A stretch of DNA of 64,000 bases, from positions 1-64,000 of the forward strand of contig CAMFCQ010000005.1 in NCBI GenBank assembly GCA_945948915.1, given 5' to 3'. The DNA comes from an uncultured Clostridia bacterium (GTDB lineage Bacteria > Bacillota > Clostridia > Christensenellales > Aristaeellaceae). This document shows positions 1-64,000 of this stretch, in pieces. The position numbers were made by a program, and so were the translations under genes. The notes beneath the pieces were generated by a model. That model ran no database searches. It saw only the letters and a program-made list of their open reading frames with translations, and was not told the DNA's origin. The stretch's first letter is position 1. Each line of letters opens with the position of its first letter.

Positions 1-54
1 CAGAGCGAAAAATCTGATGCACTCTATTAGGCATTTTAACTGCGAATTAGTATT

Positions 55-70
55 AAGCGGAAACCGCTTG
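55..70 (-). terminator. Possible weak terminator hairpin after the pectinesterase gene
   Basis: A short perfect inverted repeat, AAGCGG with a three-base loop and CCGCTT, lies about 20 bases past the pectinesterase stop. There is no clear U-tract, so termination is only a guess. Nothing else is recognisable in bases 1-91. Confidence 0.25.
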
Positions 71-91
71 CGGCGTTCTCATTTCAGCTGC

Positions 92-1066
92 TCATTCGGG
101 CATGGATGCAAGGAAATCCTCGTAGGTGATGCTGGAGGCCTCCGCAGCGGTCAGCGCCCGGACAAACGCGGCGCGCTCGCCCGCAGCCCCCGGCCCGCGG
201 GAGCCGTATTCCGCGAAGAAGACCGTGCCGTGCGCGTGCGTCTTGCCCCAGTCGTCAAAGCCGGACGGCGCGATGTGATTGCCCAGCTCGCAGTCAAGCA
301 GCACGGTCTTCGCCCACTCGCGCCACGGACGGCCGAGGTACACGCTGCCTGCGGGGCAGCCGCCGCCAAAAAAGCGGCAATCCTTGAACACATAGCCAAA
401 GGCCTGCCCCTCCGGCGTGGAGGGCGCCGTGCAGAACGCGGCAAAGGGCTGCGAGAGGTCCCCGCGCCCGTCAACGGCCACGATGTCGCAGGCTTCAAAC
501 CACGCGGCGGCGCCGCCGAAGATGAAGTCCACATCGCCCTCGATGCGGCAGCGGCGGTAGGTGTGGCGCTGCGGCACGCGCGGCGCAAACTGCTTGGGAC
601 CGATGAAGCCGTTCTTTTCGATCTCCCTGGGCGGCAGCGGCGCGGTGAACAGCGTGTCCTGGAAGCTCCTGAGCACGCAGTCCTCCGCCAGAAAGTGATC
701 GCCGTCGGCGTAGAGCGCGATGGCCTGACCGGCCTGCTCGCGGGGCGCAGCGTCATTCTGGATGGTCAGACGGCGCAGAGTGATGTGCGCGCCGTCCGTG
801 CGCAGCGTGGCCGTGCGGAAGGTGCCGCGCTTCATGCCGTCCTCCAGAATTTCGCGCGCGCCGTCGCCCCAGACGATGCGCGTGCTTTCGGCGGATGTGC
901 CCTCGATCGTCGTATGGCTGCGCGCGAGGACGATCTTTTCGCGGTATACGCCCGGCGCAAGGCGGATGACGGCGGGCGTGCCGTCGCCGGGCAGGCGGTC
1001 GATGGCGCTTTGAAGGGCGGCTTGTCCGTCGCCGGGGCAGACGGACAGGATGATCGGTGAAGCCAT
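92..1066 (-). CDS. Pectinesterase (carbohydrate esterase family 8), cytoplasmic form
   Basis: This enzyme should remove methyl esters from galacturonan, so that pectic oligosaccharides can be broken down further. The 324-residue product carries the CE8 signatures in order: Gln-Ala-Ile-Ala at 114-117, QDTL at 136-139 with catalytic Asp137, DFIFG at 180-184 with catalytic Asp180, and LGRPW at 244-248 with substrate-binding Arg246 and Trp248. No signal peptide is present, so it probably acts inside the cell on imported fragments. The start at 1066 is chosen because GAGGA lies a few bases upstream; an in-frame extension to 1318 has no ribosome site and no family similarity. It stands alone, divergent from rubrerythrin. 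Confidence 0.9.
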   Translation of the reverse strand: MASPIILSVCPGDGQAALQSAIDRLPGDGTPAVIRLAPGVYREKIVLARSHTTIEGTSAESTRIVWGDGAREILEDGMKRGTFRTATLRTDGAHITLRRLTIQNDAAPREQAGQAIALYADGDHFLAEDCVLRSFQDTLFTAPLPPREIEKNGFIGPKQFAPRVPQRHTYRRCRIEGDVDFIFGGAAAWFEACDIVAVDGRGDLSQPFAAFCTAPSTPEGQAFGYVFKDCRFFGGGCPAGSVYLGRPWREWAKTVLLDCELGNHIAPSGFDDWGKTHAHGTVFFAEYGSRGPGAAGERAAFVRALTAAEASSITYEDFLASMPE

Positions 1067-1215
1067 GGCGATTTCCTCCGTGCAGATGATAGGAACAGTA
1101 TAGCACATACCGCGCGGAATTGCATCCTCCTCCATGCGGCTGGTTTTCCGGCGAATGAGAAAGCTGAGGGCGTCGTGCGGCAGGATTGACCTGGCAGCGA
1201 TTCCCGAATTCGCGA

Positions 1216-1244
1216 TTGCGCGGCGGAAAAATTCGTGGTACAAT
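1216..1244 (+). promoter_or_regulatory. Sigma-A promoter of the rubrerythrin gene
   Basis: TTGCGC at 1216-1221 and TACAAT at 1239-1244 are separated by 17 bases, and the -10 box is preceded by TGG. It sits about 55 bases upstream of the rubrerythrin start codon. Confidence 0.65.
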
Positions 1245-1298
1245 TTAAAAAAGCGATCGGCCGCGCAGACGGCCGGGAGAGAATTGGAGGAACACGAC

Positions 1299-1832
1299 AT
1301 GGAACTCAAGGGCAGCAAGACTGAAAAGAACCTGATGACCGCCTTCGCCGGCGAATCTCAGGCCCGCAACAAGTATACGTATTTCGCGTCCGTTGCCAAG
1401 AAGGAAGGCTATGAGCAGATCGCGGCGATCTTCCTGAAGACCGCGGACAACGAGAAGGAGCACGCCAAGATGTGGTTCAAGGCGCTGGGCGAGCTGGGCA
1501 GCACGGCCGAGAACCTGCTGCACGCCGCCGAGGGCGAGAATTACGAGTGGACCGACATGTACGCCACCTTCGCCAAGGAAGCGGAGGAGGAGGGCTTCAC
1601 CAAGCTGGCGGATCAGTTCCGCGGCGTGGCGGCCATCGAGAAGGCGCACGAGGAACGCTACCGCGCGCTGCTTAACAACGTGGAGATGCAGAAGGTCTTT
1701 GAGAAGGGCGAGATGACCATGTGGGAGTGCCGCAACTGCGGTCACCTCGTCATGGGCACCAAGGCCCCGGCGGTCTGCCCGGTCTGCGCGCATCCGCAGA
1801 GCTACTTCGAGGTCCGCGGCGAGAACTACTGA
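1299..1832 (+). CDS. Rubrerythrin
   Basis: Rubrerythrin is a cytoplasmic diiron peroxidase that reduces hydrogen peroxide in anaerobes. The 177-residue protein has the ferritin-like four-helix domain (about 1-140), with the GESQARNKY motif near the N-terminus and repeated Glu-x-x-His pairs that bind the diiron site. The C-terminal rubredoxin-like knuckle follows, with Cys-x2-Cys at ECRNCG and VCPVC. The length is normal for the family. ATG 1299 is preceded by TTGGAGGAA at an ideal distance. The gene has its own promoter and terminator, so it is monocistronic. Confidence 0.97.
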
Positions 1833-1842
1833 TCCGCTTAAG

Positions 1843-1870
1843 AACGGTCTGCTTCGGCAGGCCGTTTTTT
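1843..1870 (+). terminator. Intrinsic terminator of the rubrerythrin gene
   Basis: A 10-base-pair stem starting AACGGTCTGC closes on a TTCG loop and is followed by six T residues. Confidence 0.85.
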
Positions 1871-1895
1871 GCTGCACGGAAATTTTGCAGGAAGC

Positions 1896-1924
1896 TTGCG
1901 GCGCCGCCTGCCGCATGCTATGAT
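1896..1924 (+). promoter_or_regulatory. Sigma-A promoter of the aldo/keto reductase gene
   Basis: TTGCGG at 1896-1901 and TATGAT at 1919-1924 are spaced by 17 bases, about 35 bases ahead of the start codon. Confidence 0.6.
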
Positions 1925-1958
1925 ACAGACACAAGCAAGAACACAGGGGGAAAAATCG

Positions 1959-3080
1959 ATGGAGTATGTGAATCTTGAAAAGCTGGGCGTGAGGGTGTCC
2001 CGACTGGGCTTTGGCTGCATGCGTTTCCCGACCACGCCGGAGGGGAAGATCGACGAAAACCGCGCCCTGGCGATGCTCGACACGGCGTATCGGGCCGGCG
2101 TAAATTATTTCGATACCGCGTATTTCTACCACAACAAGACCAGCGAGGAATTCGTGGGCCGGGCGCTTATGCGCTATCCGCGCGAGAGCTTCTATCTGGC
2201 GACGAAGCTGCCGCTGTCGCTCATCAGCTCGCTGGAGGAGGCAAAAGAGATCTTCGAGGGGCAGCTTCAGTCGATGCAGGTGGAGTACTTCGACTTCTAT
2301 CTGCTGCACTGCATCAACCAGAAGAACTGGAAGACCACACTGGATAACGGCCTGATTGACTATCTGCTCGAGCAGAAGCGTCAGGGCCGCATCCGCCATC
2401 TGGGCTTCTCCTTCCACGACAGCTATGCGCTCTTTGAAGAGGTGCTCACCTGCCGCGACTGGGACTTCTGCCAGATCCAGCTCAACTACATGGACACCGA
2501 TATTCAGGCGGGCATGAAGGGCTATGAGCTGGCTGCGCAGCGCGGCATTCCGGTGATCGTCATGGAGCCGGTCAAGGGCGGCAGCCTGGCGACGCTGAGC
2601 GAGGACATCTGCCGGCGCTTTCAGCAGGCGCGTCCGGACTGGTCCGTCGCCTCCTGGGCGATGCGCTGGGTCAAGAGCCTGGACAATTGCAGGATCATCC
2701 TCTCCGGCATGTCCGATGAGGCGCAGGTGGCGGACAACCTGGCGACCTTTGATAAGCCGCAGAAGCTCACGCAGGAGGAGCTGCAGGTTATCTCTGAGGT
2801 GCGCGCCATGATCGAGGAGCGCACGTTTGTTGGCTGCACGAACTGCAAATACTGCATGCCCTGCCCGTTCGGCGTGGATATCCCGGAGAATTTCCGGATG
2901 ATGAACACCTATGCCAAGTACTCCAACGAGGGCCAGCTGCGCTTTGACTGGAAGGACATGGAGGACGCTGAGCGCGCCGACCAGTGCCGCGCCTGCGGCA
3001 AGTGCGAAACCGCATGCCCGCAGCAGATTCCGATCCGGGCCAAGCTGCGCGAGATCGCCGCGAGGATGAAGGAACAATAA
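1959..3080 (+). CDS. Aldo/keto reductase with C-terminal double [4Fe-4S] domain
   Basis: The 373-residue protein is an NAD(P)H-type aldo/keto reductase fused to a ferredoxin-like tail. The catalytic tetrad is visible as Asp52, Tyr57, Lys83 and His117 in the barrel. Near residues 293-304 a Cys-x2-Cys-x2-Cys-x2-Cys-Pro run appears, and a second one (CRACGKC followed by ACP) at about 343-354, so two iron-sulfur clusters are likely. Clostridia often carry such proteins; their substrates are mostly unknown. The start is supported by AGGGGG 9 bases upstream. It has its own promoter and no obvious partner gene. Confidence 0.92.
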   Translation: MEYVNLEKLGVRVSRLGFGCMRFPTTPEGKIDENRALAMLDTAYRAGVNYFDTAYFYHNKTSEEFVGRALMRYPRESFYLATKLPLSLISSLEEAKEIFEGQLQSMQVEYFDFYLLHCINQKNWKTTLDNGLIDYLLEQKRQGRIRHLGFSFHDSYALFEEVLTCRDWDFCQIQLNYMDTDIQAGMKGYELAAQRGIPVIVMEPVKGGSLATLSEDICRRFQQARPDWSVASWAMRWVKSLDNCRIILSGMSDEAQVADNLATFDKPQKLTQEELQVISEVRAMIEERTFVGCTNCKYCMPCPFGVDIPENFRMMNTYAKYSNEGQLRFDWKDMEDAERADQCRACGKCETACPQQIPIRAKLREIAARMKEQ

Positions 3081-3099
3081 GAAAAATTGGGCGTCCTGC

Positions 3100-3128
3100 T
3101 TGACAGGACGCTCACTTCGTGGTATCAT
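3100..3128 (+). promoter_or_regulatory. Promoter of the zinc ATPase gene
   Basis: A consensus TTGACA at 3100-3105 and TATCAT at 3123-3128 lie 17 bases apart, with TGG in front of the -10 box. The upstream GCGTCCTG...CAGGACGC hairpin (3091-3110) overlaps the -35 and may help end transcription of the reductase gene. Confidence 0.75.
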
Positions 3129-3149
3129 TTCATCATTCAATGAAATGAT
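3124..3149 (+). promoter_or_regulatory. Perfect palindrome overlapping the -10 box, probable metal-sensor operator
   Basis: ATCATTTCAT and ATGAAATGAT form perfect 10-base arms around a 6-base centre. The left arm covers the -10 box, so a protein bound here would block RNA polymerase. The SmtB-like regulator encoded at 5684-6031 is the natural candidate, by inference. The same palindrome is not seen at that regulator's own promoter. Confidence 0.55.
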
Positions 3150-3178
3150 GAACGGTGTTTCTCAAAGGAGGAAGACAG

Positions 3179-5257
3179 ATGAGCGAGCATCATCACGAAG
3201 AGCACGAGCAGAACTGCACCTGCGGTCACGAGCATCACGAAGAGCACGAGCAGAACTGTACCTGCGGTCACGAGCATCACGAAGAGCACGAGCAGAACTG
3301 CACCTGCGGTCACGAGCATCATCACGGTCACGAGCATCACCATGATCATGACGGCTGCGGCTGCGGCTACGAGCACGAGCATGACAGCTGTGGCTGCGGC
3401 TGCGGTCACGACCATGGCAATGACGAGGAAGCGAAGGAGGAGATGCCGCGCCTGCTGCTGGCGCTGGCGCTCTTTGCGGCGGGCATGCTGCTGCCGGTTC
3501 CGCAGGCGGCAAAAATGGTTCTGCTGCTGGCCTGCTATGCCGTCTCCGGCTTCGGCGTGCTGCGGGCCGCGGTGCGGTCCCTGAGCAAAGGCCATATGCT
3601 GGACGAAAACTTCCTGATGGCCGTCGCCTCCCTGGCGGCGATCGCGATCGGCAATATCACCGAGGGCTGCGCCGTCATGCTGTTTTATCAGGTGGGCGAG
3701 TGCTTCCAGGACTATGCCGTGGGCCGCTCGCGCAAGCAGATCAAGGCGCTGCTGGCGATCAGGCCGGAGGAGGCGTTCGTGCTGCGCGGCGGCGAATACA
3801 CGGCGGTCGATCCCGCGCAGGTGCAGGTCGGCGAGGAAATCCGCATCCGCCCCGGCGAGCGCGTTCCGCTGGACGCGGTGGTGCTTACCGGCATGAGCGA
3901 GATGGACACCTCCGCACTGACGGGCGAGAGCGTCGCGCGGACCGCTGAGCCGGGCGACACCGTGCTGGCGGGCTTCGTCTGCGGCAGCGGCCTGATCACC
4001 GCGCGCGTGACCAAGCCGCTTGCCGAATCCTCCGTCAGCCGGATTCTCTCGATGGTGGAGGAAGCGCAGGAGCGCAAGGCGCCTGTCGAGCGCTTCATCA
4101 CCGTGTTTGCCCGCGTATATACGCCGATTGTCGTCGGTCTGGCGGCGGTGCTGGCGGTCGTGCCGTCCGTGCTTCTGGGCGGCTGGCGCGTCTGGGTGTA
4201 CAGGGCGCTGACGTTCCTGGTAGCCTCCTGCCCGTGCGCGCTGGTGATCTCCGTGCCGCTGTGCTATTTTGCGGGCATCGGCTCGGCGGCGCGCCGCGGC
4301 ATCCTGATCAAGGGCGGCGACAGCCTGGACGCGCTGTGCCGCGTGAAGGCGTTCGTGCTGGACAAGACCGGCACGCTGACCACGGGCGAGTTCAATGTCT
4401 GCCATGCGCATCCGGCGCAGGGCTTTACGGAGGAGGACGTGCTCGCGCTGATTGCCGGCGCAGAGCGGGACAGCAGCCATCCGCTGGCGCAGGCGGCGAT
4501 CAAGGAGGCGCAGGCGCGCGGCATCGCGGCGCTGGACGTGGCGCTGGAGCGCGAGCTGGCCGGGCGCGGCGTGCAGGGACGCGCGAAGGACGGGGCTGTC
4601 GTACTGGCGGGCAACGCAGCCTTGATGCAGGAAAGCGGCGTGGCGCTGCATGGCCTTGACTGTGAGCGCGACAGCGCGCGCATCTACGTCGCCAGGGACG
4701 GCAAAGCCGTCGGCTTCATCTGCCTGGAGGATGTTGTCAAGCCCGGCGCGAAGGAGGCGCTTGCGCAGCTTCAGGCACAGGGCATTGCGCGCACGGTCAT
4801 GCTCACCGGCGACCGAGAGGCCCCGGCGCAGGCCGTGGCGAAGGAGCTGGGCGTCAGCGAAGTGCACGCGCAGCTGCTGCCGCAGGACAAGCTCGCCCGG
4901 CTGGAGGAGATCTGCAGCGCGGGCGGCGCGGCGTTTGTCGGCGACGGCATCAACGACGCGCCGGCGCTCATGCGCGCGGACGTGGGCATCGCCATGGGCG
5001 CGCTGGGCAGCGACGCAGCGATCGAGGCGGCGGACATCGTGCTGATGACCGATGAGATGGACCGTCTGCCGCGGGTGCTGTCCGTCGCCAGTCGGGTGCG
5101 CCAGCTGGCGCGTCAGAACGTGGTCATCGCGCTGGGCATCAAGATCGCGGTGCTCGTGCTGGCTGCGTTCGGTCTGGCCGGCATGTGGGCGGCGGTGTTT
5201 GCCGACGTGGGCGTGGCGCTGATCTGCGTGCTCAACGCGATGCGCGCCATGCGCTGA
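3179..5257 (+). CDS. Zn/Cd/Pb-exporting P1B-type ATPase with His/Cys-rich N-terminal tail
   Basis: This membrane pump exports divalent soft metals using ATP. In the 692-residue product, the first 80 residues are almost only His, Glu, Cys and Gly, including three exact 14-residue repeats. The usual P-ATPase parts follow: TGES at 248-251, the membrane metal site Cys351-Pro-Cys353, phosphorylated Asp395 in DKTGTLT, and GDGIND from 588. Lys655 and Asp676 in the last membrane helices match the residues that define the ZntA/CadA subgroup. ATG 3179 follows AAGGAGGA. No standard ferredoxin-fold metal domain is present, so the tail probably replaces it. Divergence of function toward other metals is possible. 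Confidence 0.93.
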   Translation: MSEHHHEEHEQNCTCGHEHHEEHEQNCTCGHEHHEEHEQNCTCGHEHHHGHEHHHDHDGCGCGYEHEHDSCGCGCGHDHGNDEEAKEEMPRLLLALALFAAGMLLPVPQAAKMVLLLACYAVSGFGVLRAAVRSLSKGHMLDENFLMAVASLAAIAIGNITEGCAVMLFYQVGECFQDYAVGRSRKQIKALLAIRPEEAFVLRGGEYTAVDPAQVQVGEEIRIRPGERVPLDAVVLTGMSEMDTSALTGESVARTAEPGDTVLAGFVCGSGLITARVTKPLAESSVSRILSMVEEAQERKAPVERFITVFARVYTPIVVGLAAVLAVVPSVLLGGWRVWVYRALTFLVASCPCALVISVPLCYFAGIGSAARRGILIKGGDSLDALCRVKAFVLDKTGTLTTGEFNVCHAHPAQGFTEEDVLALIAGAERDSSHPLAQAAIKEAQARGIAALDVALERELAGRGVQGRAKDGAVVLAGNAALMQESGVALHGLDCERDSARIYVARDGKAVGFICLEDVVKPGAKEALAQLQAQGIARTVMLTGDREAPAQAVAKELGVSEVHAQLLPQDKLARLEEICSAGGAAFVGDGINDAPALMRADVGIAMGALGSDAAIEAADIVLMTDEMDRLPRVLSVASRVRQLARQNVVIALGIKIAVLVLAAFGLAGMWAAVFADVGVALICVLNAMRAMR
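3191..3316 (+). repeat. Three tandem 42-base repeats inside the ATPase gene
   Basis: Three copies (3191-3232, 3233-3274, 3275-3316) start with CATCACGAAGAG. They are nearly identical in sequence, with a silent T/C difference in the Cys codon of the middle copy. Each encodes a 14-residue His/Glu/Cys unit. Such a perfect repeat should vary in copy number by slippage. Confidence 0.9.
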
Positions 5258-5263
5258 ACGCGC

Positions 5264-5292
5264 TTGACAGAACTGCACGCGCGTGGTATCCT
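5264..5292 (+). promoter_or_regulatory. Promoter of the small acidic protein gene
   Basis: TTGACA at 5264-5269 and TATCCT at 5287-5292 are 17 bases apart with TGG before the -10 box. It lies just after the ATPase stop, so the small gene can be transcribed on its own. Confidence 0.65.
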
Positions 5293-5326
5293 GCTCCTGT
5301 TGAATCTATCATGAGGAGAGAAGAAT

Positions 5327-5626
5327 ATGGAAGAGATCACCAGGAGCGAGCATCGCGCGATCGTGTTTAAGATGAACCGCAAGCAGGCGGCGAACGTCGC
5401 CCGCTATATCAAGGAGCACTCCGGTTCCCCGGAGACCATCTTCGCGGTGGACGTGGACACCATGGAACTGATCATCCAGGCGAAGACCGCCGTCGAGGAC
5501 GACGTGCTCGTGCTGGAGGGCGAAGAGGACGTCTTCGAGGTCGAAGAGGAGACCATCGAGGAGAACGAGGAGGTCTGGGAGGCTGTCGAGGAGGCGCTCG
5601 AGGGCTTTTCCGGCGAAGAGGAATAA
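5327..5626 (+). CDS. Small highly acidic protein of unknown function
   Basis: The 99-residue product has a basic, folded-looking first half (about 1-50, with a predicted helix rich in Arg and Lys) and a second half dominated by Glu and Asp. No family is recognised. It follows the metal ATPase by 69 bases but has its own promoter, and ends at a strong terminator. GAGGAGAGAAG precedes the start. The acidic tail could bind cations or act as a nucleic acid mimic; both are guesses. Reading quality is good: clean start, ribosome site, promoter and terminator. Confidence 0.75.
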   Translation: MEEITRSEHRAIVFKMNRKQAANVARYIKEHSGSPETIFAVDVDTMELIIQAKTAVEDDVLVLEGEEDVFEVEEETIEENEEVWEAVEEALEGFSGEEE

Positions 5627-5643
5627 TCCACCAAAAAACATCA

Positions 5644-5674
5644 AGGAGCTTCGGCGCGTGCCGGGGCTCCTTTT
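5644..5674 (+). terminator. Terminator after the acidic protein gene
   Basis: AGGAGC pairs with GCTCCT, with an inner CGGC/GCCG stem, followed by TTTTAT. It also lies close to the end of the convergent sensor gene. Confidence 0.75.
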
Positions 5675-5683
5675 ATATGCTTT

Positions 5684-6031
5684 TCAGTTTTCCTCTTTGA
5701 CATGGCTCATCGCCAGGTGAATGATCTCGCGCGGGTGGCAGTCGGCCAGGCTGTAATAGAGCATCTTGCCCTCTCGGCGCACGGTGATCAGGCGCGCCTG
5801 CCGCAGCGCCTTGAGCTGATTGGACACCGCGCTGGGCGCCATGCCGACGGCCTCGGCCAGATGACCGGCGCACAGCTCGCGGCCGTCCAGCGCCAGCAGG
5901 ATCTTCAGACGCGTGTCTGAACCGATGACGCGGAAAAACTCCGCCAGCGCGGCGATATCCTCCTCGGCGGGCATATTCTTTTGAACCTCCTGCTCGACGG
6001 GCAGACAGGCGCTGCATGTGTCTTCCTGCAT
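5684..6031 (-). CDS. SmtB/CzrA-like ArsR-family zinc-responsive repressor
   Basis: The 115-residue protein has the ArsR winged-helix fold. The recognition helix region reads AVGMAPSAVSNQLKAL (62-77). Its last helix carries Asp97, His99, His110 and Glu113 in the spacing D-x-H-x10-H-x2-E, which is the alpha-5 zinc site of SmtB. It also has Cys6, Cys9 and Cys53, which could add a second metal site. Zinc binding would release it from DNA. It faces the zinc ATPase across the small acidic gene, so it probably represses that promoter. GGAGGT precedes the start. Confidence 0.88.
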   Translation of the reverse strand: MQEDTCSACLPVEQEVQKNMPAEEDIAALAEFFRVIGSDTRLKILLALDGRELCAGHLAEAVGMAPSAVSNQLKALRQARLITVRREGKMLYYSLADCHPREIIHLAMSHVKEEN

Positions 6032-6064
6032 AAAAAACCTCCGAAAGCGGCGTTGCTTGCGTTC

Positions 6065-6093
6065 ATCGTATCGTATCGCTGTGCGTTTGTCAA
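6065..6093 (-). promoter_or_regulatory. Promoter of the SmtB-like regulator gene
   Basis: On the minus strand TTGACA and TACGAT are separated by 17 bases. The -10 region contains a short direct repeat, ATCGTATCGTATCG, on the plus strand. Confidence 0.65.
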
Positions 6094-6171
6094 GCGCTGA
6101 AATGTGCGCAGGCAGCGGTATAAACGCCGCGCAATCAGGCCAAAGTAAGGCGCACAAGGAGGTTGATCCCA

Positions 6172-7677
6172 GTGAAAAAGAGGAACATGCTGCTGCTGGC
6201 GCTGCTGCTGGCGCTGGCGCCGGTGACGGGCTCCGCACAGGACTTGCCGGAGCTGTTTGGGGACGTATATGAGAGCATCGGCGAGGGGCTTGTGCAGGGC
6301 GCCGCGCTGGCTGCACAGAGCCTTGGCGAGGAGCTGACGCTTTCTCTTGCCACGGACAGCGCGCGGGTGGAGGAGGGCAAGACGGTTGTGCTCACCGTGA
6401 CCGCGGGCAACCCGCTGGCCAGAGAGGTGGACGTTGCCATCACGCTGGATCTCCCGGAGCGCCTGCGCGCCGCGGAGGAAACCGCGTGGAAAGCGACGCT
6501 GCCCGCCGCGCAGCTTGACGAGGAGACGGGCGAACTTGCGCCGTCCGTGACGACGTTCACGCGCGAGCTGACGCTGCTTGCGGGCGGCGAAAGCGCGCAG
6601 ATCGCCATCGGCAGCGAGCTTGAAATGGGCACGCGGTTTTACCGCGCACAGACGCCGCTGGCGCTATGCGTGCCGGACATCAGTGTCAGCGCGGGCGTGG
6701 ATGGAGCCGAGAACCACCGCATGCAGCCGGGCGACGCATTCGCCTACCGCATTGAGATCGCCAACGCGGGCGACGCGCCCAAGGACGTGACGCTTGAGAT
6801 GGTGCTGCCGCAGGATGTGACGCTCACGCAGGCGCTTCCCGAGGGCTTTGCGCAGGCGGGCAGCGTGATTCGCGGCCAGGTGCACGCGCAGGCGGCGGAG
6901 GGAGAGACGCCCAGCAGCGTGGAGCTCACGCTGCCGGCCATGATTGCCCAGGACGCGCTGGAGGGCGATGCGGACGCGCACAAGCTGATTGCCGGCACGC
7001 TGCGCGCGGACGGCGAACGCGTGCCGCTTGAGCGCATTGAGGTGTGCGACGCGAAGATCAACGCGCGCCTGCTGGCGGATACGCAGCGCCTCTCCGCCGG
7101 CGAGGAGACGACGCTGAACGTCGTGGTGGTTAACAGCGGCCTGGCCGCGGCGGATGTGCATCTGTCCTGCACGCTGCCCGAGGGCCTGTCCCTTGTGCAG
7201 GCGGAGGAAGCGCATGAAGAAGCGACGTCGGCGGAGGCGCAGGCGGCGCTGACGGACGGCGGCGACGATCTGCCCAGGACCGGCGCGGCTGTTCCGGGCG
7301 AACCGGCGGCGCAGAGCGTGATGACGCAGCAGGACAGAACGCTGATGTTTGCCGTGCACATGGACGCGGCCAGCGAGGCAGCGGACGGCGTGATTGCCAC
7401 GACGCAGGTGATCGAGATCCCGGTTGTCGCCGACGCGCCGCAGGAGAACCTGGGCGAGCAGCTGATCGGCGCGTCCCTGGCGTGGAGCGTCGGCGAGGAA
7501 GCGATGCAGCTGGGCGAGGCGGTGGCCCTGCGCGTGGTGCGCCCGGAGTTTCTGGGCATGTCCCGCGCGGACTGGAACGGCGTTTTCTGGGCCAGCGTGC
7601 TGCTGCTGGTGACGGTGATCTGCCTGTACGCCGCCGTGCGCAGGGAGAACAAGGAAGACGATTTCTGCTGCGAGTAA
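6172..7677 (+). CDS. Secreted, membrane-anchored protein with DUF11-like repeats
   Basis: The 501-residue protein starts with a signal peptide ending near Gly-Ser-Ala-Gln and ends with one membrane helix (about 465-485) and a short charged tail. Between them are several immunoglobulin-like stretches of the DUF11/CARDB type: each begins with a phrase such as VEEGKTVVLTVTAGN or MQPGDAFAYRIEIANAGDA. This layout suits a surface stalk or adhesin. The GTG start at 6172 is chosen because AAGGAGGT lies 9 bases upstream; a TTG in the ribosome site itself is not usable. It is monocistronic with its own terminator. Confidence 0.75.
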   Translation: MKKRNMLLLALLLALAPVTGSAQDLPELFGDVYESIGEGLVQGAALAAQSLGEELTLSLATDSARVEEGKTVVLTVTAGNPLAREVDVAITLDLPERLRAAEETAWKATLPAAQLDEETGELAPSVTTFTRELTLLAGGESAQIAIGSELEMGTRFYRAQTPLALCVPDISVSAGVDGAENHRMQPGDAFAYRIEIANAGDAPKDVTLEMVLPQDVTLTQALPEGFAQAGSVIRGQVHAQAAEGETPSSVELTLPAMIAQDALEGDADAHKLIAGTLRADGERVPLERIEVCDAKINARLLADTQRLSAGEETTLNVVVVNSGLAAADVHLSCTLPEGLSLVQAEEAHEEATSAEAQAALTDGGDDLPRTGAAVPGEPAAQSVMTQQDRTLMFAVHMDAASEAADGVIATTQVIEIPVVADAPQENLGEQLIGASLAWSVGEEAMQLGEAVALRVVRPEFLGMSRADWNGVFWASVLLLVTVICLYAAVRRENKEDDFCCE

Positions 7678-7690
7678 AGGATGAACACGT

Positions 7691-7722
7691 CCGGACGGGC
7701 TGCGTGCCCGCCCGGCTTTTTG
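7691..7722 (+). terminator. Terminator of the surface protein gene
   Basis: A strong stem beginning CCGGACGGGC pairs with GTGCCCGCCCGG and is followed by five T residues. Confidence 0.85.
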
Positions 7723-7737
7723 CATATCCGGGAACAG

Positions 7738-7760
7738 GAAAAACCGGACGGGTGTCCGGT
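7738..7760 (-). terminator. Terminator of the RsfA-like regulator gene
   Basis: On the minus strand ACCGGAC pairs with GTCCGGT and is followed by five T residues. It lies some 60 bases past the regulator's stop. Confidence 0.75.
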
Positions 7761-7821
7761 CATTGGCGCGATGCGCCGTAGGGTTTGGTTGATTCTTCGC
7801 AGCCGATGCTGGTTAGCAGGC

Positions 7822-8700
7822 TCAGGGCTTCATCAGCGCGCATTCCACGGCGCTCAGCCGTGCGGCGGCCTGCTGGCAGAACTGCTCGGCATGGCTGAGC
7901 CGGTCGCCCTTGGGGAGGGCGATGAATTCCTTGATGAGCGTGACCATGCCTTCGGTCTCGGTGCGCAGGTTGGCGCTGCGAGTCTGCTCGTCATCCAGCG
8001 CCATGCGCAGCATGTCGAGCTGCGCGCTGAGCCGGTCGGCCTTGCGCTGCGCGTCGCTGTCCTGCACAGGGGACTTGGGCGCAAGGGCAAGGCCGAGCAG
8101 ATGATCCAGCGAGGAAAACAGCTGGGCCAGCTGCGGATCGCCGGAGAGCTCCGCCTGCCTGTGCAGGCGCGGAAGGGCCTCGCCCTCGGGAGGCTCCTCG
8201 CCGGCATAGGGATTCACGTAGGCGACGCCCTCCTCGCGCAGCTGCGCCATCACCCGGCTGACCAGCTCCGGCCGCGTGCGGATCGTGGAGCGGTACTTGT
8301 TCTGATAGCGCAGCATGAGCGTCTGGTCGCCGGCGGCCAGCTTGCGCACGCAGGCGCGAACGCTCATGCCCTGGGCGCGCGCGGTGAGCACGCTGCGCAC
8401 AAGCTGCTCCACCTCGTCCGGGGAAAACGTCTCAAACGGCAGCGCACGGCCCATGCCTTCTTCGCCCTGCGCGCGAACCTGCGCATAGTAAAAATTGCGG
8501 ATGCTGTTGGGCTTTCGGCCCAGCTCCTGACCCAGCTGATCAAACACGCTGCGCAGGGATTCGCCGGTTTTGGCGGCTTCATCGACGCGCCGCGTCAGCG
8601 CGTCGATCTCGCTCTTCTGCCAGCCGCCGTGCGGCCCGCGGACCGGACGCCGCACAGGCTCGGTTTCCTGTACCGGCAAACAACCAGAGGACATTTCCAT
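7822..8700 (-). CDS. Myb/SANT-like DNA-binding protein, RsfA-like
   Basis: The 292-residue protein begins with a Myb/SANT-like helix-turn-helix (about 22-75), containing the GGWQKSEIDAL and GRKPNSIRNFYY phrases. Such domains are found in RsfA, a prespore regulator of Bacillus. The middle holds a second helical region, and the C-terminus (about 215-275) looks like a coiled coil. A role in DNA binding is likely; a link to sporulation is only inferred from RsfA. AAGGAGGGG precedes ATG 8700. It ends at a dedicated terminator and is transcribed alone. Confidence 0.7.
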   Translation of the reverse strand: MEMSSGCLPVQETEPVRRPVRGPHGGWQKSEIDALTRRVDEAAKTGESLRSVFDQLGQELGRKPNSIRNFYYAQVRAQGEEGMGRALPFETFSPDEVEQLVRSVLTARAQGMSVRACVRKLAAGDQTLMLRYQNKYRSTIRTRPELVSRVMAQLREEGVAYVNPYAGEEPPEGEALPRLHRQAELSGDPQLAQLFSSLDHLLGLALAPKSPVQDSDAQRKADRLSAQLDMLRMALDDEQTRSANLRTETEGMVTLIKEFIALPKGDRLSHAEQFCQQAAARLSAVECALMKP

Positions 8701-8890
8701 CTTCGCCCCTCCTTGGGTTGACTCCCGCCTCGCGGCGGGGAATTGCAGCCCCGTGGCGGGGCGCCTTTGCATATAAGAAGGATGTACATGGTGAAGGCGT
8801 TTTATACGGTTTCGCGCTTTCGTGGGCTCTGACGGTAACAGTCTATGTATTTTGCGGCGGCGTCATGACCGCGCTGCGGCGTCAAAAGCA

Positions 8891-8919
8891 TTGCCTCGGC
8901 AGGGAATTTGCGGTATAAT
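8891..8919 (+). promoter_or_regulatory. Promoter of the phosphoglycerate mutase gene
   Basis: TTGCCT at 8891-8896 and a perfect TATAAT at 8914-8919 are 17 bases apart. The stretch 8701-8890 holds only G/C-rich inverted repeats such as GCCCCG/CGGGGC at 8751-8765; no gene is seen there. Confidence 0.75.
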
Positions 8920-8962
8920 AGACCAAAATGCCGCGCTGTGTGCGGCGATGGAGGCGCTTTAT

Positions 8963-10189
8963 ATGAAGTATGTGCTTGTCATCGGAGACGGCATCGCGGA
9001 TGAACCGGTCGCGCAGCTGGGCGGAAAGACCCCGCTCGCCGCGCTTGACTGTCCGTATATCGATACCCTGGCGGGCGGCAGGCTCGGCATGTGCCAGACC
9101 GTGCCCCACGGCGTGGCCGCGGGCAGCGACACGGCCATTCTGTCCATCTTTGGCTATGACCCGCGTACCTGCTATACCGGCCGCTCCGCGCTGGAGGCGG
9201 CAGGCATGGGCGTGGTGATCGCGCCGGGCGAGACGAGCCTGCGCGTCAACCTCTGCGCGCTGGAGGGCGACAGCTTTGACACGGCGAGGATCCTCTCGCA
9301 CAACGGCGGCAGCATCGAGGGCGAGGAGGCCGTCACGCTGATGGAGGATCTGTGCGCCGATCCGCGCTTTGCTGCGCTGGCGGCGGCCATCGGCTTCCGC
9401 ATTCACGTCACGCCGACATTCCGCCATACCGGCGTGATCGACGCGGCGCATGAGCCCAGCCGCGCAAAGATGCGCTTTACCGAGCCGCACAACATCCTGG
9501 GCAGCGACATCGCGGGCTATTTGCCGGCGGGCGAAATGGGCGCGGAGCTGACGGCGCTGATGCGCGCATCCTTTGAGATCCTGCGCGATCATCCGGTCAA
9601 CCGGGCGCGCAGGCAGGCGGGCAAGCTCGCGGCCAACTGCATCTGGCCCTGGGGCCCCGGCGCGGCGATGAGCCTGACCTCCTTTGAAACGCTGTATCAC
9701 AAGACGGGCAGCGCGGTCTCCGCTGTGCCGCTGGTCTGGGGCATCGCGAACCTGTGCGGCGTGGATACCCCGCGCGTCGAGGGCGCGAACGCCGAGCTTG
9801 ACACCAACTACGAGGGCAAGGTCGATGCGGTGCTTGCGGCGCTTCGCGGCGGCGCGGACTTCTGCTGCATCCACGTCGAGGCGCCGGACGAGTGCGCCCA
9901 CGGCGGCGATGTCGAGGGCAAGTGCGAGGCCATCCGGCGGCTGGACAGCCGCGTGGTCGGGCCGCTGCTTGAGCGCCTGCCGCAGGTGGATCCCGAGTTC
10001 CGCATCCTGATCCTCTCCGACCATCCGACGCTGCTCTCCACCCGCGGCCACGACGGCCACGCGGTGCCCTTTGCCATCTACGACAGCCGCCATCCGGGCA
10101 CGCCGCGCAAGTTCGACGAGGCGCATGCCCGCGAAACCGGCGATTTCCTCAGCGAGGGCCCGATGCTCCTGCGCGCGCTTTTCGCGTAA
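8963..10189 (+). CDS. apgM: Cofactor-independent phosphoglycerate mutase, ApgM type
   Basis: This glycolytic enzyme interconverts 3- and 2-phosphoglycerate without bisphosphoglycerate, using two metal ions. The 408-residue product belongs to the alkaline phosphatase superfamily: DGIADEP near residue 9 supplies metal ligands, GSDTAILSIFGYDP carries the active-site serine, and DHPTLLSTRGHDGH near the end supplies further metal ligands. The length is typical of the archaeal-type enzyme that many Clostridia use. GGAGG precedes ATG 8963, and an earlier in-frame start lies upstream of the promoter so it is rejected. Confidence 0.93.
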   Translation: MKYVLVIGDGIADEPVAQLGGKTPLAALDCPYIDTLAGGRLGMCQTVPHGVAAGSDTAILSIFGYDPRTCYTGRSALEAAGMGVVIAPGETSLRVNLCALEGDSFDTARILSHNGGSIEGEEAVTLMEDLCADPRFAALAAAIGFRIHVTPTFRHTGVIDAAHEPSRAKMRFTEPHNILGSDIAGYLPAGEMGAELTALMRASFEILRDHPVNRARRQAGKLAANCIWPWGPGAAMSLTSFETLYHKTGSAVSAVPLVWGIANLCGVDTPRVEGANAELDTNYEGKVDAVLAALRGGADFCCIHVEAPDECAHGGDVEGKCEAIRRLDSRVVGPLLERLPQVDPEFRILILSDHPTLLSTRGHDGHAVPFAIYDSRHPGTPRKFDEAHARETGDFLSEGPMLLRALFA

Positions 10190-10252
10190 GGCCGGGAAGA
10201 AAATTCCGGGCGTGTTCGTCTATTCTTTATACATTCCTGAACGGAGACATTT

Positions 10253-11128
10253 ATGCTGAAACGCTTCATTTCCCTGCTTTTGCTCCTGCTTCTTCTGCCC
10301 TGTGCGGCGGTCGTGGAGGAGACGGAGGCCCAAACGGAGGTCAACACGCGGCTCACGCACTATCTTCTGCTGGGCCAGGACGGCTATGCGGAGGATATCG
10401 TCGAGGATGCGCGCACGGACACCATCGTCATCGTGTCGCTGGATGAGAAGTACAATCGCGTGATCATGACCTCTGTGCTGCGCGACAGCAAGATCAGCAA
10501 CCCGAACGGGAATGAGACCAAGGCCAACCTCCTGTATCGCTACCATGGCTTTGACGGCATCATCTCCTGCCTGGAGAGGGAGCTTGACATTGAGATCGAG
10601 GGCGCGGTGCTCGTCAACTTTGAGCATGTGAAGCCGGTGATCGACGCGCTGGGCGGCGTGGATATCGTGATCACGGAGGCGGAATACCTGGCCATCCGGA
10701 GCATTCTGCTGGGCAAGGATCCCAACATGCCCAAGGGCCCCGGCATGACCCACATGACCGGCCGCATCGCCCTGGCGTATATGCGCACGCGCGCGACGGG
10801 CTCCGGCGGCGATTTCAGCCGCACCGAGCGCCAGCGCAAGGTGGTCGGCCAACTGTTTGACAAGTGCCGCGACCTGTCGCTGCTGGAGCTGGTGGGCGTG
10901 TACAATCAGGTGTCCTCCGGCATGAAGATGAGCCTTTCGGCGATGGGCGTTCTGAGCGCGATCTCCAAGGGCTACGGCCTGGTGGCCGGCGGCGCGGCGT
11001 TTGAGGAATTCGCCATCCCGCAAAGCGGCACCTATTCCTACGGCACGGTCGGAGATTCGTCCTCCGCGCTCAATGTCAACTGGAAGAGTAACCGCACGAA
11101 GTTCCACGAGCTGCTGAACAACCCGTAA
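10253..11128 (+). CDS. LytR-CpsA-Psr (LCP) family protein
   Basis: LCP proteins attach anionic polymers or capsule to peptidoglycan outside the cell. The 291-residue product has an N-terminal membrane or signal segment rich in Leu, then the LCP core: ARTDTIVIVSLD, an arginine-containing IMTSVLRD phrase, ALGGVDIVI, and YMRTRATGSGGDFSRTERQR, which holds the conserved arginines that bind the lipid pyrophosphate. The C-terminal half is shorter than in many LCP proteins. It is followed by a CapA-type gene 25 bases downstream, so the two probably work on the same surface polymer. Confidence 0.9.
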   Translation: MLKRFISLLLLLLLLPCAAVVEETEAQTEVNTRLTHYLLLGQDGYAEDIVEDARTDTIVIVSLDEKYNRVIMTSVLRDSKISNPNGNETKANLLYRYHGFDGIISCLERELDIEIEGAVLVNFEHVKPVIDALGGVDIVITEAEYLAIRSILLGKDPNMPKGPGMTHMTGRIALAYMRTRATGSGGDFSRTERQRKVVGQLFDKCRDLSLLELVGVYNQVSSGMKMSLSAMGVLSAISKGYGLVAGGAAFEEFAIPQSGTYSYGTVGDSSSALNVNWKSNRTKFHELLNNP

Positions 11129-11153
11129 GACGGAAATACAAAGATAGGATGCT

Positions 11154-12356
11154 ATGATGAACCACACTGTGAACGCAAAGGGGCTTTTGGCGCTCCTGCT
11201 GCTCGTACTGGCGCTGCCCGCGTGCGGCCTTGGCGAGACGCTTGACCTGTCCCTGTTTGAGAGCGGCGAGCCGCCCGCGGCCGAGTCCTGGGAGGACGCC
11301 GTGTTTGAGACGCTGCCCTGGTACGCGCGCGAGGACGGAAGCGACTGGCGCCTGCAGGACGACGGCTCCGTCATCGTGACCATTTCCGCGACGGGCGACG
11401 TGACCATCGGCGGCGATACGCGCAAGGGCAGCCCCAGCGTGTTTGACAAGCAGCTGGAGCTGGAGCCGTCCGGGCTTGACTTCCCGATGGAAAACGTGCG
11501 CGCCATTCTGGAGGCGGACGACATGACGATCGTCAACTTCGAGGGCACGCTGACCAACACGAAGAGCAAGACGAAGAACACCTTCTCCTTTGCCGCGCCG
11601 CCGGAGTATGTGCAGGTGCTCACCTCCGGCAGCGTGGAGGCGGTGTCGCTGGAAAACAACCACATCCTGGACCACGGCAACCAGGGCTATGCGGATACCT
11701 GCGAGGCGCTGTCCGGCGCGGGCATCCTGTACAGCGGCCATCTGGGCGGATCGATCTGCACGACCGACACGGGCGTTCACATCGGCATGCTGTCCTATCA
11801 GACGTTCAACGGCAATTACGCCAACATCTACGCGTCCATCGAGGGCGACATCCAGGCGCTGCGCGACGCGGGCTGCGAGCTGGTGATCGTCTCCTATCAC
11901 TGGGGCGAGGAGAAGGATTATCTGCCCAACGAGCGCCAGGTGCCGCTGGGCCGCGCGACGATCGACGCGGGCGCGGATCTGGTGCTCGGCCATCACAGCC
12001 ACCGCATGAACCCGATCGAGGAATACAAGGGCAAGTACATCTGCTACTCGCTGGGCAACTTCTCCTTCGCGGGCAACACCCGCCCGGACGACATGGACAC
12101 CTACATCTTCCAGCAGCGCTTCCGCGTGTACCTGCAGACGGGCGAGGTGCAAAACGAGGGCTTCCGCATCGTGCCATGCTCCATCTCCTCGCAGGAGAAG
12201 GTGAATGACTTCAAGCCCACCCCAGCGGATGCGGCGCACAGCGTCGAGATCGTCGAGCATCTGCTCGAGCTGAACAAGGAGTTTGAAAAGACGTATCAGT
12301 CCACCGGCGTGGCCGCAGTGGGCGACTATCCGACTGAATGGACGACAGCATACTAA
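11154..12356 (+). CDS. CapA-family secreted metallophosphatase-like protein
   Basis: The 400-residue protein has an N-terminal signal peptide or lipobox (LPACG near residue 25) and a PGA_cap domain, related to poly-gamma-glutamate capsule protein CapA. Diagnostic stretches are ATGDVTIGGDTR, VNFEGTLT, SLENNHILDHG and LGHHSHRMNP, which supply the calcineurin-type metal ligands. It should act outside the membrane. The start lacks a strong ribosome site; ATG at 11157 is an equal alternative. It shares an operon with the LCP gene and ends at a strong terminator. Confidence 0.88.
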   Translation: MMNHTVNAKGLLALLLLVLALPACGLGETLDLSLFESGEPPAAESWEDAVFETLPWYAREDGSDWRLQDDGSVIVTISATGDVTIGGDTRKGSPSVFDKQLELEPSGLDFPMENVRAILEADDMTIVNFEGTLTNTKSKTKNTFSFAAPPEYVQVLTSGSVEAVSLENNHILDHGNQGYADTCEALSGAGILYSGHLGGSICTTDTGVHIGMLSYQTFNGNYANIYASIEGDIQALRDAGCELVIVSYHWGEEKDYLPNERQVPLGRATIDAGADLVLGHHSHRMNPIEEYKGKYICYSLGNFSFAGNTRPDDMDTYIFQQRFRVYLQTGEVQNEGFRIVPCSISSQEKVNDFKPTPADAAHSVEIVEHLLELNKEFEKTYQSTGVAAVGDYPTEWTTAY

Positions 12357-12360
12357 ACTC

Positions 12361-12380
12361 AAGCGGGCGCAGCCCGCTTT
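12361..12380 (+). terminator. Terminator of the LCP-CapA operon
   Basis: AAGCGGGC and GCCCGCTT enclose a three-base loop, followed by a run of T. Confidence 0.85.
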
Positions 12381-12383
12381 TTT

Positions 12384-12462
12384 CAAAGCGGCTGAAAGCC
12401 GCTTCGAAGCGAAGAAGGGTTGAAATCCCCTGCTGGGTTTGGGCGGCAGCCCAAGGAGAAAA
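12384..12462 (+). repeat. Truncated copy (R6) of the mosaic intergenic repeat, supplying the next gene's ribosome site
   Basis: This segment matches the middle of the repeats at 20.7 and 32.7 kb: CGAAGCGAAGAAGGG, then TGAAATCCC, then GGTTTGGGCGGCAGCCCAA. Terminal parts are missing. The final CCCAAGGAG serves as the ribosome-binding site of the DHH gene. Confidence 0.7.
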
Positions 12463-12463
12463 C

Positions 12464-13378
12464 ATGACTGACAGAATCACTCATCTCTATACGCTGTGCG
12501 AAGCCGCCGCCGCGCGCGGCCGTCTCGTCATCACCGGCCACGACCGTGCGGACTTCGACTCCGCCGCCAGCTGTGTGCTGATGCAGCGCCTTCTGGCCGC
12601 GTGGGGCGTCAAAAGCGAGATCGCGCTGCATACGCCGGACAGACAGTCCCGCCGCGTGATGGCGCGCTTCGGCGTCGAGGTATCGGCGCTCGAGGGCGAA
12701 ACGACGCCGGAGGACGCGCTGATCCTCGTGGATCACCACCAGGCGACACGCGCGGGACAGGTCATTGTCTGCGTGGATCACCATCCGACGGACTACCCGC
12801 CGGACTTCCCCTATGTGCAGATCGGGGACTGCGGCGCATGCGCGGTGATGGTGCTGCGCCTGATGCAGGAGGCCGGTGCGCGCGTGACGCCGGAGGACGA
12901 GCGCCTGGCGGTCACCGCGCTGTATCTGGACACCATCGCGCTCAAGAGCGCCAAGATCACCCCGGAGGAGGCGGCTTGGGGCGAAAAGCAGGCCAGGCGG
13001 CTGGGGCTTGACGAGGACTGGCTCAGGCGCGAGGGCATGGGCCTGATGGACATGAGCCTGCCCGCGTGCGAGCTGGCGATGCTGGGCAAAAAGGTCTACG
13101 TGTTCGGAAAAAGGCGCGTGCTGTCCACCTATGTGCAGACGGATGCGATGACGCAGGAGAAGCTCGAGGCGATTCTTGCCGTGCTGCACGGGGAGATCGT
13201 GCGGGAGCAGGCTGATCTGTGGGTGTTTCTTGTGCACGATCCGTCGCGCCTGCGTTCCACGGAATACGACCTCACGCCGGACGGCGCGGTGCGCACGATA
13301 GCCTATGACTGCCTGATCTCCCGCGGCAGGGACGTGATGCCGCGCGTGGAGCGGGACATGCGAAAGGAAGAGGTATGA
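12464..13378 (+). CDS. DHH-family phosphoesterase
   Basis: The 304-residue protein has the DHH fold shared by manganese pyrophosphatases, RecJ and cyclic-dinucleotide hydrolases. Metal-binding stretches are GHDRADFDS near residue 24, VDHHQ near 88 and VDHHP near 105. No DHHA1 nucleic-acid domain with GGGH is evident, and the C-terminal part (about 190-290) is unlike NrnA. It may be a pyrophosphatase-like or small-nucleotide hydrolase; the substrate is not clear. Its stop overlaps the next start (ATGA), so translation is coupled to the Rsm22-like gene. Confidence 0.75.
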   Translation: MTDRITHLYTLCEAAAARGRLVITGHDRADFDSAASCVLMQRLLAAWGVKSEIALHTPDRQSRRVMARFGVEVSALEGETTPEDALILVDHHQATRAGQVIVCVDHHPTDYPPDFPYVQIGDCGACAVMVLRLMQEAGARVTPEDERLAVTALYLDTIALKSAKITPEEAAWGEKQARRLGLDEDWLRREGMGLMDMSLPACELAMLGKKVYVFGKRRVLSTYVQTDAMTQEKLEAILAVLHGEIVREQADLWVFLVHDPSRLRSTEYDLTPDGAVRTIAYDCLISRGRDVMPRVERDMRKEEV

Positions 13379-14340
13379 TGTCAGGATTCCCGCAGGAGCT
13401 GAGTGCGGCGCTTAACATGCTGGTCGCGGGGGAGGATGCAGCGGCACTGGCGCGTGACGCGCAGACGATCAGCGAAAACTACCGCCTGCGCACGGGGCAG
13501 GGCGGCCGCCTGCTGACGAAGGAGCGCGAGGCGGCTGCTTATGCGGCCTCGCGCATGCCGGCGACGTTTGCCGCGGCGCAGGAGGCGCTTTGGCAGGCGA
13601 GGGACGCGAGCGGCCTGGAGATTCGCTCGCTGCTGGACTGCGGCGCGGGTACGGGCGCGGTCAGCTGGGCGGCGGCAGAGGCTTTCCCGTTGGCGCGCAT
13701 CACCTGCCTGGAGCGCGAGGACGCCATGCGCAGCGTGGGCAGCACGCTCATGCGCGCGGGATCCGGCGCGCTGGCAGAGGCGGTCTGGTCGGCGTGGGAT
13801 CTGACGCAGGCGCAGGCGCTCCCCGGGGCCGATCTGGTGGCGGAGGGCTATATGCTCGGCGAGCTGCGGGAGGAGCTGCGCCTGCCGGCGGCGGAGCGGC
13901 TCTGGGACGCGGCGGAAAAGATGCTGGTGCTCATTGAGCCGGGGACGCCGCAGGGCTTTGCCAATCTGGCTGCTGTGCGCGCGCATCTGGCAGGCCTTGG
14001 GGCGCATGTGGCCGCGCCGTGCCCGGCGGGCTGCGCGCGCTGTCCGATGGAAGGGGACGACTGGTGCCACTTCACCGTGCGCGTGCAGCGCACCCGGCTG
14101 CACAAGGCGCTCAAGGGCGGCGACGCGCCATATGAGGACGAGAAGTTTGCCTATCTGGCGCTGACGCGGGAGGCGCCCAAGGCGCCGTGCAGCGCGCGTG
14201 TGCTGCGCCATCCGATGATCGCGCCGGGGCGCATCACGCTGACGCTGTGCGCGGGCGGCGGAAAGACCGTGCGCGTGGTGACAAAAAAAGACCCGCTTTG
14301 GAAGCGGGCCAGAAAGATCGGCGCGGGGGATTGCGTGTAA
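13375..14340 (+). CDS. Rsm22-like small-subunit rRNA methyltransferase-related protein
   Basis: The 321-residue protein matches the Rsm22 family, known from mitochondrial ribosome assembly and found in Firmicutes. Typical stretches are YRLRTGQGGRLL, AAYAASRMPATFAAA, the SAM-binding DCGAGTGAV loop near residue 86, EGYMLGEL, and the Cys-rich CPAGCARCPMEGDDWCHF (about 217-234), which likely binds an iron-sulfur cluster or zinc. The real substrate in bacteria is unknown. It is translationally coupled to the DHH gene. Its 3' end contains the terminator of the convergent ECF gene. Confidence 0.88.
   Translation: MMSGFPQELSAALNMLVAGEDAAALARDAQTISENYRLRTGQGGRLLTKEREAAAYAASRMPATFAAAQEALWQARDASGLEIRSLLDCGAGTGAVSWAAAEAFPLARITCLEREDAMRSVGSTLMRAGSGALAEAVWSAWDLTQAQALPGADLVAEGYMLGELREELRLPAAERLWDAAEKMLVLIEPGTPQGFANLAAVRAHLAGLGAHVAAPCPAGCARCPMEGDDWCHFTVRVQRTRLHKALKGGDAPYEDEKFAYLALTREAPKAPCSARVLRHPMIAPGRITLTLCAGGGKTVRVVTKKDPLWKRARKIGAGDCV
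14283..14308 (-). terminator. Terminator of the ECF gene, embedded in the Rsm22 reading frame
   Basis: On the minus strand CCCGCTT, a three-base loop and AAGCGGG are followed by TCTTTTTTT. It lies 33-58 bases past the ECF stop but inside the last codons of the convergent gene. Confidence 0.8.
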
Positions 14341-14904
14341 TCACAGCTTCTCGTACAGGCCGGCCTTCTTGAGGGCGGGCTTGAGCGCGCCCAGCAGGAT
14401 CGGCGCGACGATGAAGGCGAAGATGGCGTTCATCAGGCTGCCGGGCAGCTTGGTGAGCATCTTGGCGATGACGGCGTCAAAGGTCAGGCCATCGACGAGC
14501 TGGCCGAAGACGAAGGTCTTGAGCATGTACAGGGCGACGTAGGTCAGCGCGCCGAGCACGCTGCCGACGATGATCCTGGCGTGGTCGGCGGTGTCGGTCG
14601 TGTCCTTGCGGGCGGCTTTGTAGGCGATCAGGCCGGCGACCAGCGCGATGGCGCCCTTGTTGATGAAGGTGATGATGCACTCCGCGCCCCAGCCGGCGAC
14701 GATGTCATACAGGCCGGAGCCCAGGCCCGCGGCCAGGAAGCCCGCACCCGGGCCAAAGAGCAGGCCGCACAGCACGCACAGCGCGTTGGTCATGTGCAGC
14801 TGCGTGCCCATGAACGGGATGCGCAGGTAATTGACGACGAAGACGATGGCGGCCATCAGGCCGATGAAGCAGATTCTGAAAGTTTTGTTGCGGTTGTTTG
14901 CCAT
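14341..14904 (-). CDS. ECF transporter S component (substrate unknown)
   Basis: The 187-residue membrane protein has five to six hydrophobic segments and the layout of energy-coupling factor substrate-binding components. These capture vitamins or metals and pass them to a shared ATPase module encoded elsewhere. Typical marks are MAAIVFVVNYLRIP near the N-terminus and GLLFGPGAGFLAAGLGSGLYD in the third and fourth helices. No riboswitch is visible upstream; instead a palindrome covers the -35 region. The vitamin cannot be named from sequence alone. GGAAGGAAG precedes the start. Confidence 0.82.
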   Translation of the reverse strand: MANNRNKTFRICFIGLMAAIVFVVNYLRIPFMGTQLHMTNALCVLCGLLFGPGAGFLAAGLGSGLYDIVAGWGAECIITFINKGAIALVAGLIAYKAARKDTTDTADHARIIVGSVLGALTYVALYMLKTFVFGQLVDGLTFDAVIAKMLTKLPGSLMNAIFAFIVAPILLGALKPALKKAGLYEKL

Positions 14905-14946
14905 GGTAAAAACTTCCTTCCCTGTGTTTGATTGGGTTGTAACTGC

Positions 14947-14974
14947 ATTATAGCACGAACTGGCATGCGGTAAA
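14947..14974 (-). promoter_or_regulatory. Promoter of the ECF S-component gene
   Basis: On the minus strand TTTACC and TATAAT are separated by 16 bases. The -35 box lies in the centre of the palindrome at 14955-14986. Confidence 0.6.
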
Positions 14975-14986
14975 TAGCCAGTTCGT
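14955..14986. promoter_or_regulatory. Palindromic operator over the ECF promoter
   Basis: ACGAACTGGC and GCCAGTTCGT form perfect 10-base arms with a 12-base centre that contains the -35 box. A dimeric repressor sensing the transported vitamin would fit, but the regulator is not identified. A second, imperfect hairpin (CATGCCAGC/GCCGGCATG) lies at 14998-15018. Confidence 0.55.
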
Positions 14987-15024
14987 ATTTTTATGACCAT
15001 GCCAGCTTTGCCGGCATGCGGAGA

Positions 15025-15053
15025 TTGTGATGCACAGGGAAATATGATATAAT
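15025..15053 (+). promoter_or_regulatory. Promoter of the membrane glycosyltransferase operon
   Basis: TTGTGA at 15025-15030 and a perfect TATAAT at 15048-15053 are 17 bases apart. Confidence 0.7.
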
Positions 15054-15087
15054 GCTGAAATCGAGATGATTGCAAGGAGAATGAAGC

Positions 15088-16521
15088 ATGGAGCACAACA
15101 GCAGGGCCCGAAGCCTTTTCATTGCGCTGGGCATGACGCTGGCGCTTTTTGCCGTGCAGGCTGCATGGATGGGCAGCTCGCTTTCCTATATTTCCGGCGC
15201 GGGGCAGGCGCTTGTCCTCTCGGCGCTGTTTGCGCTGGTGTACGGCGGCGCGATGGCCGCGTTCATCTGCTTTCAAAAGCCGAAGACGGGCACGCTCGTC
15301 TTCACCGGCGTGTTTGCCGCCATCACCATGCTCGCGCGCGTGAGCATGCTGGATTTTGTGACGGCGGATTACGTCTCTTTTCTCTCCGGATGGGTGGGCA
15401 TGTTCCGCGAGGGCGGCTTTTCCATGCTGGCGGAGAATGTGGGCGATTACAACCTGATCTATCAGTATTTCCTGCTGCTGGTTTCCAGGGCGCCGCTGCA
15501 TGACCTGTACCTGATCAAGTACCTGACGGTCGTCTTTGATTATCTGCTGGCGCTGGCCATGATGCGCGCGGCGGAGCGGTTTGCGGGGGAGAAGGCGGCG
15601 CTGCCGGTGCTGCTGACGGTGATGGCGCTGCCTACGACGCTGCTGGACGGCGCATGCTGGGCGCAGTGCGACTCGGTGTACGTGTTCTTCATCATCATGA
15701 GCCTGTACTTCCTTGAAACGGACAGGCCGGTGCGCTCGGCTGTTTTCCTGTCGGTCGCCTTTGCCTTCAAGCTGCAGACGATCTTCTTCTTCCCGGTGGT
15801 GCTGCTGGGGCTCATCCACAGGAAGTACAGGCTGCGCGACGCGCTGGCGTTCTTTGCGGCGTACGTCGTGACGATGCTGCCCGCGCTGATGGCGGGCCGG
15901 CCGTTTTTTGACGCGCTGTCCGTGTACGCAAACCAGTCGATGGGCCAGTATTACGACCGGCTGACCTACAATGCGCCGAACCTGTATCTCTTCTTCCCGA
16001 TGCTGGAGTTTGCCAGCAGCCAGGAATTCACCTGGATGCGCTGCATCGAAGGGATCGACGGCAAGGGCACGAACGCTTTCCTGAATCCGGATCTGATGCC
16101 TGACCTGCAGCATGCCGCGCTGTATGCCTGTGTGATGCTGGTGCTCATCGCGGTGATTTACTGGCTGATTCACTGGAAGGAGATCACGCCGGACATGACG
16201 CTGGAGTTCGCGCTGTTTTGCGCGATTTTCCTGCCGTTTGTGATGCCCAAGATGCACGAGCGGTACTTCTATCTGGCGGACATGCTGTCCATCCTCTATG
16301 CGGCAAAGTATCCGCGGCGCAGGTTTATGCCGCTGCTGGTCGTCGGTGCGTCGCTGATGTGCTATGTGCCCTACCTGATGCGCCAGCGGCCCATCGACGA
16401 GCGCGTGCTGGCGCTGATGATGCTCGCGGCGCTGGTGATCGTGGGCCGTGACCTGCTTGTGCGCATGCGCAAAAACCGCGCGGCGCTCACGGTGATTCGG
16501 AAGGGAGGCGAGGCGGCATGA
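15088..16521 (+). CDS. Integral membrane GT-C glycosyltransferase, Gpi18/mannosyltransferase-like
   Basis: The 477-residue protein has about ten membrane segments and resembles GT-C enzymes that use lipid-linked sugars on the outer face. It shows an acidic loop after the third helix (LDFVTADYVSF), the ACWAQCDSVYVFF stretch, and MHERYFYLADM near residue 390, a motif seen in Gpi18-like mannosyltransferases. AAGGAG precedes the start. It is the first gene of a tight operon of five; the next gene overlaps its stop by four bases. The sugar and acceptor are unknown, but a cell-envelope glycan is likely. Confidence 0.8.
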   Translation: MEHNSRARSLFIALGMTLALFAVQAAWMGSSLSYISGAGQALVLSALFALVYGGAMAAFICFQKPKTGTLVFTGVFAAITMLARVSMLDFVTADYVSFLSGWVGMFREGGFSMLAENVGDYNLIYQYFLLLVSRAPLHDLYLIKYLTVVFDYLLALAMMRAAERFAGEKAALPVLLTVMALPTTLLDGACWAQCDSVYVFFIIMSLYFLETDRPVRSAVFLSVAFAFKLQTIFFFPVVLLGLIHRKYRLRDALAFFAAYVVTMLPALMAGRPFFDALSVYANQSMGQYYDRLTYNAPNLYLFFPMLEFASSQEFTWMRCIEGIDGKGTNAFLNPDLMPDLQHAALYACVMLVLIAVIYWLIHWKEITPDMTLEFALFCAIFLPFVMPKMHERYFYLADMLSILYAAKYPRRRFMPLLVVGASLMCYVPYLMRQRPIDERVLALMMLAALVIVGRDLLVRMRKNRAALTVIRKGGEAA

Positions 16522-17960
16522 TGAACCGGATGAAGGACGCTTTCGCTGCGTCTGAGCGCATCGCGAACCGGCATCGCCTGCTCCTGAGCGCTTTGCTGGC
16601 GCTGCTGCTGACCGGCGCGCTGGCGCTTAGCAACGTCTCCTCCGGCCCGCTCCACAACCTCAACGACATCGGCGGCTGGAACAACCGCGCGCTGTTCATC
16701 GGCATGAGCGCCGTGGTTCACCTGTCCATGCTGCTGCTGTGCGCGCTGCTCTCGCGCGTCAGCCTTGCGCGCACGGCTCTGCGGCAGCTGACCGTCACGG
16801 CGGGCATGGTGATCCTGCTGCTGGCGATCAACCAGAAGACGTACGCCTATGTGAATGTGATGCAGCCCGTCATCCGCGCGATGGACGAGGGCGGCCTGGC
16901 GGCGGGCATCCCGTTGGCCTCCGGCGTGTCCGCGCCGATGCTGCTGCTTTTGTATGGGATCACGCGCGGGCCGGTGTACGACATGTACCTGCTCAAGCTC
17001 TTTGCTATCGGCTGCGACCTGCTGTTAGGGCTGCTGGCGATGCGCGCGGCGGACCGGAACCGTCTGGGCCTGCGCGCCGAGGTGCTGCTGGCCCTGTGCA
17101 TGATTCTGCCGCAGGGCTTCATGAACGCCGCGTGCAGTGCGCTGCCGGAGATCGCGGCGGTGACGCTGCTGGCCGTCTCGCTGACGCTGGCGCTGGGCTG
17201 TGATCGGCCGAAGATGCTCGCCTCCGGCCTGTGCTGGGGCGCGGCCTGCGCGCTTTGCGGTGCGGCGCTGTATGCGCTGCCCGTGTATATCCTTCTGGTG
17301 CGGCGCGGCAGGATGAAGGTCAGGACATTGCTGGCGGGCGCCTGCGCGATGCCGCTGCTGTGTGTGCCGGCGATGCTCTCCGGCATGCCGGTGGTGGACG
17401 CGCTGGGCAGCCTGCTTGAGGCCAATCTGGGCATGCCGGCGTATGCCGCCGGTGCGCCGGGCATGGTCAGCCTGATTCCGCGCGCGGCGGTGGAGGAGAT
17501 GCCGCAGTATGCGTCCCTGCTGCGCCATCTGCCGGCGCTCGATACGCAGACCTATGCGCAGCAGTTCTACACGCAGGAGCACTTTGAGATCGTCATGCGC
17601 GGCTTTGCGCTGGCGGGGCTGGCCCTGTATCTGGGCGTGTGCGCGCTGGCTGGGCGCGCGAAGGACAAAACGCCGCTGCGCCGCGCGATGATCCTCGCGC
17701 TGGGCGCGCTGATCGCATGCCCGAACGTGACCTCGGCGGCATGGCTGGCGCTGGACGTGCTGTGCCTGTACGCCATCCTGGCCGAGCCGAAGCTGCGGCT
17801 GCCCGCGTGCATGACGCTGTTTGCGACGATGGCCTCCTCGAGCTACCCGATGACGGAGGAGGTCATGCTGCCGATGGTGTACGCGTTCGCCCTGTGCCTG
17901 GCGGCGCTGTGCATGCTGCTTGACGTGATCCCGATGGGAAAAGAGGAAACGCATGAGTGA
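16518..17960 (+). CDS. Multi-membrane protein, degenerate paralogue of the preceding glycosyltransferase
   Basis: The 480-residue protein has about ten membrane segments and the same general order of loops as its upstream neighbour. For example, ACSALPEIAAVTLL sits where the neighbour has ACWAQCDSVYVFF, and SSSYPMTEEVMLPMVYAF sits where it has MHERYFYLADM. The acidic residues and the HERYF motif are therefore lost. It may be an inactive partner or have another function. The ATGA overlap with the upstream gene suggests coupled translation and perhaps a complex. Confidence 0.65.
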   Translation: MMNRMKDAFAASERIANRHRLLLSALLALLLTGALALSNVSSGPLHNLNDIGGWNNRALFIGMSAVVHLSMLLLCALLSRVSLARTALRQLTVTAGMVILLLAINQKTYAYVNVMQPVIRAMDEGGLAAGIPLASGVSAPMLLLLYGITRGPVYDMYLLKLFAIGCDLLLGLLAMRAADRNRLGLRAEVLLALCMILPQGFMNAACSALPEIAAVTLLAVSLTLALGCDRPKMLASGLCWGAACALCGAALYALPVYILLVRRGRMKVRTLLAGACAMPLLCVPAMLSGMPVVDALGSLLEANLGMPAYAAGAPGMVSLIPRAAVEEMPQYASLLRHLPALDTQTYAQQFYTQEHFEIVMRGFALAGLALYLGVCALAGRAKDKTPLRRAMILALGALIACPNVTSAAWLALDVLCLYAILAEPKLRLPACMTLFATMASSSYPMTEEVMLPMVYAFALCLAALCMLLDVIPMGKEETHE

Positions 17961-18390
17961 GGAAATGAAGGCGCGCATCCGCGTGGTCTCCCGCCTGACG
18001 GAGCCGGACGGCAGCGTGCATGAGATCAAAAATGCCCGCGCGGGCGTGCTCAGGCGCACGGCGGACGGCCTGGTGCTCGAGTACGACGACGTACAGGACG
18101 AGGAAAAGGCGCACATCGTGCTGACGATGAAGCCGGGAAGGACGGCGCGGGAGAACCGCGCGCGCATGCAGCGCATGGGCATGGTCTCCAGCGTGCTCAC
18201 CTTCCTGCCGGGCGAGAAGATCGCCTCGAGCTATGTGACGGTCTACGGCGAGATTCCCGTGGCGGTGGACACGCGCAGCGTGGGGATTCGCACGCAGGAA
18301 AACGGCGGAGAGCTTCAGCTCGATTACGACGTGTACATGGGCGGCGAACGCACGTCCCGCGCGCGCATGGAGATCACATGGCGCGTGTGA
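17953..18390 (+). CDS. DUF1934 family protein (YwiB-like)
   Basis: The 145-residue protein fits the DUF1934 family, a small calycin-like beta barrel of unknown function that is common in Firmicutes. Visible marks are alternating beta strands, the central VLTMKPGR phrase with many arginines, and the terminal GGELQLDYDVYMGG stretch. In other Firmicutes it often stands beside argS. Here it starts 8 bases inside the upstream gene and its end overlaps the next by 13 bases, so it belongs to the same transcript. Confidence 0.75.
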   Translation: MSEEMKARIRVVSRLTEPDGSVHEIKNARAGVLRRTADGLVLEYDDVQDEEKAHIVLTMKPGRTARENRARMQRMGMVSSVLTFLPGEKIASSYVTVYGEIPVAVDTRSVGIRTQENGGELQLDYDVYMGGERTSRARMEITWRV

Positions 18391-18926
18391 CGGCGGTGCG
18401 TCTGCGGGCGCGGGCGCGGGAGGCAATGCTTTCAGCGGGCGGCCGGGGCTTTGTGCGGTTCCTGCCTGCGGGCGGCGCGCTGCTGGCGACGGACGCCATC
18501 CGGCGCTGCGCGGACGATGCGGCGCGCGCTGCGCTGACGGATGCGCTTGCGCAGGCGGGCTTTGTCTGCGAGATGCGCGGTGGGCTGCTGGAGCTGACGC
18601 CTGCGGACGATGTGCTTTCAGCGCTTTCCGCAAGCGAAAGGACAGCGATTGACTGGGAGAGCCCGCTGCACCCGGCGCAGGCGCTGGCCAATCGCTTCCA
18701 GGCGGCGGCCCGGCAGCCGCTGACAGGCGCCGGGCGGCAGCTGATCCTGGAGACGCTGCGGCTGACCTGGCTTGACGCGGACAGGCTGCTGGCGGGTCTG
18801 CCCGCGTTGCGTGCGCAGGCGGCGGTGATGCAGCGCCGGGGCGACAGGAGCGGCATGCACCAGGCCGGTGCACTGCTGCGCGAATACTGTGAACAGGAGC
18901 AGGGAGGAACGACGGATGAAGCTTGA
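18378..18926 (+). CDS. Hypothetical helical protein
   Basis: The 182-residue product is rich in Ala, Arg and Leu and probably all helical. I do not recognise a family. The first half (about 1-75) looks like a small alpha/beta domain, the second (about 90-175) like a helical bundle. It overlaps DUF1934 by 13 bases and the next gene by 11, which supports that it is translated. The high Ala/Arg content also fits a spurious frame in GC-rich DNA, but the tiling overlaps on both sides argue against that. Confidence 0.6.
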   Translation: MARVTAVRLRARAREAMLSAGGRGFVRFLPAGGALLATDAIRRCADDAARAALTDALAQAGFVCEMRGGLLELTPADDVLSALSASERTAIDWESPLHPAQALANRFQAAARQPLTGAGRQLILETLRLTWLDADRLLAGLPALRAQAAVMQRRGDRSGMHQAGALLREYCEQEQGGTTDEA

Positions 18927-19560
18927 ATGGATCGGACACGCATGCTTTCGCCTGACGGCGGAGGATGGCACGGTGGTCATCACGGATCCGTATGACGAGA
19001 GCGTGGGCATTGAGATGCTCCCGCTTGAGGCGGATCTGATCACGATGAGCCACGAGCACCACGATCACAACGAGATGCGCATGATCGTGGGCAGGCCGGT
19101 GATTGTACACGGCACGCAGACGGCACAGGCCGGAAGCGTGACGGCCCGCGCCGTGGGCTCTTATCACGACGATGTGCAGGGGGCGAAGCGAGGCCCCAAC
19201 GCCATCCGCATCTTTGCCATCGACGGGCTGAAGGTCGTGCACATGGGCGACCAGGGCTGCATGCCGGACGAGGCGGCGCTGGCGGCGATTGCAGACGCGG
19301 ACGTGATGATGATTCCGGTGGGCGGCACCTACACGGTGGACGCGCAGGGCGCCAAGGCGATCATCGAACGCGCGCGGCCCGCGTGCGTGATTCCCATGCA
19401 TGTGAAGACCAGGCGCTGCCCGTATCCGATCGCGCCGGTCACGACCTTCCTTGCGGCGATGGGCGCGCAGGGCGCAGAGGCGGTGCGCGAGGCAAGCTTC
19501 ACGAGGGAGAGCGGGCCAAAGGGCGTGCTGCTGATGCAGCCGCTGGCGGACGCGCTGTAA
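18916..19560 (+). CDS. Metallo-beta-lactamase-fold hydrolase (UPF0173/YtkL-like)
   Basis: The 214-residue protein has the short metallo-beta-lactamase fold. The metal motif HEHHDH lies at about residues 46-51, followed by MGDQG near 111 and PMHVK near 158, which provide the other ligands. The family contains metal-dependent hydrolases of unknown substrate. GGGAGGAAC precedes ATG 18916. It is the last gene of the five-gene membrane glycosyltransferase operon; a G/C-rich hairpin without a clear U-tract follows at 19609-19632. Confidence 0.85.
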   Translation: MKLEWIGHACFRLTAEDGTVVITDPYDESVGIEMLPLEADLITMSHEHHDHNEMRMIVGRPVIVHGTQTAQAGSVTARAVGSYHDDVQGAKRGPNAIRIFAIDGLKVVHMGDQGCMPDEAALAAIADADVMMIPVGGTYTVDAQGAKAIIERARPACVIPMHVKTRRCPYPIAPVTTFLAAMGAQGAEAVREASFTRESGPKGVLLMQPLADAL

Positions 19561-19666
19561 GGCCGGATGCATGCGGGCTGTCCCGAACCGGTGATGCGGG
19601 CGGGAAGACGCCGGCCCTGCAGACGGGCCGGCGATTCTGAGGATGCGCTGTCTGCCTGTTTCCTCA

Positions 19667-19695
19667 TTGACAAAAAACCCAGGATGTATTATGCT
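19667..19695 (+). promoter_or_regulatory. Promoter of the FN3-like secreted protein gene
   Basis: TTGACA at 19667-19672 and TATGCT at 19690-19695 are 17 bases apart. About 140 bases separate it from the start codon; this leader has several G/C-rich inverted repeats (for example CCGGCGGC/GCCGG near 19790-19805) but no riboswitch I can name. Confidence 0.6.
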
Positions 19696-19837
19696 CATAT
19701 TACAGATCGCTTGCTATGCAAATCCTTCTGCAAAGCGCCGTCTTCGGGCGCAGCGCGGCGGGATGCACGGCGCTTTGATGGGGGATGCGGCCGGCGGCAT
19801 GCCGGTTGGATATGCAGATGAAGACGGAAGGGGAAGA

Positions 19838-20608
19838 ATGAACATGAGGAAAACCTGGATCTTGGCGTTGTCTCTGGCGCTGCTGCTCTGCCTGTGCCCG
19901 ATCGTGTCGCTGGCGACTGAAGCCATCGAGATCACCTCGGTGCGCAGCAACAGCGACGGCACAGTCACCATCGCGTGGAACAACCCGAACGGCGGCCCCG
20001 TGACGGTGGGCAGCCGTGTGATGAACGACAGCGATACCGGCAACAAGATTCTCATCGAGCAGAATGTCACCGGAAGCACCTACACGTTCACAAATCTGGC
20101 GCCCGGCATGGAGTATATGGTGCTGGTCTTCCCGGATCTCGATCTGCAGTATGCGGGCATGGAACTGGTCACGGTGCCTGAGCTGCCCGATTATGACGGG
20201 TTCCGCATTTCGGTCAAGGACACCAATCTGACCTACTTTGTCATGAAGGGCAACAATGACTACTCCTACAACTACGCGCACGATCTCTCCAATGACAGAA
20301 TCTACGAGCTGCTTCAGGAGAAGCAGTTCTGGGTCAGAATGAACTTCAACGTTTCTCCGCGCGGCCAGAGCGTCACGCTGCCGACGCTGGTGGTGGTCAC
20401 TGCGCCCAACGGCTACGTGCTGACGGATTACAGCGACATGGAAGTCAAGAAGAATTGGCAGAGCTACTGGCGCACGATGATTTACATGAACGGCGCCTTT
20501 GAAGACCTGTATGAAGCCTGCGGAGAGATCCCTGCCGGCAAGTACACCGTCAGGCTGTATGTGAATCACGGCTTTGTCAGCGAAAGCAGCTTCACCATCA
20601 TGCAGTGA
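19838..20608 (+). CDS. Secreted protein with fibronectin type III-like domain
   Basis: The 256-residue protein has a signal peptide cut near ValSerLeuAla-Thr. Residues about 28-110 look like a fibronectin type III domain: ITSVRSNSDGTVTIAWNNP at the start and TYTFTNLAPGMEYMVLV in the middle. The rest (about 115-256) is a beta-rich domain that ends with KYTVRLYVNHGF, like many extracellular binding modules. No catalytic residues are recognised. GAAGGGG precedes ATG 19838; ATG 19844 is possible too. It has its own promoter and a strong terminator. Confidence 0.75.
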   Translation: MNMRKTWILALSLALLLCLCPIVSLATEAIEITSVRSNSDGTVTIAWNNPNGGPVTVGSRVMNDSDTGNKILIEQNVTGSTYTFTNLAPGMEYMVLVFPDLDLQYAGMELVTVPELPDYDGFRISVKDTNLTYFVMKGNNDYSYNYAHDLSNDRIYELLQEKQFWVRMNFNVSPRGQSVTLPTLVVVTAPNGYVLTDYSDMEVKKNWQSYWRTMIYMNGAFEDLYEACGEIPAGKYTVRLYVNHGFVSESSFTIMQ

Positions 20609-20658
20609 CGCCTGATGCCTTGGTTCCGGCTGCAGGCAGATTTGTTTACGCCAAAAAG

Positions 20659-20702
20659 CTCCCCGCTGCGCAGTTTCGTATCTGCGCGGCGGGGAGTTTT
20701 TT
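20659..20702 (+). terminator. Terminator after the FN3-like gene, usable in both directions
   Basis: A long stem (CTCCCCGC plus GCGCAG on the left, CTGCGC plus GCGGGGAG on the right) is flanked by A residues on the left and six T residues on the right. Confidence 0.85.
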
Positions 20703-20708
20703 GTCTTC

Positions 20709-20996
20709 ATACTCTTTTCTGATAGAAACGAGCAATAAACGCGAAGCGAAGAAGGGAGTCTGAGGGACCGAAGCCTGCCGCCCGCTGTGCGGGAAGAAGG
20801 CAGGCGAAGCGTCGGGAATCGCAAGGAGCGCCGATGGCGCGACTATGCGAGTTCCCCGGACTGAAATCCCTCAGGCAGGTTTGGGCGGCAGCCCAACGTA
20901 TCCCCACGTGGCGAAGCCATTCGGTCAAAGCAGTCAGGGAGCGAAGCGTTACCTGACGGGGCTTAGCACTTGGCTGTTTCTATTTGAAAACAGTAT
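20709..20996. repeat. Mosaic intergenic element R1 (288 bases, full length with insert)
   Basis: The ends are imperfect inverted repeats: ATACTCTTTTCTGATAGAAAC on the left side and its near-complement ending AGTAT on the right. Inside are the GCGAAGCGAAGAAGG box, a 94-base insert (20768-20861) placed in a hairpin loop, the TTTGGGCGGCAGCCCAA hairpin and a GTCAGG/CCTGAC hairpin. It fills the gap between two convergent genes. No protein is encoded; open frames inside are repeated in other copies only because the DNA repeats. Confidence 0.85.
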
Positions 20997-21001
20997 CAGA
21001 A

Positions 21002-22177
21002 TTACGCGTGATGGGCGAGCCACTCGGTGGCACAGTGCGCCAGGTACGCCGCGCCGGTGGGCAGCACGTCCTCGTTGAAGCGCACCTTCGGGTTGTGCGC
21101 GGGGGCCTTGCCGCGCTCGTCGAGGAAGCCGGCGGACAGGTACATGAACGCAGCGGGCACGCGCTCGGCGATGGAGGCGAAATCCTCCGATGCGCTGGCC
21201 GACGCGCCCGGATACGGCGCGGCGCCGGGGATGGCCAGATCGCGCATGTAGCCCACCATCTCCTCCGTCAGCTTGGGGTCGCAGACCAGCGGCGGAACCT
21301 CGGAGAGCATGGTGATCTCGGCCGTGCCGCCGTAGACCTCGGCGGTCTTTGCAGCGGTTTCCTTCATGCGGCGCACGAGCAGCTCGCGGGAGGCCTTGTC
21401 GTTGGTGCGGATGGTGCCTTCCATGACGGCGGTGTCCGGGATGATGTTGGCGGCAGAGCCGGCGTGGAAATTGCCGATGGTCATCACGCAGGCCTTGTTC
21501 GGGTCGGCCTCGCGGGCGATGAGCGCCTCAAGCGCCAGATAGACGTGCACGGCGATGTTGATCGGGTCGATGGAGAGCTGCGGGTAGGCACCGTGCGCGC
21601 CGTGTCCCCTGATCGCGATGCGGAAGCCGTCCACGGAGAACATCATCGCGCCGGCGCTGTTGTACATGTACAGGCCCAGGGGCATCTGGCCGCTGGTGAC
21701 GTGATACGCCAGCGCGGCGTCCACCGGCGGGTTTTCCAGAATGCCGTTTGCGATCATGTCCCTGGCGCCCTCGAAGGTCTCCTCCGCGGGCTGGAACATG
21801 AGCTTGACGGTGCCCTTGAGACTTTCTTCGTTTTCCTTGAGCATCCTGGCGGCGGTGAGCAGCATGGCGGCGTGGAAGTCGTGACCGCAGGTGTGCGCCT
21901 CCGTGCCGGTCGGGCAGGCAAAGGGCTCGCCGCTCTCCTCGGGCATGGGCAGCGCGTCCATGTCCGCGCGCAGCAGGATGACCTTGCCGCCCTGACCGAT
22001 GGTGGCGCTCACGCCGTGGCCGCAGGGCTGGCAGGCGATGCCCAGCGCCCGGAGCGTCTCAAGGACATAGGCCTGCGCCTTGGGCATGTTCAGGCCGACT
22101 TCGGCATTGGTGTGAAAATAACGGCGATGGGCGACGGTCTCTTCCCGCAGTGCCAGCGCACGGTCAGCGTAATTCAT
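21002..22177 (-). CDS. M20-family amidohydrolase (N-acyl amino acid or hippurate hydrolase type)
   Basis: The 391-residue cytoplasmic metallo-enzyme belongs to the M20D group, which cleaves acyl groups from amino acids. Metal and catalytic stretches are RADMDALP near residue 70, EAHTCGHDFH near 93, PAEE near 130, an internal dimerisation domain, ANIIPD, and SEDF near 336. Close relatives include hippurate hydrolase and indole-acetyl-amino-acid hydrolases; the substrate here is open. The start follows GGAAGGAAGG. It is transcribed alone from a good promoter and ends next to repeat R1. Confidence 0.92.
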   Translation of the reverse strand: MNYADRALALREETVAHRRYFHTNAEVGLNMPKAQAYVLETLRALGIACQPCGHGVSATIGQGGKVILLRADMDALPMPEESGEPFACPTGTEAHTCGHDFHAAMLLTAARMLKENEESLKGTVKLMFQPAEETFEGARDMIANGILENPPVDAALAYHVTSGQMPLGLYMYNSAGAMMFSVDGFRIAIRGHGAHGAYPQLSIDPINIAVHVYLALEALIAREADPNKACVMTIGNFHAGSAANIIPDTAVMEGTIRTNDKASRELLVRRMKETAAKTAEVYGGTAEITMLSEVPPLVCDPKLTEEMVGYMRDLAIPGAAPYPGASASASEDFASIAERVPAAFMYLSAGFLDERGKAPAHNPKVRFNEDVLPTGAAYLAHCATEWLAHHA

Positions 22178-22220
22178 AAACGATCCTTCCTTCCCTCATG
22201 CGGTGATTGGGTATTTTGTT

Positions 22221-22249
22221 ATTATAGCAGGCATGCCGACCGCTTTCAA
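22221..22249 (-). promoter_or_regulatory. Promoter of the M20 amidohydrolase gene
   Basis: On the minus strand TTGAAA and TATAAT are 17 bases apart. Confidence 0.7.
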
Positions 22250-22301
22250 CGGCCAGTTTCATTCTGTCAATTTGATATTAAAATAATTAGTTTTTACCCC
22301 G

Positions 22302-22330
22302 TAGACATGGATGAAAAGATAAAGTATAAT
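22302..22330 (+). promoter_or_regulatory. Promoter of the hydrogenase-linked signalling operon
   Basis: TAGACA at 22302-22307 and a perfect TATAAT at 22325-22330 are 17 bases apart. It is the only promoter seen ahead of the first DRTGG gene. Confidence 0.7.
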
Positions 22331-22396
22331 AAGCCTATGGATTGAATTTGTGCACAATTCACAGAGATATACTGGGAATTGCCGGGAGGAAAGAGG

Positions 22397-22747
22397 ATGA
22401 CCATTCAGGAGATTGCCGAGGTACTGAGCGCCAAATGGCTCTGCTGCCAGGAGGAAAGCCAGCGGGAGATCAGCACCGCGTTCGCGTCCGACATGATGAG
22501 CGACGTGCTGGCCTGCGTGACGGAGGATACGCTGCTGCTGACTGGCCTGGTCAACGGCCAGAGCGTGCGCACCTGCGAGATGCTCGACGTGCCCTGCGTC
22601 GTCTTTGTGCGCGACAAGGAGCCGCTGGCCGACGCGGTCGCGCTGGCGCAGGAGATCGGCCTGCCGGCACTCAAGACGCCGTACACGATGTTTGAGGCGT
22701 GCGCAAAGCTGTATATGGCCGGCTTGAGGCCGGTTGAACTGGGGTGA
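22397..22747 (+). CDS. DRTGG-domain protein (first of two)
   Basis: The 116-residue protein is a single DRTGG-like domain, a fold otherwise found with CBS domains or in phosphotransacetylase. Stretches such as DVLACVTEDTLLLTGLVNGQSV and ALKTPYTMFEACAKLY fit the family. In hydrogenase loci of Clostridia and Thermotogae such small proteins accompany GHKL ATPases and are thought to be regulatory, but the ligand is unknown. GGGAGGAAAGAGG precedes ATG 22397. It is the first gene of the locus and a distant paralogue of the protein at 24596. Confidence 0.8.
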   Translation: MTIQEIAEVLSAKWLCCQEESQREISTAFASDMMSDVLACVTEDTLLLTGLVNGQSVRTCEMLDVPCVVFVRDKEPLADAVALAQEIGLPALKTPYTMFEACAKLYMAGLRPVELG

Positions 22748-22751
22748 ATGT

Positions 22752-23168
22752 ATGATCATCAAAGAGACCTATCAGGTGAAGGCGAATGACATGACGGCGG
22801 CGGGCGACGTCTCCGCGCGCATCAAACGGCATATGAAGCGCCTGGGCATACCCGGCGGCATCATGCGCCGCGTGTCGGTGTGCACCTATGAAGCGGAGAT
22901 CAATCTGGTCATCCATTCCGACGGCGGGCAGATCGACTTTGAGATCTCCGAGGACAGCATTCTCGTGCGCGCCCGCGACGTGGGCCCGGGCATTCCGGAC
23001 ATCGACAAGGCGATGACCGAGGGCTGGTCCACGGCCAGCAACGAGGTGCGCAACATGGGCTTCGGCGCGGGCATGGGCCTGCCGAACATGAAGCGCAACG
23101 CCGACGACTTCCATATCTCTTCCGTCGTGGGCGAGGGAACCGATATTTCCATGATCTTCAACATCTGA
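22752..23168 (+). CDS. GHKL ATPase, anti-sigma factor (RsbW/SpoIIAB)-like
   Basis: The 138-residue protein is a stand-alone ATP-binding domain of the histidine-kinase type. Box N is YEAEINLVIH (Glu and Asn near residues 47-51), the G1 box DVGPGIPD lies near 76, and the G2 box GFGAGMGLPNMKRNAD near 102. There is no phosphorylated histidine domain, so it is likely a serine kinase or a switch protein of the RsbW type. Its partners may be the neighbouring DRTGG and hydrogenase-like proteins. It begins 5 bases after the DRTGG gene. Confidence 0.85.
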   Translation: MIIKETYQVKANDMTAAGDVSARIKRHMKRLGIPGGIMRRVSVCTYEAEINLVIHSDGGQIDFEISEDSILVRARDVGPGIPDIDKAMTEGWSTASNEVRNMGFGAGMGLPNMKRNADDFHISSVVGEGTDISMIFNI

Positions 23169-23207
23169 TCAGCCCGTTTGGGCCACACAGGCTGGAGGCG
23201 AAGTGAC

Positions 23208-24593
23208 TTGCAGGAAATCTATTACCATTCCGTGCGGCTTGACAAGGATAAATGCAAGGGCTGCACGACCTGCCTGAAGCGATGTCCGACGGAGGCCATC
23301 CGAATCAGGAACAACCGGGCGACCATCCTGCCCGAGCTCTGTATCGACTGCGGCGAGTGCATCAAGGTCTGCGAAAACCACGCGAAGGTGGCGGTGACCG
23401 ATCCGCTGGGCGCCATCAAGCGCTTCAAATACCCCATCGCCCTGCCCGCGCCCACACTGTATGCGCAGTTCAAGGGCGTGCATCAGCCGGAGCCGATCAT
23501 CGCATCGCTGTTCCGCCTGGGCTTTGCGGACGTGTTCGAGGTGGCGCGCGGGGCGGAGATCGTCTCCTACGCCATCAGCCGCGCGATGCGCGAGGAGGAC
23601 CGGCCCAAGCCGGTGATCTCCTCCGCCTGTCCGGCGATCATGCGGCTGATTCAGATGAAGTTTCCCGCACTGCTGGACAATGTGATCGACTTCGTCTCGC
23701 CCATGGAGGCGGCGGCCAAGATCGCCAAGGAGGAATACGCGCAGAAGCACGGCGTGGATATCGCCGATGTGGGCGCGTTCTTCATCACGCCCTGCGCCGC
23801 AAAGATGACGGCGGTCCGGTCGCCCGTGGGCCTGGAGAAATCCTATGTCGACGGCGTGATCGCGATCAAGGACGTGTACACGCAGATGCACCTGTTCATG
23901 AAGGACGGCTTCAGCCCGCTGGAGATCGACCGCGCGAGCGTGGTGGGCATCAAGTGGGCGGTGCCCGGCGGCGAGGCCGAGGCCGTGGGCATCAAGAGCG
24001 CGCTGTGCGTGGACGGCATCGAGAACGTGATCAACGTGCTGGAGGCGATTGAGGACGCGCGCTTCCGCAACCTGACCTACTTCGAGGGGCTGGCCTGCGT
24101 CAACGGCTGCCTGGGCGGCCCGCTGGCGGTGGAGAACAGCTTTGTGGCGAAGAACCGCCTGCGCAGCGTGATGAACCGCACCACGCAGAAGACGGTGCAG
24201 CGCCGCGAGGTCTTTGAGGAAGCGGTGTACAGCCTGCGCCTGACGCAGGAGATCGAGCCCAGCGACGCCATGCAGCTGGGCGGCACGATGAAGGAACGCA
24301 TCGCGCGCGAGGAGCGCATTGAGCGGCTGGCGGCCAGCCTGCCGGGCTTTGACTGCGGCTCCTGCGGCGCGCCGACGTGTCGGGCCCTGGCGGAGGACAT
24401 CGAGAACGGCTCTGCCAACGAGCTCAACTGTGTGTTCCGCCTGAACGAACGCATCAATTCCCTGGCGGCGGAGATGGTGACGCTGGGCGCCAGCACGCGC
24501 TACAACACCCTGCAGGATACGGCCAGACTCAAGGAAATGCAGGAGGAGCTGCGCAGCGACGACGCCGACGACGAGGAAGGAGAAGAGAGATAA
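23208..24593 (+). CDS. [FeFe]-hydrogenase-like iron-sulfur protein with sensory-type active site
   Basis: The 461-residue protein has two [4Fe-4S] ferredoxin sites (Cys16, 19, 22, 26 and Cys45, 48, 51, 55), an H-cluster domain (about 75-320) and a C-terminal four-Cys FeS domain (Cys383, 386, 391, 408). Its three H-cluster loops are SSACPAIM with Cys141, TPCAAK with Cys196 and FEGLACVNGCLGG with Cys297 and Cys301. Ala140 replaces the proton-relay cysteine of catalytic enzymes, as in sensory hydrogenases (HydS). A PAS domain, frequent in HydS, is absent. The TTG start at 23208 is chosen because GGAGG lies 9 bases upstream. The charged C-terminus may bind a partner. Confidence 0.85.
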   Translation: MQEIYYHSVRLDKDKCKGCTTCLKRCPTEAIRIRNNRATILPELCIDCGECIKVCENHAKVAVTDPLGAIKRFKYPIALPAPTLYAQFKGVHQPEPIIASLFRLGFADVFEVARGAEIVSYAISRAMREEDRPKPVISSACPAIMRLIQMKFPALLDNVIDFVSPMEAAAKIAKEEYAQKHGVDIADVGAFFITPCAAKMTAVRSPVGLEKSYVDGVIAIKDVYTQMHLFMKDGFSPLEIDRASVVGIKWAVPGGEAEAVGIKSALCVDGIENVINVLEAIEDARFRNLTYFEGLACVNGCLGGPLAVENSFVAKNRLRSVMNRTTQKTVQRREVFEEAVYSLRLTQEIEPSDAMQLGGTMKERIAREERIERLAASLPGFDCGSCGAPTCRALAEDIENGSANELNCVFRLNERINSLAAEMVTLGASTRYNTLQDTARLKEMQEELRSDDADDEEGEER

Positions 24594-24595
24594 GG

Positions 24596-24943
24596 ATGAA
24601 GGTTTCGGAATTTGAGAAGGTGTCCGGCGCAAAGTGCCTGACGGGCGCGTATGAGGACCGCGAGATCGCCTGCGGCTACACCTGCGACCTGCTCAGCCAC
24701 GTGATGGGCCGCGGCCAGGCGGACATGGCCTGGATCACCGTGCAGGCGCACATGAATGTGATCGCCGTGGCTGCGCTGCTGGATTTCGCGTGCGTCATCA
24801 TCCCGGAGAATCTGCCGGTGGAGGCGCCGATCATCGCCAAGGCGCAGGAGGAGGACATCATCCTCTTCTCCAGCGACCGTACGGCGTATGAGCTGGTGAT
24901 GCTGCTGGCGCAAAACGGCGTGGCGCCGGCGAAAAAGGGCTGA
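24596..24943 (+). CDS. DRTGG-domain protein (second of two)
   Basis: The 115-residue protein consists of one DRTGG-like domain, with CLTGAYEDREIACGYTCDLL near the start and IILFSSDRTAYELVMLL near the end. It differs strongly from the DRTGG protein at 22397, so the two probably form a heteromeric or sequential switch instead of being recent duplicates. It begins 2 bases after the hydrogenase-like gene's stop and runs up to the PHP gene. The ligand is unknown. Confidence 0.82.
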   Translation: MKVSEFEKVSGAKCLTGAYEDREIACGYTCDLLSHVMGRGQADMAWITVQAHMNVIAVAALLDFACVIIPENLPVEAPIIAKAQEEDIILFSSDRTAYELVMLLAQNGVAPAKKG

Positions 24944-24949
24944 GCAGCC

Positions 24950-25654
24950 ATGAAGAAGCTCTATTGCGACCTGCACATTCACTCCTGCCTTTCGCCCTGC
25001 GGCGACGCGCTGATGACGCCCAACAACATCGTGGGCATGGCGTTCATCAAGCAGCTGGATGTGATCGCCGTGTGCGACCACAACAGCGCGCGGAACCTGC
25101 CGGCGATCAAGGAGGCGGCCGATATGATGAACGTGCTGCTGCTGCCGGGCATGGAGCTGACCACAAAGGAAGAGGCGCACATGCTGTGCTACTTCCGCAC
25201 CGTGGAGGAATGCCTGGCGTTCGGCCAGGAGATCTACGCGCACCTGCCGCCGATTCCCAACAACGAGAAGTTCTTCGGCCGCCAGCAGGTGATGAACGCG
25301 CAGGACGAGGAGATCGCGGTGGAGGAGCGGCTGCTCATCAGCGCGCTCGATCTGAGCTTCGAGGAATGCGCCGGACGCATCCGGGAAGCGGGCGGCTTGT
25401 GCGTGCCGGCGCATATCAACCGGGGCAGCAGCGGCGTGCTGAACGCGCTGGGCTTTCTGCCGGAGAACGTGCACTATGACGCGCTGGAGATTTCCAAAAA
25501 AGTCACAATGCCGCCGGTGAAGCTGAACGGATACCGCCTGCTGGAGTCCTCGGACGCACATTATCTGGAAAATATCCTGGAGCCGCAATTCGCCCTGGAT
25601 GCACAGGAGCGGAGCATTTCGGCCATATTTGAGGCCATATCAGGACATCCGTGA
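24950..25654 (+). CDS. PHP-domain phosphoesterase
   Basis: The 234-residue protein has the PHP fold of metal-dependent phosphoesterases. Metal ligands are seen as DLHIHSCLSPCGD (His9, His11), CDHN near residue 42, PGMELTT near 64, PAHINR near 155, and SSDAHYL near 202. A possible role is hydrolysis of a nucleotide or serine phosphate linked to the GHKL kinases; this is inference. It closes the first half of the hydrogenase locus, 142 bases before the hydC start. Confidence 0.87.
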   Translation: MKKLYCDLHIHSCLSPCGDALMTPNNIVGMAFIKQLDVIAVCDHNSARNLPAIKEAADMMNVLLLPGMELTTKEEAHMLCYFRTVEECLAFGQEIYAHLPPIPNNEKFFGRQQVMNAQDEEIAVEERLLISALDLSFEECAGRIREAGGLCVPAHINRGSSGVLNALGFLPENVHYDALEISKKVTMPPVKLNGYRLLESSDAHYLENILEPQFALDAQERSISAIFEAISGHP

Positions 25655-25698
25655 TAAAAATTGGTATATTATTCTGCGTGATTTGTCGAATTTTGGCA

Positions 25699-25735
25699 AT
25701 TAGTCTAGGCTAATGGCAGACACGTATGATATAAT
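25699..25735 (+). promoter_or_regulatory. Promoter region of hydC with an upstream imperfect palindrome
   Basis: A perfect TATAAT lies at 25730-25735 but no good -35 box precedes it. Where the -35 should be there is a 16-base palindrome (25699-25714) beginning ATTAG and ending CTAAT, with two differing positions. An activator that binds here is likely. A second dyad, TTGATAA/ATGTCAA at 25750-25767, resembles a weak Rex site. Confidence 0.5.
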
Positions 25736-25796
25736 AGATTGTCTAAGTATTGATAACTTTATGTCAAACAGGAAGCATTAAGGGGGTTTGCACGAC

Positions 25797-26267
25797 ATGT
25801 CTCTCGAAAAGGAAAAGTTCGAGGCCTTGCAGAAGGTGATCGACGAGCTCAGAAATGAACAGGGCGCGCTGATGCCGATCATGCAGAGGGCTCAGGATAT
25901 CTTCGGCTATCTGCCGGAAGAGGTCCAGAACTACATCGCTAAGGAGCTGGACATTCCGGTCAGCGATATCTACGGCGTTGCCACGTTCTACGCGCAGTTC
26001 AACCTGGAACCCAAGGGACAGTACATCATCAGCGTGTGCATGGGCACCGCGTGCTACGTCAAGGGCAGCCAGCAGGTGCTGGACAAGCTGGAAGAGGTGC
26101 TCGGCGTTCCGGCCGGCCGCACCACGCCGGACGGCCTGTTCACCCTGAACGCCACCCGCTGCCTGGGCGCCTGCGGCCTGGCGCCGGTCATGATGGTCAA
26201 CGACGACGTGTATGGTCGTCTGACCCCGGATCAGATCCCGGACATCATCGCCAAGTACCGTCAGTAA
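25797..26267 (+). CDS. hydC: NADH-linked hydrogenase subunit C (NuoE-like)
   Basis: The 156-residue protein is a thioredoxin-like [2Fe-2S] subunit, the homologue of NuoE. The four ligands are Cys81, Cys86, Cys122 and Cys126, with the spacing C-x4-C and C-x3-C. It should pass electrons next to the flavin subunit HydB. AAGGGGGT precedes ATG 25797. It begins the enzyme half of the locus, although a GHKL gene and a ferredoxin-like gene separate it from hydB. Confidence 0.93.
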   Translation: MSLEKEKFEALQKVIDELRNEQGALMPIMQRAQDIFGYLPEEVQNYIAKELDIPVSDIYGVATFYAQFNLEPKGQYIISVCMGTACYVKGSQQVLDKLEEVLGVPAGRTTPDGLFTLNATRCLGACGLAPVMMVNDDVYGRLTPDQIPDIIAKYRQ

Positions 26268-26279
26268 AAGAGAAGCGTC

Positions 26280-26837
26280 ATGATGCGTGAACTAGCGGAC
26301 AATATCCTGGATATTGCCCAGAATTCCATCTCGGCCAGGGCGAGCCTGGTTGAGATCGATATCACCGTGAGCCATGAGCTGGACACCGTGAGCCTCGCGT
26401 TTATCGACGACGGCTGCGGCATGAGTCAGGAGATGGTCAGCGCCGTCAGCGATCCCTTCACCACCACGCGCAAGACGCGCAAGGTGGGCCTGGGGCTGCC
26501 GCTGCTCAAGATGACGGCGCAGGCCACGGGCGGCGATTTTTCCATTGCCTCCGAGCTGGGAAAGGGGACGACCGTGCGCGTGTCGTTCGGGCTTTCCCAC
26601 ATCGACAGGCCGCCGATGGGCGACGTGCCGGGCGCGCTGTTCACGCTGGTGCTCATGAACCCGGAAACGGATTTCCGCTTTGTCTATGATTACGACGGGA
26701 AGGTCTTCGTCTTTGACACCCGCGAGATCAGGGCAGCGGTCGCACCGGTTCCGCTTGACCATCCGGAGATCTCCGCATGGATCAAGGACTGCCTGGTTCA
26801 GGAAATCAATGAATTGCATGGAGGGTTGTTTTCATGA
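26280..26837 (+). CDS. GHKL ATPase-domain protein (second of two)
   Basis: The 185-residue protein has an ATP-binding domain like those of histidine kinases: box N LADNILDIAQNSISA at residues 5-19, G1 DDGCGM near 43, and G2 KVGLGLPLLKM near 67. Its own C-terminal region (about 110-185) is not typical for kinases. It carries no phosphoacceptor histidine domain. Such proteins regularly sit between hydC and hydB in Clostridia. The last four bases overlap the start of the next gene. Confidence 0.85.
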   Translation: MMRELADNILDIAQNSISARASLVEIDITVSHELDTVSLAFIDDGCGMSQEMVSAVSDPFTTTRKTRKVGLGLPLLKMTAQATGGDFSIASELGKGTTVRVSFGLSHIDRPPMGDVPGALFTLVLMNPETDFRFVYDYDGKVFVFDTREIRAAVAPVPLDHPEISAWIKDCLVQEINELHGGLFS

Positions 26838-27202
26838 AATCTCTTGCCGAACTGGCCGCCATCCGCGCCAGAATGATTGAACAGGTCAACCTCAGGAAGG
26901 ATGACAATATCGATACCCGCATCGTCGTGGGCATGGCCACCTGCGGCATCGCCGCCGGCGCGCGCCCGGTGATGCTCGAGTTCATCGAGGAGCTCAAGAA
27001 GCGCGGCATCGACAACGTGACCGTCGCGCAGACCGGCTGCGTGGGCATGTGCCGCCTGGAGCCGATCGTCGAGGTCTATGTCAAGGATCAGGAAAAGGTC
27101 ACCTACGTCCACATGACGCCGGAGAAGGTCGCCCGCGTGGTCAACGACCACATCGTCAACGGCAGACCGGTGGAAGAGTACACCATCGGCGCGCAGGGCT
27201 GA
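26834..27202 (+). CDS. Thioredoxin-like ferredoxin-domain protein with only three cluster cysteines
   Basis: The 122-residue protein resembles the N-terminal [2Fe-2S] domain of HydB. It has Cys37, Cys69 and Cys73, but the position of the second ligand (C-x4-C in HydC and HydB) is Gly42 in the phrase ATCGIAAGAR. It therefore lacks one standard ligand and may bind no cluster, or a different one. It could be an accessory or assembly protein. The start overlaps the preceding GHKL gene, and hydB begins 22 bases downstream. Confidence 0.85.
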   Translation: MKSLAELAAIRARMIEQVNLRKDDNIDTRIVVGMATCGIAAGARPVMLEFIEELKKRGIDNVTVAQTGCVGMCRLEPIVEVYVKDQEKVTYVHMTPEKVARVVNDHIVNGRPVEEYTIGAQG

Positions 27203-27224
27203 GGGTAAATAGGAGGAACGTATT

Positions 27225-29021
<1,797 letters not shown>

Positions 29022-29045
29022 TTGAGCCTGAAGGAGTGAATGAAC

Positions 29046-30785
29046 ATGGCAATGGTTAACGTTACGATTGATGGCGTGAAGGTGCAGGTTGAGGCCGGTA
29101 CGACCGTCCTTGAAGCGGCCCATCAGGCGCACATCCATATTCCTACCCTGTGTCACCTCAAGGACGTCAACAAGATTGGCGCCTGCCGCATGTGCGTGGT
29201 CGACGTCGGCGCGCGCGCGCTGGCTGCGGCCTGCGTGATGCCGGTTTCCGACGGCATGGTCGTCAAGACCAACACACCGGCCGTCCGCCAGGCGAGGAAG
29301 TCCGTCCTGGAGCTGATCCTCTCCAACCACGAGCGCAAGTGCCTCTCCTGCGTGCGCAGCAAGACCTGCGAGCTGCAGGCGCTGGCCAAGGACCTGGGCG
29401 TCGATGAGAGCCGCTTTGACGGCGCGAACATCGAGTATCCGCTCGACAACTTCGGCCCGTCCATCGTCCGTGATCCGAACAAGTGCATCCTGTGCCGCCG
29501 CTGCGTGGCGGCCTGCCGCAACGTGCAGGGCATCGGCGCCATCGCTGCGGTGAACCGCGGCTTCAAGACCGTCATCGCCCCGGCCTTCGAGAAGAAGCTG
29601 AGCGAGACCGACTGCATCAACTGCGGCCAGTGCGTCGTCGCCTGCCCGGTCGGCGCGCTGCGCGAGAAGGACGACACCGACAAGGTCTGGGAGGCGCTCT
29701 ACGATCCGGAGAAGTTCGTCGTCGTGCAGCCGGCCCCGGCTGTGCGCGTCGCGCTGGGCGAGGAGTTCGGCATGCCGATCGGCACCCGCGTCACCGGCAA
29801 GATGAGCCAGGCCCTCAAGCGCCTCGGCTTTGACAAGGTGTTCGACACCGACTTCGGCGCCGACCTCACCATCATGGAGGAGGCCACCGAGCTGGTGAGC
29901 CGCATCAAGAACGGCGGCGTGCTGCCGATGTTCACGTCCTGCTCTCCGGGCTGGATCAAGTACGTCGAGCACAACTTCCCGGAGCTGATTCCGAACCTGT
30001 CCACCTGCAAGTCCCCGATGCAGATGGAGGGCGCGATCATCAAGAGCTACTACGCCGAGAAGGCCGGCATCGACCCGAAGAACATCGTGGTCGTCGCCGT
30101 CATGCCGTGCGTGGCCAAGAAGTTCGAGATTGAGCGTCCGGAGATGGAGACCGACGGCATGCGCAGCGTGGACATCTCCATCACCACCCGCGAGCTGGCC
30201 CGCATGATCAAGGATGCGCGCATCGACTTCACGAAGCTGCCCGACGAGGAGTGCTTTGACGAGCTGGTGTCCGAGTCCACCGGCGCGGCGGCGATCTTCG
30301 GCGCGACCGGCGGCGTCATGGAGGCGGCGCTGCGCACCGCGGCCGACGTGCTGGAGAACCGCTCCGTGGAGAACGTCGATTACGTTGCGACCCGCGGCAT
30401 TGAGGGCATCAAGGAAGCGACCTTTACCCTGGCGGGCAAGGAGCTGAAGGTGGCCATCGCCAACAGCACCGGCGCGGCCAAGAAGCTCATCCGCCGCATC
30501 CAGGCGGGCGACGCGAGCTACGCGTTCATCGAGGTCATGGCCTGCCCGGGCGGCTGCGTCAACGGCGGCGGCCAGCCGATGGTCAACGCCGAGACCCGCA
30601 TGGACATCGACCCGCGTGTGGAGCGTGCGAAGGGCCTGTACACCGAGGACGAGAAGAAGGTCATCCGCAAGTCCCACGAGAACCCGGACATCAAGAAGCT
30701 CTACGCGGAGTACCTGGGCGAGCCGAACGGCCACAGGGCGCATGAGCTGCTGCACACCCACTACGTGGACCGCAGCAAGAAGTAA
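29046..30785 (+). CDS. hydA: [FeFe] hydrogenase catalytic subunit A (group A, NADH-linked)
   Basis: The 579-residue enzyme makes or splits H2. It has a [2Fe-2S] domain (Cys36, 47, 50, 63), a His-ligated cluster (His95, Cys99, 102, 108), two [4Fe-4S] sites (Cys147-157, Cys190-200) and the H-cluster: TSCSPGW with Cys299, MPCVAK with Cys355, and EVMACPGGCVNGGG with Cys500 and Cys504. A C-terminal small-subunit-like tail follows. Ser300 stands next to Cys299 where clostridial CpI has a second Cys. ATG 29046 is chosen because AAGGAG lies 9 bases upstream; ATG 29040 is too close. The maturases HydEFG are not in this window. Confidence 0.96.
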   Translation: MAMVNVTIDGVKVQVEAGTTVLEAAHQAHIHIPTLCHLKDVNKIGACRMCVVDVGARALAAACVMPVSDGMVVKTNTPAVRQARKSVLELILSNHERKCLSCVRSKTCELQALAKDLGVDESRFDGANIEYPLDNFGPSIVRDPNKCILCRRCVAACRNVQGIGAIAAVNRGFKTVIAPAFEKKLSETDCINCGQCVVACPVGALREKDDTDKVWEALYDPEKFVVVQPAPAVRVALGEEFGMPIGTRVTGKMSQALKRLGFDKVFDTDFGADLTIMEEATELVSRIKNGGVLPMFTSCSPGWIKYVEHNFPELIPNLSTCKSPMQMEGAIIKSYYAEKAGIDPKNIVVVAVMPCVAKKFEIERPEMETDGMRSVDISITTRELARMIKDARIDFTKLPDEECFDELVSESTGAAAIFGATGGVMEAALRTAADVLENRSVENVDYVATRGIEGIKEATFTLAGKELKVAIANSTGAAKKLIRRIQAGDASYAFIEVMACPGGCVNGGGQPMVNAETRMDIDPRVERAKGLYTEDEKKVIRKSHENPDIKKLYAEYLGEPNGHRAHELLHTHYVDRSKK

Positions 30786-30795
30786 GAAGACCGGC

Positions 30796-30826
30796 AAAGG
30801 CCCCTGCGCAAGCGGGGGCCTTTTTG
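30796..30826 (+). terminator. Terminator of the hydrogenase operon
   Basis: GGCCCC and GGGGCC enclose a nine-to-ten base loop and are followed by five T residues. Confidence 0.88.
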
Positions 30827-30842
30827 CAGAAAGAATGCGGTT

Positions 30843-31532
30843 ATGCTGACAGAAAAACTCCTGGCTATGCAGGATATCCCCTATCGGGACTTCCAGAGAA
30901 AGCTGATTCCGGGACTCGACCCGGAGACGATCATCGGCGTGCGCACGCCGCAGCTGCGCCGGCTTGTCCGACAGCTGTGGGGGACGCCGGAGGCGGCGGA
31001 CTTTATGGCAGCACTGCCGCACTGCCTCTTTGAGGAGAATCAGGTGCACGCCGGTCTGATTATGCAGGAAAAGGACTTTGACGCATGCCTTGCGCTCGTC
31101 AACAATTTCCTGCCGCATGTGGATAACTGGGCGACCTGCGACCAGCTGTCGCCCAAAGCGCTGCAGACGAATCTGCCGCGGCTGATGGACAGCATCCGGG
31201 CGTGGCTCACGTCTGATCACCAGTATACCGTGCGCTTCGGCGTGAACTGCCTGATGCAAGGGTACCTCGGGAATGCCTTTGATCCAAGCGTTCTGGAGAT
31301 GGTCGCAATGCTTCAGCATGAGGATTACTATGTGAGGATGGGCGTAGCATGGTACTTTGCGACGGCGCTTGCGCTGCAGTACGACGCGGCGCTGCCGTAC
31401 ATCGAGCAGAGAAGGCTCGAGCCCTGGACTCACAACAAGGCGATTCAGAAGGCCATCGAGAGCCGAAGGATCACGCCGGCGCAGAAGGATGCGCTGCGGG
31501 CAATGAAGATCGGGAGAAGCAAACAGGCATGA
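30843..31532 (+). CDS. DNA alkylation repair protein, AlkD-like
   Basis: The 229-residue protein is made of HEAT-like helical repeats and fits the AlkD family of DNA glycosylases, which remove bulky or positively charged alkylated bases. Typical stretches are IIGVRTPQLRRLVRQLW, DNWATCDQLSP (with the Asp and Trp near the lesion), and YVRMGVAWYFATAL. The start has no strong ribosome site, so it might be translated at a low level. It lies just past the hydrogenase terminator and has no clear promoter of its own. Confidence 0.88.
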   Translation: MLTEKLLAMQDIPYRDFQRKLIPGLDPETIIGVRTPQLRRLVRQLWGTPEAADFMAALPHCLFEENQVHAGLIMQEKDFDACLALVNNFLPHVDNWATCDQLSPKALQTNLPRLMDSIRAWLTSDHQYTVRFGVNCLMQGYLGNAFDPSVLEMVAMLQHEDYYVRMGVAWYFATALALQYDAALPYIEQRRLEPWTHNKAIQKAIESRRITPAQKDALRAMKIGRSKQA

Positions 31533-31535
31533 AAA

Positions 31536-31567
31536 AAGGGACTGCTCCTTCAATGGAACAGTCCCTT
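31536..31567 (-). terminator. Terminator of the small membrane peptide gene
   Basis: AAGGGACTG and CAGTCCCTT form nine-base-pair arms, followed on the minus strand by six T residues. It lies about 23 bases past the peptide stop and also close to the end of the convergent AlkD gene. Confidence 0.8.
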
Positions 31568-31589
31568 GCGCGTGCGTGAATGTCTGCGC

Positions 31590-31730
31590 TTACAGGCGGG
31601 AGAGCATGGACGCGTTGTACTCGTAGTGCAGATAGCTGCCCACCTCGGTGGAATTGGAGCGGCCGTCGATCAGAGAGAGCAGGGAAGAAGCGCCCAGCAG
31701 CACGGCAATGACGAAAAGAATGGTCAGCAT
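31590..31730 (-). CDS. Small single-pass membrane peptide, 46 residues
   Basis: Reading the minus strand gives a 46-residue peptide that starts MLTILFVIAVLLGASSLL, which is one membrane helix, then a polar tail with GRSNSTEVGS and two closely spaced tyrosines. GTGAGG lies upstream of ATG 31730, a TATAAT box lies about 80 bases further, and a clean terminator follows the stop. These three signals together support a real gene. No family is recognised; membrane-complex subunit or toxin-like roles are possible. Confidence 0.65.
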   Translation of the reverse strand: MLTILFVIAVLLGASSLLSLIDGRSNSTEVGSYLHYEYNASMLSRL

Positions 31731-31808
31731 AGGAATGCCTCACTTTCATAATTTTGCAGGATGATGGGGGAGACGGTCTTGACGTACCCGTTCTCCGTTT
31801 GCGGAGCT

Positions 31809-31837
31809 ATTATAGCATGGAAAAGGCCAAAAGTACA
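31809..31837 (-). promoter_or_regulatory. Promoter of the small membrane peptide gene
   Basis: On the minus strand a perfect TATAAT (31814 to 31809) has TGTACT 17 bases upstream. An inverted repeat (ACGGAGAACG region with CTCCGTTTGCGGAG at 31792-31806) follows in the leader. The stretch 31838-32019 is A/T-rich and shows no gene. Confidence 0.5.
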
Positions 31838-32018
31838 CTACTTTTTCTTAAAATACAAAGAAAAATTTGCGGTTTTCCAAAAATGCAGCACGCGGCTTTA
31901 CGACCCCTTTTCACCCCTATATTTTGAATGAAGGAACAGGGCTGATTGCATACAAGCTGCAAAATGGAGAGAAAAATGCAGGACAGACGTGAAACGCGTT
32001 CATCAAGAGCAAAGAGAA

Positions 32019-32036
32019 AGCGGCCATCTGGCCGCT
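32019..32036 (-). terminator. Hairpin at the end of the endonuclease III gene
   Basis: AGCGGCC and GGCCGCT enclose a four-base loop right at the stop codon of nth. On the minus strand it is followed by TTCTCTTTG, a poor U-tract; on the plus strand by CATTTTTT. Confidence 0.55.
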
Positions 32037-32677
32037 CATTTTTTGCCCTTGGGGTTGCCGTTGGCGTACTCGCACCACGCGGACAGCGTGCAGCTCTCGC
32101 ACGCGGGCTTGCGCGCGGCGCAGACGCGCCGGCCGTGGAAGATGATCCAGTGGTGCGCGAGGCTCCACTTTTCCCGGGGAATATTCTGCATCAGCTGCTG
32201 CTCGGTCTTCAGTACGTCATTGGCGTCCGCCAGCCCCAGCCGGTTGGAGACGCGGAAGACGTGCGTGTCCACCGCAATCGCGTCCGCGCCGAACGCGCAG
32301 CTCATCACGACGTTCGCCGTCTTGCGGCCCACGCCGGGGAGCTGCGTCAGCTTCTCGTGGTCGGCGGGCACCTCGCCATCGTAGTGCTCCACCAGCGCGC
32401 GCGCCGTGGCGACGAGGTTTTTGGCCTTGTTGTGATACAGGCCGCAGGTCTTGATGAGCGGCTCCACGTCGAGCGGATCGGCCTTGGCCAGCGCGCGCGC
32501 GTCGGGATAGGCGGCGAAGAGCGCGGGCGTAACCATGTTCACCTTCACGTCCGTGCATTGGGCGGAGAGGATGACCGCGACGAGCAGCTGATAGGGATTG
32601 TCAAAATGCAGCGCGGGCCTGGCGTCGGGATACAGACGCTCAAGCTCCGCGAGGATCGGTTCAAATGCGGCAGACAT
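32036..32677 (-). CDS. nth: Endonuclease III
   Basis: This base-excision repair enzyme removes oxidised pyrimidines and nicks the DNA. The 213-residue protein has the helix-hairpin-helix LPGVGRKTANVV with catalytic Lys119, catalytic Asp137 in AVDTHVFR, and the C-terminal [4Fe-4S] loop Cys186, Cys193, Cys196 and Cys202 (C-x6-C-x2-C-x5-C). Length and all key residues are normal. GGGAG precedes the start. It has its own promoter; repeat R2 begins right behind that promoter. Confidence 0.96.
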   Translation of the reverse strand: MSAAFEPILAELERLYPDARPALHFDNPYQLLVAVILSAQCTDVKVNMVTPALFAAYPDARALAKADPLDVEPLIKTCGLYHNKAKNLVATARALVEHYDGEVPADHEKLTQLPGVGRKTANVVMSCAFGADAIAVDTHVFRVSNRLGLADANDVLKTEQQLMQNIPREKWSLAHHWIIFHGRRVCAARKPACESCTLSAWCEYANGNPKGKK

Positions 32678-32706
32678 GAAAACAGCTCCCTTCCCGTGAT
32701 GGCTTT

Positions 32707-32735
32707 ATTATAGCGATCCTTGGGAAAAAAGGCAA
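32707..32735 (-). promoter_or_regulatory. Promoter of nth
   Basis: On the minus strand TTGCCT and a perfect TATAAT are 17 bases apart. The -35 box ends three bases before repeat R2. Confidence 0.7.
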
Positions 32736-32737
32736 GT

Positions 32738-32933
32738 GATACTCTTTTCTGATAGAAACGAGCAATAAACGCGAAGCGAAGAAGGGAGTCTGAGGGATGA
32801 AATCCCTCAGGCAGGTTTGGGCGGCAGCCCAACGTATCCCCACGTGGCGAAGCCATTCGGTCAAAGCAGTCAGCGAGCGAAGCGTTACCTGACGGGGTTT
32901 AGCACTTGGCTGTTTCTATTTGAAAATAGTATG
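32738..32933. repeat. Mosaic intergenic element R2 (about 195 bases, no insert)
   Basis: This copy has the same terminal inverted repeats as R1 (GATACTCTTTTCTGATAGAAAC on the left side, near-complement ending AGTATG on the right). It has the uninterrupted hairpin CTGAGGGA-TGAAA-TCCCTCAG (32790-32810) where R1 carries its 94-base insert. It is otherwise over 95 percent like R1 by eye. It lies between nth and the DUF3343 gene. Confidence 0.85.
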
Positions 32934-32940
32934 AGCAGCA

Positions 32941-32974
32941 AAAAGCATGCCGCCGGACAGGACACAGGCGGCAT
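32941..32974 (-). terminator. Terminator of the DUF3343 gene
   Basis: On the minus strand ATGCCGCC and GGCGGCAT are followed by GCTTTTTG. It directly borders repeat R2. Confidence 0.8.
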
Positions 32975-32982
32975 GGAGACGA

Positions 32983-33255
32983 TCATGTCTTCAGGGGCGT
33001 CAGGCAGATCTGCCGCGTGCCATAATGATCCACGCGATAAAAGCCGATCAGCGCGCCGGGATTGACGCGGCGGTACACCGTCATCACCTGATCAAACTCC
33101 GAAAGCTCAAAGCGAACCGATAGCCCGCAGCCCATCGCGACCTCGCGCGGCGTGGAGATCACGCCGGCAGACAGCCCTGCGCGGCGCAGCGCCTCCTCCA
33201 AACGCAGCACCTGCGTGCGCGAGCGGAAGGCGGCAATGCCAAAGGATGATTGCAT
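32983..33255 (-). CDS. DUF3343 protein, putative selenium/sulfur carrier-like
   Basis: The 90-residue protein fits DUF3343, a small domain that also occurs fused to TusA-like YedF in selenium metabolism. The TREVAMGCGLSVRF-like stretch STPREVAMGCGLSVRF holds the conserved Gly-Cys-Gly. It is divergent from a cysteine desulfurase-like gene, a pairing that is common in Clostridia and suggests handling of sulfur or selenium. No selD or selA is present here. GGGAGGG precedes the start. Confidence 0.85.
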   Translation of the reverse strand: MQSSFGIAAFRSRTQVLRLEEALRRAGLSAGVISTPREVAMGCGLSVRFELSEFDQVMTVYRRVNPGALIGFYRVDHYGTRQICLTPLKT

Positions 33256-33423
33256 GATCGTTCCCTCCCCGGGTCTACCTTGCGGCGGCCCTCTCATATA
33301 CTCTACCATATGCGGCGCGCAGGCTGCGGGTTCAGGCTGCTGCGGTTTCCCGATCGCGCCGAAAGCGGAAGAGGGAACCTGCTCTCCGGGCAGGTTCGGG
33401 CGATGCCCCAAAGGAGGAATTTG

Positions 33424-34551
33424 GTGATTTATCTGGATAACGCGGCGACCAGCTTTCCCAAGCCGCGGGAGACGGTGCGGGCGATGGCAGCCGCGCTGGA
33501 AAACTGCGGCGCGAACCCCGGACGGGCCGGCCATGCGCTCGCCCTGGCTGCGGGACGCATCGTGGAGCGCTGCCGGGAGAGTACGGCGCAGATGCTGGGC
33601 GAGACGGACGCCTCGCGCGTCGCGTTCTGCCTGAATGCGACCGACGCGCTCAACATGGCCATTCACGGCGTCGTGCGCACCGGCGACCATGTGATTGCCA
33701 CGCTGCTGGAGCATAACTCCGTGCTGCGCCCGCTGTCCGAGCTCTCGCGCAGCGGCGTGATCACGCTGACGCTCGTGCCGCCGGACGCACAGGGGCAGAT
33801 TCAGGCGAAGGAGATCGAGAAGGCCATGCTCCCGCGCACGCGGCTCGTCGTGATGACGCACATGTCCAATGTGCTGGGCATGCCGCAGGATGTGGAGGCG
33901 GTGGGCCGGGTGTGCAGGCGTCACGGCGTGCTGCTGCTGCTGGACTGCGCGCAGACTGCGGGCCATCTGCCGCTTGCGCCGAGGGCCTGGGGCTGCGATC
34001 TGCTGGCGATGCCGGGGCACAAGGGGCTGCTGGGCCCGCACGGCACCGGCGCACTGTGGGTGCGCTCGGGCGTGAACGCCGCGCCGCTGCGCCAGGGCGG
34101 CACCGGCTCCGCGTCCGAAAGCATGTTCCAGCCCCGGATGATGCCCGACTGCCTGGAGTCCGGCACGCTCAACCTGCCGGGCATTGCCGGGATGGCGGCG
34201 GGGATGAACGAGGCGCTCGCGCATATGGAGGAGACGTATGCCCATATCGTCTTCCTCTGCGATCTGCTGCGCGGGGAGCTGATGAACATGCGCGGCGTGC
34301 GCGTGTATACGCGTCCGGGCGCGTCGCTGGTGAGCTTCAACGTGGAGGGCGTGGGCTCGCAGGAGGCTGCGGCGATGCTGAACCGGGCAGGCATCGCCGT
34401 GCGCGGCGGGCTGCACTGTGCGCCGGGCGTGCATCGGTATTTGGGGACGCTGGACAGCGGCGCTGTGCGTGTGAGCCCGGGCATATACAACATGCGCGAG
34501 GACGTGCTCACACTGGCGCGGACAGTGGCGAGGATGACCGCGCAAGGCTGA
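33424..34551 (+). CDS. Class V aminotransferase, cysteine desulfurase-like
   Basis: The 375-residue PLP enzyme begins with IYLDNAATSFPKP and has the PLP lysine in MPGHKGLLGPHGTG. The late Cys in VRGGLHCAPGVHRYLGT takes the place of the persulfide cysteine in SufS-like enzymes. It probably releases sulfur or selenium from (seleno)cysteine, with the divergent DUF3343 protein as acceptor. The GTG start at 33424 is used because AAGGAGG lies 6 bases upstream. The 168-base gap between the genes holds two G/C-rich hairpins near 33376-33405 and no clear promoter. Confidence 0.88.
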   Translation: MIYLDNAATSFPKPRETVRAMAAALENCGANPGRAGHALALAAGRIVERCRESTAQMLGETDASRVAFCLNATDALNMAIHGVVRTGDHVIATLLEHNSVLRPLSELSRSGVITLTLVPPDAQGQIQAKEIEKAMLPRTRLVVMTHMSNVLGMPQDVEAVGRVCRRHGVLLLLDCAQTAGHLPLAPRAWGCDLLAMPGHKGLLGPHGTGALWVRSGVNAAPLRQGGTGSASESMFQPRMMPDCLESGTLNLPGIAGMAAGMNEALAHMEETYAHIVFLCDLLRGELMNMRGVRVYTRPGASLVSFNVEGVGSQEAAAMLNRAGIAVRGGLHCAPGVHRYLGTLDSGAVRVSPGIYNMREDVLTLARTVARMTAQG

Positions 34552-34650
34552 AAAAACGGAATGCATGATGCTATTATTCGTAAATTGAAAAAATCTATTT
34601 GAAAAAAACGTAAAAATGCAAGAAAATAAATGAATCGTGTCAATTCCTCC

Positions 34651-34679
34651 TTGCCAATTCGAGGGACAGTTGGTATAAT
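34651..34679 (+). promoter_or_regulatory. Promoter of the ANTAR regulator gene
   Basis: TTGCCA at 34651-34656 and a perfect TATAAT at 34674-34679 are 17 bases apart with TGG before the -10 box. The DNA just upstream (34560-34650) is very A/T-rich and may act as an UP element. Confidence 0.75.
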
Positions 34680-34746
34680 ATCGGCATCACCGCAAATGTG
34701 TGCCGCTCGCAGCGGCCCGCTTGAGTCCGAATGGGAGATGCAGACC

Positions 34747-35313
34747 ATGACCGATCCGATGACCAGCCGTCTTCTGATTGCCGCCCCGCATGGGGTTGCC
34801 ATGAAGCTCAGGGATATCCTTGCCACCGCGCAGATCGTGCCCAGCGCCGTGCTCAGCACGGGCGAGGAGGCGCTTGCGGCGCTTGAAGACGAGGAGGCGC
34901 TGCTGCTGACCAGCTGGAGGCTGCCGGACATGACCGGCGCGGAGCTGGTCAGAAAGGCAGGATCCGCCAGCGCGATGATGATCGTGCCGGGCGACTATGA
35001 TCCTGCGGAGCTGGACGGCGCGCAGGTGCTGACGCTGCACAACCCCATCAGCCAGGACGCGCTGATTCAGGCGGTGCGCACGATGAGCTTCTGCGCGAAC
35101 AGGATGCAGGCGCTTGAGCAGAAGGCCCAGAAGCTGGAGCGCCAGCTGGCCGAGCGCAAGGTGATTGAGCGCGCAAAGGGCCGCCTGATGGACGCGCTGC
35201 ATCTGTCCGAGAGCGAGGCGCACTACCGCATGCAGAAAAAGAGCATGGACACCGGCCGCCGCATCGTGGATGTGGCGCAGGAGATCCTGGACAGCGTGGA
35301 AATCGCAAGCTGA
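34747..35313 (+). CDS. ANTAR-domain RNA-binding antiterminator with a degenerate receiver
   Basis: ANTAR proteins bind paired hairpins in nascent RNA and prevent termination. The 188-residue product has a receiver-like fold (1-115), a coiled coil (about 118-137) and the ANTAR domain (138-182, with KVIERAKGRLMDALHLSESEA). In the receiver, Ser56 stands where the phosphorylated Asp should be, the early acidic pair is absent (AAPHG) and the conserved Lys is Asn99. It therefore cannot be switched by ordinary phosphorylation. ATG 34747 has GGGAG 9 bases upstream. It is monocistronic. Confidence 0.85.
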   Translation: MTDPMTSRLLIAAPHGVAMKLRDILATAQIVPSAVLSTGEEALAALEDEEALLLTSWRLPDMTGAELVRKAGSASAMMIVPGDYDPAELDGAQVLTLHNPISQDALIQAVRTMSFCANRMQALEQKAQKLERQLAERKVIERAKGRLMDALHLSESEAHYRMQKKSMDTGRRIVDVAQEILDSVEIAS

Positions 35314-35320
35314 GAAAGAA

Positions 35321-35361
35321 CAAACCTCCCCGTTTCCGAGGAAAGGAAACGGGGAGGTTTG
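35321..35361 (+). terminator. Strong hairpin after the ANTAR gene
   Basis: CAAACCTCCCCGTTTC pairs perfectly over 16 bases with its complement, with a nine-base loop. A U-tract is weak (TTTG inside the stem end). Confidence 0.7.
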
Positions 35362-35477
35362 TGATATAACGGAGAATTGAAATAAATGAAAAGGCATGAT
35401 AAACTAATAACAGGCTCGTGGAACATGAAGTAGATAGAAAAGTGCTTTCGTTCTGTCAGGAAATAAGGAGAATTGAG

Positions 35478-37379
35478 ATGAAGCAGAAGATATGGGTTCA
35501 TAGAATCAAATGGATTTTGTCAGCCATTGTTTTTGTGGGATTGCTTGCTGTTGCGAATATTAGTGGCATCATTAGGGCGAGCTTGTTGATGGTTTTGCTT
35601 GCTGTTGTGGGCAGCAGGCTGCCCGACCTACGCAAGCATATGAAAACGATAAACTGGAAGACAGAAATCTGGTCGCTTTTGATCTGTGCATTGGCGGGAG
35701 TCCGGTTCTATTTCATGTGGATGTCGTCCAGCATGGTGTCGGGAATTGCGGGCAGATTACGCTTGAGCAAGGAGAGCTTTCTCGCAGTCATGGCGTGCGC
35801 TGGTTCGCTGTCAGCGTTGTACGCAGTCCGCACTACGCTGTATGCCGGATTGAATTATAGAGAGTGTGTTAATAAGCGAGAAAGGATATCTTTATTTGAC
35901 GCCGGATATGGCATATCAAAGAGGAATTACGCATTCCTGCTGATGACAGCTGCTGCGATGATTACCATCTGTTCAAAATCTTCTCCGTTGTATCTGCTCA
36001 ATGACTGGGTGGATGCAAATTGCTATTTCACAGTGGGTAAATCCATGCTGCATGGAAAGGTGCTGTACCGTGATATTTTTGAGCATAAAGGTTTCTATCT
36101 TTATGTGCTTCATGCGCTGGGATACCTGATTTCCAATACGTCGTTCTTTGGCGTTTATCTGCTGGAAATTGCAGCGGCGTTTGCTTTTCTTGTATATGCC
36201 TATAAGATCGCGCTGCTCTTTTGTTCAGACGCAGGTGTGTTGCATCTGATCCCTGTTCTTGCCGCCTTTGTTTATGGAACGTGTGCGTTTTCACATGGAG
36301 ACAGCGCAGAGGAGTTTTGTCTTCCGCTGCTGGTATATGCACTGTGGGTGGGCTTGAAGGCCTTGAGAAATAGCGAAATGCCGACGAACAGAGAGTTCTT
36401 TATGATCGGCGTAACCTCTGGCTGCGTGCTCTGGATCAAATATACGATACTTGGTTTCTATCTGGGCTGGTTTATTGTTCCGGCATATCTGATGATTCAC
36501 ACACGTGCATGGAAAGAACTGTTCTCTTCTGTTGTAGCAATTGCCTTAGGTGTAGTTGCGGTAACGCTGCCGGTGATTCTGTATTTTGCAGTGAACGGCG
36601 CGCTTCATGATTTGTGGCAGGTGTATTTTTACGATAATATGTTCGTTTATTCGAATGTGGAAGAAGTTCAAAACAGTCTAATCGACAGAGTTTTATGTGA
36701 AAGCATTTATGCAATGCAGAATAATAGAGAGATGACGATTATTATTCTTCTAGGACTTTTCTGGTTTGGCGTGATGAAAGGCAGTGCGATCTTTTTACAG
36801 ATGCTCTGCAGTTTGCTCTGCATGGCGACATCTGTGTTTTGTGGTGGTGCGCACCTATACTATGCGTTTGTGTTTGCGGCATTTGTACCGATAGTCTTAC
36901 CGATGATGGAAGAAGTGTCCATGCACAGCTTTGCGAGAGTCCTGTACAAAAAAAGGTGGCTGCTTACTGCTGGAAGTGTGATACTCGCGCTATATCTGAA
37001 CAATAATGCCTATATGCTGAGGTATACGAAAGAAGAACTTCCGCAATTTGCTTTCAAAAAATACGTTGATCAAGTGGAAAACCCCAAGCTGCTGAACTAT
37101 GGTTTCTTGGATGGAGGCTTCTATACGGTTTATGACATTGTGCCGCACTGCAAGTATTTCTGTAGGACAAACATGGAATTGGAGGAGATGATTGAGACTC
37201 AGAACGACTATGTCGAGCAGGGAATGAGCGACTTTGTGGTAACGTGTGATAAAGAGATTGAGAGTAAACTATATGAATGCGTTGCGCAAAAGACGCATTT
37301 CTATGAAAGATACCGTGTTTACAGATTGTATGCGCTCAAGACGCTGGAGCTTGAAAGGACCGGGATACAGATGGAATGA
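35478..37379 (+). CDS. Low-GC integral membrane glycosyltransferase-like protein
   Basis: The 633-residue protein has about 11 to 13 membrane segments and a soluble C-terminal domain of some 130 residues. The phrase YLLNDWVDANCYFTVGKSMLHGKVLYRDIFEHKG resembles the first loop of GT39/ArnT-like enzymes, which carry an Asp there and glycosylate lipids or proteins outside. Base composition is far from the neighbours: bases 36601-36660 contain 22 G/C of 60, against 37 of 60 at 38281-38340. Recent transfer is likely. AAGGAG precedes ATG 35478. Confidence 0.75.
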   Translation: MKQKIWVHRIKWILSAIVFVGLLAVANISGIIRASLLMVLLAVVGSRLPDLRKHMKTINWKTEIWSLLICALAGVRFYFMWMSSSMVSGIAGRLRLSKESFLAVMACAGSLSALYAVRTTLYAGLNYRECVNKRERISLFDAGYGISKRNYAFLLMTAAAMITICSKSSPLYLLNDWVDANCYFTVGKSMLHGKVLYRDIFEHKGFYLYVLHALGYLISNTSFFGVYLLEIAAAFAFLVYAYKIALLFCSDAGVLHLIPVLAAFVYGTCAFSHGDSAEEFCLPLLVYALWVGLKALRNSEMPTNREFFMIGVTSGCVLWIKYTILGFYLGWFIVPAYLMIHTRAWKELFSSVVAIALGVVAVTLPVILYFAVNGALHDLWQVYFYDNMFVYSNVEEVQNSLIDRVLCESIYAMQNNREMTIIILLGLFWFGVMKGSAIFLQMLCSLLCMATSVFCGGAHLYYAFVFAAFVPIVLPMMEEVSMHSFARVLYKKRWLLTAGSVILALYLNNNAYMLRYTKEELPQFAFKKYVDQVENPKLLNYGFLDGGFYTVYDIVPHCKYFCRTNMELEEMIETQNDYVEQGMSDFVVTCDKEIESKLYECVAQKTHFYERYRVYRLYALKTLELERTGIQME

Positions 37380-37398
37380 GTAGCGCAAGGATACCGAT

Positions 37399-37983
37399 AT
37401 GAAAGACGAAAGGAAGTGTGTGTGGATGAAGATGAAGCAAGAGGTGCAGCAACGAAACGGGCAGCCGCTGCTCCTGCGCAGCCTGGGCCCGCAGGATGCG
37501 CAGCAGGCGCTGGCCGTGTGCAGGAAGACGGCGGGCGAGACGCTCAATCTGCTCCGCTACGAGGACGAATGGACGATGACGCTGGAGCAGGAGGCCGCGT
37601 ACCTCAAGAAGACGGAGGATGACCCGAAGAGTCTGATGCTGGGCGCGTTTTTAGGAGATACGCTCGTGGGCATCGGCAGCTTTCTGCCCAGCGCCCCGGT
37701 GGATCGGGCGCGCCATCGTGCAGAGCTGGGCATCTGCATCCTGAAGGCGTACTGGGGCCGGGGCATCGGCACGGCGATCATGCAAACGATTGTGGACGAG
37801 GTGAAGAAGACGGCGGTGGAGCAATTGGAGCTGGAGGTCGTCGGCACGAACGAGCGGGCCATTGCCCTGTACGAGCGCTTCGGTTTTGTCGAGTTTGGAC
37901 GCCATCCGAGAAAGCTGAAGTATCGGGATGGAACGTATGCTGATATGGTGCTGATGATGCTTGACCTGCGGGCGAAGGCGTGA
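37399..37983 (+). CDS. GNAT-family N-acetyltransferase
   Basis: The 194-residue protein is a GNAT acyltransferase. The acetyl-CoA loop is seen in LKAYWGRGIGTAIMQTIVDE (about 121-140), and the NERAIALYERFGFVEFGR stretch near 155-172 is the classic motif B of the Rim-like group. The substrate is unknown. Start at 37399 has AAGGA upstream; ATG 37426 is an alternative that drops nine residues. It follows the low-GC gene by 19 bases but its own base composition is that of the host. Confidence 0.87.
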   Translation: MKDERKCVWMKMKQEVQQRNGQPLLLRSLGPQDAQQALAVCRKTAGETLNLLRYEDEWTMTLEQEAAYLKKTEDDPKSLMLGAFLGDTLVGIGSFLPSAPVDRARHRAELGICILKAYWGRGIGTAIMQTIVDEVKKTAVEQLELEVVGTNERAIALYERFGFVEFGRHPRKLKYRDGTYADMVLMMLDLRAKA

Positions 37984-38052
37984 TACAATCAGGCTGGAAA
38001 TCGGAAGGAAAGGGGGCTTCCCTGTGGGCTGGAAGCTGCGCATTGTACGGAC

Positions 38053-38102
38053 CCAAAAAGGCTGCTGTGTGCCGGCTTACGGGAGAAGTGTACCCTTTTT
38101 GG
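38053..38102 (+). other. Inverted repeat in the leader of the MFS gene
   Basis: CCAAAAAGG (38053-38061) and CCTTTTTGG (38094-38102) are perfect 9-base arms around a 32-base loop, about 80 bases ahead of the MFS start. The rest of the 37984-38179 gap shows no gene and no clear promoter. It could be an attenuator or an operator. Confidence 0.4.
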
Positions 38103-38179
38103 CCGCATAACAGGCAAAAAGAAGCATAGACACCTCTCCCGATCAAACGAAGCATTCGATTTGAAAGGGAGTTTTTTTG

Positions 38180-39277
38180 ATGATATGTAAATTTCAATCC
38201 CAGCTGGCGAAGCTGCTGGGGCATTCTGCGCTGACCAGTTTTCAGCTGGCAGGCGCCGCATGGGTGGCGCTGCTGGCGGCGCGCGGCTTTTCGATGGTGG
38301 AAATCGGCGTGGCGGAGAGCGTGTTTCACATGGCCAGCCTGCTCTTTGAGATTCCGTCCGGCGTGCTATCCGATGTGTTTGGACGAAGGCGTTCGCTGGC
38401 CCTAGGGCGGCTTGCGGGCGCGGCGTCCTCGCTGCTGATGGCCTTTTCAGATGGGCTGACCGGCGTCTGTCTGGCGATGGTGCTTTGCGCGTTCAGCTAT
38501 AATTTCGATTCCGGCGCGCGCGAGGCGCTGGCCTATGACAGCCTGAAGGCGCACGGCAGAGAGGCGGAATACCTGCGGTATTCGTCGCTGGATATGGCGA
38601 TCTATCGCGTGGGCCGTGCGGGCGCGGTGCTGCTGGTGGGCCTGGCGCTGGCGATGGGGCATCGTCTGGCGTATCTGCTGGACACGGCGCTGAATCTTTT
38701 GTGCCTGCTCGTGGTGCTCACGCTTGACGAGATTGTGATTGAGCCGGTTTTCCGCGAGCAAAAGAGCGCGCAGCGGATCGCGTCCTGCGTGCGCGAAACG
38801 GTTCGCTTTCTGCTGACGCAGGCAAGAGCGCGCAGGCTGATGCTGCTCAACGCATTGGCCGGCGCGGGAGCCACGCTGCTCGCGTTCTTCCTTCAGGCGC
38901 GGCTGCCGCTGGCCGGGCTTGAGCATGCGTACCTGGGCCCGGCGCTGTTTGTGATGAGCCTGGGCGGCGCGGTCGGCTCGCGTCTGGCGCTGCGGCTTGC
39001 CGGGATGCGCTATGGCAGACTGTACGCGCTGTGCGTCGGCGGCATCCTGGGCGGTCTGCTGCTGGGCACGGGCCATGCGCCAGCGGCGATGGTCGCGGGC
39101 GGCTTTGCGGCGAATGTGTTTGACGATCTGCTGCAGGTGCGCACAGACGGTCTGCTCAACGATCAGTTTCCATCCTCGCAGCGCTCGACGCTGATGTCGG
39201 TCGCCTCGCTGTGCTTTTCGCTGGTGATGATCGGCCTGTCTCCGCTGGCGGGCTGGTTCTTTGCGATGCTGCCATAA
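38180..39277 (+). CDS. Major facilitator superfamily transporter
   Basis: The 365-residue membrane protein has 11 to 12 helices. The loop between helices 2 and 3 reads GVLSDVFGRRRSLALGR, the standard MFS signature with Asp, Arg and Arg. It belongs to the drug/proton or sugar efflux-like group; the substrate is not known. The protein is a little shorter than the usual 390-400 residues. AAAGGGAG precedes ATG 38180. It is alone on its transcript and ends at a G/C-rich hairpin. Confidence 0.88.
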   Translation: MICKFQSQLAKLLGHSALTSFQLAGAAWVALLAARGFSMVEIGVAESVFHMASLLFEIPSGVLSDVFGRRRSLALGRLAGAASSLLMAFSDGLTGVCLAMVLCAFSYNFDSGAREALAYDSLKAHGREAEYLRYSSLDMAIYRVGRAGAVLLVGLALAMGHRLAYLLDTALNLLCLLVVLTLDEIVIEPVFREQKSAQRIASCVRETVRFLLTQARARRLMLLNALAGAGATLLAFFLQARLPLAGLEHAYLGPALFVMSLGGAVGSRLALRLAGMRYGRLYALCVGGILGGLLLGTGHAPAAMVAGGFAANVFDDLLQVRTDGLLNDQFPSSQRSTLMSVASLCFSLVMIGLSPLAGWFFAMLP

Positions 39278-39283
39278 AAAAGG

Positions 39284-39311
39284 GCCGTCCTCCCGGGGGA
39301 GGACGGCCCGA
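39284..39311. terminator. Strong hairpin between the MFS gene and repeat R3
   Basis: GGGCCGTCCTCC pairs with GGAGGACGGCCC around a four-base loop. Six A residues on the left give a U-tract for minus-strand transcripts; the right side has none, so plus-strand termination is weaker. Confidence 0.65.
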
Positions 39312-39345
39312 AGCTTTGTCTGTCGTGGGAATTGCAGCCATCTCA

Positions 39346-39541
39346 TACTATTCTCAAATAGAAACGAGCTATAAGCGCGAAGCGAAGAAGGGGTCTGGGG
39401 ACTGGTCCCCAGGCTAGGGGTTTGGGGGATGAAATCCCCCAACGTCTCCATATCGCGAAGCGATCAAAGAAAAGCAGTCAGGGAGCGAAGCGTTACCTGA
39501 CGGCCGGTTATTGCATGGCCGATTTTATTTGAGAGTAGTAT
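39346..39541. repeat. Mosaic intergenic element R3 (196 bases)
   Basis: The ends are inverted repeats: ATACTATTCTCAAATAGAAA on the left and its near-complement ending AGTAT on the right. It shares GCGCGAAGCGAAGAAGG and the GTCAGGGAGCGAAGCG box with R1 and R2. Its constant-loop hairpin is TTGGGGGA-TGAAA-TCCCCCAA (39422-39442), so the stem differs from R2 but remains paired. A second stem, CTGGGGAC/GTCCCCAG, sits just before. Confidence 0.85.
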
Positions 39542-39699
39542 CATGCTTTTTCAAATCAAAACAGCGATGTGCTAAGCGCGTCAGGCAACGCTTCGCTCCC
39601 TGACTGCTTTGCCTGAATAGCTTCAGGGATACGTTGGGCTGCTGCCCAAACCACGCAAGGGATTTCATCCCTTGACCCTTCTTCACTTCGCGCGGTTTA
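39542..39699. repeat. Mosaic intergenic element R4, inverted, abutting R3
   Basis: This copy lies in the opposite orientation, tail to tail with R3. It has one recognisable end (CATGCTTTTTCAAATCAAAAC), the GTCAGG box, the GGGCTGCTGCCC hairpin and the constant-loop hairpin CAAGGGA-TTTCA-TCCCTTG (39656-39674). The other terminal repeat is missing: the element runs directly into the last codon of rarA and supplies its TAA stop. Confidence 0.8.
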
Positions 39700-41016
39700 G
39701 CCTGATGGGTCGATCACGCCGCGCGCCCTTCTGCGCTCGCGCAGCTTGAGCTCCTGGCCCTGGTCGGACGGGATGTAGTAGCGGCGGCCCTTCACCTCGG
39801 GCGGCATATACTCCTGCTGGACATAATGGCCGGGGTAGTCGTGCGGATACTTGTACGCATCGCCTTTCGCGCCCACGCGCTCATTGCCGCTGTAATGCGT
39901 GTCGCGCAGATAGGCGGGCACCGGGCCGAAGCCGCCCTTCTCGGCATCGGCCACGCATGCATCCAGCGCCATGACGACGGAGTTGGACTTGGGGCTCTCG
40001 CAGACGGCGATGATTGCCTGCGCGAGGGACAGCCGCGCCTCCGGCAGGCCCACCATCTCCAGCGCCTGGGCGGCGGCCACGGCCTGCAGCATGGCGGTGG
40101 GGTTGGCCAGGCCCACGTCCTCGCTCGCGTGCGCGATGATGCGCCGGGCGATGAGCCGCGGATCCACGCCCGCGTACAAGAGGCGCGCGAACCACGCCAG
40201 CGCCGCGTCCGCGTCGCTGCCGCGCAGGCTCTTGCAGAAGGCGGAGAGCATGTCGTAATACAGCGATTCGTCGCAGCGGATGACGGGCTTCTGGATGGAC
40301 TCCTCCGCGACGGCCAGCGTCACATGGATCGCGCCGCTGTCGTCCGGGTCCGTGGTGAGCACGGCCAGCTCCAGCGCGCCCAGCGCCGAGCGCACGTCGC
40401 CGTTGGCGATGCGGGCGATATGCCGCGCCGCGTCGGGATCAAGCTTCACGTTCCTGCCGCCGAAGCCGCGCTCACCATCCGAAAGCGCGCGCTCCATCGC
40501 CAGCAGCACGTCCGCCTCCGTCAGCGGCTCGAACTGGAAGATGCGGCACCGGCTCACGATAGCCGGAGTCATGGCGACCAGCGGGTTCTCCGTTGTGGAG
40601 CCGATGAAGCGCACGACGCCGCGCTCGATGGCGGGCAGGATGGAATCGGACTGGGACTTGCTCCAGCGGTGGCACTCGTCCAGCAGCAGGTACGTCGCCT
40701 GGCCGTAGAGGGCGCGGCGGTCCTGTGCCTCCTTGATGACCTTGCGCACGTCGGCCACGCCGCTGGTGACGGCGTTGAGCTGCACGAAGGCGGAGTGCGT
40801 CGTGTTGGCGATGATCGAGGCGAGGGTGGTCTTGCCGCAGCCGGGCGGGCCGTAGAAGATGGAGGAGGTCATGCGGTCGGCCTCAATGGCGCGGCGCAAA
40901 AGACGCCCCGGGCCGACGATGTGACGCTGGCCGATGAACTCGTCGAGCGTGCGCGGGCGCATGCGGTCCGCCAGCGGGCTGAGCGCGGCGTCCTGCGCGG
41001 AAAACAGATCCTGCAT
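39697..41016 (-). CDS. rarA: Replication-associated recombination protein A (AAA+ ATPase)
   Basis: RarA (MgsA) acts at stalled replication forks. The 439-residue protein has the clamp-loader-type AAA+ core: MRPRTLDEFIGQRHI at the start, Walker A FYGPPGCGKTTLA near residue 56, Walker B LLLDECHRW near 108, sensor IGSTTENP near 135, and SRCRIFQFEPL. The C-terminal RarA domain contains ASEDVGLANPTAM and YKYPHDYPGHYV. GGAGG precedes ATG 41016; an in-frame extension lies beyond the promoter. Its stop codon falls inside repeat R4. Confidence 0.95.
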   Translation of the reverse strand: MQDLFSAQDAALSPLADRMRPRTLDEFIGQRHIVGPGRLLRRAIEADRMTSSIFYGPPGCGKTTLASIIANTTHSAFVQLNAVTSGVADVRKVIKEAQDRRALYGQATYLLLDECHRWSKSQSDSILPAIERGVVRFIGSTTENPLVAMTPAIVSRCRIFQFEPLTEADVLLAMERALSDGERGFGGRNVKLDPDAARHIARIANGDVRSALGALELAVLTTDPDDSGAIHVTLAVAEESIQKPVIRCDESLYYDMLSAFCKSLRGSDADAALAWFARLLYAGVDPRLIARRIIAHASEDVGLANPTAMLQAVAAAQALEMVGLPEARLSLAQAIIAVCESPKSNSVVMALDACVADAEKGGFGPVPAYLRDTHYSGNERVGAKGDAYKYPHDYPGHYVQQEYMPPEVKGRRYYIPSDQGQELKLRERRRARGVIDPSG

Positions 41017-41047
41017 GATGACCTCCGGGATGATAGGATATACCCTT

Positions 41048-41076
41048 ATTATATCGTCCCGGACGGGAAAAGACAA
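41048..41076 (-). promoter_or_regulatory. Promoter of rarA
   Basis: On the minus strand TTGTCT and a perfect TATAAT are 17 bases apart. Confidence 0.7.
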
Positions 41077-41163
41077 GCGGGGACAGCCGGTTTGCCGCTG
41101 CGGACAGGGTGCTGAGCCAGCGCAGCAAAAAGGCAGGGCAAGGGACAAATTTTCTCAAAACCC

Positions 41164-41192
41164 TTTACAAATCCGAAGAAAACGGGTATCAT
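41164..41192 (+). promoter_or_regulatory. Promoter of the ileS T-box leader
   Basis: TTTACA at 41164-41169 and TATCAT at 41187-41192 are 17 bases apart, which puts the RNA start near 41200. Confidence 0.7.
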
Positions 41193-41199
41193 ATTCCCG

Positions 41200-41460
41200 T
41201 ATATTGCAAAACGCGTTTGAGACAGGACGCTGCCGCGATGAGCGCGAAGAGAGCCGGAGGCTGGTGAAATTCCGGACGGGAGGCGCGGCGAGGGATCACC
41301 TGTTCAGCGGCTTTGCTGAACCCCTGCGGGCTAGGCGAGGACGGATGGCCACGTTACGGCACAATGAAGTGCGCACGGCGCATGCGGAAAGCCGCATGCC
41401 GGTGCGAATTTGGGTGGTACCGCGAGCAGCCTCGTCCCAATGGGAGGAAGGCTGCTTTTA
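41200..41460 (+). ncRNA. Isoleucine T-box riboswitch
   Basis: T-boxes sense uncharged tRNA. The conserved GAATTTGGGTGGTACCGCG box is at 41406-41424. Stem I has a GACAGG/CCTGTT base, a GCCGCG/CGCGGC upper helix, the AGAGAG box and GGTGAAA. The specifier loop reads GAGGGATCACC, giving AUC at 41295-41297, an isoleucine codon that agrees with the gene downstream. The terminator is AGCAGCC (41425-41431) paired with GGCTGCT (41450-41456) plus a T-run. Uncharged tRNA-Ile should open it. Confidence 0.95.
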
Positions 41461-41488
41461 CTATACCGGAAGTTGGAGGAAAAGGATC

Positions 41489-44400
41489 ATGTATCAGAAG
41501 GTTTCGACCGACATGAACTTTGTCGCCCGCGAGGAAGAGGTTATCAAGTTCTGGCGGGAAAACGACGTATTCAAGAAGAGCGTGGCGCTGCGCAAGGGCG
41601 CGCCCGCGTTCACCTTCTTTGACGGCCCGCCCACGGCCAACGGCAAGCCGCACATCGGCCACGTGGAGACCCGCGCCATCAAGGACATCATCCCGCGCTA
41701 CCGCACGATGAAGGGCTACGACGTGCTGCGCAAGGCCGGCTGGGATACCCACGGTCTGCCGGTCGAGCTGGAGGTCGAGAAGCTGCTGGGCCTGGACGGC
41801 AAGCCGCAGATCGAGAAGTACGGCATCGAGCCGTTCATCAAGGAGTGCAAGAAGTCCGTCTGGAAGTACAAGACCGAGTGGGAGGAGATGTCCGAGCGCG
41901 TCGGCTACTGGGCGGACATGGAGAACCCGTACATCACCTACGACGACAACTACATCGAGTCCGAGTGGTGGTCCCTCAAGGAGATCCACAAGAAGGGCCT
42001 GCTCTACAAGGGCCACAAGATCGTTCCGTACTGCCCGCGCTGCGGCACCGCGCTGTCCAGCCACGAGGTGGCGCAGGGCTACAAGAACGTGAAGGAAACC
42101 TCCGCATACGTCCGCTTCGCGGTCAAGGGCGAGGACAACACTTACTTCCTCGCCTGGACGACCACCCCGTGGACGCTGCCGAGCAACCTGGCGCTGTGCG
42201 TGAACCCGCACGACACCTACGCCAAGTTCCGCGTGGACGGCCAGGTCATCATCATGGCCAAGGCGCTGATTGACGCGTGCTTCCCGGGCAAGGAGATCGA
42301 GATCATCGCCGAGATGCCGGGCAGCGAGCTTCGCGGCATGGAGTATGTGCCGCTGTTTGACTTCGCCGTGGGCAAGCTCAAGAAGAAGGCCTGGTTCGTG
42401 GTGTGCGACGAGTACGTCACCATGAGCGACGGCACCGGCATCGTCCACATCGCGCCGGCATTCGGCGAGGACGACAACCGCGTCTGCCGCGAGAACGACG
42501 TGCCGTTCGTCAACTTCGTGGACGGCCAGGGCAAAATGACCGCGGACACCAAGTGGCCGGGCGTGTTCGTCAAGGACGCCGACGCGCTGGTGCTCGAGGA
42601 TCTGAAGGAGCGCGGCCTGCTGTTCGCCGCTGTGCCGTTCGCGCACGACTATCCGTTCTGCTGGCGCTGCGATACCCCGCTGATCTACTATGCCCGCCAG
42701 AGCTGGTTCATCAAGATGACCGCTGTGCACGATCAGCTGATGAAGAACAACCGCGCCGTCAACTGGATGCCGGACAACATCAAGGAAGGCCGCATGGGCA
42801 ACTTCCTGGACAACGTCATCGACTGGGGCCTCTCCCGCGAGCGCTACTGGGGCACGCCGCTGCCGGTGTGGACCTGCGAATGCGGCCACATCCACGTCAT
42901 CGGCTCCAAGCAGGAGCTGCGCGAGATGGCGACCACCGAGATCGAAGAGATCGAGCTGCACCGCCCGTACATCGACAATGTCGTGCTGAAGTGCCCGGAA
43001 TGCGGCGGCGAGATGCACCGCGAGAAGGAAGTCATCGACTGCTGGTACGATTCCGGCTCTATGCCGTTCGCCCAGTGGCACTATCCGTTTGAGAACAAGG
43101 AGCAGTTTGAGCGCCGTTTCCCGGCGAACTTCATCTCCGAGGCGATCGACCAGACCCGCGGCTGGTTCTACACGCTGCTGGCGATCTCCACCTGCCTGTT
43201 TGACACCAACCCGTTCGAAAACTGCGTGGTCATGGGCCATGTGCAGGACAAGGACGGCCAGAAGATGAGCAAGCACAAGGGCAACGTCGTCGATCCGTGG
43301 ACGGTGCTCAATGCGCAGGGCGCCGACGCCGTCCGCTGGTTCTTCTACAACAACGCCGCGCCGTGGCTGCCCAAGCGCTTCCATGCCAAGGCGATCGAGG
43401 AATCCCAGCGCAAGTACATGGGCACGCTGTGGAACACCTACGCGTTCTTCATCCTCTATGCCGAGATCGACCAGTTTGACCCGAAGGCCCATCCGCTGGG
43501 CAAGGTGGAGCTGAGCCTGATGGACAAGTGGGCGCTGTCCCGCCTGAACACGCTGGTCAGGAACGTGGACGAGCACCTTGAGAACTACCGCGTCACCGAG
43601 GCCTCCCGCGAGATGGTGGACTTTGTGGACGACCTGTCCAACTGGTACGTCCGCCGCAGCCGCGAGCGCTTCTGGGGCAAGGGCATGGCCGGCGACAAGG
43701 AAGCCGCGTTCGCCACGCTGTACCATATCCTGGAGACCATGTCCCGCCTGACCGCGCCGTTCACGCCGTTCATGGCCGAGAGCATGTACCGCAACCTGGT
43801 GTGCTCCGTGGACGCCGCCGCGCCGATCTCCGTGCACCTCACGGATTTCCCGGTGTGCGACGAGAGCATGATCAATCCGGAACTCGAGGAGAACATGAAG
43901 GCACTGCTGGATGTCGTCATCCAGGGCCGAGGCGCCCGCGCGGAGTCCGGCCTGAAGGTGCGCCAGCCGCTGGCAAAGATGATCGTCTCCGGCGTGACGC
44001 TGCCGCAGGATCTGTGCGCGCTGGCCGCCGACGAGCTCAACGTCAAGGCTGTGGAGTTCACCGACGACACCACCGCGTTCATGACCTATCAGCTCAAGCC
44101 GCAGATGCGCACGCTGGGCAAGAAGTACGGCAAGCTGCTCAAGGCTATCGGCGAGAAGCTGACCACGCTGGACGGCAACGAGGTCGTCAGGAACTTTGAG
44201 GCGGGCAACACGCTGACCTTCGAGCTTGACGGCACCGAAATCGTGCTGGAGAAGGACGACGTGCTCACCGCGCCGATGAAGAAGCCGGGCTATGTCGTGG
44301 CGACCGACCGCGACGTGACCGTGGCGCTGGACACGAACCTGAATGACGCGCTGATCGCCGAGGGCTTTGCCCGCGAGGTGATCTCCAAGCTGCAGACGAT

Positions 44401-44617
44401 GCGCAAGGAAGCGGGCTTCGAGGTGACCGACCGCATCCTGGTGACGGTGAAGACGGCGGACGAGAAGCTCGCCGCGATCGTGAGCGAGAACGCGGAGACC
44501 ATCAAGGCCGGCGTGCTGGCGCTGGAGGTTGCGCTGGGCGACGCTGCCGAGGGCGCGTACACGAAGGACTGGAGCATCAACGGCGTCGATGCGACGCTTT
44601 CCGTCCGCAAGGCGTAA
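41489..44617 (+). CDS. ileS: Isoleucyl-tRNA synthetase
   Basis: The 1042-residue class I synthetase charges tRNA-Ile. HIGH is at 55-58, KMSKH at 592-596, the editing domain contains WTTTPWTLPSN, and Cys-x2-Cys pairs (CPRCG and CPECGG) lie in the central insertions. The C-terminal end (RAESGLKVRQPL and so on) is of the longer IleS2-like type, which is often found in anaerobes and can resist mupirocin. TTGGAGGAAAAGG precedes the start. Expression is controlled by the T-box upstream. Confidence 0.97.
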   Translation: MYQKVSTDMNFVAREEEVIKFWRENDVFKKSVALRKGAPAFTFFDGPPTANGKPHIGHVETRAIKDIIPRYRTMKGYDVLRKAGWDTHGLPVELEVEKLLGLDGKPQIEKYGIEPFIKECKKSVWKYKTEWEEMSERVGYWADMENPYITYDDNYIESEWWSLKEIHKKGLLYKGHKIVPYCPRCGTALSSHEVAQGYKNVKETSAYVRFAVKGEDNTYFLAWTTTPWTLPSNLALCVNPHDTYAKFRVDGQVIIMAKALIDACFPGKEIEIIAEMPGSELRGMEYVPLFDFAVGKLKKKAWFVVCDEYVTMSDGTGIVHIAPAFGEDDNRVCRENDVPFVNFVDGQGKMTADTKWPGVFVKDADALVLEDLKERGLLFAAVPFAHDYPFCWRCDTPLIYYARQSWFIKMTAVHDQLMKNNRAVNWMPDNIKEGRMGNFLDNVIDWGLSRERYWGTPLPVWTCECGHIHVIGSKQELREMATTEIEEIELHRPYIDNVVLKCPECGGEMHREKEVIDCWYDSGSMPFAQWHYPFENKEQFERRFPANFISEAIDQTRGWFYTLLAISTCLFDTNPFENCVVMGHVQDKDGQKMSKHKGNVVDPWTVLNAQGADAVRWFFYNNAAPWLPKRFHAKAIEESQRKYMGTLWNTYAFFILYAEIDQFDPKAHPLGKVELSLMDKWALSRLNTLVRNVDEHLENYRVTEASREMVDFVDDLSNWYVRRSRERFWGKGMAGDKEAAFATLYHILETMSRLTAPFTPFMAESMYRNLVCSVDAAAPISVHLTDFPVCDESMINPELEENMKALLDVVIQGRGARAESGLKVRQPLAKMIVSGVTLPQDLCALAADELNVKAVEFTDDTTAFMTYQLKPQMRTLGKKYGKLLKAIGEKLTTLDGNEVVRNFEAGNTLTFELDGTEIVLEKDDVLTAPMKKPGYVVATDRDVTVALDTNLNDALIAEGFAREVISKLQTMRKEAGFEVTDRILVTVKTADEKLAAIVSENAETIKAGVLALEVALGDAAEGAYTKDWSINGVDATLSVRKA

Positions 44618-44623
44618 GTCAAT

Positions 44624-44731
44624 GGGCCTTCCCCTGTGGGGAAGGCGGTATGCCGAAGGTATGGCGGATGAGGTTCCTGCGTGGGGACCTCACCCGCCCT
44701 TCGGGCACCCTCCCCATCGGGGAGGGTTTCT
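44624..44731 (+). repeat. Three-hairpin intergenic repeat that also terminates ileS
   Basis: The segment has CCTTCCCC-TGT-GGGGAAGG (44627-44645), then GGCGG-x-TGAGGT paired with ACCTCA-x-CCGCC (44663-44698), then CCCTCCCC-ATC-GGGGAGGG (about 44708-44726) followed by TTTCTTT. The last hairpin is a good terminator. Elements of this style are, to my knowledge, common in gut Clostridia such as Faecalibacterium; only one copy is in this window. Confidence 0.7.
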
Positions 44732-44751
44732 TTAGAAAGCGAATTGTCATC

Positions 44752-46059
44752 ATGAAAAAGATTGTCATTGCCGGCGCGGGCTCGTATCACTTTGCTCCCG
44801 CCATTTTTGAAGACCTCTTTGTGCGCTGGCGCACGCCGGTGGAGGTGTGGATGGTGGACAGCGACCTGGACGTGGCCGAGCTGTCCGCCCGCGGCGCGCA
44901 GGCGCTGGCGCGCGCGTTTGGCTGCGAGGCGCGGTTTTACTACACGACGCAGCTGAGCAAGGCGACATTCTCTGCCGACGCGGTCATCTTCTGCGCGGAC
45001 TTCCTCGACGAGGAAGCCTGGAAGCTGGATCTTAAGGCGCTCGATGAGGTGGGGCTTGGCAAGCAGGTGCGCCTGCGCGGCGGCATCGGCGGCGCGATGC
45101 AGACGATGCGCGTGCTGGACTTCATCACCGACCTGGCGACGCAGATGAGCGAGGAATGCCCGGATGCGCCGCTGATCCTCTGCGACAGCGGCTTTGGCGG
45201 CATCCAGCTGGCGCGCGCGTGCGAGTGCGCACAGCGCTTCTGCGGCGTGCGCACACTGGGCGTGAGCGGCGTGACCGAGCAGACGAAAAAGCGCCTGGCG
45301 CTGTATCTGGACATCAAGGAGGACGACCTGGACATCACCTGCGCGGGCCTGAACAACTTCTCGTGGGTGACGCGCCTTGCCGACCGCAGGAAGGACGAAG
45401 ACCTGATTCCGCGCTGCATGAAGGAGATGCAGGAGGACTCCCGCGAGGAGCTCTCCGCCCAGTACATCGACTGGTACGGCGCGATTCCGGCGGGCGAGCG
45501 CGCCATGCAGTACGAGCTGCTGGCCGATACGGAGAAGAGCCCGCGCAAGACCGTGCTGCTCTCCGGCGTGGGCCTGGCGGACTACGAGCTGCGCAAGCGC
45601 AACCTCGCGATGCTCGCCGTGCACGGCCCGCTGTCGCCCAAGGGAGCGCAGGCGTGGGGGCAGATCCGCTTAAGCGGCCTGCAGACGGCAAGGCCGGTCG
45701 AGATCCTGCGCGCGCTCTGGGGCGAAGGAGACTGCAGGGTGCCCAACCTCAACATGCCGTGCGACGGCGCGGTCGAGGGCGTGGCGCCGGGCCGCTTTGT
45801 CGAGTGTCCGGCGGTCGTGACGGCGGAGGGCGCGCATGGCGAGGCCGTGGAGCTGCCTGTGGAGCTGCATGACCTGATGGGCCAGCTGAGCCTGACCAAC
45901 GTGCTCTACGCCGAGGCGGCATGCTCCGGCAGCCGCGTGGCGCTGCGCGAGGCGATGGAGATCGATCCAGCGCTCGCGGGCATCGATTTGCTCTATACAG
46001 AAGGCGTGCTTTCTGATATGATGGAGACACAGAAGGAGAAGCTCAAGCGCTTCTTCTGA
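44752..46059 (+). CDS. GH4-like protein lacking the usual metal ligands
   Basis: The 435-residue protein has the GH4 (alpha-galactosidase/6-phosphoglucosidase) layout: an N-terminal Rossmann start KIVIAGAGSYHF, a VRLRGGIGGAMQT segment, and GLNNFSWVTRL. Normal GH4 enzymes bind Mn with the Cys of a CN-x-P-type motif and the His of GLNH. Here those places read VSGVTEQ (around Ser172) and Asn202. NAD-dependent catalysis by the known mechanism is therefore doubtful. It may have another reaction or be a binding protein. The start has a weak ribosome site and comes right after the ileS terminator. Confidence 0.72.
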   Translation: MKKIVIAGAGSYHFAPAIFEDLFVRWRTPVEVWMVDSDLDVAELSARGAQALARAFGCEARFYYTTQLSKATFSADAVIFCADFLDEEAWKLDLKALDEVGLGKQVRLRGGIGGAMQTMRVLDFITDLATQMSEECPDAPLILCDSGFGGIQLARACECAQRFCGVRTLGVSGVTEQTKKRLALYLDIKEDDLDITCAGLNNFSWVTRLADRRKDEDLIPRCMKEMQEDSREELSAQYIDWYGAIPAGERAMQYELLADTEKSPRKTVLLSGVGLADYELRKRNLAMLAVHGPLSPKGAQAWGQIRLSGLQTARPVEILRALWGEGDCRVPNLNMPCDGAVEGVAPGRFVECPAVVTAEGAHGEAVELPVELHDLMGQLSLTNVLYAEAACSGSRVALREAMEIDPALAGIDLLYTEGVLSDMMETQKEKLKRFF

Positions 46060-46086
46060 CTGACTTTCCGGGAAGAGAGGAATCCC

Positions 46087-46968
46087 ATGTTTATTGCAGA
46101 CAAGTGGCAGGACTACGAGGTGCTCGACTGCGGCGGCGGCGAGAAGCTGGAGCGCTGGGGCGATGTGTACCTGCGCCGTCCGGACCCGCAGGCCATCTGG
46201 CCCGCGCGCGATCCGTCGCTGTGGCGCAGGGCGCAGGCGCACTACCACCGCAGCGAGAAGGGCGGCGGCAGCTGGGAGTTCTTCGACAGGCTGCCGGAGC
46301 GCTGGGAAGTGAATTACCGCTGCAACGGCGACGCGCTCAGGTTCTACGTCCGTCCGACGGGCTTCAAGCATACGGGCCTCTTCCCGGAGCAGGCGGCCAA
46401 CTGGGACTGGATGAACAGCCTGGTCAAGGCCCGCCGCGCCGAGGGACGCGAGGTGCGCGTGCTCAACCTGTTTGCCTATACCGGCGGCGCGACGATGGCC
46501 TGCGCCGCGGCGGGCGCGCAGGTGTGCCACTGCGACGCGGCCAAGGGCATGGTGCAGTGGGCGCGGGAGAACCGCGAGCTGAGCAGCCTGCCGGAGGACA
46601 GCACGCGCTGGATCATCGACGATGCGCTCAAGTTCGTGCAGCGCGAGGCGCGGCGGGGCCGCCTCTACGACGGCATCCTGATGGATCCGCCCAGCTATGG
46701 ACGCGGCCCGGGCGGCGAGGTCTGGAAGCTGGAGAACGAGCTGTACGGCCTGGTGAAGGCGGCGAGCGAGGCGCTGTGCGAGGATCCGCTGTTTTTCCTG
46801 CTCAACGGCTATACGACGGGCTTCCAGGCGAGCGTGCTGGGCAACATGGTGGACATGTGCGTGACCGCCCGCTTCGGCGGCGAGGTGAAGGCGGACGAGC
46901 TCTGCCTGCCGGTGAGCGCCGGCGGCGTGCTGCCCTGCGGCACCAGCGGACGCTGGCAACAGAAGTAA
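46087..46968 (+). CDS. Class I SAM-dependent methyltransferase, RlmI/RlmK-like
   Basis: The 293-residue protein resembles the catalytic part of 23S rRNA methyltransferases such as RlmI and the RlmK half of RlmKL. NLFAYTGGATMACAAAGA (about 127-144) is the SAM loop, and the catalytic motif is MDPPSYGRG near 200. The N-terminal PUA domain of RlmI is absent. GAGAGGAA precedes the start. It is separated by 3 bases from an rRNA/tRNA pseudouridine synthase gene, so both likely act in RNA modification. Confidence 0.87.
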   Translation: MFIADKWQDYEVLDCGGGEKLERWGDVYLRRPDPQAIWPARDPSLWRRAQAHYHRSEKGGGSWEFFDRLPERWEVNYRCNGDALRFYVRPTGFKHTGLFPEQAANWDWMNSLVKARRAEGREVRVLNLFAYTGGATMACAAAGAQVCHCDAAKGMVQWARENRELSSLPEDSTRWIIDDALKFVQREARRGRLYDGILMDPPSYGRGPGGEVWKLENELYGLVKAASEALCEDPLFFLLNGYTTGFQASVLGNMVDMCVTARFGGEVKADELCLPVSAGGVLPCGTSGRWQQK

Positions 46969-46971
46969 GCT

Positions 46972-47685
46972 ATGGAAAACTACCACGGCATTCAAATCGT
47001 CTACGAGGACAACCACCTGCTGGTGGTCGTCAAGCCGCCGAACATGCCCACGCAGGCGGACGCCTCCGGGGATCCCGACCTGCACAGCACGATGAAGCAG
47101 TACGTCGCCGAGCGCTACAACAAGCCCGGCGCGGTGTATCTGGGCCTGGTGCACAGGCTCGACCGACCGGTGGGCGGCCTTGTGGTGCTGGCCAGGACGA
47201 GCAAGGCGGCCGACAGGCTCAGCGCACAGGTGCGCCAAAAGACGCTTGCGCGCCAGTATGTCGCCGCTGTGCGCGGCAGCACGCCGGAGCACATGGAGCT
47301 CAATGACTGGCTGCTCAAGGACGAACGAACCAACACCGTGCGCGCGGTGGCGGCGGGCACGCCCGGCGCGAAGGACGCGCATCTGACCTACGAAAAGGCG
47401 GGCGAGGCGGACGGGCTGTCGCTCATCCGCGTAAAGCTCTTCACCGGAAGGTCGCACCAGATCCGCGTGCAGACGTCCCATTCGGGCTTCCCGATCTGGG
47501 GCGACGCGCGCTATGGCGCGGGCAGGCCCGGCGAGCAGATCGCGCTGTGGGGCGCGCACCTGGGCCTCGTGCATCCCACGAAGAAGGAAGAGCTGCACTT
47601 CACTGCGCTGCCGCCGCGGGACGCGCGGCCCTGGCGCGGCTTCAGCGAGGAAACCTGGACGAGGGAAGCGGAGATTCTTCTGTGA
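46972..47685 (+). CDS. RluA-family RNA pseudouridine synthase
   Basis: The 237-residue enzyme converts uridine to pseudouridine in rRNA or tRNA. The catalytic Asp64 lies in LVHRLDRPVGGL, and the family motif RVKLFTGRSHQIRVQ follows near 147. An S4 RNA-binding domain, present in RluD, is missing, so it belongs to the short RluA/TruC type. The exact target uridine cannot be told. It is co-transcribed with the methyltransferase upstream. Confidence 0.92.
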   Translation: MENYHGIQIVYEDNHLLVVVKPPNMPTQADASGDPDLHSTMKQYVAERYNKPGAVYLGLVHRLDRPVGGLVVLARTSKAADRLSAQVRQKTLARQYVAAVRGSTPEHMELNDWLLKDERTNTVRAVAAGTPGAKDAHLTYEKAGEADGLSLIRVKLFTGRSHQIRVQTSHSGFPIWGDARYGAGRPGEQIALWGAHLGLVHPTKKEELHFTALPPRDARPWRGFSEETWTREAEILL

Positions 47686-47747
47686 ACCGGGAAGAAATCC
47701 ACAGCCCCGATCGTCTTGTGGATAAATGGCTTGAAAGGATAGAAAAC

Positions 47748-49676
47748 ATGAAACACATTGTGGCGCTTCTTCTGTCGTGCATGCTGCTGCTGGGCGCGTG
47801 CGCGCTGGCGGATGATCAGGCGGAAATGCTGGTCAACGCCGCCGTGAGCGAGCTGGGCTATACCGCCACCAAGGGCGGATACAGCAAGTACGGCGAGTGG
47901 GGCGGCAATGCCTACGGCGAATGGTGCTCGGAGTTTGTCTCCTGGTGCGTGGCGCGCGCGGACGAGGTCTACGGCACGTCCATGCTCGGCACGGATTATC
48001 CGCTGCAGACCACCTGCGCGGACGGCGCCGCCTGGTTCAAGGAGCGCGGGCGCTACATCACCGTGAACGGCGGGCTGAAGGGCGAAGAGGGCCAGTTCTA
48101 TCTGGAGGACGGCGTGTCCGTTGCGGACAGGCCCTATGTTCCGCAGCGCGGCGACCTCATCTACATCGAGTGGTACAAGTACAACCGGCTTGACCACGTG
48201 GGCATCGTCGAGTTTGTGACGCAGGACACGGACGGCACCTACCTGGTGCACACCATCGAGGGCAACAACCACATCCTCGGCCCGACGCCAGCGCAGGTGC
48301 GCCGTTATACCTACCGGCTGGACGACGCGTCCATCCGCGGCTACGGCGTGCGCACCAGCGGTCTGGTGGGCACGGCGCTGCAGATGGGCTCCAGCGGCGA
48401 TGAGGTTGTGGCGTTTCAGAAGAACCTGATTGAGCTGGGCTTTTACAACGACGAGCCCGCCGGCAAGTTCGGCAAGGGCACGCAGACGGCCACCAAGAAC
48501 TACCAGAAGGCGCGCGGCCTTTCCGCAACCGGCGTGGCCGACCGCGCGACGCTTGACATGATCGCCGGGGAGATCGAGGAGAAGCGGCGGCAGGCGGAGG
48601 ACAAGGCCCAGGAAAAGGCAGAGGCCGAGGCCCAGGCGATGCTGGAAACGGCGAAGGAAGCGATTGCGGCAAACTGGTTTGGGGAGTTCGATCCGTATGA
48701 CGAGCAGGCGGCGTGGAGCCGCCTGATGGAAGACATCACGGTGCTCAACGTCGATCAGAAGGAAAAGGTCTACCTTTCAGATGCCCCCAATGGCAGCAGG
48801 AAGACCACGGATGCGCACCGCGGTTTTTTTTATGGAGAATCGGTGGCTGTGCGCGTGCTCGATGAGCAGGATGGCTGGTCGAAGATACAGGCGTACAACG
48901 ACTATGACGAGCTGGAGGAGGGCTGGGTGCGTCCCGGCCGCCTCAAAACCGTCACGCCGAATCAAACCTGGGGCATGATCGTAGACAAACGCACGCAGCG
49001 GCTGTACCTGTACAAGGAGGGCAAGCTGCTCACGGAGCTGCTGGTTTCCACCGGCACCACCACGGGCCAGAACGAGGGCTTCTGCGAGACGGCCTCCGGC
49101 GATTTCCTGCTCATCAGCCCGACAGGCGGCTTCTGGTCGGGCAACCTGTGGTGCGATCAGGCCATCCGCTTCAACGGCGGCGACCTGCTGCACATGGTGC
49201 CCGCGGTGTATCATGGCGAGAAAGCCGGCGTGCTGGCGGACGGCACCGGCGATTACAGCATCTGCGAGAGCGCGCTGGGCTCCCGCGCTTCCCATGGCTG
49301 CATCCGCGTGCAGCGCAAGGCCAATGAGGACGGCTACAACCACGAATGGATCTGGAAGAACCTGCGGTACGAGAAGAACATCAAGATCATCGCCTGGGAT
49401 GACGACGGCAGAAAGCTGGATGAGATGGAAGACAGCGTGCCCGTATACTACAATCCCAACGGGGGTGAGAAGTATCACGCCGACCAGAATTGCTCGAGCG
49501 TGCGCAGCAAATACCTGCCGCTTACCGAGCTCAAGTACGGCACGCTTTCCCGTTACCCATACACCGACCTGAAGCCCTGCTCCATCTGCCAGGCGCCCGA
49601 GCGCCCGGAGGTTGTCTCAGCGTGGAACGCGGCGATTGACCAGGCCTATGAGGAGCTGGGGCTTGAGGCCCCGTAA
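47748..49676 (+). CDS. Secreted CHAP - peptidoglycan-binding - L,D-transpeptidase fusion
   Basis: The 642-residue protein combines two cell-wall enzymes. After a signal peptide comes a CHAP-type amidase domain (about 25-170, Cys60 in GEWCSEF and His150 in LDHVGIV), then a peptidoglycan-binding domain (205-262), a charged coiled coil (265-310), an SH3-like part (340-400), and an L,D-transpeptidase (410-550) with catalytic Cys518 in SHGCIRV. The tail (about 575-620) has a Cys/His knuckle (YHADQNCSSV ... PCSIC) like Ada-type metal sites. It could both cut and cross-link peptidoglycan. The start has no perfect ribosome site (AAAGGATAG). Confidence 0.87.
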   Translation: MKHIVALLLSCMLLLGACALADDQAEMLVNAAVSELGYTATKGGYSKYGEWGGNAYGEWCSEFVSWCVARADEVYGTSMLGTDYPLQTTCADGAAWFKERGRYITVNGGLKGEEGQFYLEDGVSVADRPYVPQRGDLIYIEWYKYNRLDHVGIVEFVTQDTDGTYLVHTIEGNNHILGPTPAQVRRYTYRLDDASIRGYGVRTSGLVGTALQMGSSGDEVVAFQKNLIELGFYNDEPAGKFGKGTQTATKNYQKARGLSATGVADRATLDMIAGEIEEKRRQAEDKAQEKAEAEAQAMLETAKEAIAANWFGEFDPYDEQAAWSRLMEDITVLNVDQKEKVYLSDAPNGSRKTTDAHRGFFYGESVAVRVLDEQDGWSKIQAYNDYDELEEGWVRPGRLKTVTPNQTWGMIVDKRTQRLYLYKEGKLLTELLVSTGTTTGQNEGFCETASGDFLLISPTGGFWSGNLWCDQAIRFNGGDLLHMVPAVYHGEKAGVLADGTGDYSICESALGSRASHGCIRVQRKANEDGYNHEWIWKNLRYEKNIKIIAWDDDGRKLDEMEDSVPVYYNPNGGEKYHADQNCSSVRSKYLPLTELKYGTLSRYPYTDLKPCSICQAPERPEVVSAWNAAIDQAYEELGLEAP

Positions 49677-49730
49677 ACGCTCTTGCCGCCGCAGAACGCG
49701 GCATCACAAAAGATCATGGAGGCATGTTCT

Positions 49731-50312
49731 ATGGAACCTTTGAGAATCCCCGGCGTGGGCATGCGCACGGTGAAGACGGCACTTGCGGTGGCGCTGTGCA
49801 CGCTGGTGTATACCTTTGTTGGCCGCAGCCCGGCGTTTGCGTGCATCGGCGTGATCTTCGGCATGGGCTATAACCTCGAGGATGCGCGCAAGAACGGCGG
49901 CAACCGCCTTTTCGGCACGATCATCGGCGGCGTGGTGGGCATCCTGTTCTTCCGCCTGTATCTGGTCTTTGTGCCCGACGGCCATCTCACCCTGCTGATG
50001 GTGCCCTTCGTGTTCGTTGGCACGATCATCCTGATCATGGCGTGTCAGATGTTCTGGGTGGGCGGCGTGCAGCCCGGCGGCGTTGTGCTGTGCATCCTGC
50101 TGTTCAATACGCCGGTGGCCACCTATATCGACTACGCCATGAACCGCATCTTTGACACAGCGGTCGGCGTGCTGATCGCGCTGTTTGTCAGCTATGTGTT
50201 TCCGCGCGGCTGGATGGAGACGATGCCTCAGCACTATGCGGATATGAAGCGGCATGCGCGCGAGGCGTTCAGCCACGTGGAGATGCATCATCCGCTCAAG
50301 CGGCGCTTCTGA
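49731..50312 (+). CDS. Aromatic acid exporter family (FUSC-like) membrane protein
   Basis: The 193-residue protein has four to five membrane helices and fits the short aromatic acid exporter family (DUF939/ArAE). Typical stretches are GMRTVKTALAVALCTLVY near the start and NRLFGTIIGGVVGILFF in the middle. The usual soluble C-terminal domain is missing, so it is a short form that may need a partner or act as a dimer. GGAGG lies 8 bases ahead of ATG 49731. Confidence 0.8.
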   Translation: MEPLRIPGVGMRTVKTALAVALCTLVYTFVGRSPAFACIGVIFGMGYNLEDARKNGGNRLFGTIIGGVVGILFFRLYLVFVPDGHLTLLMVPFVFVGTIILIMACQMFWVGGVQPGGVVLCILLFNTPVATYIDYAMNRIFDTAVGVLIALFVSYVFPRGWMETMPQHYADMKRHAREAFSHVEMHHPLKRRF

Positions 50313-50323
50313 TGAGGTGAAAC

Positions 50324-51331
50324 ATGCGAAGGAAATGGTTTGCCCTGCTGCTCATGCTTCTGTGCCTGGCGACGCAGGCGGGGGCGGAGAATGAAGCCCT
50401 GCTCGAGGATCCGGTGGACAGGCGGATGCAGCGTCTGAGCATCATGTCCCAGCAGGACGAGGCGATTGCAGGCATCACGTATAACACCGCGACCGTGCGC
50501 CAGCGCGGCTGCAAGCTGATCTCGGTCGTCAACGGCGTGATTGCCGCCTTTGGCGTGACGGATCGTGAGACGGCGGCGGGGATTGTGCCGGAGGCGCTCG
50601 ATCTGCTTGTCCCCGGCGGCAAGAGAAGCAAGCGATCCGTCGATCTGCAGAACATGCCCGGGCTGGTCGATCCCGTGCTGCGCGCAAGCCAGCAGGAGGA
50701 GTATCCGTATCTGGCGAAGACGGTCGGCGCATACACCGGCAGCGTGCAGGTGAGCGGAAAGCAGCTGGGCGCGCAGGACGTGCTGGAGATCCTGGGCAAG
50801 GCGCAGACGCCGTTCATGTTTGTCGGGCGCATGAGCGTGCATCCGGACTGGACGGACGCGCTGCAGATTCTCACCGGTCTGCACGAGATGGGCATGGACG
50901 ACGCAACGCTGACCCTGGCCTGTGTGGGTGCAGGCGCAAAGAAACACGGCACGCCGCTGCGATCCGGCGATTTCGGGCATTATCTGACGCTGCTCTTCCA
51001 TGTCGGCTCGTTTATGGAGGACGGCACGGTATATGTGCTGGATTCGCTGCCGCGGGCGCTGGCAGGTGAGCCCTATGATACAGAAGGCGCGCCGCGCACG
51101 CAGTATGCCTTTGTCACCGACAGCCCGGTCAAGGCGTTCAACCTGAATTTCCGCGCTTCACGCATCAGCCCGACGGTGATCAAGCTGTCGCTGACGCCGG
51201 AGGCGCTGGAGACGCTGCGCGCCGAGCCGGAGGAGACGGCATTCGCGCGGCGGATGAAGCTGTATGCCCCATTGATTGTGTTTGGCCCCGGCGCAATGCT
51301 GATCTCGCTGCCTGCGCAGGCGGCGCCATAA
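50324..51331 (+). CDS. Secreted protein, possible C39-like cysteine peptidase
   Basis: The 335-residue protein has a signal peptide cut near Ala-Gly-Ala. The phrase QRGCKLISVVNGVIAAFGV (about 60-78) looks like the Cys helix of papain-like C39 domains, and the later GHYLTLLFHVGSF with GTVYVLDSLP (about 222-250) would supply the His and Asp. This prediction rests on pattern only. The rest is unrecognised. It starts 11 bases after the exporter gene and ends at a strong terminator, so the two share a transcript. Confidence 0.6.
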   Translation: MRRKWFALLLMLLCLATQAGAENEALLEDPVDRRMQRLSIMSQQDEAIAGITYNTATVRQRGCKLISVVNGVIAAFGVTDRETAAGIVPEALDLLVPGGKRSKRSVDLQNMPGLVDPVLRASQQEEYPYLAKTVGAYTGSVQVSGKQLGAQDVLEILGKAQTPFMFVGRMSVHPDWTDALQILTGLHEMGMDDATLTLACVGAGAKKHGTPLRSGDFGHYLTLLFHVGSFMEDGTVYVLDSLPRALAGEPYDTEGAPRTQYAFVTDSPVKAFNLNFRASRISPTVIKLSLTPEALETLRAEPEETAFARRMKLYAPLIVFGPGAMLISLPAQAAP

Positions 51332-51343
51332 GTGCATAAAGCA

Positions 51344-51381
51344 AATCCCCGAAAGGCCGCATGGCCCTTCGGGGATTCTTT
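51344..51381 (+). terminator. Terminator between the C39-like gene and the beta-galactosidase gene
   Basis: AATCCCCGAA pairs with TTCGGGGATT, with an inner GGCC/GGCC stem, followed by CTTTTG. It probably serves both convergent genes. Confidence 0.8.
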
Positions 51382-51392
51382 TGCAGAGGGGA

Positions 51393-54536
<3,144 letters not shown>

Positions 54537-55361
54537 TCACTTCACCGCGCCCGCGACGCCGTTGGTGAAGCTCTTCTGCAGGATGAAGAAGATGATGACC
54601 GTCGGCAGGGAGCACAGCGTGACGCCCGCCATGACGACGCCGTAGTCGATGACGTAGCCGCCCATCAGGTTGGAAACGAGCATCGGCATGGTGGTCGCGT
54701 CCGGGGTCTGCATGATGACCTTCGGCCAGAGGTAGGCGTTCCAGGCGTTCATGAAGGTGATGGTGGCAGCGGACGCGTAGGTCGGCTTCATCATCGGGAT
54801 GAACATCTTGATGAAGATCTGGAACTCGTTCAGGCCGTCGATGCGCGCAGCCTCGATCGTATCCTTCGGGAAGGTGCGCGCGCTGTTGCGGAAATACATG
54901 ATCAGGAACGGCGTGGCCAGGCTCGGCAGGAAGAAGCCGACCCAGCTGTTGAGCAGGCCCGCCTTGGAGAACATCTGGAACAGCGGAACCAGCACCGCGA
55001 CGAACGGCACCATCATGGCCAGCATCAGGATGCCCATCACGCGGTCCTTGTACTTGTCGTGGTAGATTTCAAATCCGTAGCCCGCGATGGAGGAGACCGC
55101 CAGGGACAGCACAACCTGGAGCAGCGTGGTGGCGAAGGAGTTCTTCATCGCGCGCCAGACGTCCTGCTGCGCGAACAGGTTGGTCAGGTTCTCCATCAGG
55201 TGCGTGCTGGGGATCATGCGGCCGCCCAGAATCTGCTGGGTGTTGTTGCACGAGGAGATGAACGCCCAGTACAGCGGGAAGACGGAAATGAACGACGCGA
55301 CGATCAGGAACGCGTACATGCAGAAACGGGAAACCTTCTTGGACAGAGCGCCTTCTCTCAT
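54537..55361 (-). CDS. Sugar ABC transporter permease (MalG-like)
   Basis: The 274-residue inner-membrane protein has six helices and the coupling loop EAARIDGLNEFQIFIKMFIP that contacts the ATPase. It belongs to the CUT1 sugar-importer class. The start overlaps the stop of the partner permease by four bases. An ATPase gene is absent from this locus; CUT1 importers often share one ATPase (MsmX type) encoded elsewhere, so this is not unusual. Confidence 0.94.
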   Translation of the reverse strand: MREGALSKKVSRFCMYAFLIVASFISVFPLYWAFISSCNNTQQILGGRMIPSTHLMENLTNLFAQQDVWRAMKNSFATTLLQVVLSLAVSSIAGYGFEIYHDKYKDRVMGILMLAMMVPFVAVLVPLFQMFSKAGLLNSWVGFFLPSLATPFLIMYFRNSARTFPKDTIEAARIDGLNEFQIFIKMFIPMMKPTYASAATITFMNAWNAYLWPKVIMQTPDATTMPMLVSNLMGGYVIDYGVVMAGVTLCSLPTVIIFFILQKSFTNGVAGAVK

Positions 55362-56275
55362 CGCTTGTCACCCACTTTCGTCTGGATTGCGGACAGAACA
55401 GCCACCATGATCAGGATGACGAAGGACATGGCCGCCGCATAACCGAAGTTCGGATTCTTGGTGAACATCGTGTTGTAGATGTAGTGCGACATGGTAATGG
55501 TCATGTTCGCCGGGCCGCCGCGCGTCAGGTTGACAGACTCGTCGAACAGCTGCAGCGTGCCGTTGGTGGACATGATGGCCGTCACCAGGATGATCGGCTT
55601 GAGCAGCGGGATCGTGATGTTGATCAGCTGACGGAACTGGTTCGCGCCGTCAATGCGCGCCGCCTCGTAGATCGAGTAATCGATGCTCTGCATGCCGGAG
55701 AGGTAGAAGATCATGTTGTAGCCCGTCCAGCGCCAGACCAGTCCAACGATGATGACGAACTTGGCATAGAACGGATCGTTCAGCCAGTTGATCGGCTCGG
55801 AGAGGATGCCGATGTTCGTCAGCACGGCGTTGACCATGCCGTCGTAGGTGAACAGGGTACGGAAGATCATGGAATATGCGACCAGACCGGTGGCGCAGGG
55901 CAGGAAGATGCAGGTACGGAACAGGCCGCGGAACTTCAGATCCTTGTTGTTGAGCAGGGTCGCGAAGATGACGGCCAGCACCAGCATGATCGGCACCTGA
56001 ATGATCAGGTACGTCAGCGTGTTCGACACGGACTGGACGAACACCTTGTCGCTGAGCATGCGCTGATAGTTACGCCACAGCGGATCGCAGTAGGTCAGGG
56101 CGGTCGGCAGGCCGCGCTTGAGCGAGGTCAGGAACGCCTGAACCATCGGATAGAAGCTGAAGACAAAAATCATCAGCGTTGCGGGCGTCAGGAAGGCCCA
56201 GCCGGCCGCACTCTGCTTGCGCTCCATGGACCAGAAGCGGTGCTTCTTCTTGGGCGCGGGGGTCGCGTTGGTCAT
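55358..56275 (-). CDS. Sugar ABC transporter permease (MalF-like)
   Basis: The 305-residue inner-membrane protein has six helices and the coupling loop YEAARIDGANQFRQLINITIP. It pairs with the MalG-like permease directly downstream. GAGGTG lies 9 bases ahead of ATG 56275, so the upstream in-frame GTG at 56287 is less likely. The gap to the binding-protein gene contains two large stem-loops. Confidence 0.94.
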   Translation of the reverse strand: MTNATPAPKKKHRFWSMERKQSAAGWAFLTPATLMIFVFSFYPMVQAFLTSLKRGLPTALTYCDPLWRNYQRMLSDKVFVQSVSNTLTYLIIQVPIMLVLAVIFATLLNNKDLKFRGLFRTCIFLPCATGLVAYSMIFRTLFTYDGMVNAVLTNIGILSEPINWLNDPFYAKFVIIVGLVWRWTGYNMIFYLSGMQSIDYSIYEAARIDGANQFRQLINITIPLLKPIILVTAIMSTNGTLQLFDESVNLTRGGPANMTITMSHYIYNTMFTKNPNFGYAAAMSFVILIMVAVLSAIQTKVGDKR

Positions 56276-56306
56276 GGGATAATCCACCTCTCTTCATGGT
56301 GATGGC

Positions 56307-56367
56307 CCATGGTGAGACAGCACAACAGATTGAACGGATTCAATTCGTGTGTGCTGTTTCACCATGG
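56307..56367 (-). other. Long intercistronic stem-loop (possible processing or stabilising element)
   Basis: CCATGGTGAGACAGCACA (56307-56324) and TGTGCTGTTTCACCATGG (56350-56367) are 18-base arms with one mismatch that remains a G-U pair in RNA. The 25-base loop contains a further stem, ATTGAA/TTCAAT. There is no U-tract. It lies just before the ribosome site of the MalF-like gene. Confidence 0.75.
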
Positions 56368-56370
56368 GAG

Positions 56371-56402
56371 AACTGCCGCCCCGGTTTCCCGGAGCGGCAG
56401 TT
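56371..56402 (-). other. Second stem-loop at the 3' end of the binding-protein gene
   Basis: AACTGCCGC and GCGGCAGTT enclose a loop with an inner CCGG/CCGG stem. With no U-tract, it probably protects the upstream message and lowers expression of the permeases relative to the binding protein. Confidence 0.65.
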
Positions 56403-56438
56403 ATCATGCGGGGAAACAGGTCGTGAACCGATGGGGAA

Positions 56439-57695
56439 TTAGAAGCCCATAGCGAAGTTCACGGTGTCCTCAGCGTTGGCCAGCTCGGTGTCCAGATCGC
56501 CGCCGTTGATGTAGTTGGTCAGCGCGGTGCCCAGAGCGTCGCGGGCGTCATAGTAGAACGCGCCGGTCTGGTTGGCCGGGACATGCGCGGTGTACTCGAC
56601 GATCTTCGCGAAGATCGCGTCGCCGTTGAAGTACTCGTTGCCCGCGGTGTAGTTGGAGCCTTCCTTCGCGCCGGCCCAGGTGCCGATGGCGGAGGTGGTC
56701 GGGAGGATGGTGTTGTAGAAGTCGACGTTGCGGTAGAGCTTCATGAAGTCAAGCGCCAGATCGATGTCGGTGCCGTTGGTGAAGACCCAGGAGGAACCGC
56801 CGTTGTTGGAGTAGTTGGTCGCGGACTCGAAGCCGGACAGCTTCGGCATGTTGGTCAGCGCCCACTTGCCGGCCTGATCCTGCACGCCCATGACGGTGCC
56901 CAGGATCCAGCAGCCGTTGATCGCGCTGCCGGCGGTGCCGTTGGAGAAGGTGCCGCAGTACTCGTCCCAGGTGTTGACCTCGACGAGGACGCCTTCAAGC
57001 GCCATGGTCTTGTAGATCTCAAGCGCAGCCTTGCAGACTTCGTTGTTGGCGAAGTTGACGGAGCCGTCCTCGTTGAACATGGACGCGCCGCAGGACTGGA
57101 GCATCATGCAGATGGTATCGACAGAGCCGGCCTGAGCGGTCAGCAGCGGCTTGCCGGTCTTGGCCTTGACGTCCTTGCCGATCTCGATGAAGCGCTCCCA
57201 GGTGATGTCGGTCACGTCAGCGATGGTGTAGCCGGCCGCCTCGAGGTAATCGGTGCGGTAAGCGCCCACGACGGTGCCCGCATCGAACGGCACGCCGTAG
57301 TTCTTGCCGTCCACGATGGAGTACGCCAGCTTGCCCTCGGCGAAGCCTTCAAAGTCGTACTTGCCGGTGATGTCGGCATAGACTTCCGGATAGCTCAGCA
57401 CGAACTTCTGCGCGGAGTTGTCCTGGATGAGCATGATGTCCGGCAGGTTGGAGATGTCGCCGGCGGAAGCAGCGGTGATGACGCGGGTCTCGATGTCATC
57501 GGAGAGAACCTCTTCGATCACGATCTCAACGTCCGGATGCTCCGCGTTGTACATTTCCTTCGCGACCTTCATGGCGGCGATGTTGAAGTTCGGGTCCCAG
57601 GTCCAGATGGTGATCTTGCCGTCCTCGGCAGCCAGCGCGGCGCCGCAGGAGACGATGATCGTCAGGGCCAGGAGCAGGGAAACAAGCTTTTTCAT
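56439..57695 (-). CDS. Sugar ABC transporter substrate-binding protein
   Basis: The 418-residue secreted protein captures the sugar. Its N-terminus is a signal peptide; IVSC at 14-17 fits a lipobox, which would anchor it as a lipoprotein, but a normal cleavage site at ALA-AED is also present. The mature part has the type 1 extracellular solute-binding fold with many Trp and Asn residues. AGGAGG precedes the start. It is the first gene of the importer operon; the base and codon bias is the smooth one of highly expressed genes. Confidence 0.92.
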   Translation of the reverse strand: MKKLVSLLLALTIIVSCGAALAAEDGKITIWTWDPNFNIAAMKVAKEMYNAEHPDVEIVIEEVLSDDIETRVITAASAGDISNLPDIMLIQDNSAQKFVLSYPEVYADITGKYDFEGFAEGKLAYSIVDGKNYGVPFDAGTVVGAYRTDYLEAAGYTIADVTDITWERFIEIGKDVKAKTGKPLLTAQAGSVDTICMMLQSCGASMFNEDGSVNFANNEVCKAALEIYKTMALEGVLVEVNTWDEYCGTFSNGTAGSAINGCWILGTVMGVQDQAGKWALTNMPKLSGFESATNYSNNGGSSWVFTNGTDIDLALDFMKLYRNVDFYNTILPTTSAIGTWAGAKEGSNYTAGNEYFNGDAIFAKIVEYTAHVPANQTGAFYYDARDALGTALTNYINGGDLDTELANAEDTVNFAMGF

Positions 57696-57759
57696 GGTGA
57701 TATTCCTCCTCATGATGTTTGTTCAGTTCAGCCAAGTCCAAGGCCGAATTGTTGGTATC

Positions 57760-57765
57760 ATTATA
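57760..57765 (-). promoter_or_regulatory. -10 box of the sugar-importer operon
   Basis: On the minus strand a perfect TATAAT lies about 65 bases ahead of the binding-protein gene, without a recognisable -35 box. That fits activation by the AraC regulator encoded just upstream. Confidence 0.5.
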
Positions 57766-57856
57766 CCGTGCAGAAACGCCGCTATGTGTGCAGATTCGCT
57801 CCAAACCTGAACGGATACGCTCATTCTTGCTCCAGATGCGCACAAAACGGCGGGGG

Positions 57857-58777
57857 TTATTTGTTCAAACGGCTGCGCCGCCATTCGCTGGGGCTGACGC
57901 CTGCATACTGCTTGAAGTTCCTGTTGAACGCGGCGATGGAGGAATAGCCGGAGCGCACGGCGATGTTCTGGATGGGGTCGGACGTGGTGCGCAGCAGGTT
58001 CATCGCGCGGTGCACGCGGTAGCGGTTGACGTGCTCCATGGGGCTCATGCCCATGATTTTGGCAAATTGCTTGCGGAAGTAGCTCTCGCTCATCAGGCAG
58101 GTGCGCGCCAGCGTGCTGACCCGGATGTCCTCCTTATAGTGCTCATAGATGTAGGCCAGAGCGGGCTCGACGGGCTGGCGCTGGTAATGATCGACCGGCT
58201 CGCCGGGGCTCAGCAGCGGTATGCGGCTGTGCTGACGCGCGATTTCAAGCAGCAGCAGGTATACGCACAGCTCGAGCTGCTGCTCCGCGTCTGCGTCACC
58301 CTTGCGGTGCAGGTCGTACATCAGCTTGACGATGCTGTCCAGCGCGCTGTCCGTGCTGCTCTCCAGAAACAGGCCGGTCTCCCGGATGCCGTCCAGCAGG
58401 GCGAAGATCGCGCTGCGGAAGCGGTCGGGCACATTGCGCTGCAGATAGTCGTCGCAGATGACGAGATAGCGCCAGTGCGTCAGCGGCTCTCCCTCGTTGG
58501 TCTGATTGTGGTAGACGCCGCGCGGCGCGACGATGACCGAGCCGGCGGAGAAGCGCCAGCCCCTGTCATGCAGGTACACCTGCCCGCTGCCGGCCAGGCA
58601 GATGCCGATTTCCAGGTAGTTGTGCACATGCAGGCTGTCGGGCATGTAGGGCGGGTAGTACGGCGTATCCAGCATCGTCACCAGGAGGCTGTCCTCCGCG
58701 GGCGGATAGCTGCGGTACTCGCAGCTGGGCGGCTCTTCCAGCTGACGGCGCAGCTCGGCTTCAGATGAGGTTTGCAT
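57857..58777 (-). CDS. AraC-family transcriptional regulator
   Basis: The 306-residue protein has an N-terminal cupin sugar-sensing domain (about 25-150, with HVHNYLEIGICLAGSG and WRFSAGSVIVAPRGVYH) and two C-terminal helix-turn-helix motifs (about 205-302, ending with the AraC signature SGYSSIAAFNRNFKQYAGVSPSEWRR). It probably activates the importer and the beta-galactosidase genes. The start at 58777 has AAAGGTG upstream and overlaps the preceding gene by 17 bases. Confidence 0.93.
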   Translation of the reverse strand: MQTSSEAELRRQLEEPPSCEYRSYPPAEDSLLVTMLDTPYYPPYMPDSLHVHNYLEIGICLAGSGQVYLHDRGWRFSAGSVIVAPRGVYHNQTNEGEPLTHWRYLVICDDYLQRNVPDRFRSAIFALLDGIRETGLFLESSTDSALDSIVKLMYDLHRKGDADAEQQLELCVYLLLLEIARQHSRIPLLSPGEPVDHYQRQPVEPALAYIYEHYKEDIRVSTLARTCLMSESYFRKQFAKIMGMSPMEHVNRYRVHRAMNLLRTTSDPIQNIAVRSGYSSIAAFNRNFKQYAGVSPSEWRRSRLNK

Positions 58778-59333
58778 GGGTGAACACCTTTCCCGGGCAG
58801 AGCCGGCGCAGACAGTGCAGCAGCTGGTTCGTGGGCTGCAGATAGATGCGCACAATATACCCGTCCTCCGGGCCGGAGCCGTGGGCGTAAAGCGCGCAGC
58901 TGGGCTTGTCCGGATCCTGCGCGGCGGTGTAGTAGGTAACGCGGTGTCTTCTGTCGGCGGCGGCAAAGGCCGCTTCGCCCTGCTCGACCTCCGGGGTGAA
59001 CTGGTCGGCGATGACGATGACGCGCCGCAGATCCACGCAGGCGAACGCCTCGTTCACGGGCCTTGTGCGCGTGCCGCTCAGGCGGCGGATGTGCAGGTCA
59101 TACCCGTCCAGCTGGTATTCGTAGCTGACGGAGATCACGCCCTTGTAATACCAGGCGAAAAACAGCGTGCCCAGCGCGGGGAAGAGCATCAGCGTGCCCC
59201 ACATGCTGCCCAGAAACGTGAAGATGGCAACGGAAACATACATCAGCACGAGGATCACCTTATTGGCTGTGGGGATCCTGCGGATGACGGTCTGGCGGTA
59301 GGTGATGTCCGCGATTTCGGGGTTCAGGGCCAT
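58761..59333 (-). CDS. Small membrane protein of unknown function (DUF6106-like)
   Basis: The 190-residue protein has two membrane helices at about 24-66, then a soluble domain of alternating strands. It looks like the DUF6106 type known from Clostridia, but I am not certain. It lies between a ribbon-helix-helix gene and the AraC gene and overlaps the latter, so it is part of a three-gene regulatory transcript. GGAGG lies 9 bases upstream of the start. Confidence 0.65.
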   Translation of the reverse strand: MALNPEIADITYRQTVIRRIPTANKVILVLMYVSVAIFTFLGSMWGTLMLFPALGTLFFAWYYKGVISVSYEYQLDGYDLHIRRLSGTRTRPVNEAFACVDLRRVIVIADQFTPEVEQGEAAFAAADRRHRVTYYTAAQDPDKPSCALYAHGSGPEDGYIVRIYLQPTNQLLHCLRRLCPGKVFTHANLI

Positions 59334-59357
59334 GGACAAAGTCCTCCTTGCTTATGC

Positions 59358-59558
59358 TCAGTCCTTTTCCTTGATTTCCATGTGATCCAGCGCATATTGC
59401 AGGGCCATCCCGATCAGCTCATTGCGCGAGCGGTTGGTCTTGATGGAAAGCGCGTTGTAAGCTTCCTGCAAGGTACGGTCAATGCGAATCGTCATGGTGA
59501 CGGCTTTGTCTTCCTTGGGGATGATGACGAACTTCTCAGTCACAATGTATTCCTCCAT
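59358..59558 (-). CDS. Ribbon-helix-helix DNA-binding protein
   Basis: The 66-residue protein has the CopG/Arc-type fold: the strand KAVTMTIRIDRTL is followed by two helices with the phrase NRSRNELIGMALQYAL, where the Ser-Arg-Asn-Glu-Leu turn is typical. It should bind DNA as a dimer. No toxin partner is seen beside it. No ribosome site precedes ATG 59558, and a TATAAT box lies only 15 bases upstream, so the message may be nearly leaderless. Confidence 0.82.
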   Translation of the reverse strand: MEEYIVTEKFVIIPKEDKAVTMTIRIDRTLQEAYNALSIKTNRSRNELIGMALQYALDHMEIKEKD

Positions 59559-59572
59559 GCAGTTTTGAATAC

Positions 59573-59578
59573 ATTATA
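59573..59578 (-). promoter_or_regulatory. -10 box of the ribbon-helix-helix gene, within a TTGAA/TTCAA dyad
   Basis: On the minus strand TATAAT (59578 to 59573) sits between TTGAA and TTCAA half-sites 14 bases apart. This could be an autoregulatory operator. No clear -35 box is seen. Confidence 0.4.
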
Positions 59579-59620
59579 GAATCTTCAATCATGTCGAATC
59601 TATGACACAAAGTGAATTGA

Positions 59621-59642
59621 AATCTCAATGCAATCTCAATGC
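59621..59642 (+). repeat. Two tandem 11-base repeats between divergent promoters
   Basis: AATCTCAATGC occurs twice in a row (59621-59631 and 59632-59642), flanked by TTGAA on the left and TTCAA on the right. One helical turn between copies suggests a protein binding site. Confidence 0.45.
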
Positions 59643-59679
59643 GATTCAAAGAGAACAGGAAGAATTTGGCCCGGACATG

Positions 59680-59708
59680 CAGACAGGAGGAGGAGAATCC
59701 GATATAAT
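59680..59708 (+). promoter_or_regulatory. Promoter of the GH20 gene
   Basis: CAGACA at 59680-59685 and a perfect TATAAT at 59703-59708 are 17 bases apart. Confidence 0.6.
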
Positions 59709-59737
59709 GAGAAAAAAATACACTTGGAGGAACCGCC

Positions 59738-61546
59738 ATGTTGACTTCAGAATCAATCAAAAAAGCCCGCGCGCGCGCACAGCGCGTGACGGGCGTGGAG
59801 CTTCCGTTTGCGGTGGACGTGACGGCGGGCGAGGGGCTTTGCGTGACGCTGGCGGGCGGCGCGGCCGCAATCGCCGCGGAGGACGAAAATGCGCTTGCGC
59901 GCGGCTTCTTCCTGCTGAGCCGCTGCGTGCGCGAGGGGAAGACGGCGCTGTCCGTGCGCCAGAAGCGGCATTTTGCCTCCTGCGGCGCGATGGTGGACTG
60001 CTCGCGCGGCGCCGTGATGAAGCCGGAGGCCGTGTGCCGCTGCATCGACCAGCTCGCCTGCCTGGGCATGAACCTGCTGATGCTCTACACGGAGGACACC
60101 TACGAGGTGCCGGAGTACCCGACGCTGGGCTATCTGCGCGGACGCTATACGCAGGATGACCTGCGGGCGCTGGACGCTTACGCGGCTCAGGCAGGCGTGG
60201 AGCTGGTGCCCTGCATCCAGACGCTGGGGCATATGCGCCAGTTCTTGCAGTGGCAGGACAACGCGGCGCTGCGCGATCAGATGGATATCCTGATGATCGA
60301 CGACGAGCGGACGTATGCGTTCATCGAGGCGGAGATCCGCGCGATGCGCGCGTGCATGCGCACAGACCGCATCCACATCGGCATGGACGAGGCGCACGGC
60401 GTGGGCCTGGGCCAGTATCTGCTTGCGCACGGCCAGACCGACCGCTTTGCGCTGCTGAACCGGCATCTTGAGCGCGTGTGCGCCATCTGCGAAAGGTATG
60501 GCTTCAGGCCGATCATGTGGAGCGACATGTTCTTCCGCCTGGGCTCAAAAACCAACGACTATTACGACGTGGAGAGCGACATCCCGCAGTGCGTCATCGA
60601 CGGCATTCCGCCGGTCGATCTGTGCTACTGGGATTACTACCACGAGGACGAGGCGTTCTACGACCACATGCTGACGCAGCACGCGCGCATGGGCGCTCGC
60701 ACGGTGTTCGCCGGCGGCGTCTGGACGTGGAGCGGCTTCCTGCCCCATGTGAAGAAGACCGAAGCGACGATGTTCCCGGCGCTGAGGGCCTGCGCGAAGC
60801 ACCGCGTGGACACGGTGCTGGCGACGATGTGGGGCGACGACGCGGCGGAGACCAACGTCTTCCTGGCCGGCGCGCTGCTGCCCATCTTCTCGGAGAGCTG
60901 CTGGCAGGGCTGCGATTGCCCGAAGGAGGAGATGATCCTCGCGGGCGAGGCGCTCACCGGCATGCCGCGCGCGGTGCTTGACGCGATGGGGGAATTCTAT
61001 CCCAGCGAAAAGGATGTGCGCACGGGCAAGAGCCTGATCTGGTGCGACCCGCTGTATCCGCTGGAGATGACGGAGGATACGCTGGAAGCGGCGATTGCGC
61101 GCAGCGACGCGGCGCTGGGCATCCTGGCGGCGCAGGAGGATCGTCTTGAGATCCGCTATGCGTCGGCGCTCTTTGAAATCGCACGCGAAAAGGCGCGCTG
61201 GATGCGTGACCTGCGGGCGCGGTACGCAGCGGGCGACCGGGCCTGGCTGCGCGACGTGGCGCTTGCCGCCGTGCCGGACATGCTCGAGCAGTATGATACG
61301 CTCCTGAAGCTGCACCGCGCGCTCTGGGAGCGGGACATGAAGCGCTTTGGCTGGGAGGTGCTCGCGCTGCGCTACGGCGCGGTCATGGGCCGCCTGCGGG
61401 ACGCGGCCGACGAGATCAGGCGGTATCTCGCGGGCGAGCTTCAGGCCATCGAGGAGCTGGAGGAGACGCCGCTGCCGTCCGTGCGCGCCGCGCTGCATTT
61501 TGAGAATCTGGTCACGCCGTCGGCGATGATGGGCATGGGGTTCTGA
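59738..61546 (+). CDS. Glycoside hydrolase family 20 (beta-N-acetylhexosaminidase-like)
   Basis: The 602-residue enzyme belongs to the cytoplasmic GH20 branch of gut Clostridia. The barrel shows LLMLYTEDTYEVPEYP, CIQTLGHMRQFLQW and the catalytic Asp217-Glu218 pair in IGMDEAH; Asp assists the acetamido group and Glu is the acid. Trp residues of the substrate pocket lie in GGVWTWSGF. The C-terminal 150 residues are helical and of unknown use. No signal peptide, so it would act on imported N-acetylhexosamine sugars from mucin or milk glycans. TTGGAGGAA precedes the start. Confidence 0.9.
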   Translation: MLTSESIKKARARAQRVTGVELPFAVDVTAGEGLCVTLAGGAAAIAAEDENALARGFFLLSRCVREGKTALSVRQKRHFASCGAMVDCSRGAVMKPEAVCRCIDQLACLGMNLLMLYTEDTYEVPEYPTLGYLRGRYTQDDLRALDAYAAQAGVELVPCIQTLGHMRQFLQWQDNAALRDQMDILMIDDERTYAFIEAEIRAMRACMRTDRIHIGMDEAHGVGLGQYLLAHGQTDRFALLNRHLERVCAICERYGFRPIMWSDMFFRLGSKTNDYYDVESDIPQCVIDGIPPVDLCYWDYYHEDEAFYDHMLTQHARMGARTVFAGGVWTWSGFLPHVKKTEATMFPALRACAKHRVDTVLATMWGDDAAETNVFLAGALLPIFSESCWQGCDCPKEEMILAGEALTGMPRAVLDAMGEFYPSEKDVRTGKSLIWCDPLYPLEMTEDTLEAAIARSDAALGILAAQEDRLEIRYASALFEIAREKARWMRDLRARYAAGDRAWLRDVALAAVPDMLEQYDTLLKLHRALWERDMKRFGWEVLALRYGAVMGRLRDAADEIRRYLAGELQAIEELEETPLPSVRAALHFENLVTPSAMMGMGF

Positions 61547-61577
61547 TGCTGATTCTCGTGAAAAGGATGGAATAATC

Positions 61578-61613
61578 AACGCGCCGAAAAGGTTTACCTT
61601 TTCGGCGCGCGTT
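61578..61613. terminator. Hairpin between the convergent GH20 and MATE genes
   Basis: AACGCGCCGAAAAGG pairs with its complement around a TTTA loop. No clear U-tract follows, but the stem is very stable and lies between two convergent stops. Confidence 0.65.
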
Positions 61614-61639
61614 CGTCTGATATGAAATGGAATCAGGCA

Positions 61640-62929
61640 TCAGCCTCTCTGCGCCGCCCTGACGCTGAACAGCGACAGCGTGCAGCACGCCGCCTCCGTG
61701 ACGACGAAGGAGAGCCACACGCCGGTCACGTCCAGCAGGCGGCTGAGCAGCAGCGCGGCGGGCACGAGCAGCACGCAGCTGCGCAGCAGCGAAATCAGCA
61801 GCGCGCGCTTCGGGCAGCCCACGGCGCTTAAGAGCGCGGCAGCGGCGATGTTCACCCCGGCGAAGAGATAGCCGGTGAAGTAGACGCGCAGCCCGGAAAC
61901 GGCGATGTGAAGCAGATGCGCGTCGCCCTCGTGGTTGAACGCGCCGGCGAGCGGCTGCGCGAGGAGGAAGACCAGCGCGAAGATCATTGCGCTCAGCGCG
62001 ATGACGGTGACGCGCGTATAGGACAGCAGGCGGCGCATGCCCGTGCGGTCGTCCGCGCCGAAGACCCGGCTGGCCAGCGGCTGGATGCCCTGCCCGACGC
62101 CGGTGAAGATCGACGTCGCCACGAGCGCTGTGTTGGCGATCACGCCGTAGGCCGCCACGCCGATGTAGCCGCCCAGCTGCATGAGCAGCAGGTTGAACGT
62201 CAGCAGGGAGATGGCCGAGGCCAGCTCGCCCACAAGCGCGGAGAGGCCGTAGGCAAGCAGATGCAGCGTCTCGCGCACGCCATACAGACAGCGGGAAAGG
62301 CGCAACGTGCAGCGCGGCGTGAAAAAGTGAGCAAGCAGCACCGGCAGGCTCAGACACGCGGAGATGCCCGTGGCCAGAACCGCGCCGAACATGCCCATCC
62401 CCAGCGGGAACAGGAACAGATAGTCCAGCACGATATTGAGCCCGCTGCTCACCAGCATGGAGAGCATGGCCAGATTTGGTGCACCGTCGTTGCTGACAAA
62501 GCCGCGCAGCAGGCTGGCTAGGATGTAGACCGGCGAAAAGAGCAGCGTCATGCGCACATAGGTCGTCGTGAGGGCGAAGGTCGCCTCGTCCGCGCCGAGC
62601 AGGCGGCTTAGCGGCCCGGCGAAAAGGATGCCGGTGAGCACAAGCAGCAGCGAGAATGCGCCGGCGCACAGCAGCGCCGTGGGCAGAGAGCGGCCTGCGC
62701 CTTGGCCCTCGGCCCTGCGCAGGGAGAAGTCCGTGCCGCCGCCAACGCCGACCAGCTGCCCGATGCCGGTGACGATGCTGAAGACCGTGATGGACAGATT
62801 GAGCGCAGCCAAGCCGGACGCGCCCAGCGCCATGGAGACAAACAGGGTGTCCACGAGGATGTAGCACGACAGGCCGATCATGCCGGCGATGTTCTGGGCG
62901 ACATAGCGCAGAAAGACCCTATGGTTCAT
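61640..62929 (-). CDS. MATE-family efflux transporter
   Basis: The 429-residue membrane protein has twelve helices in two similar halves, the hallmark of MATE pumps. N-terminal phrases such as IGLSCYILVDTLFVSMALGASGLAALNL and the middle VGVAAYGVIANTALVATSIFTGVGQGIQPL fit the DinF/NorM-like group that extrudes drugs or metabolites with Na or H gradients. AAGGAG lies 8 bases ahead of ATG 62929, better placed than the in-frame GTG at 62938. It is alone on its transcript. Confidence 0.92.
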   Translation of the reverse strand: MNHRVFLRYVAQNIAGMIGLSCYILVDTLFVSMALGASGLAALNLSITVFSIVTGIGQLVGVGGGTDFSLRRAEGQGAGRSLPTALLCAGAFSLLLVLTGILFAGPLSRLLGADEATFALTTTYVRMTLLFSPVYILASLLRGFVSNDGAPNLAMLSMLVSSGLNIVLDYLFLFPLGMGMFGAVLATGISACLSLPVLLAHFFTPRCTLRLSRCLYGVRETLHLLAYGLSALVGELASAISLLTFNLLLMQLGGYIGVAAYGVIANTALVATSIFTGVGQGIQPLASRVFGADDRTGMRRLLSYTRVTVIALSAMIFALVFLLAQPLAGAFNHEGDAHLLHIAVSGLRVYFTGYLFAGVNIAAAALLSAVGCPKRALLISLLRSCVLLVPAALLLSRLLDVTGVWLSFVVTEAACCTLSLFSVRAAQRG

Positions 62930-62962
62930 GAGCAGCACTCCTTGATGAATGAAAAGAATCGG

Positions 62963-63198
62963 GCCATAGGCGCGAAGCGAAGAAGGAAGTCTGAGGGACC
63001 GGAGCCTGCCGCCCGCTGTGCGGGAAACAGGCAGGCGGAGCGTCGGGAATCGGAAGGAGCGCCAATGGCGCGACTATGCGAGTTCCCCGGATCATTGTCC
63101 CAGGGGTATGGGGGCGAGGCCCCTATCGTCTTCCAACGCGAAGCGCAATTGACAGGAATCGCTGCGGAGCCGGAGGCGACTATTGCGATTCCGCCCCC
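62963..63198. repeat. Mosaic intergenic element R5 (with the same insert as R1)
   Basis: It begins with CATAGGCGCGAAGCGAAGAAGG and contains the same insert as R1 (GGAGCCTGCCGCCCGC to GCGAGTTCCCCGGA, about 63000-63090) in the same place, after CTGAGGGA. Beyond it the sequence differs: a GGGGCGAGGCCCC hairpin, then GAATCGC...GCGATTC around a further box. The terminal inverted repeats of R1 to R3 are not seen. Confidence 0.75.
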
Positions 63199-63235
63199 TT
63201 TGTTTAGGGCAGATCTGAATAGACAACCTGCGAAA

Positions 63236-63284
63236 AAGCACCCGAAACACATCTGCAAAGACCTAACGATGTGTTCGGGTGCTT
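63236..63284 (-). terminator. Terminator of proS, usable in both directions
   Basis: AAGCACCCGAAACACATC and GATGTGTTCGGGTGCTT form a 17-base-pair stem with one bulged A. T-runs follow on both strands. Confidence 0.88.
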
Positions 63285-63385
63285 GTTTTCTGAGATCATA
63301 CGCGCTCAGAATGCGCACCGCTGCCCGGTGGCAGCAATATTCTGTTCATGTCCGGCCTGCAGCATGCAGACAGGCACGGCCTGCT

Positions 63386-64000
63386 TTACAGCCTGCACTC
63401 GAGCTTGGCCAGCTCGCCCACGACGTAGTCGTAGATGAAGTCCACGGCCTCGGCGACCGGCTTCTTCTCCTGCATGGACTTGTCGCGGGTGGAGATCTCA
63501 ATGGTGCCGTTCTTCAGGCCCTTCGGGCTGACGACCACGCGCACCGGCACGCCGAACAGGTCCGCGTCGGAGAACATGACGCCCGCGCTCACGCTGCGGT
63601 CATCCCAGATGACCTCCACGCCCCTGGCGGTCAGCTCGTCGTAGATCTTCTGGGAAGTTGCGGCGACCTCCTCGTTGTCCGCGCGCAGGGAGCACAGGTG
63701 CACGTGCCACGGCGCGATGGAGATCGGCCAGATCGGGCCGTAGTCGTCGCGGTGCGCCTCGCACACGGACGCGGCCAGACGACCCACGCCGATGCCGTAG
63801 CAGCCCATGATCGGGTGCTTGAGCGAGCCGTCCTGATCGACGTAGGTCATGCCCATGCTCTCGGTGTACTTGGTGCCCAGCTGGAAGATATTGCCCACCT
63901 CGATGCCGCGGGAGGTGTAGATGCTCTTCCTGCCGCAGACCGGGCAGATGCCGCCGTCATACGCCTTGGCCACGTCTACGTACTCGACCTCGCCCATCTC
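63386..64000 (-). CDS. proS: Prolyl-tRNA synthetase, C-terminal part (runs off the window)
   Basis: Only the last 204 residues or so are in the window; the frame is open at base 64000. The visible part includes the end of the insertion domain (CPVCGRKSIYTSRGIEVGNIFQLGTKYTES), the class II motif 3 in GCYGIGVGRLAASVCEAHRD, and the anticodon-binding domain (PWHVHLCSLRAD ... GVEVIWDDRSVSAGVMFSDADLFGVP). Class II bacterial type with insertion domain. It ends before a strong terminator. Confidence 0.95.
   Translation of the reverse strand, partial: EMGEVEYVDVAKAYDGGICPVCGRKSIYTSRGIEVGNIFQLGTKYTESMGMTYVDQDGSLKHPIMGCYGIGVGRLAASVCEAHRDDYGPIWPISIAPWHVHLCSLRADNEEVAATSQKIYDELTARGVEVIWDDRSVSAGVMFSDADLFGVPVRVVVSPKGLKNGTIEISTRDKSMQEKKPVAEAVDFIYDYVVGELAKLECRL

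What the first reader, a model, noticed from the sequence alone, without database searches (positions are those of the whole stretch)
12384..63198. A mosaic intergenic element family with a covarying hairpin
Six copies (R6 12384, R1 20709, R2 32738, R3 39346, R4 39542, R5 62963) share boxes GCGAAGCGAAGAAGG and GTCAGGGAGCGAAGCG. The hairpin with constant TGAAA loop has arms CTGAGGGA/TCCCTCAG in R2, TTGGGGGA/TCCCCCAA in R3 and CAAGGGA/TCCCTTG in R4. Both sides change together, so pairing is selected. R1 to R3 have about 22-base imperfect terminal inverted repeats, like a MITE. I do not recognise the family.
Basis: seen in the sequence. Interest (0 to 1): 0.75.

Follow-up and report, generated by a model that had tools for sequence, protein, structure and literature searches.

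The report
Shuffled hairpin repeats behind gut-bacterium genes
The window holds six copies of a repeat, found in one group of uncultured gut Clostridia, made of interchangeable hairpins that sits mostly just behind genes; some copies are packaged as small transposons, and at the same gene junction in different species the hairpin letters often differ while the folding is kept.

Summary
Among the genomes sampled the family is confined to one genus (20 of 29 genus genomes match; outside it, control level). Pairing covaries: 18 of 20 pairs change on both sides, 0 of 500 shuffles reach the observed values.

Two layers. (1) A modular hairpin array, nearly always intergenic, almost absent from divergent gaps (1 of 115 against 29 of 145 gaps; replicated in relatives), biased to the genes' strand; copies without TIRs start a median 28 nt after a same-strand stop codon. 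At the R6 junction it is shared by several species with different stems. (2) Some arrays ride in 193-290-bp MITEs with 3-bp TNA duplications (49 of 54 pairs); an IS630-family element with matching ends and TAA duplication lies in relative G017.

An RNA role is likely but unproven: the G-U against A-C test was flat.

The parts
12396..12455 (+). R6 (ends approximate): degraded array copy between an intrinsic terminator and the ribosome-binding site of a DHH-like gene (gene label recalled, not searched); left hairpin, box 1, broken first hairpin, second hairpin TTGGGC-GGCA-GCCCAA
   Evidence: covariance-model match 12400-12459, 29.9 bits; copies at the same junction in G015, G004, G012
20709..20996 (+). 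R1: 288-bp MITE form with TIRs 20709-20733 and 20972-20996, duplication TCA/TCA
20768..20861 (+). 94-bp GC-rich module inside the first hairpin of R1; a related stretch lies in R5
   Evidence: D1 and D3 bound the insert; D4 20724-20860 matches 62955-63091 at 91%
32739..32932 (+). R2: 194-bp MITE form, duplication TGA/TGA; core 32767-32840 scores 98.9 bits, the best of the table
39345..39541 (+). R3: 197-bp MITE form (second subfamily), duplication TCA/TCA; hairpins CTGGGGA-CTGG-TCCCCAG and TTGGGGGAT-GAA-ATCCCCCAA
39545..39700 (-). R4 (ends approximate): array copy facing R3; box 1 39677-39691 (one mismatch) starts 6 nt after the called stop of the gene on its right; box 4 39589-39604
62963..63198 (+).

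Best explanation
It is a family of modular hairpin arrays (box 1, one to three swappable hairpins, optional nested module, alternative tails) in the intergenic DNA of one genus of uncultured Clostridia. SHOWN: many arrays sit in terminal inverted repeats and carry 3-bp TNA flanking duplications, sometimes with the TAA/TGA stop codon of a neighbouring gene as the duplicated target. SHOWN: copies lie almost always behind genes, are nearly absent from divergent gaps and favour the genes' strand; [quoted passage not shown] INFERRED: an IS630-family transposase moved the MITE forms in trans; TIRs decay in older copies; the position means most arrays are transcribed as 3'-UTR or intercistronic RNA; the folded RNA is what is kept, most likely working like REP or BOX elements on mRNA 3' ends (exonuclease barrier, processing, or differential expression inside operons). 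Stems turn over by exchange of hairpin modules between copies and by compensatory change.
For: Copy number and range. MITE: 49 of 54 TIR pairs with identical TNA flanks (TCA 18, TAA 14, TTA 9, TGA 8); seven copies identical to a 194-bp query; the duplicated TNA is the stop codon of the gene read into the element in 8 of 49 and of a facing gene in 2 of 49. Empty sites: 5 of 49 joined flanks align across the junction in a relative; C63:14649 against L188 is clean, C50:13562 against L284 and C41:9787 against L215 less so, C80:1115 and C102:4550 because that MITE lies inside another array. Partner: L315 (G017) has ends ATACTAAACTCAAATT / ATACTATTCTCAAATT, TAA/TAA and ORFs matching the IS630 model; 15 end bases equal those of the R3 form by eye. 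Own-genome IS630 relics (partly by eye). Position: 155 of 156 intergenic; divergent gaps 1 of 115 against 29 of 145 without element, p=2e-7; co-directional same strand 56 of 71, p=1e-6; relatives 149 of 155 intergenic, 1 of 120 against 62 of 277 divergent, 58 of 80 same strand. 50 of 77 non-TIR copies behind a same-strand gene start under 35 nt from its stop, 8 of 77 with a terminator between. Structure: covariation score 0.312 against 0.154 shuffled and at most 0.104 slid. Junctions: R6 in G015, G004, G012 with three different first stems; C17:39683 against L269 has a C-G to T-A change in the second hairpin. RNA hints: bases facing the invariant GGG are C or T in 89-96% at three positions; sense strand folds better than shuffles predict in 174 of 273.
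Against: Single changes in the two main stems are G-U in 23 cells and A-C in 16 (15 and 16 distinct variants; p=0.34 and 1.0): no sign that the RNA strand rather than pairing in both strands is preserved. The sense-strand folding excess is only 1.1 kcal/mol. Position bias is also expected of a parasite purged from promoters. Of 11 junction pairs laid side by side, two keep the same two stems (C7:34661/L259; L239/L255 first site), and some copies have broken stems (R6 itself, L198). No DDE_3 transposase at E<=1e-5 in the own genome. The L315 transposase is split over two overlapping frames, so it may need frameshifting or be broken; one of 20 DDE_3 loci gave matching ends and TSD, a second (L307) similar ends with TTA/TCA. 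No transcript data. Gene calls are from a home-made caller.
Confidence: 0.6

Rival explanations
1. Selfish MITE DNA only. The hairpins are passengers; matched arms arise because whole palindromic modules are copied between elements by gene conversion and because template-switching restores perfect palindromes. Gene-side position is what survives purifying selection.
For: TIRs, duplications and identical copies; flat G-U/A-C balance; whole-module differences at shared junctions, e.g. C17:36757 against L269; [quoted passage not shown]
Against: Standard pairs in 95.9% of cells (on an alignment fitted to the structure), also at junctions shared by species 75-85% identical in the adjoining gene (R6); the strand bias in co-directional gaps (56 of 71; 58 of 80) is not explained by position alone.
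Confidence: 0.3
2. A REP/BIME-like family spread by a REP-associated (Y1/HUH) transposase acting on single-stranded hairpins; the TIRs are a later capture.
For: Gene-side position, nearness to stop codons and alternative matched stems are reported for REPs (PMC3733652 passages; PMC12306157 passages). GCGAAGC, recalled as an unusually stable DNA mini-hairpin (one search gave listings only), is 27 times denser in elements than outside, in part by construction since box 1 contains it.
Against: No GTAG or CGTC tag adjoins the core consistently (alignment, by eye); units are much longer than the 20-40 bp given for REPs in the abstract of PMC3733652.
Confidence: 0.1
3. A cis-regulatory or noncoding RNA family (leader, attenuator or small RNA).
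For: Covarying model with a closing helix and two hairpins; some copies end just before a ribosome-binding site (R6, C7:34661, C27:27706).
Against: No Rfam match at gathering score to the elements; one sub-threshold match to RF02937, E=0.18 in L020, did not recur at E<=2 when L020 and 14 other loci were searched (its two matches above gathering, SRP RNA and L20 leader, lie in flanking DNA). Loops vary. Neighbouring genes were not tested for a common function.
Confidence: 0.05

Closest known systems
REP / BIME (GTAG- and CGTC-tagged palindromic repeats)
   Same: Palindromes with alternative complementary stems, mostly in unidirectional and convergent gaps, close to 3' ends of upstream ORFs (PMC3733652, passages seen)
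   Different: Multi-hairpin arrays, 70-290 bp, without a consistent GTAG/CGTC tag; part of the copies ride in TIRs with TNA duplication; RAYT not tested
BOX elements of Streptococcus pneumoniae
   Same: Modular, variable in size, repeated, mobilisation through TIRs proposed (PMC3049150, passages and section 6)
   Different: Sequences not compared; BOX is slightly over-represented between divergent genes, here such gaps are nearly empty (1 of 115)
RUP of S. pneumoniae (IS630-Spn1 TIRs)
   Same: Non-autonomous repeat with TIRs like an IS630-family element, proposed to move in trans (PMC3049150)
   Different: RUP is a simple 107-bp AT-rich unit; TA duplication is recalled for IS630, here it is TNA; here the cargo is a hairpin array that also exists without TIRs
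Short palindromic / double-hairpin repeats of organelle DNA
   Same: Hairpin repeats filling intergenic DNA (PMC2670323 passages)
   Different: Organelle elements; no IS630-type ends known to me; stem compensation there is from recall

Membership tests
MITE | Terminal inverted repeats | tested here: met
   67 TIR sites at up to 3 mismatches, 0 in the reversed control; paired ends. A subset of copies only
MITE | Target-site duplication | tested here: met
   49 of 54 pairs, 3-bp TNA; one of the five exceptions is a pairing 3.3 kb apart
MITE | Short, without transposase, ends shared with a transposase-bearing element | tested here: met
   193-290 bp units; IS630-family L315 with matching ends and TAA/TAA; whether L315 is active is not known
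IS630-derived MITE (RUP-like) | TA dinucleotide duplication (recalled) | tested here: not met
   Duplication is TNA, N taking all four bases
REP | GTAG or CGTC tetranucleotide at one end | tested here: not met
   Not conserved beside the core hairpins in A1 (by eye); a CGT follows the second hairpin and GTAG begins one alternative tail
REP | Location mostly in unidirectional and convergent gaps | tested here: met
REP | RAYT gene in the genome | not tested
BOX | Homology to boxA, boxB, boxC | not tested
   BOX sequences were not fetched; only the architecture was compared from PMC3049150
Any Rfam family | Match at gathering score | tested here: not met
   Window and 20 related loci; sub-threshold matches only near elements

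The most novel reading that the evidence does not exclude
A site-resident RNA structure family in which position and fold are inherited but sequence is not: arrays stay at the same gene junction through speciation while their hairpins are rewritten by swapping with other copies and by paired substitutions, with a MITE moved by an IS630-family transposase as the supply route that delivers new arrays into stop codons and gene 3' ends.
Probability: 0.25. Interest if true: 0.75.

Novelty: new variant of a known kind. Interest (0 to 1): 0.55.

Why it matters
Bacterial REP, BOX and MITE repeats have long been known without a clear answer to whether they work as RNA, as DNA or not at all. Here one genus offers many genomes with over a hundred copies, a probable partner transposase, shared junctions with different stems, and a native series of matched double changes, so the question becomes directly testable. 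A TNA duplication by an IS630-family route, and stop codons as targets, would also interest transposon specialists.

Tried and rejected
IS5-family partner: TNA first suggested IS5 (recalled). The own genome's DDE_Tnp_1 genes (C62, C143, C104) match IS5_3 and have other ends. A scrap beside an ATACTAATT end matched IS5_4, but by BLAST and by eye that end belongs to an IS630 relic fused to the scrap. Nine IS5_4 loci of the genus showed no convincing paired ATACT ends by eye. Rejected in favour of IS630.

Rfam RF02937 at E=0.18 in L020: not reproduced. RNA-strand test by G-U against A-C: flat, reported as evidence against. The first stem-class assignment mixed interrupted copies and was redone with at most one mismatch to a list of templates (223 first and 184 second hairpins kept of 287 unique copies). 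A test for covariation beside the closing helix was mis-indexed and is not used.

The occupancy table of orthologous gaps (both 18, own only 8, relative only 7, neither 28; p=0.0002) is inflated because both sets were fetched around elements; I rely on the R6 and R3/R4 junctions, fetched by the neighbouring gene. Other collections: an exact 29-base pattern in viral contigs and R2 by distant blastn in plasmids and phages gave no match. Literature on repeats of gut Clostridia: listings only, nothing on this family seen; one search returned no paper.
Full report
WHAT IS THERE. A covariance model built from 36 cores finds at least 148 copies here (150 candidates were scored, so a lower bound) and matches in 20 of 29 genus genomes; nine genomes have 119 or more and nine have none. 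In 297 genomes drawn from the order, two of them from the genus, 22 genomes outside the genus have an exact box-1 site: 19 have one, two have two and one has three in one cluster; the reversed control hits 16 genomes by my count. Equal contig lengths suggest that G015, G012, G004, G018, G023, G026 and G028 are among them, so loci such as L269 and L188 are probably the same genome as G015.

ANATOMY. A copy reads: left end, box 1 (GCGAAGCGAAGAAGGG), first hairpin, optional extra hairpin, second hairpin, CGT plus a pyrimidine run, then one of several tails. Among 287 unique copies, 223 first and 184 second hairpins fit a template with at most one mismatch; they show nine perfect first-stem types and twelve perfect second-stem types. 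Loops vary. R1 is R2 with a 94-bp module inside the first hairpin. On the alignment of 135 matches (133 distinct) from 86 sources, the window and 85 of the loci held, 95.9% of cells pair, 18 of 20 pairs change on both sides, and 0 of 500 shuffles reach the observed value on any of the five measures; sliding the partner by one to three columns lowers the score from 0.312 to at most 0.104. The alignment is fitted to its structure and many copies are related by descent, so these figures show strength, not number of events.

THE MITE LAYER. Of 54 paired TIR ends in the fetched stretches, 49 have the same 3-bp flank of form TNA; one of the five exceptions is a pairing 3.3 kb apart. Lengths are 193-197 and 288-290 bp; seven 194-bp copies are identical to the query. 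In 8 of 49 the duplicated TNA is the stop codon of the gene read into the element, in 2 of 49 that of a facing gene. Joined flanks of 5 of 49 align across the junction in a relative: C63:14649 cleanly, C50:13562 and C41:9787 less so, and C80:1115 and C102:4550 because that MITE lies in another array. A second MITE family with ends ATACTAATTC follows the same TNA rule in 4 of 5 two-ended copies, read by eye. Among 20 DDE_3 loci of the genus, one, L315 from G017, has paired ends of this type with equal flanks: ATACTAAACTCAAATT and ATACTATTCTCAAATT, TAA on both sides. Its two overlapping ORFs match the IS630 model (65 bits, below the 100-bit cut-off, and 145 bits, above it) and helix-turn-helix and DDE_3 domains. 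Whether the frame overlap is programmed or a break is open. L307, also G017, has similar ends with TTA/TCA. In the own genome I found only relics (partly by eye) and no DDE_3 match at E<=1e-5.

GENE CONTEXT. Genes were called with a home-made hexamer caller (477 genes in 473 kb). Of 156 box-1 sites (up to two mismatches) 155 are intergenic. Gaps holding an element: 64 co-directional, 50 convergent, 1 divergent; gaps of 40 bp or more without: 101, 15, 29 (p=2e-7 for divergent). In co-directional gaps 56 of 71 elements share the genes' strand (p=1e-6). In 121 non-overlapping segments of relatives, 149 of 155 sites are intergenic and the pattern repeats: 75, 44, 1 against 184, 31, 62, and 58 of 80 on the same strand. 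Copies without recognised TIRs behind a same-strand gene start a median 28 nt after its stop, 50 of 77 under 35 nt, with a terminator between in 8 of 77; TIR copies sit further away (median 89.5 nt to box 1) and 20 of 56 follow a terminator.

SAME PLACE, DIFFERENT HAIRPINS. The gene behind R6 was located in 16 other genomes and its upstream gap read by eye. Three (G015, G004, G012) carry an array at the same junction, between terminator and ribosome-binding site; G013 has a degraded one; four (G023, G011, G005, G002) run from terminator straight to the ribosome-binding site; in eight the junction is different or unclear. The three first stems are CAAGGGGC/GCCCCTTG, TTGAGGGAT/ATCCCTCAA and GTTTGAGGGGC/GCCCCTCAAAC; the second hairpins differ too, that of G015 being interrupted by a nested module. 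At R3/R4, G015 has arrays at both positions with other modules, G004 has one, G012 none (by eye). lays 11 further junction pairs side by side, chosen from the list, which was cut. Two pairs keep the same two stems (C7:34661/L259 and the first L239/L255 site); the other nine differ in at least one hairpin. At C17:39683 against L269 the second hairpin differs by one C-G to T-A pair while the first is another type; at C17:36757 the first hundred bases differ beside flanks 94-96% identical. So both paired substitution and module exchange occur.

RNA OR DNA. For RNA: strand bias relative to genes; bases facing the invariant GGG are pyrimidine in 89-96% at three positions in the 177 of 274 copies that could be anchored without reference to pairing, with T about 4.4 times purines, though transition bias explains part of it; the sense strand folds 1.1 kcal/mol better than shuffles predict (174 of 273 copies). 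Against: single changes in the main stems are G-U 23 and A-C 16, no asymmetry. I hold an RNA role more likely than not, unproven.

COMPARISON. REPs share position, nearness to stop codons and alternative stems (PMC3733652 and PMC12306157, passages only). BOX shares modularity and RUP shares IS630-type ends (PMC3049150, passages and section 6). In what I read, none combines a MITE with TNA duplication and IS630-family ends, a swappable multi-hairpin cargo that also occurs without TIRs, and shared junctions with rewritten stems. No Rfam match at gathering score to the elements. I saw no paper on this family in the searches; listings and abstract openings only, except for passages of the papers named above, of PMC10969869 and of PMC2670323.

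Noticed in passing
window 1-53 (-); own genome C2:48435-48595, C9:29818-29979, C28:28359-28520, C94:1547-1708: Second MITE family, about 161 bp, ends ATACTAATTC, TNA flanks equal in 4 of 5 two-ended copies (by eye; C13:28422 is the exception); a related copy splits an IS630 relic at C43.
   Followed up: partly
L138 2934-2995 (own genome C29:26933): A decayed left end of the family whose altered box 1 (GGAGAAGGGAGG) lies where the ribosome-binding site of the next gene, dGTPase-like (label recalled), is expected.
   Followed up: no
own genome C62 about 2867-3760, C143 about 2447-3370, C104 about 6300-7222: IS5-family (NCBIfam IS5_3) elements with ends GAGTGTGTTTCTAAA or TAGGGTGTGTTTCTAAAG, transposase in two overlapping frames.
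   Followed up: partly
G017 contig ends: About 20 of the listed equal-scoring matches start 29-60 bases from a contig's first base in G017, the genome that also holds L315: possibly a recent burst that broke the assembly.
   Followed up: no
window 3191-3351: Tandem repeats of a 42-bp unit (D5 and D8), rich in CAT/CAC and GAG/GAA triplets in one frame; not checked against a gene.
   Followed up: no
own-genome elements, 40.5 kb masked: Heptamer GCGAAGC is 27 times denser inside elements than outside (327 in 40.5 kb against 130 in 432.5 kb), in part because box 1 contains it.
   Followed up: partly
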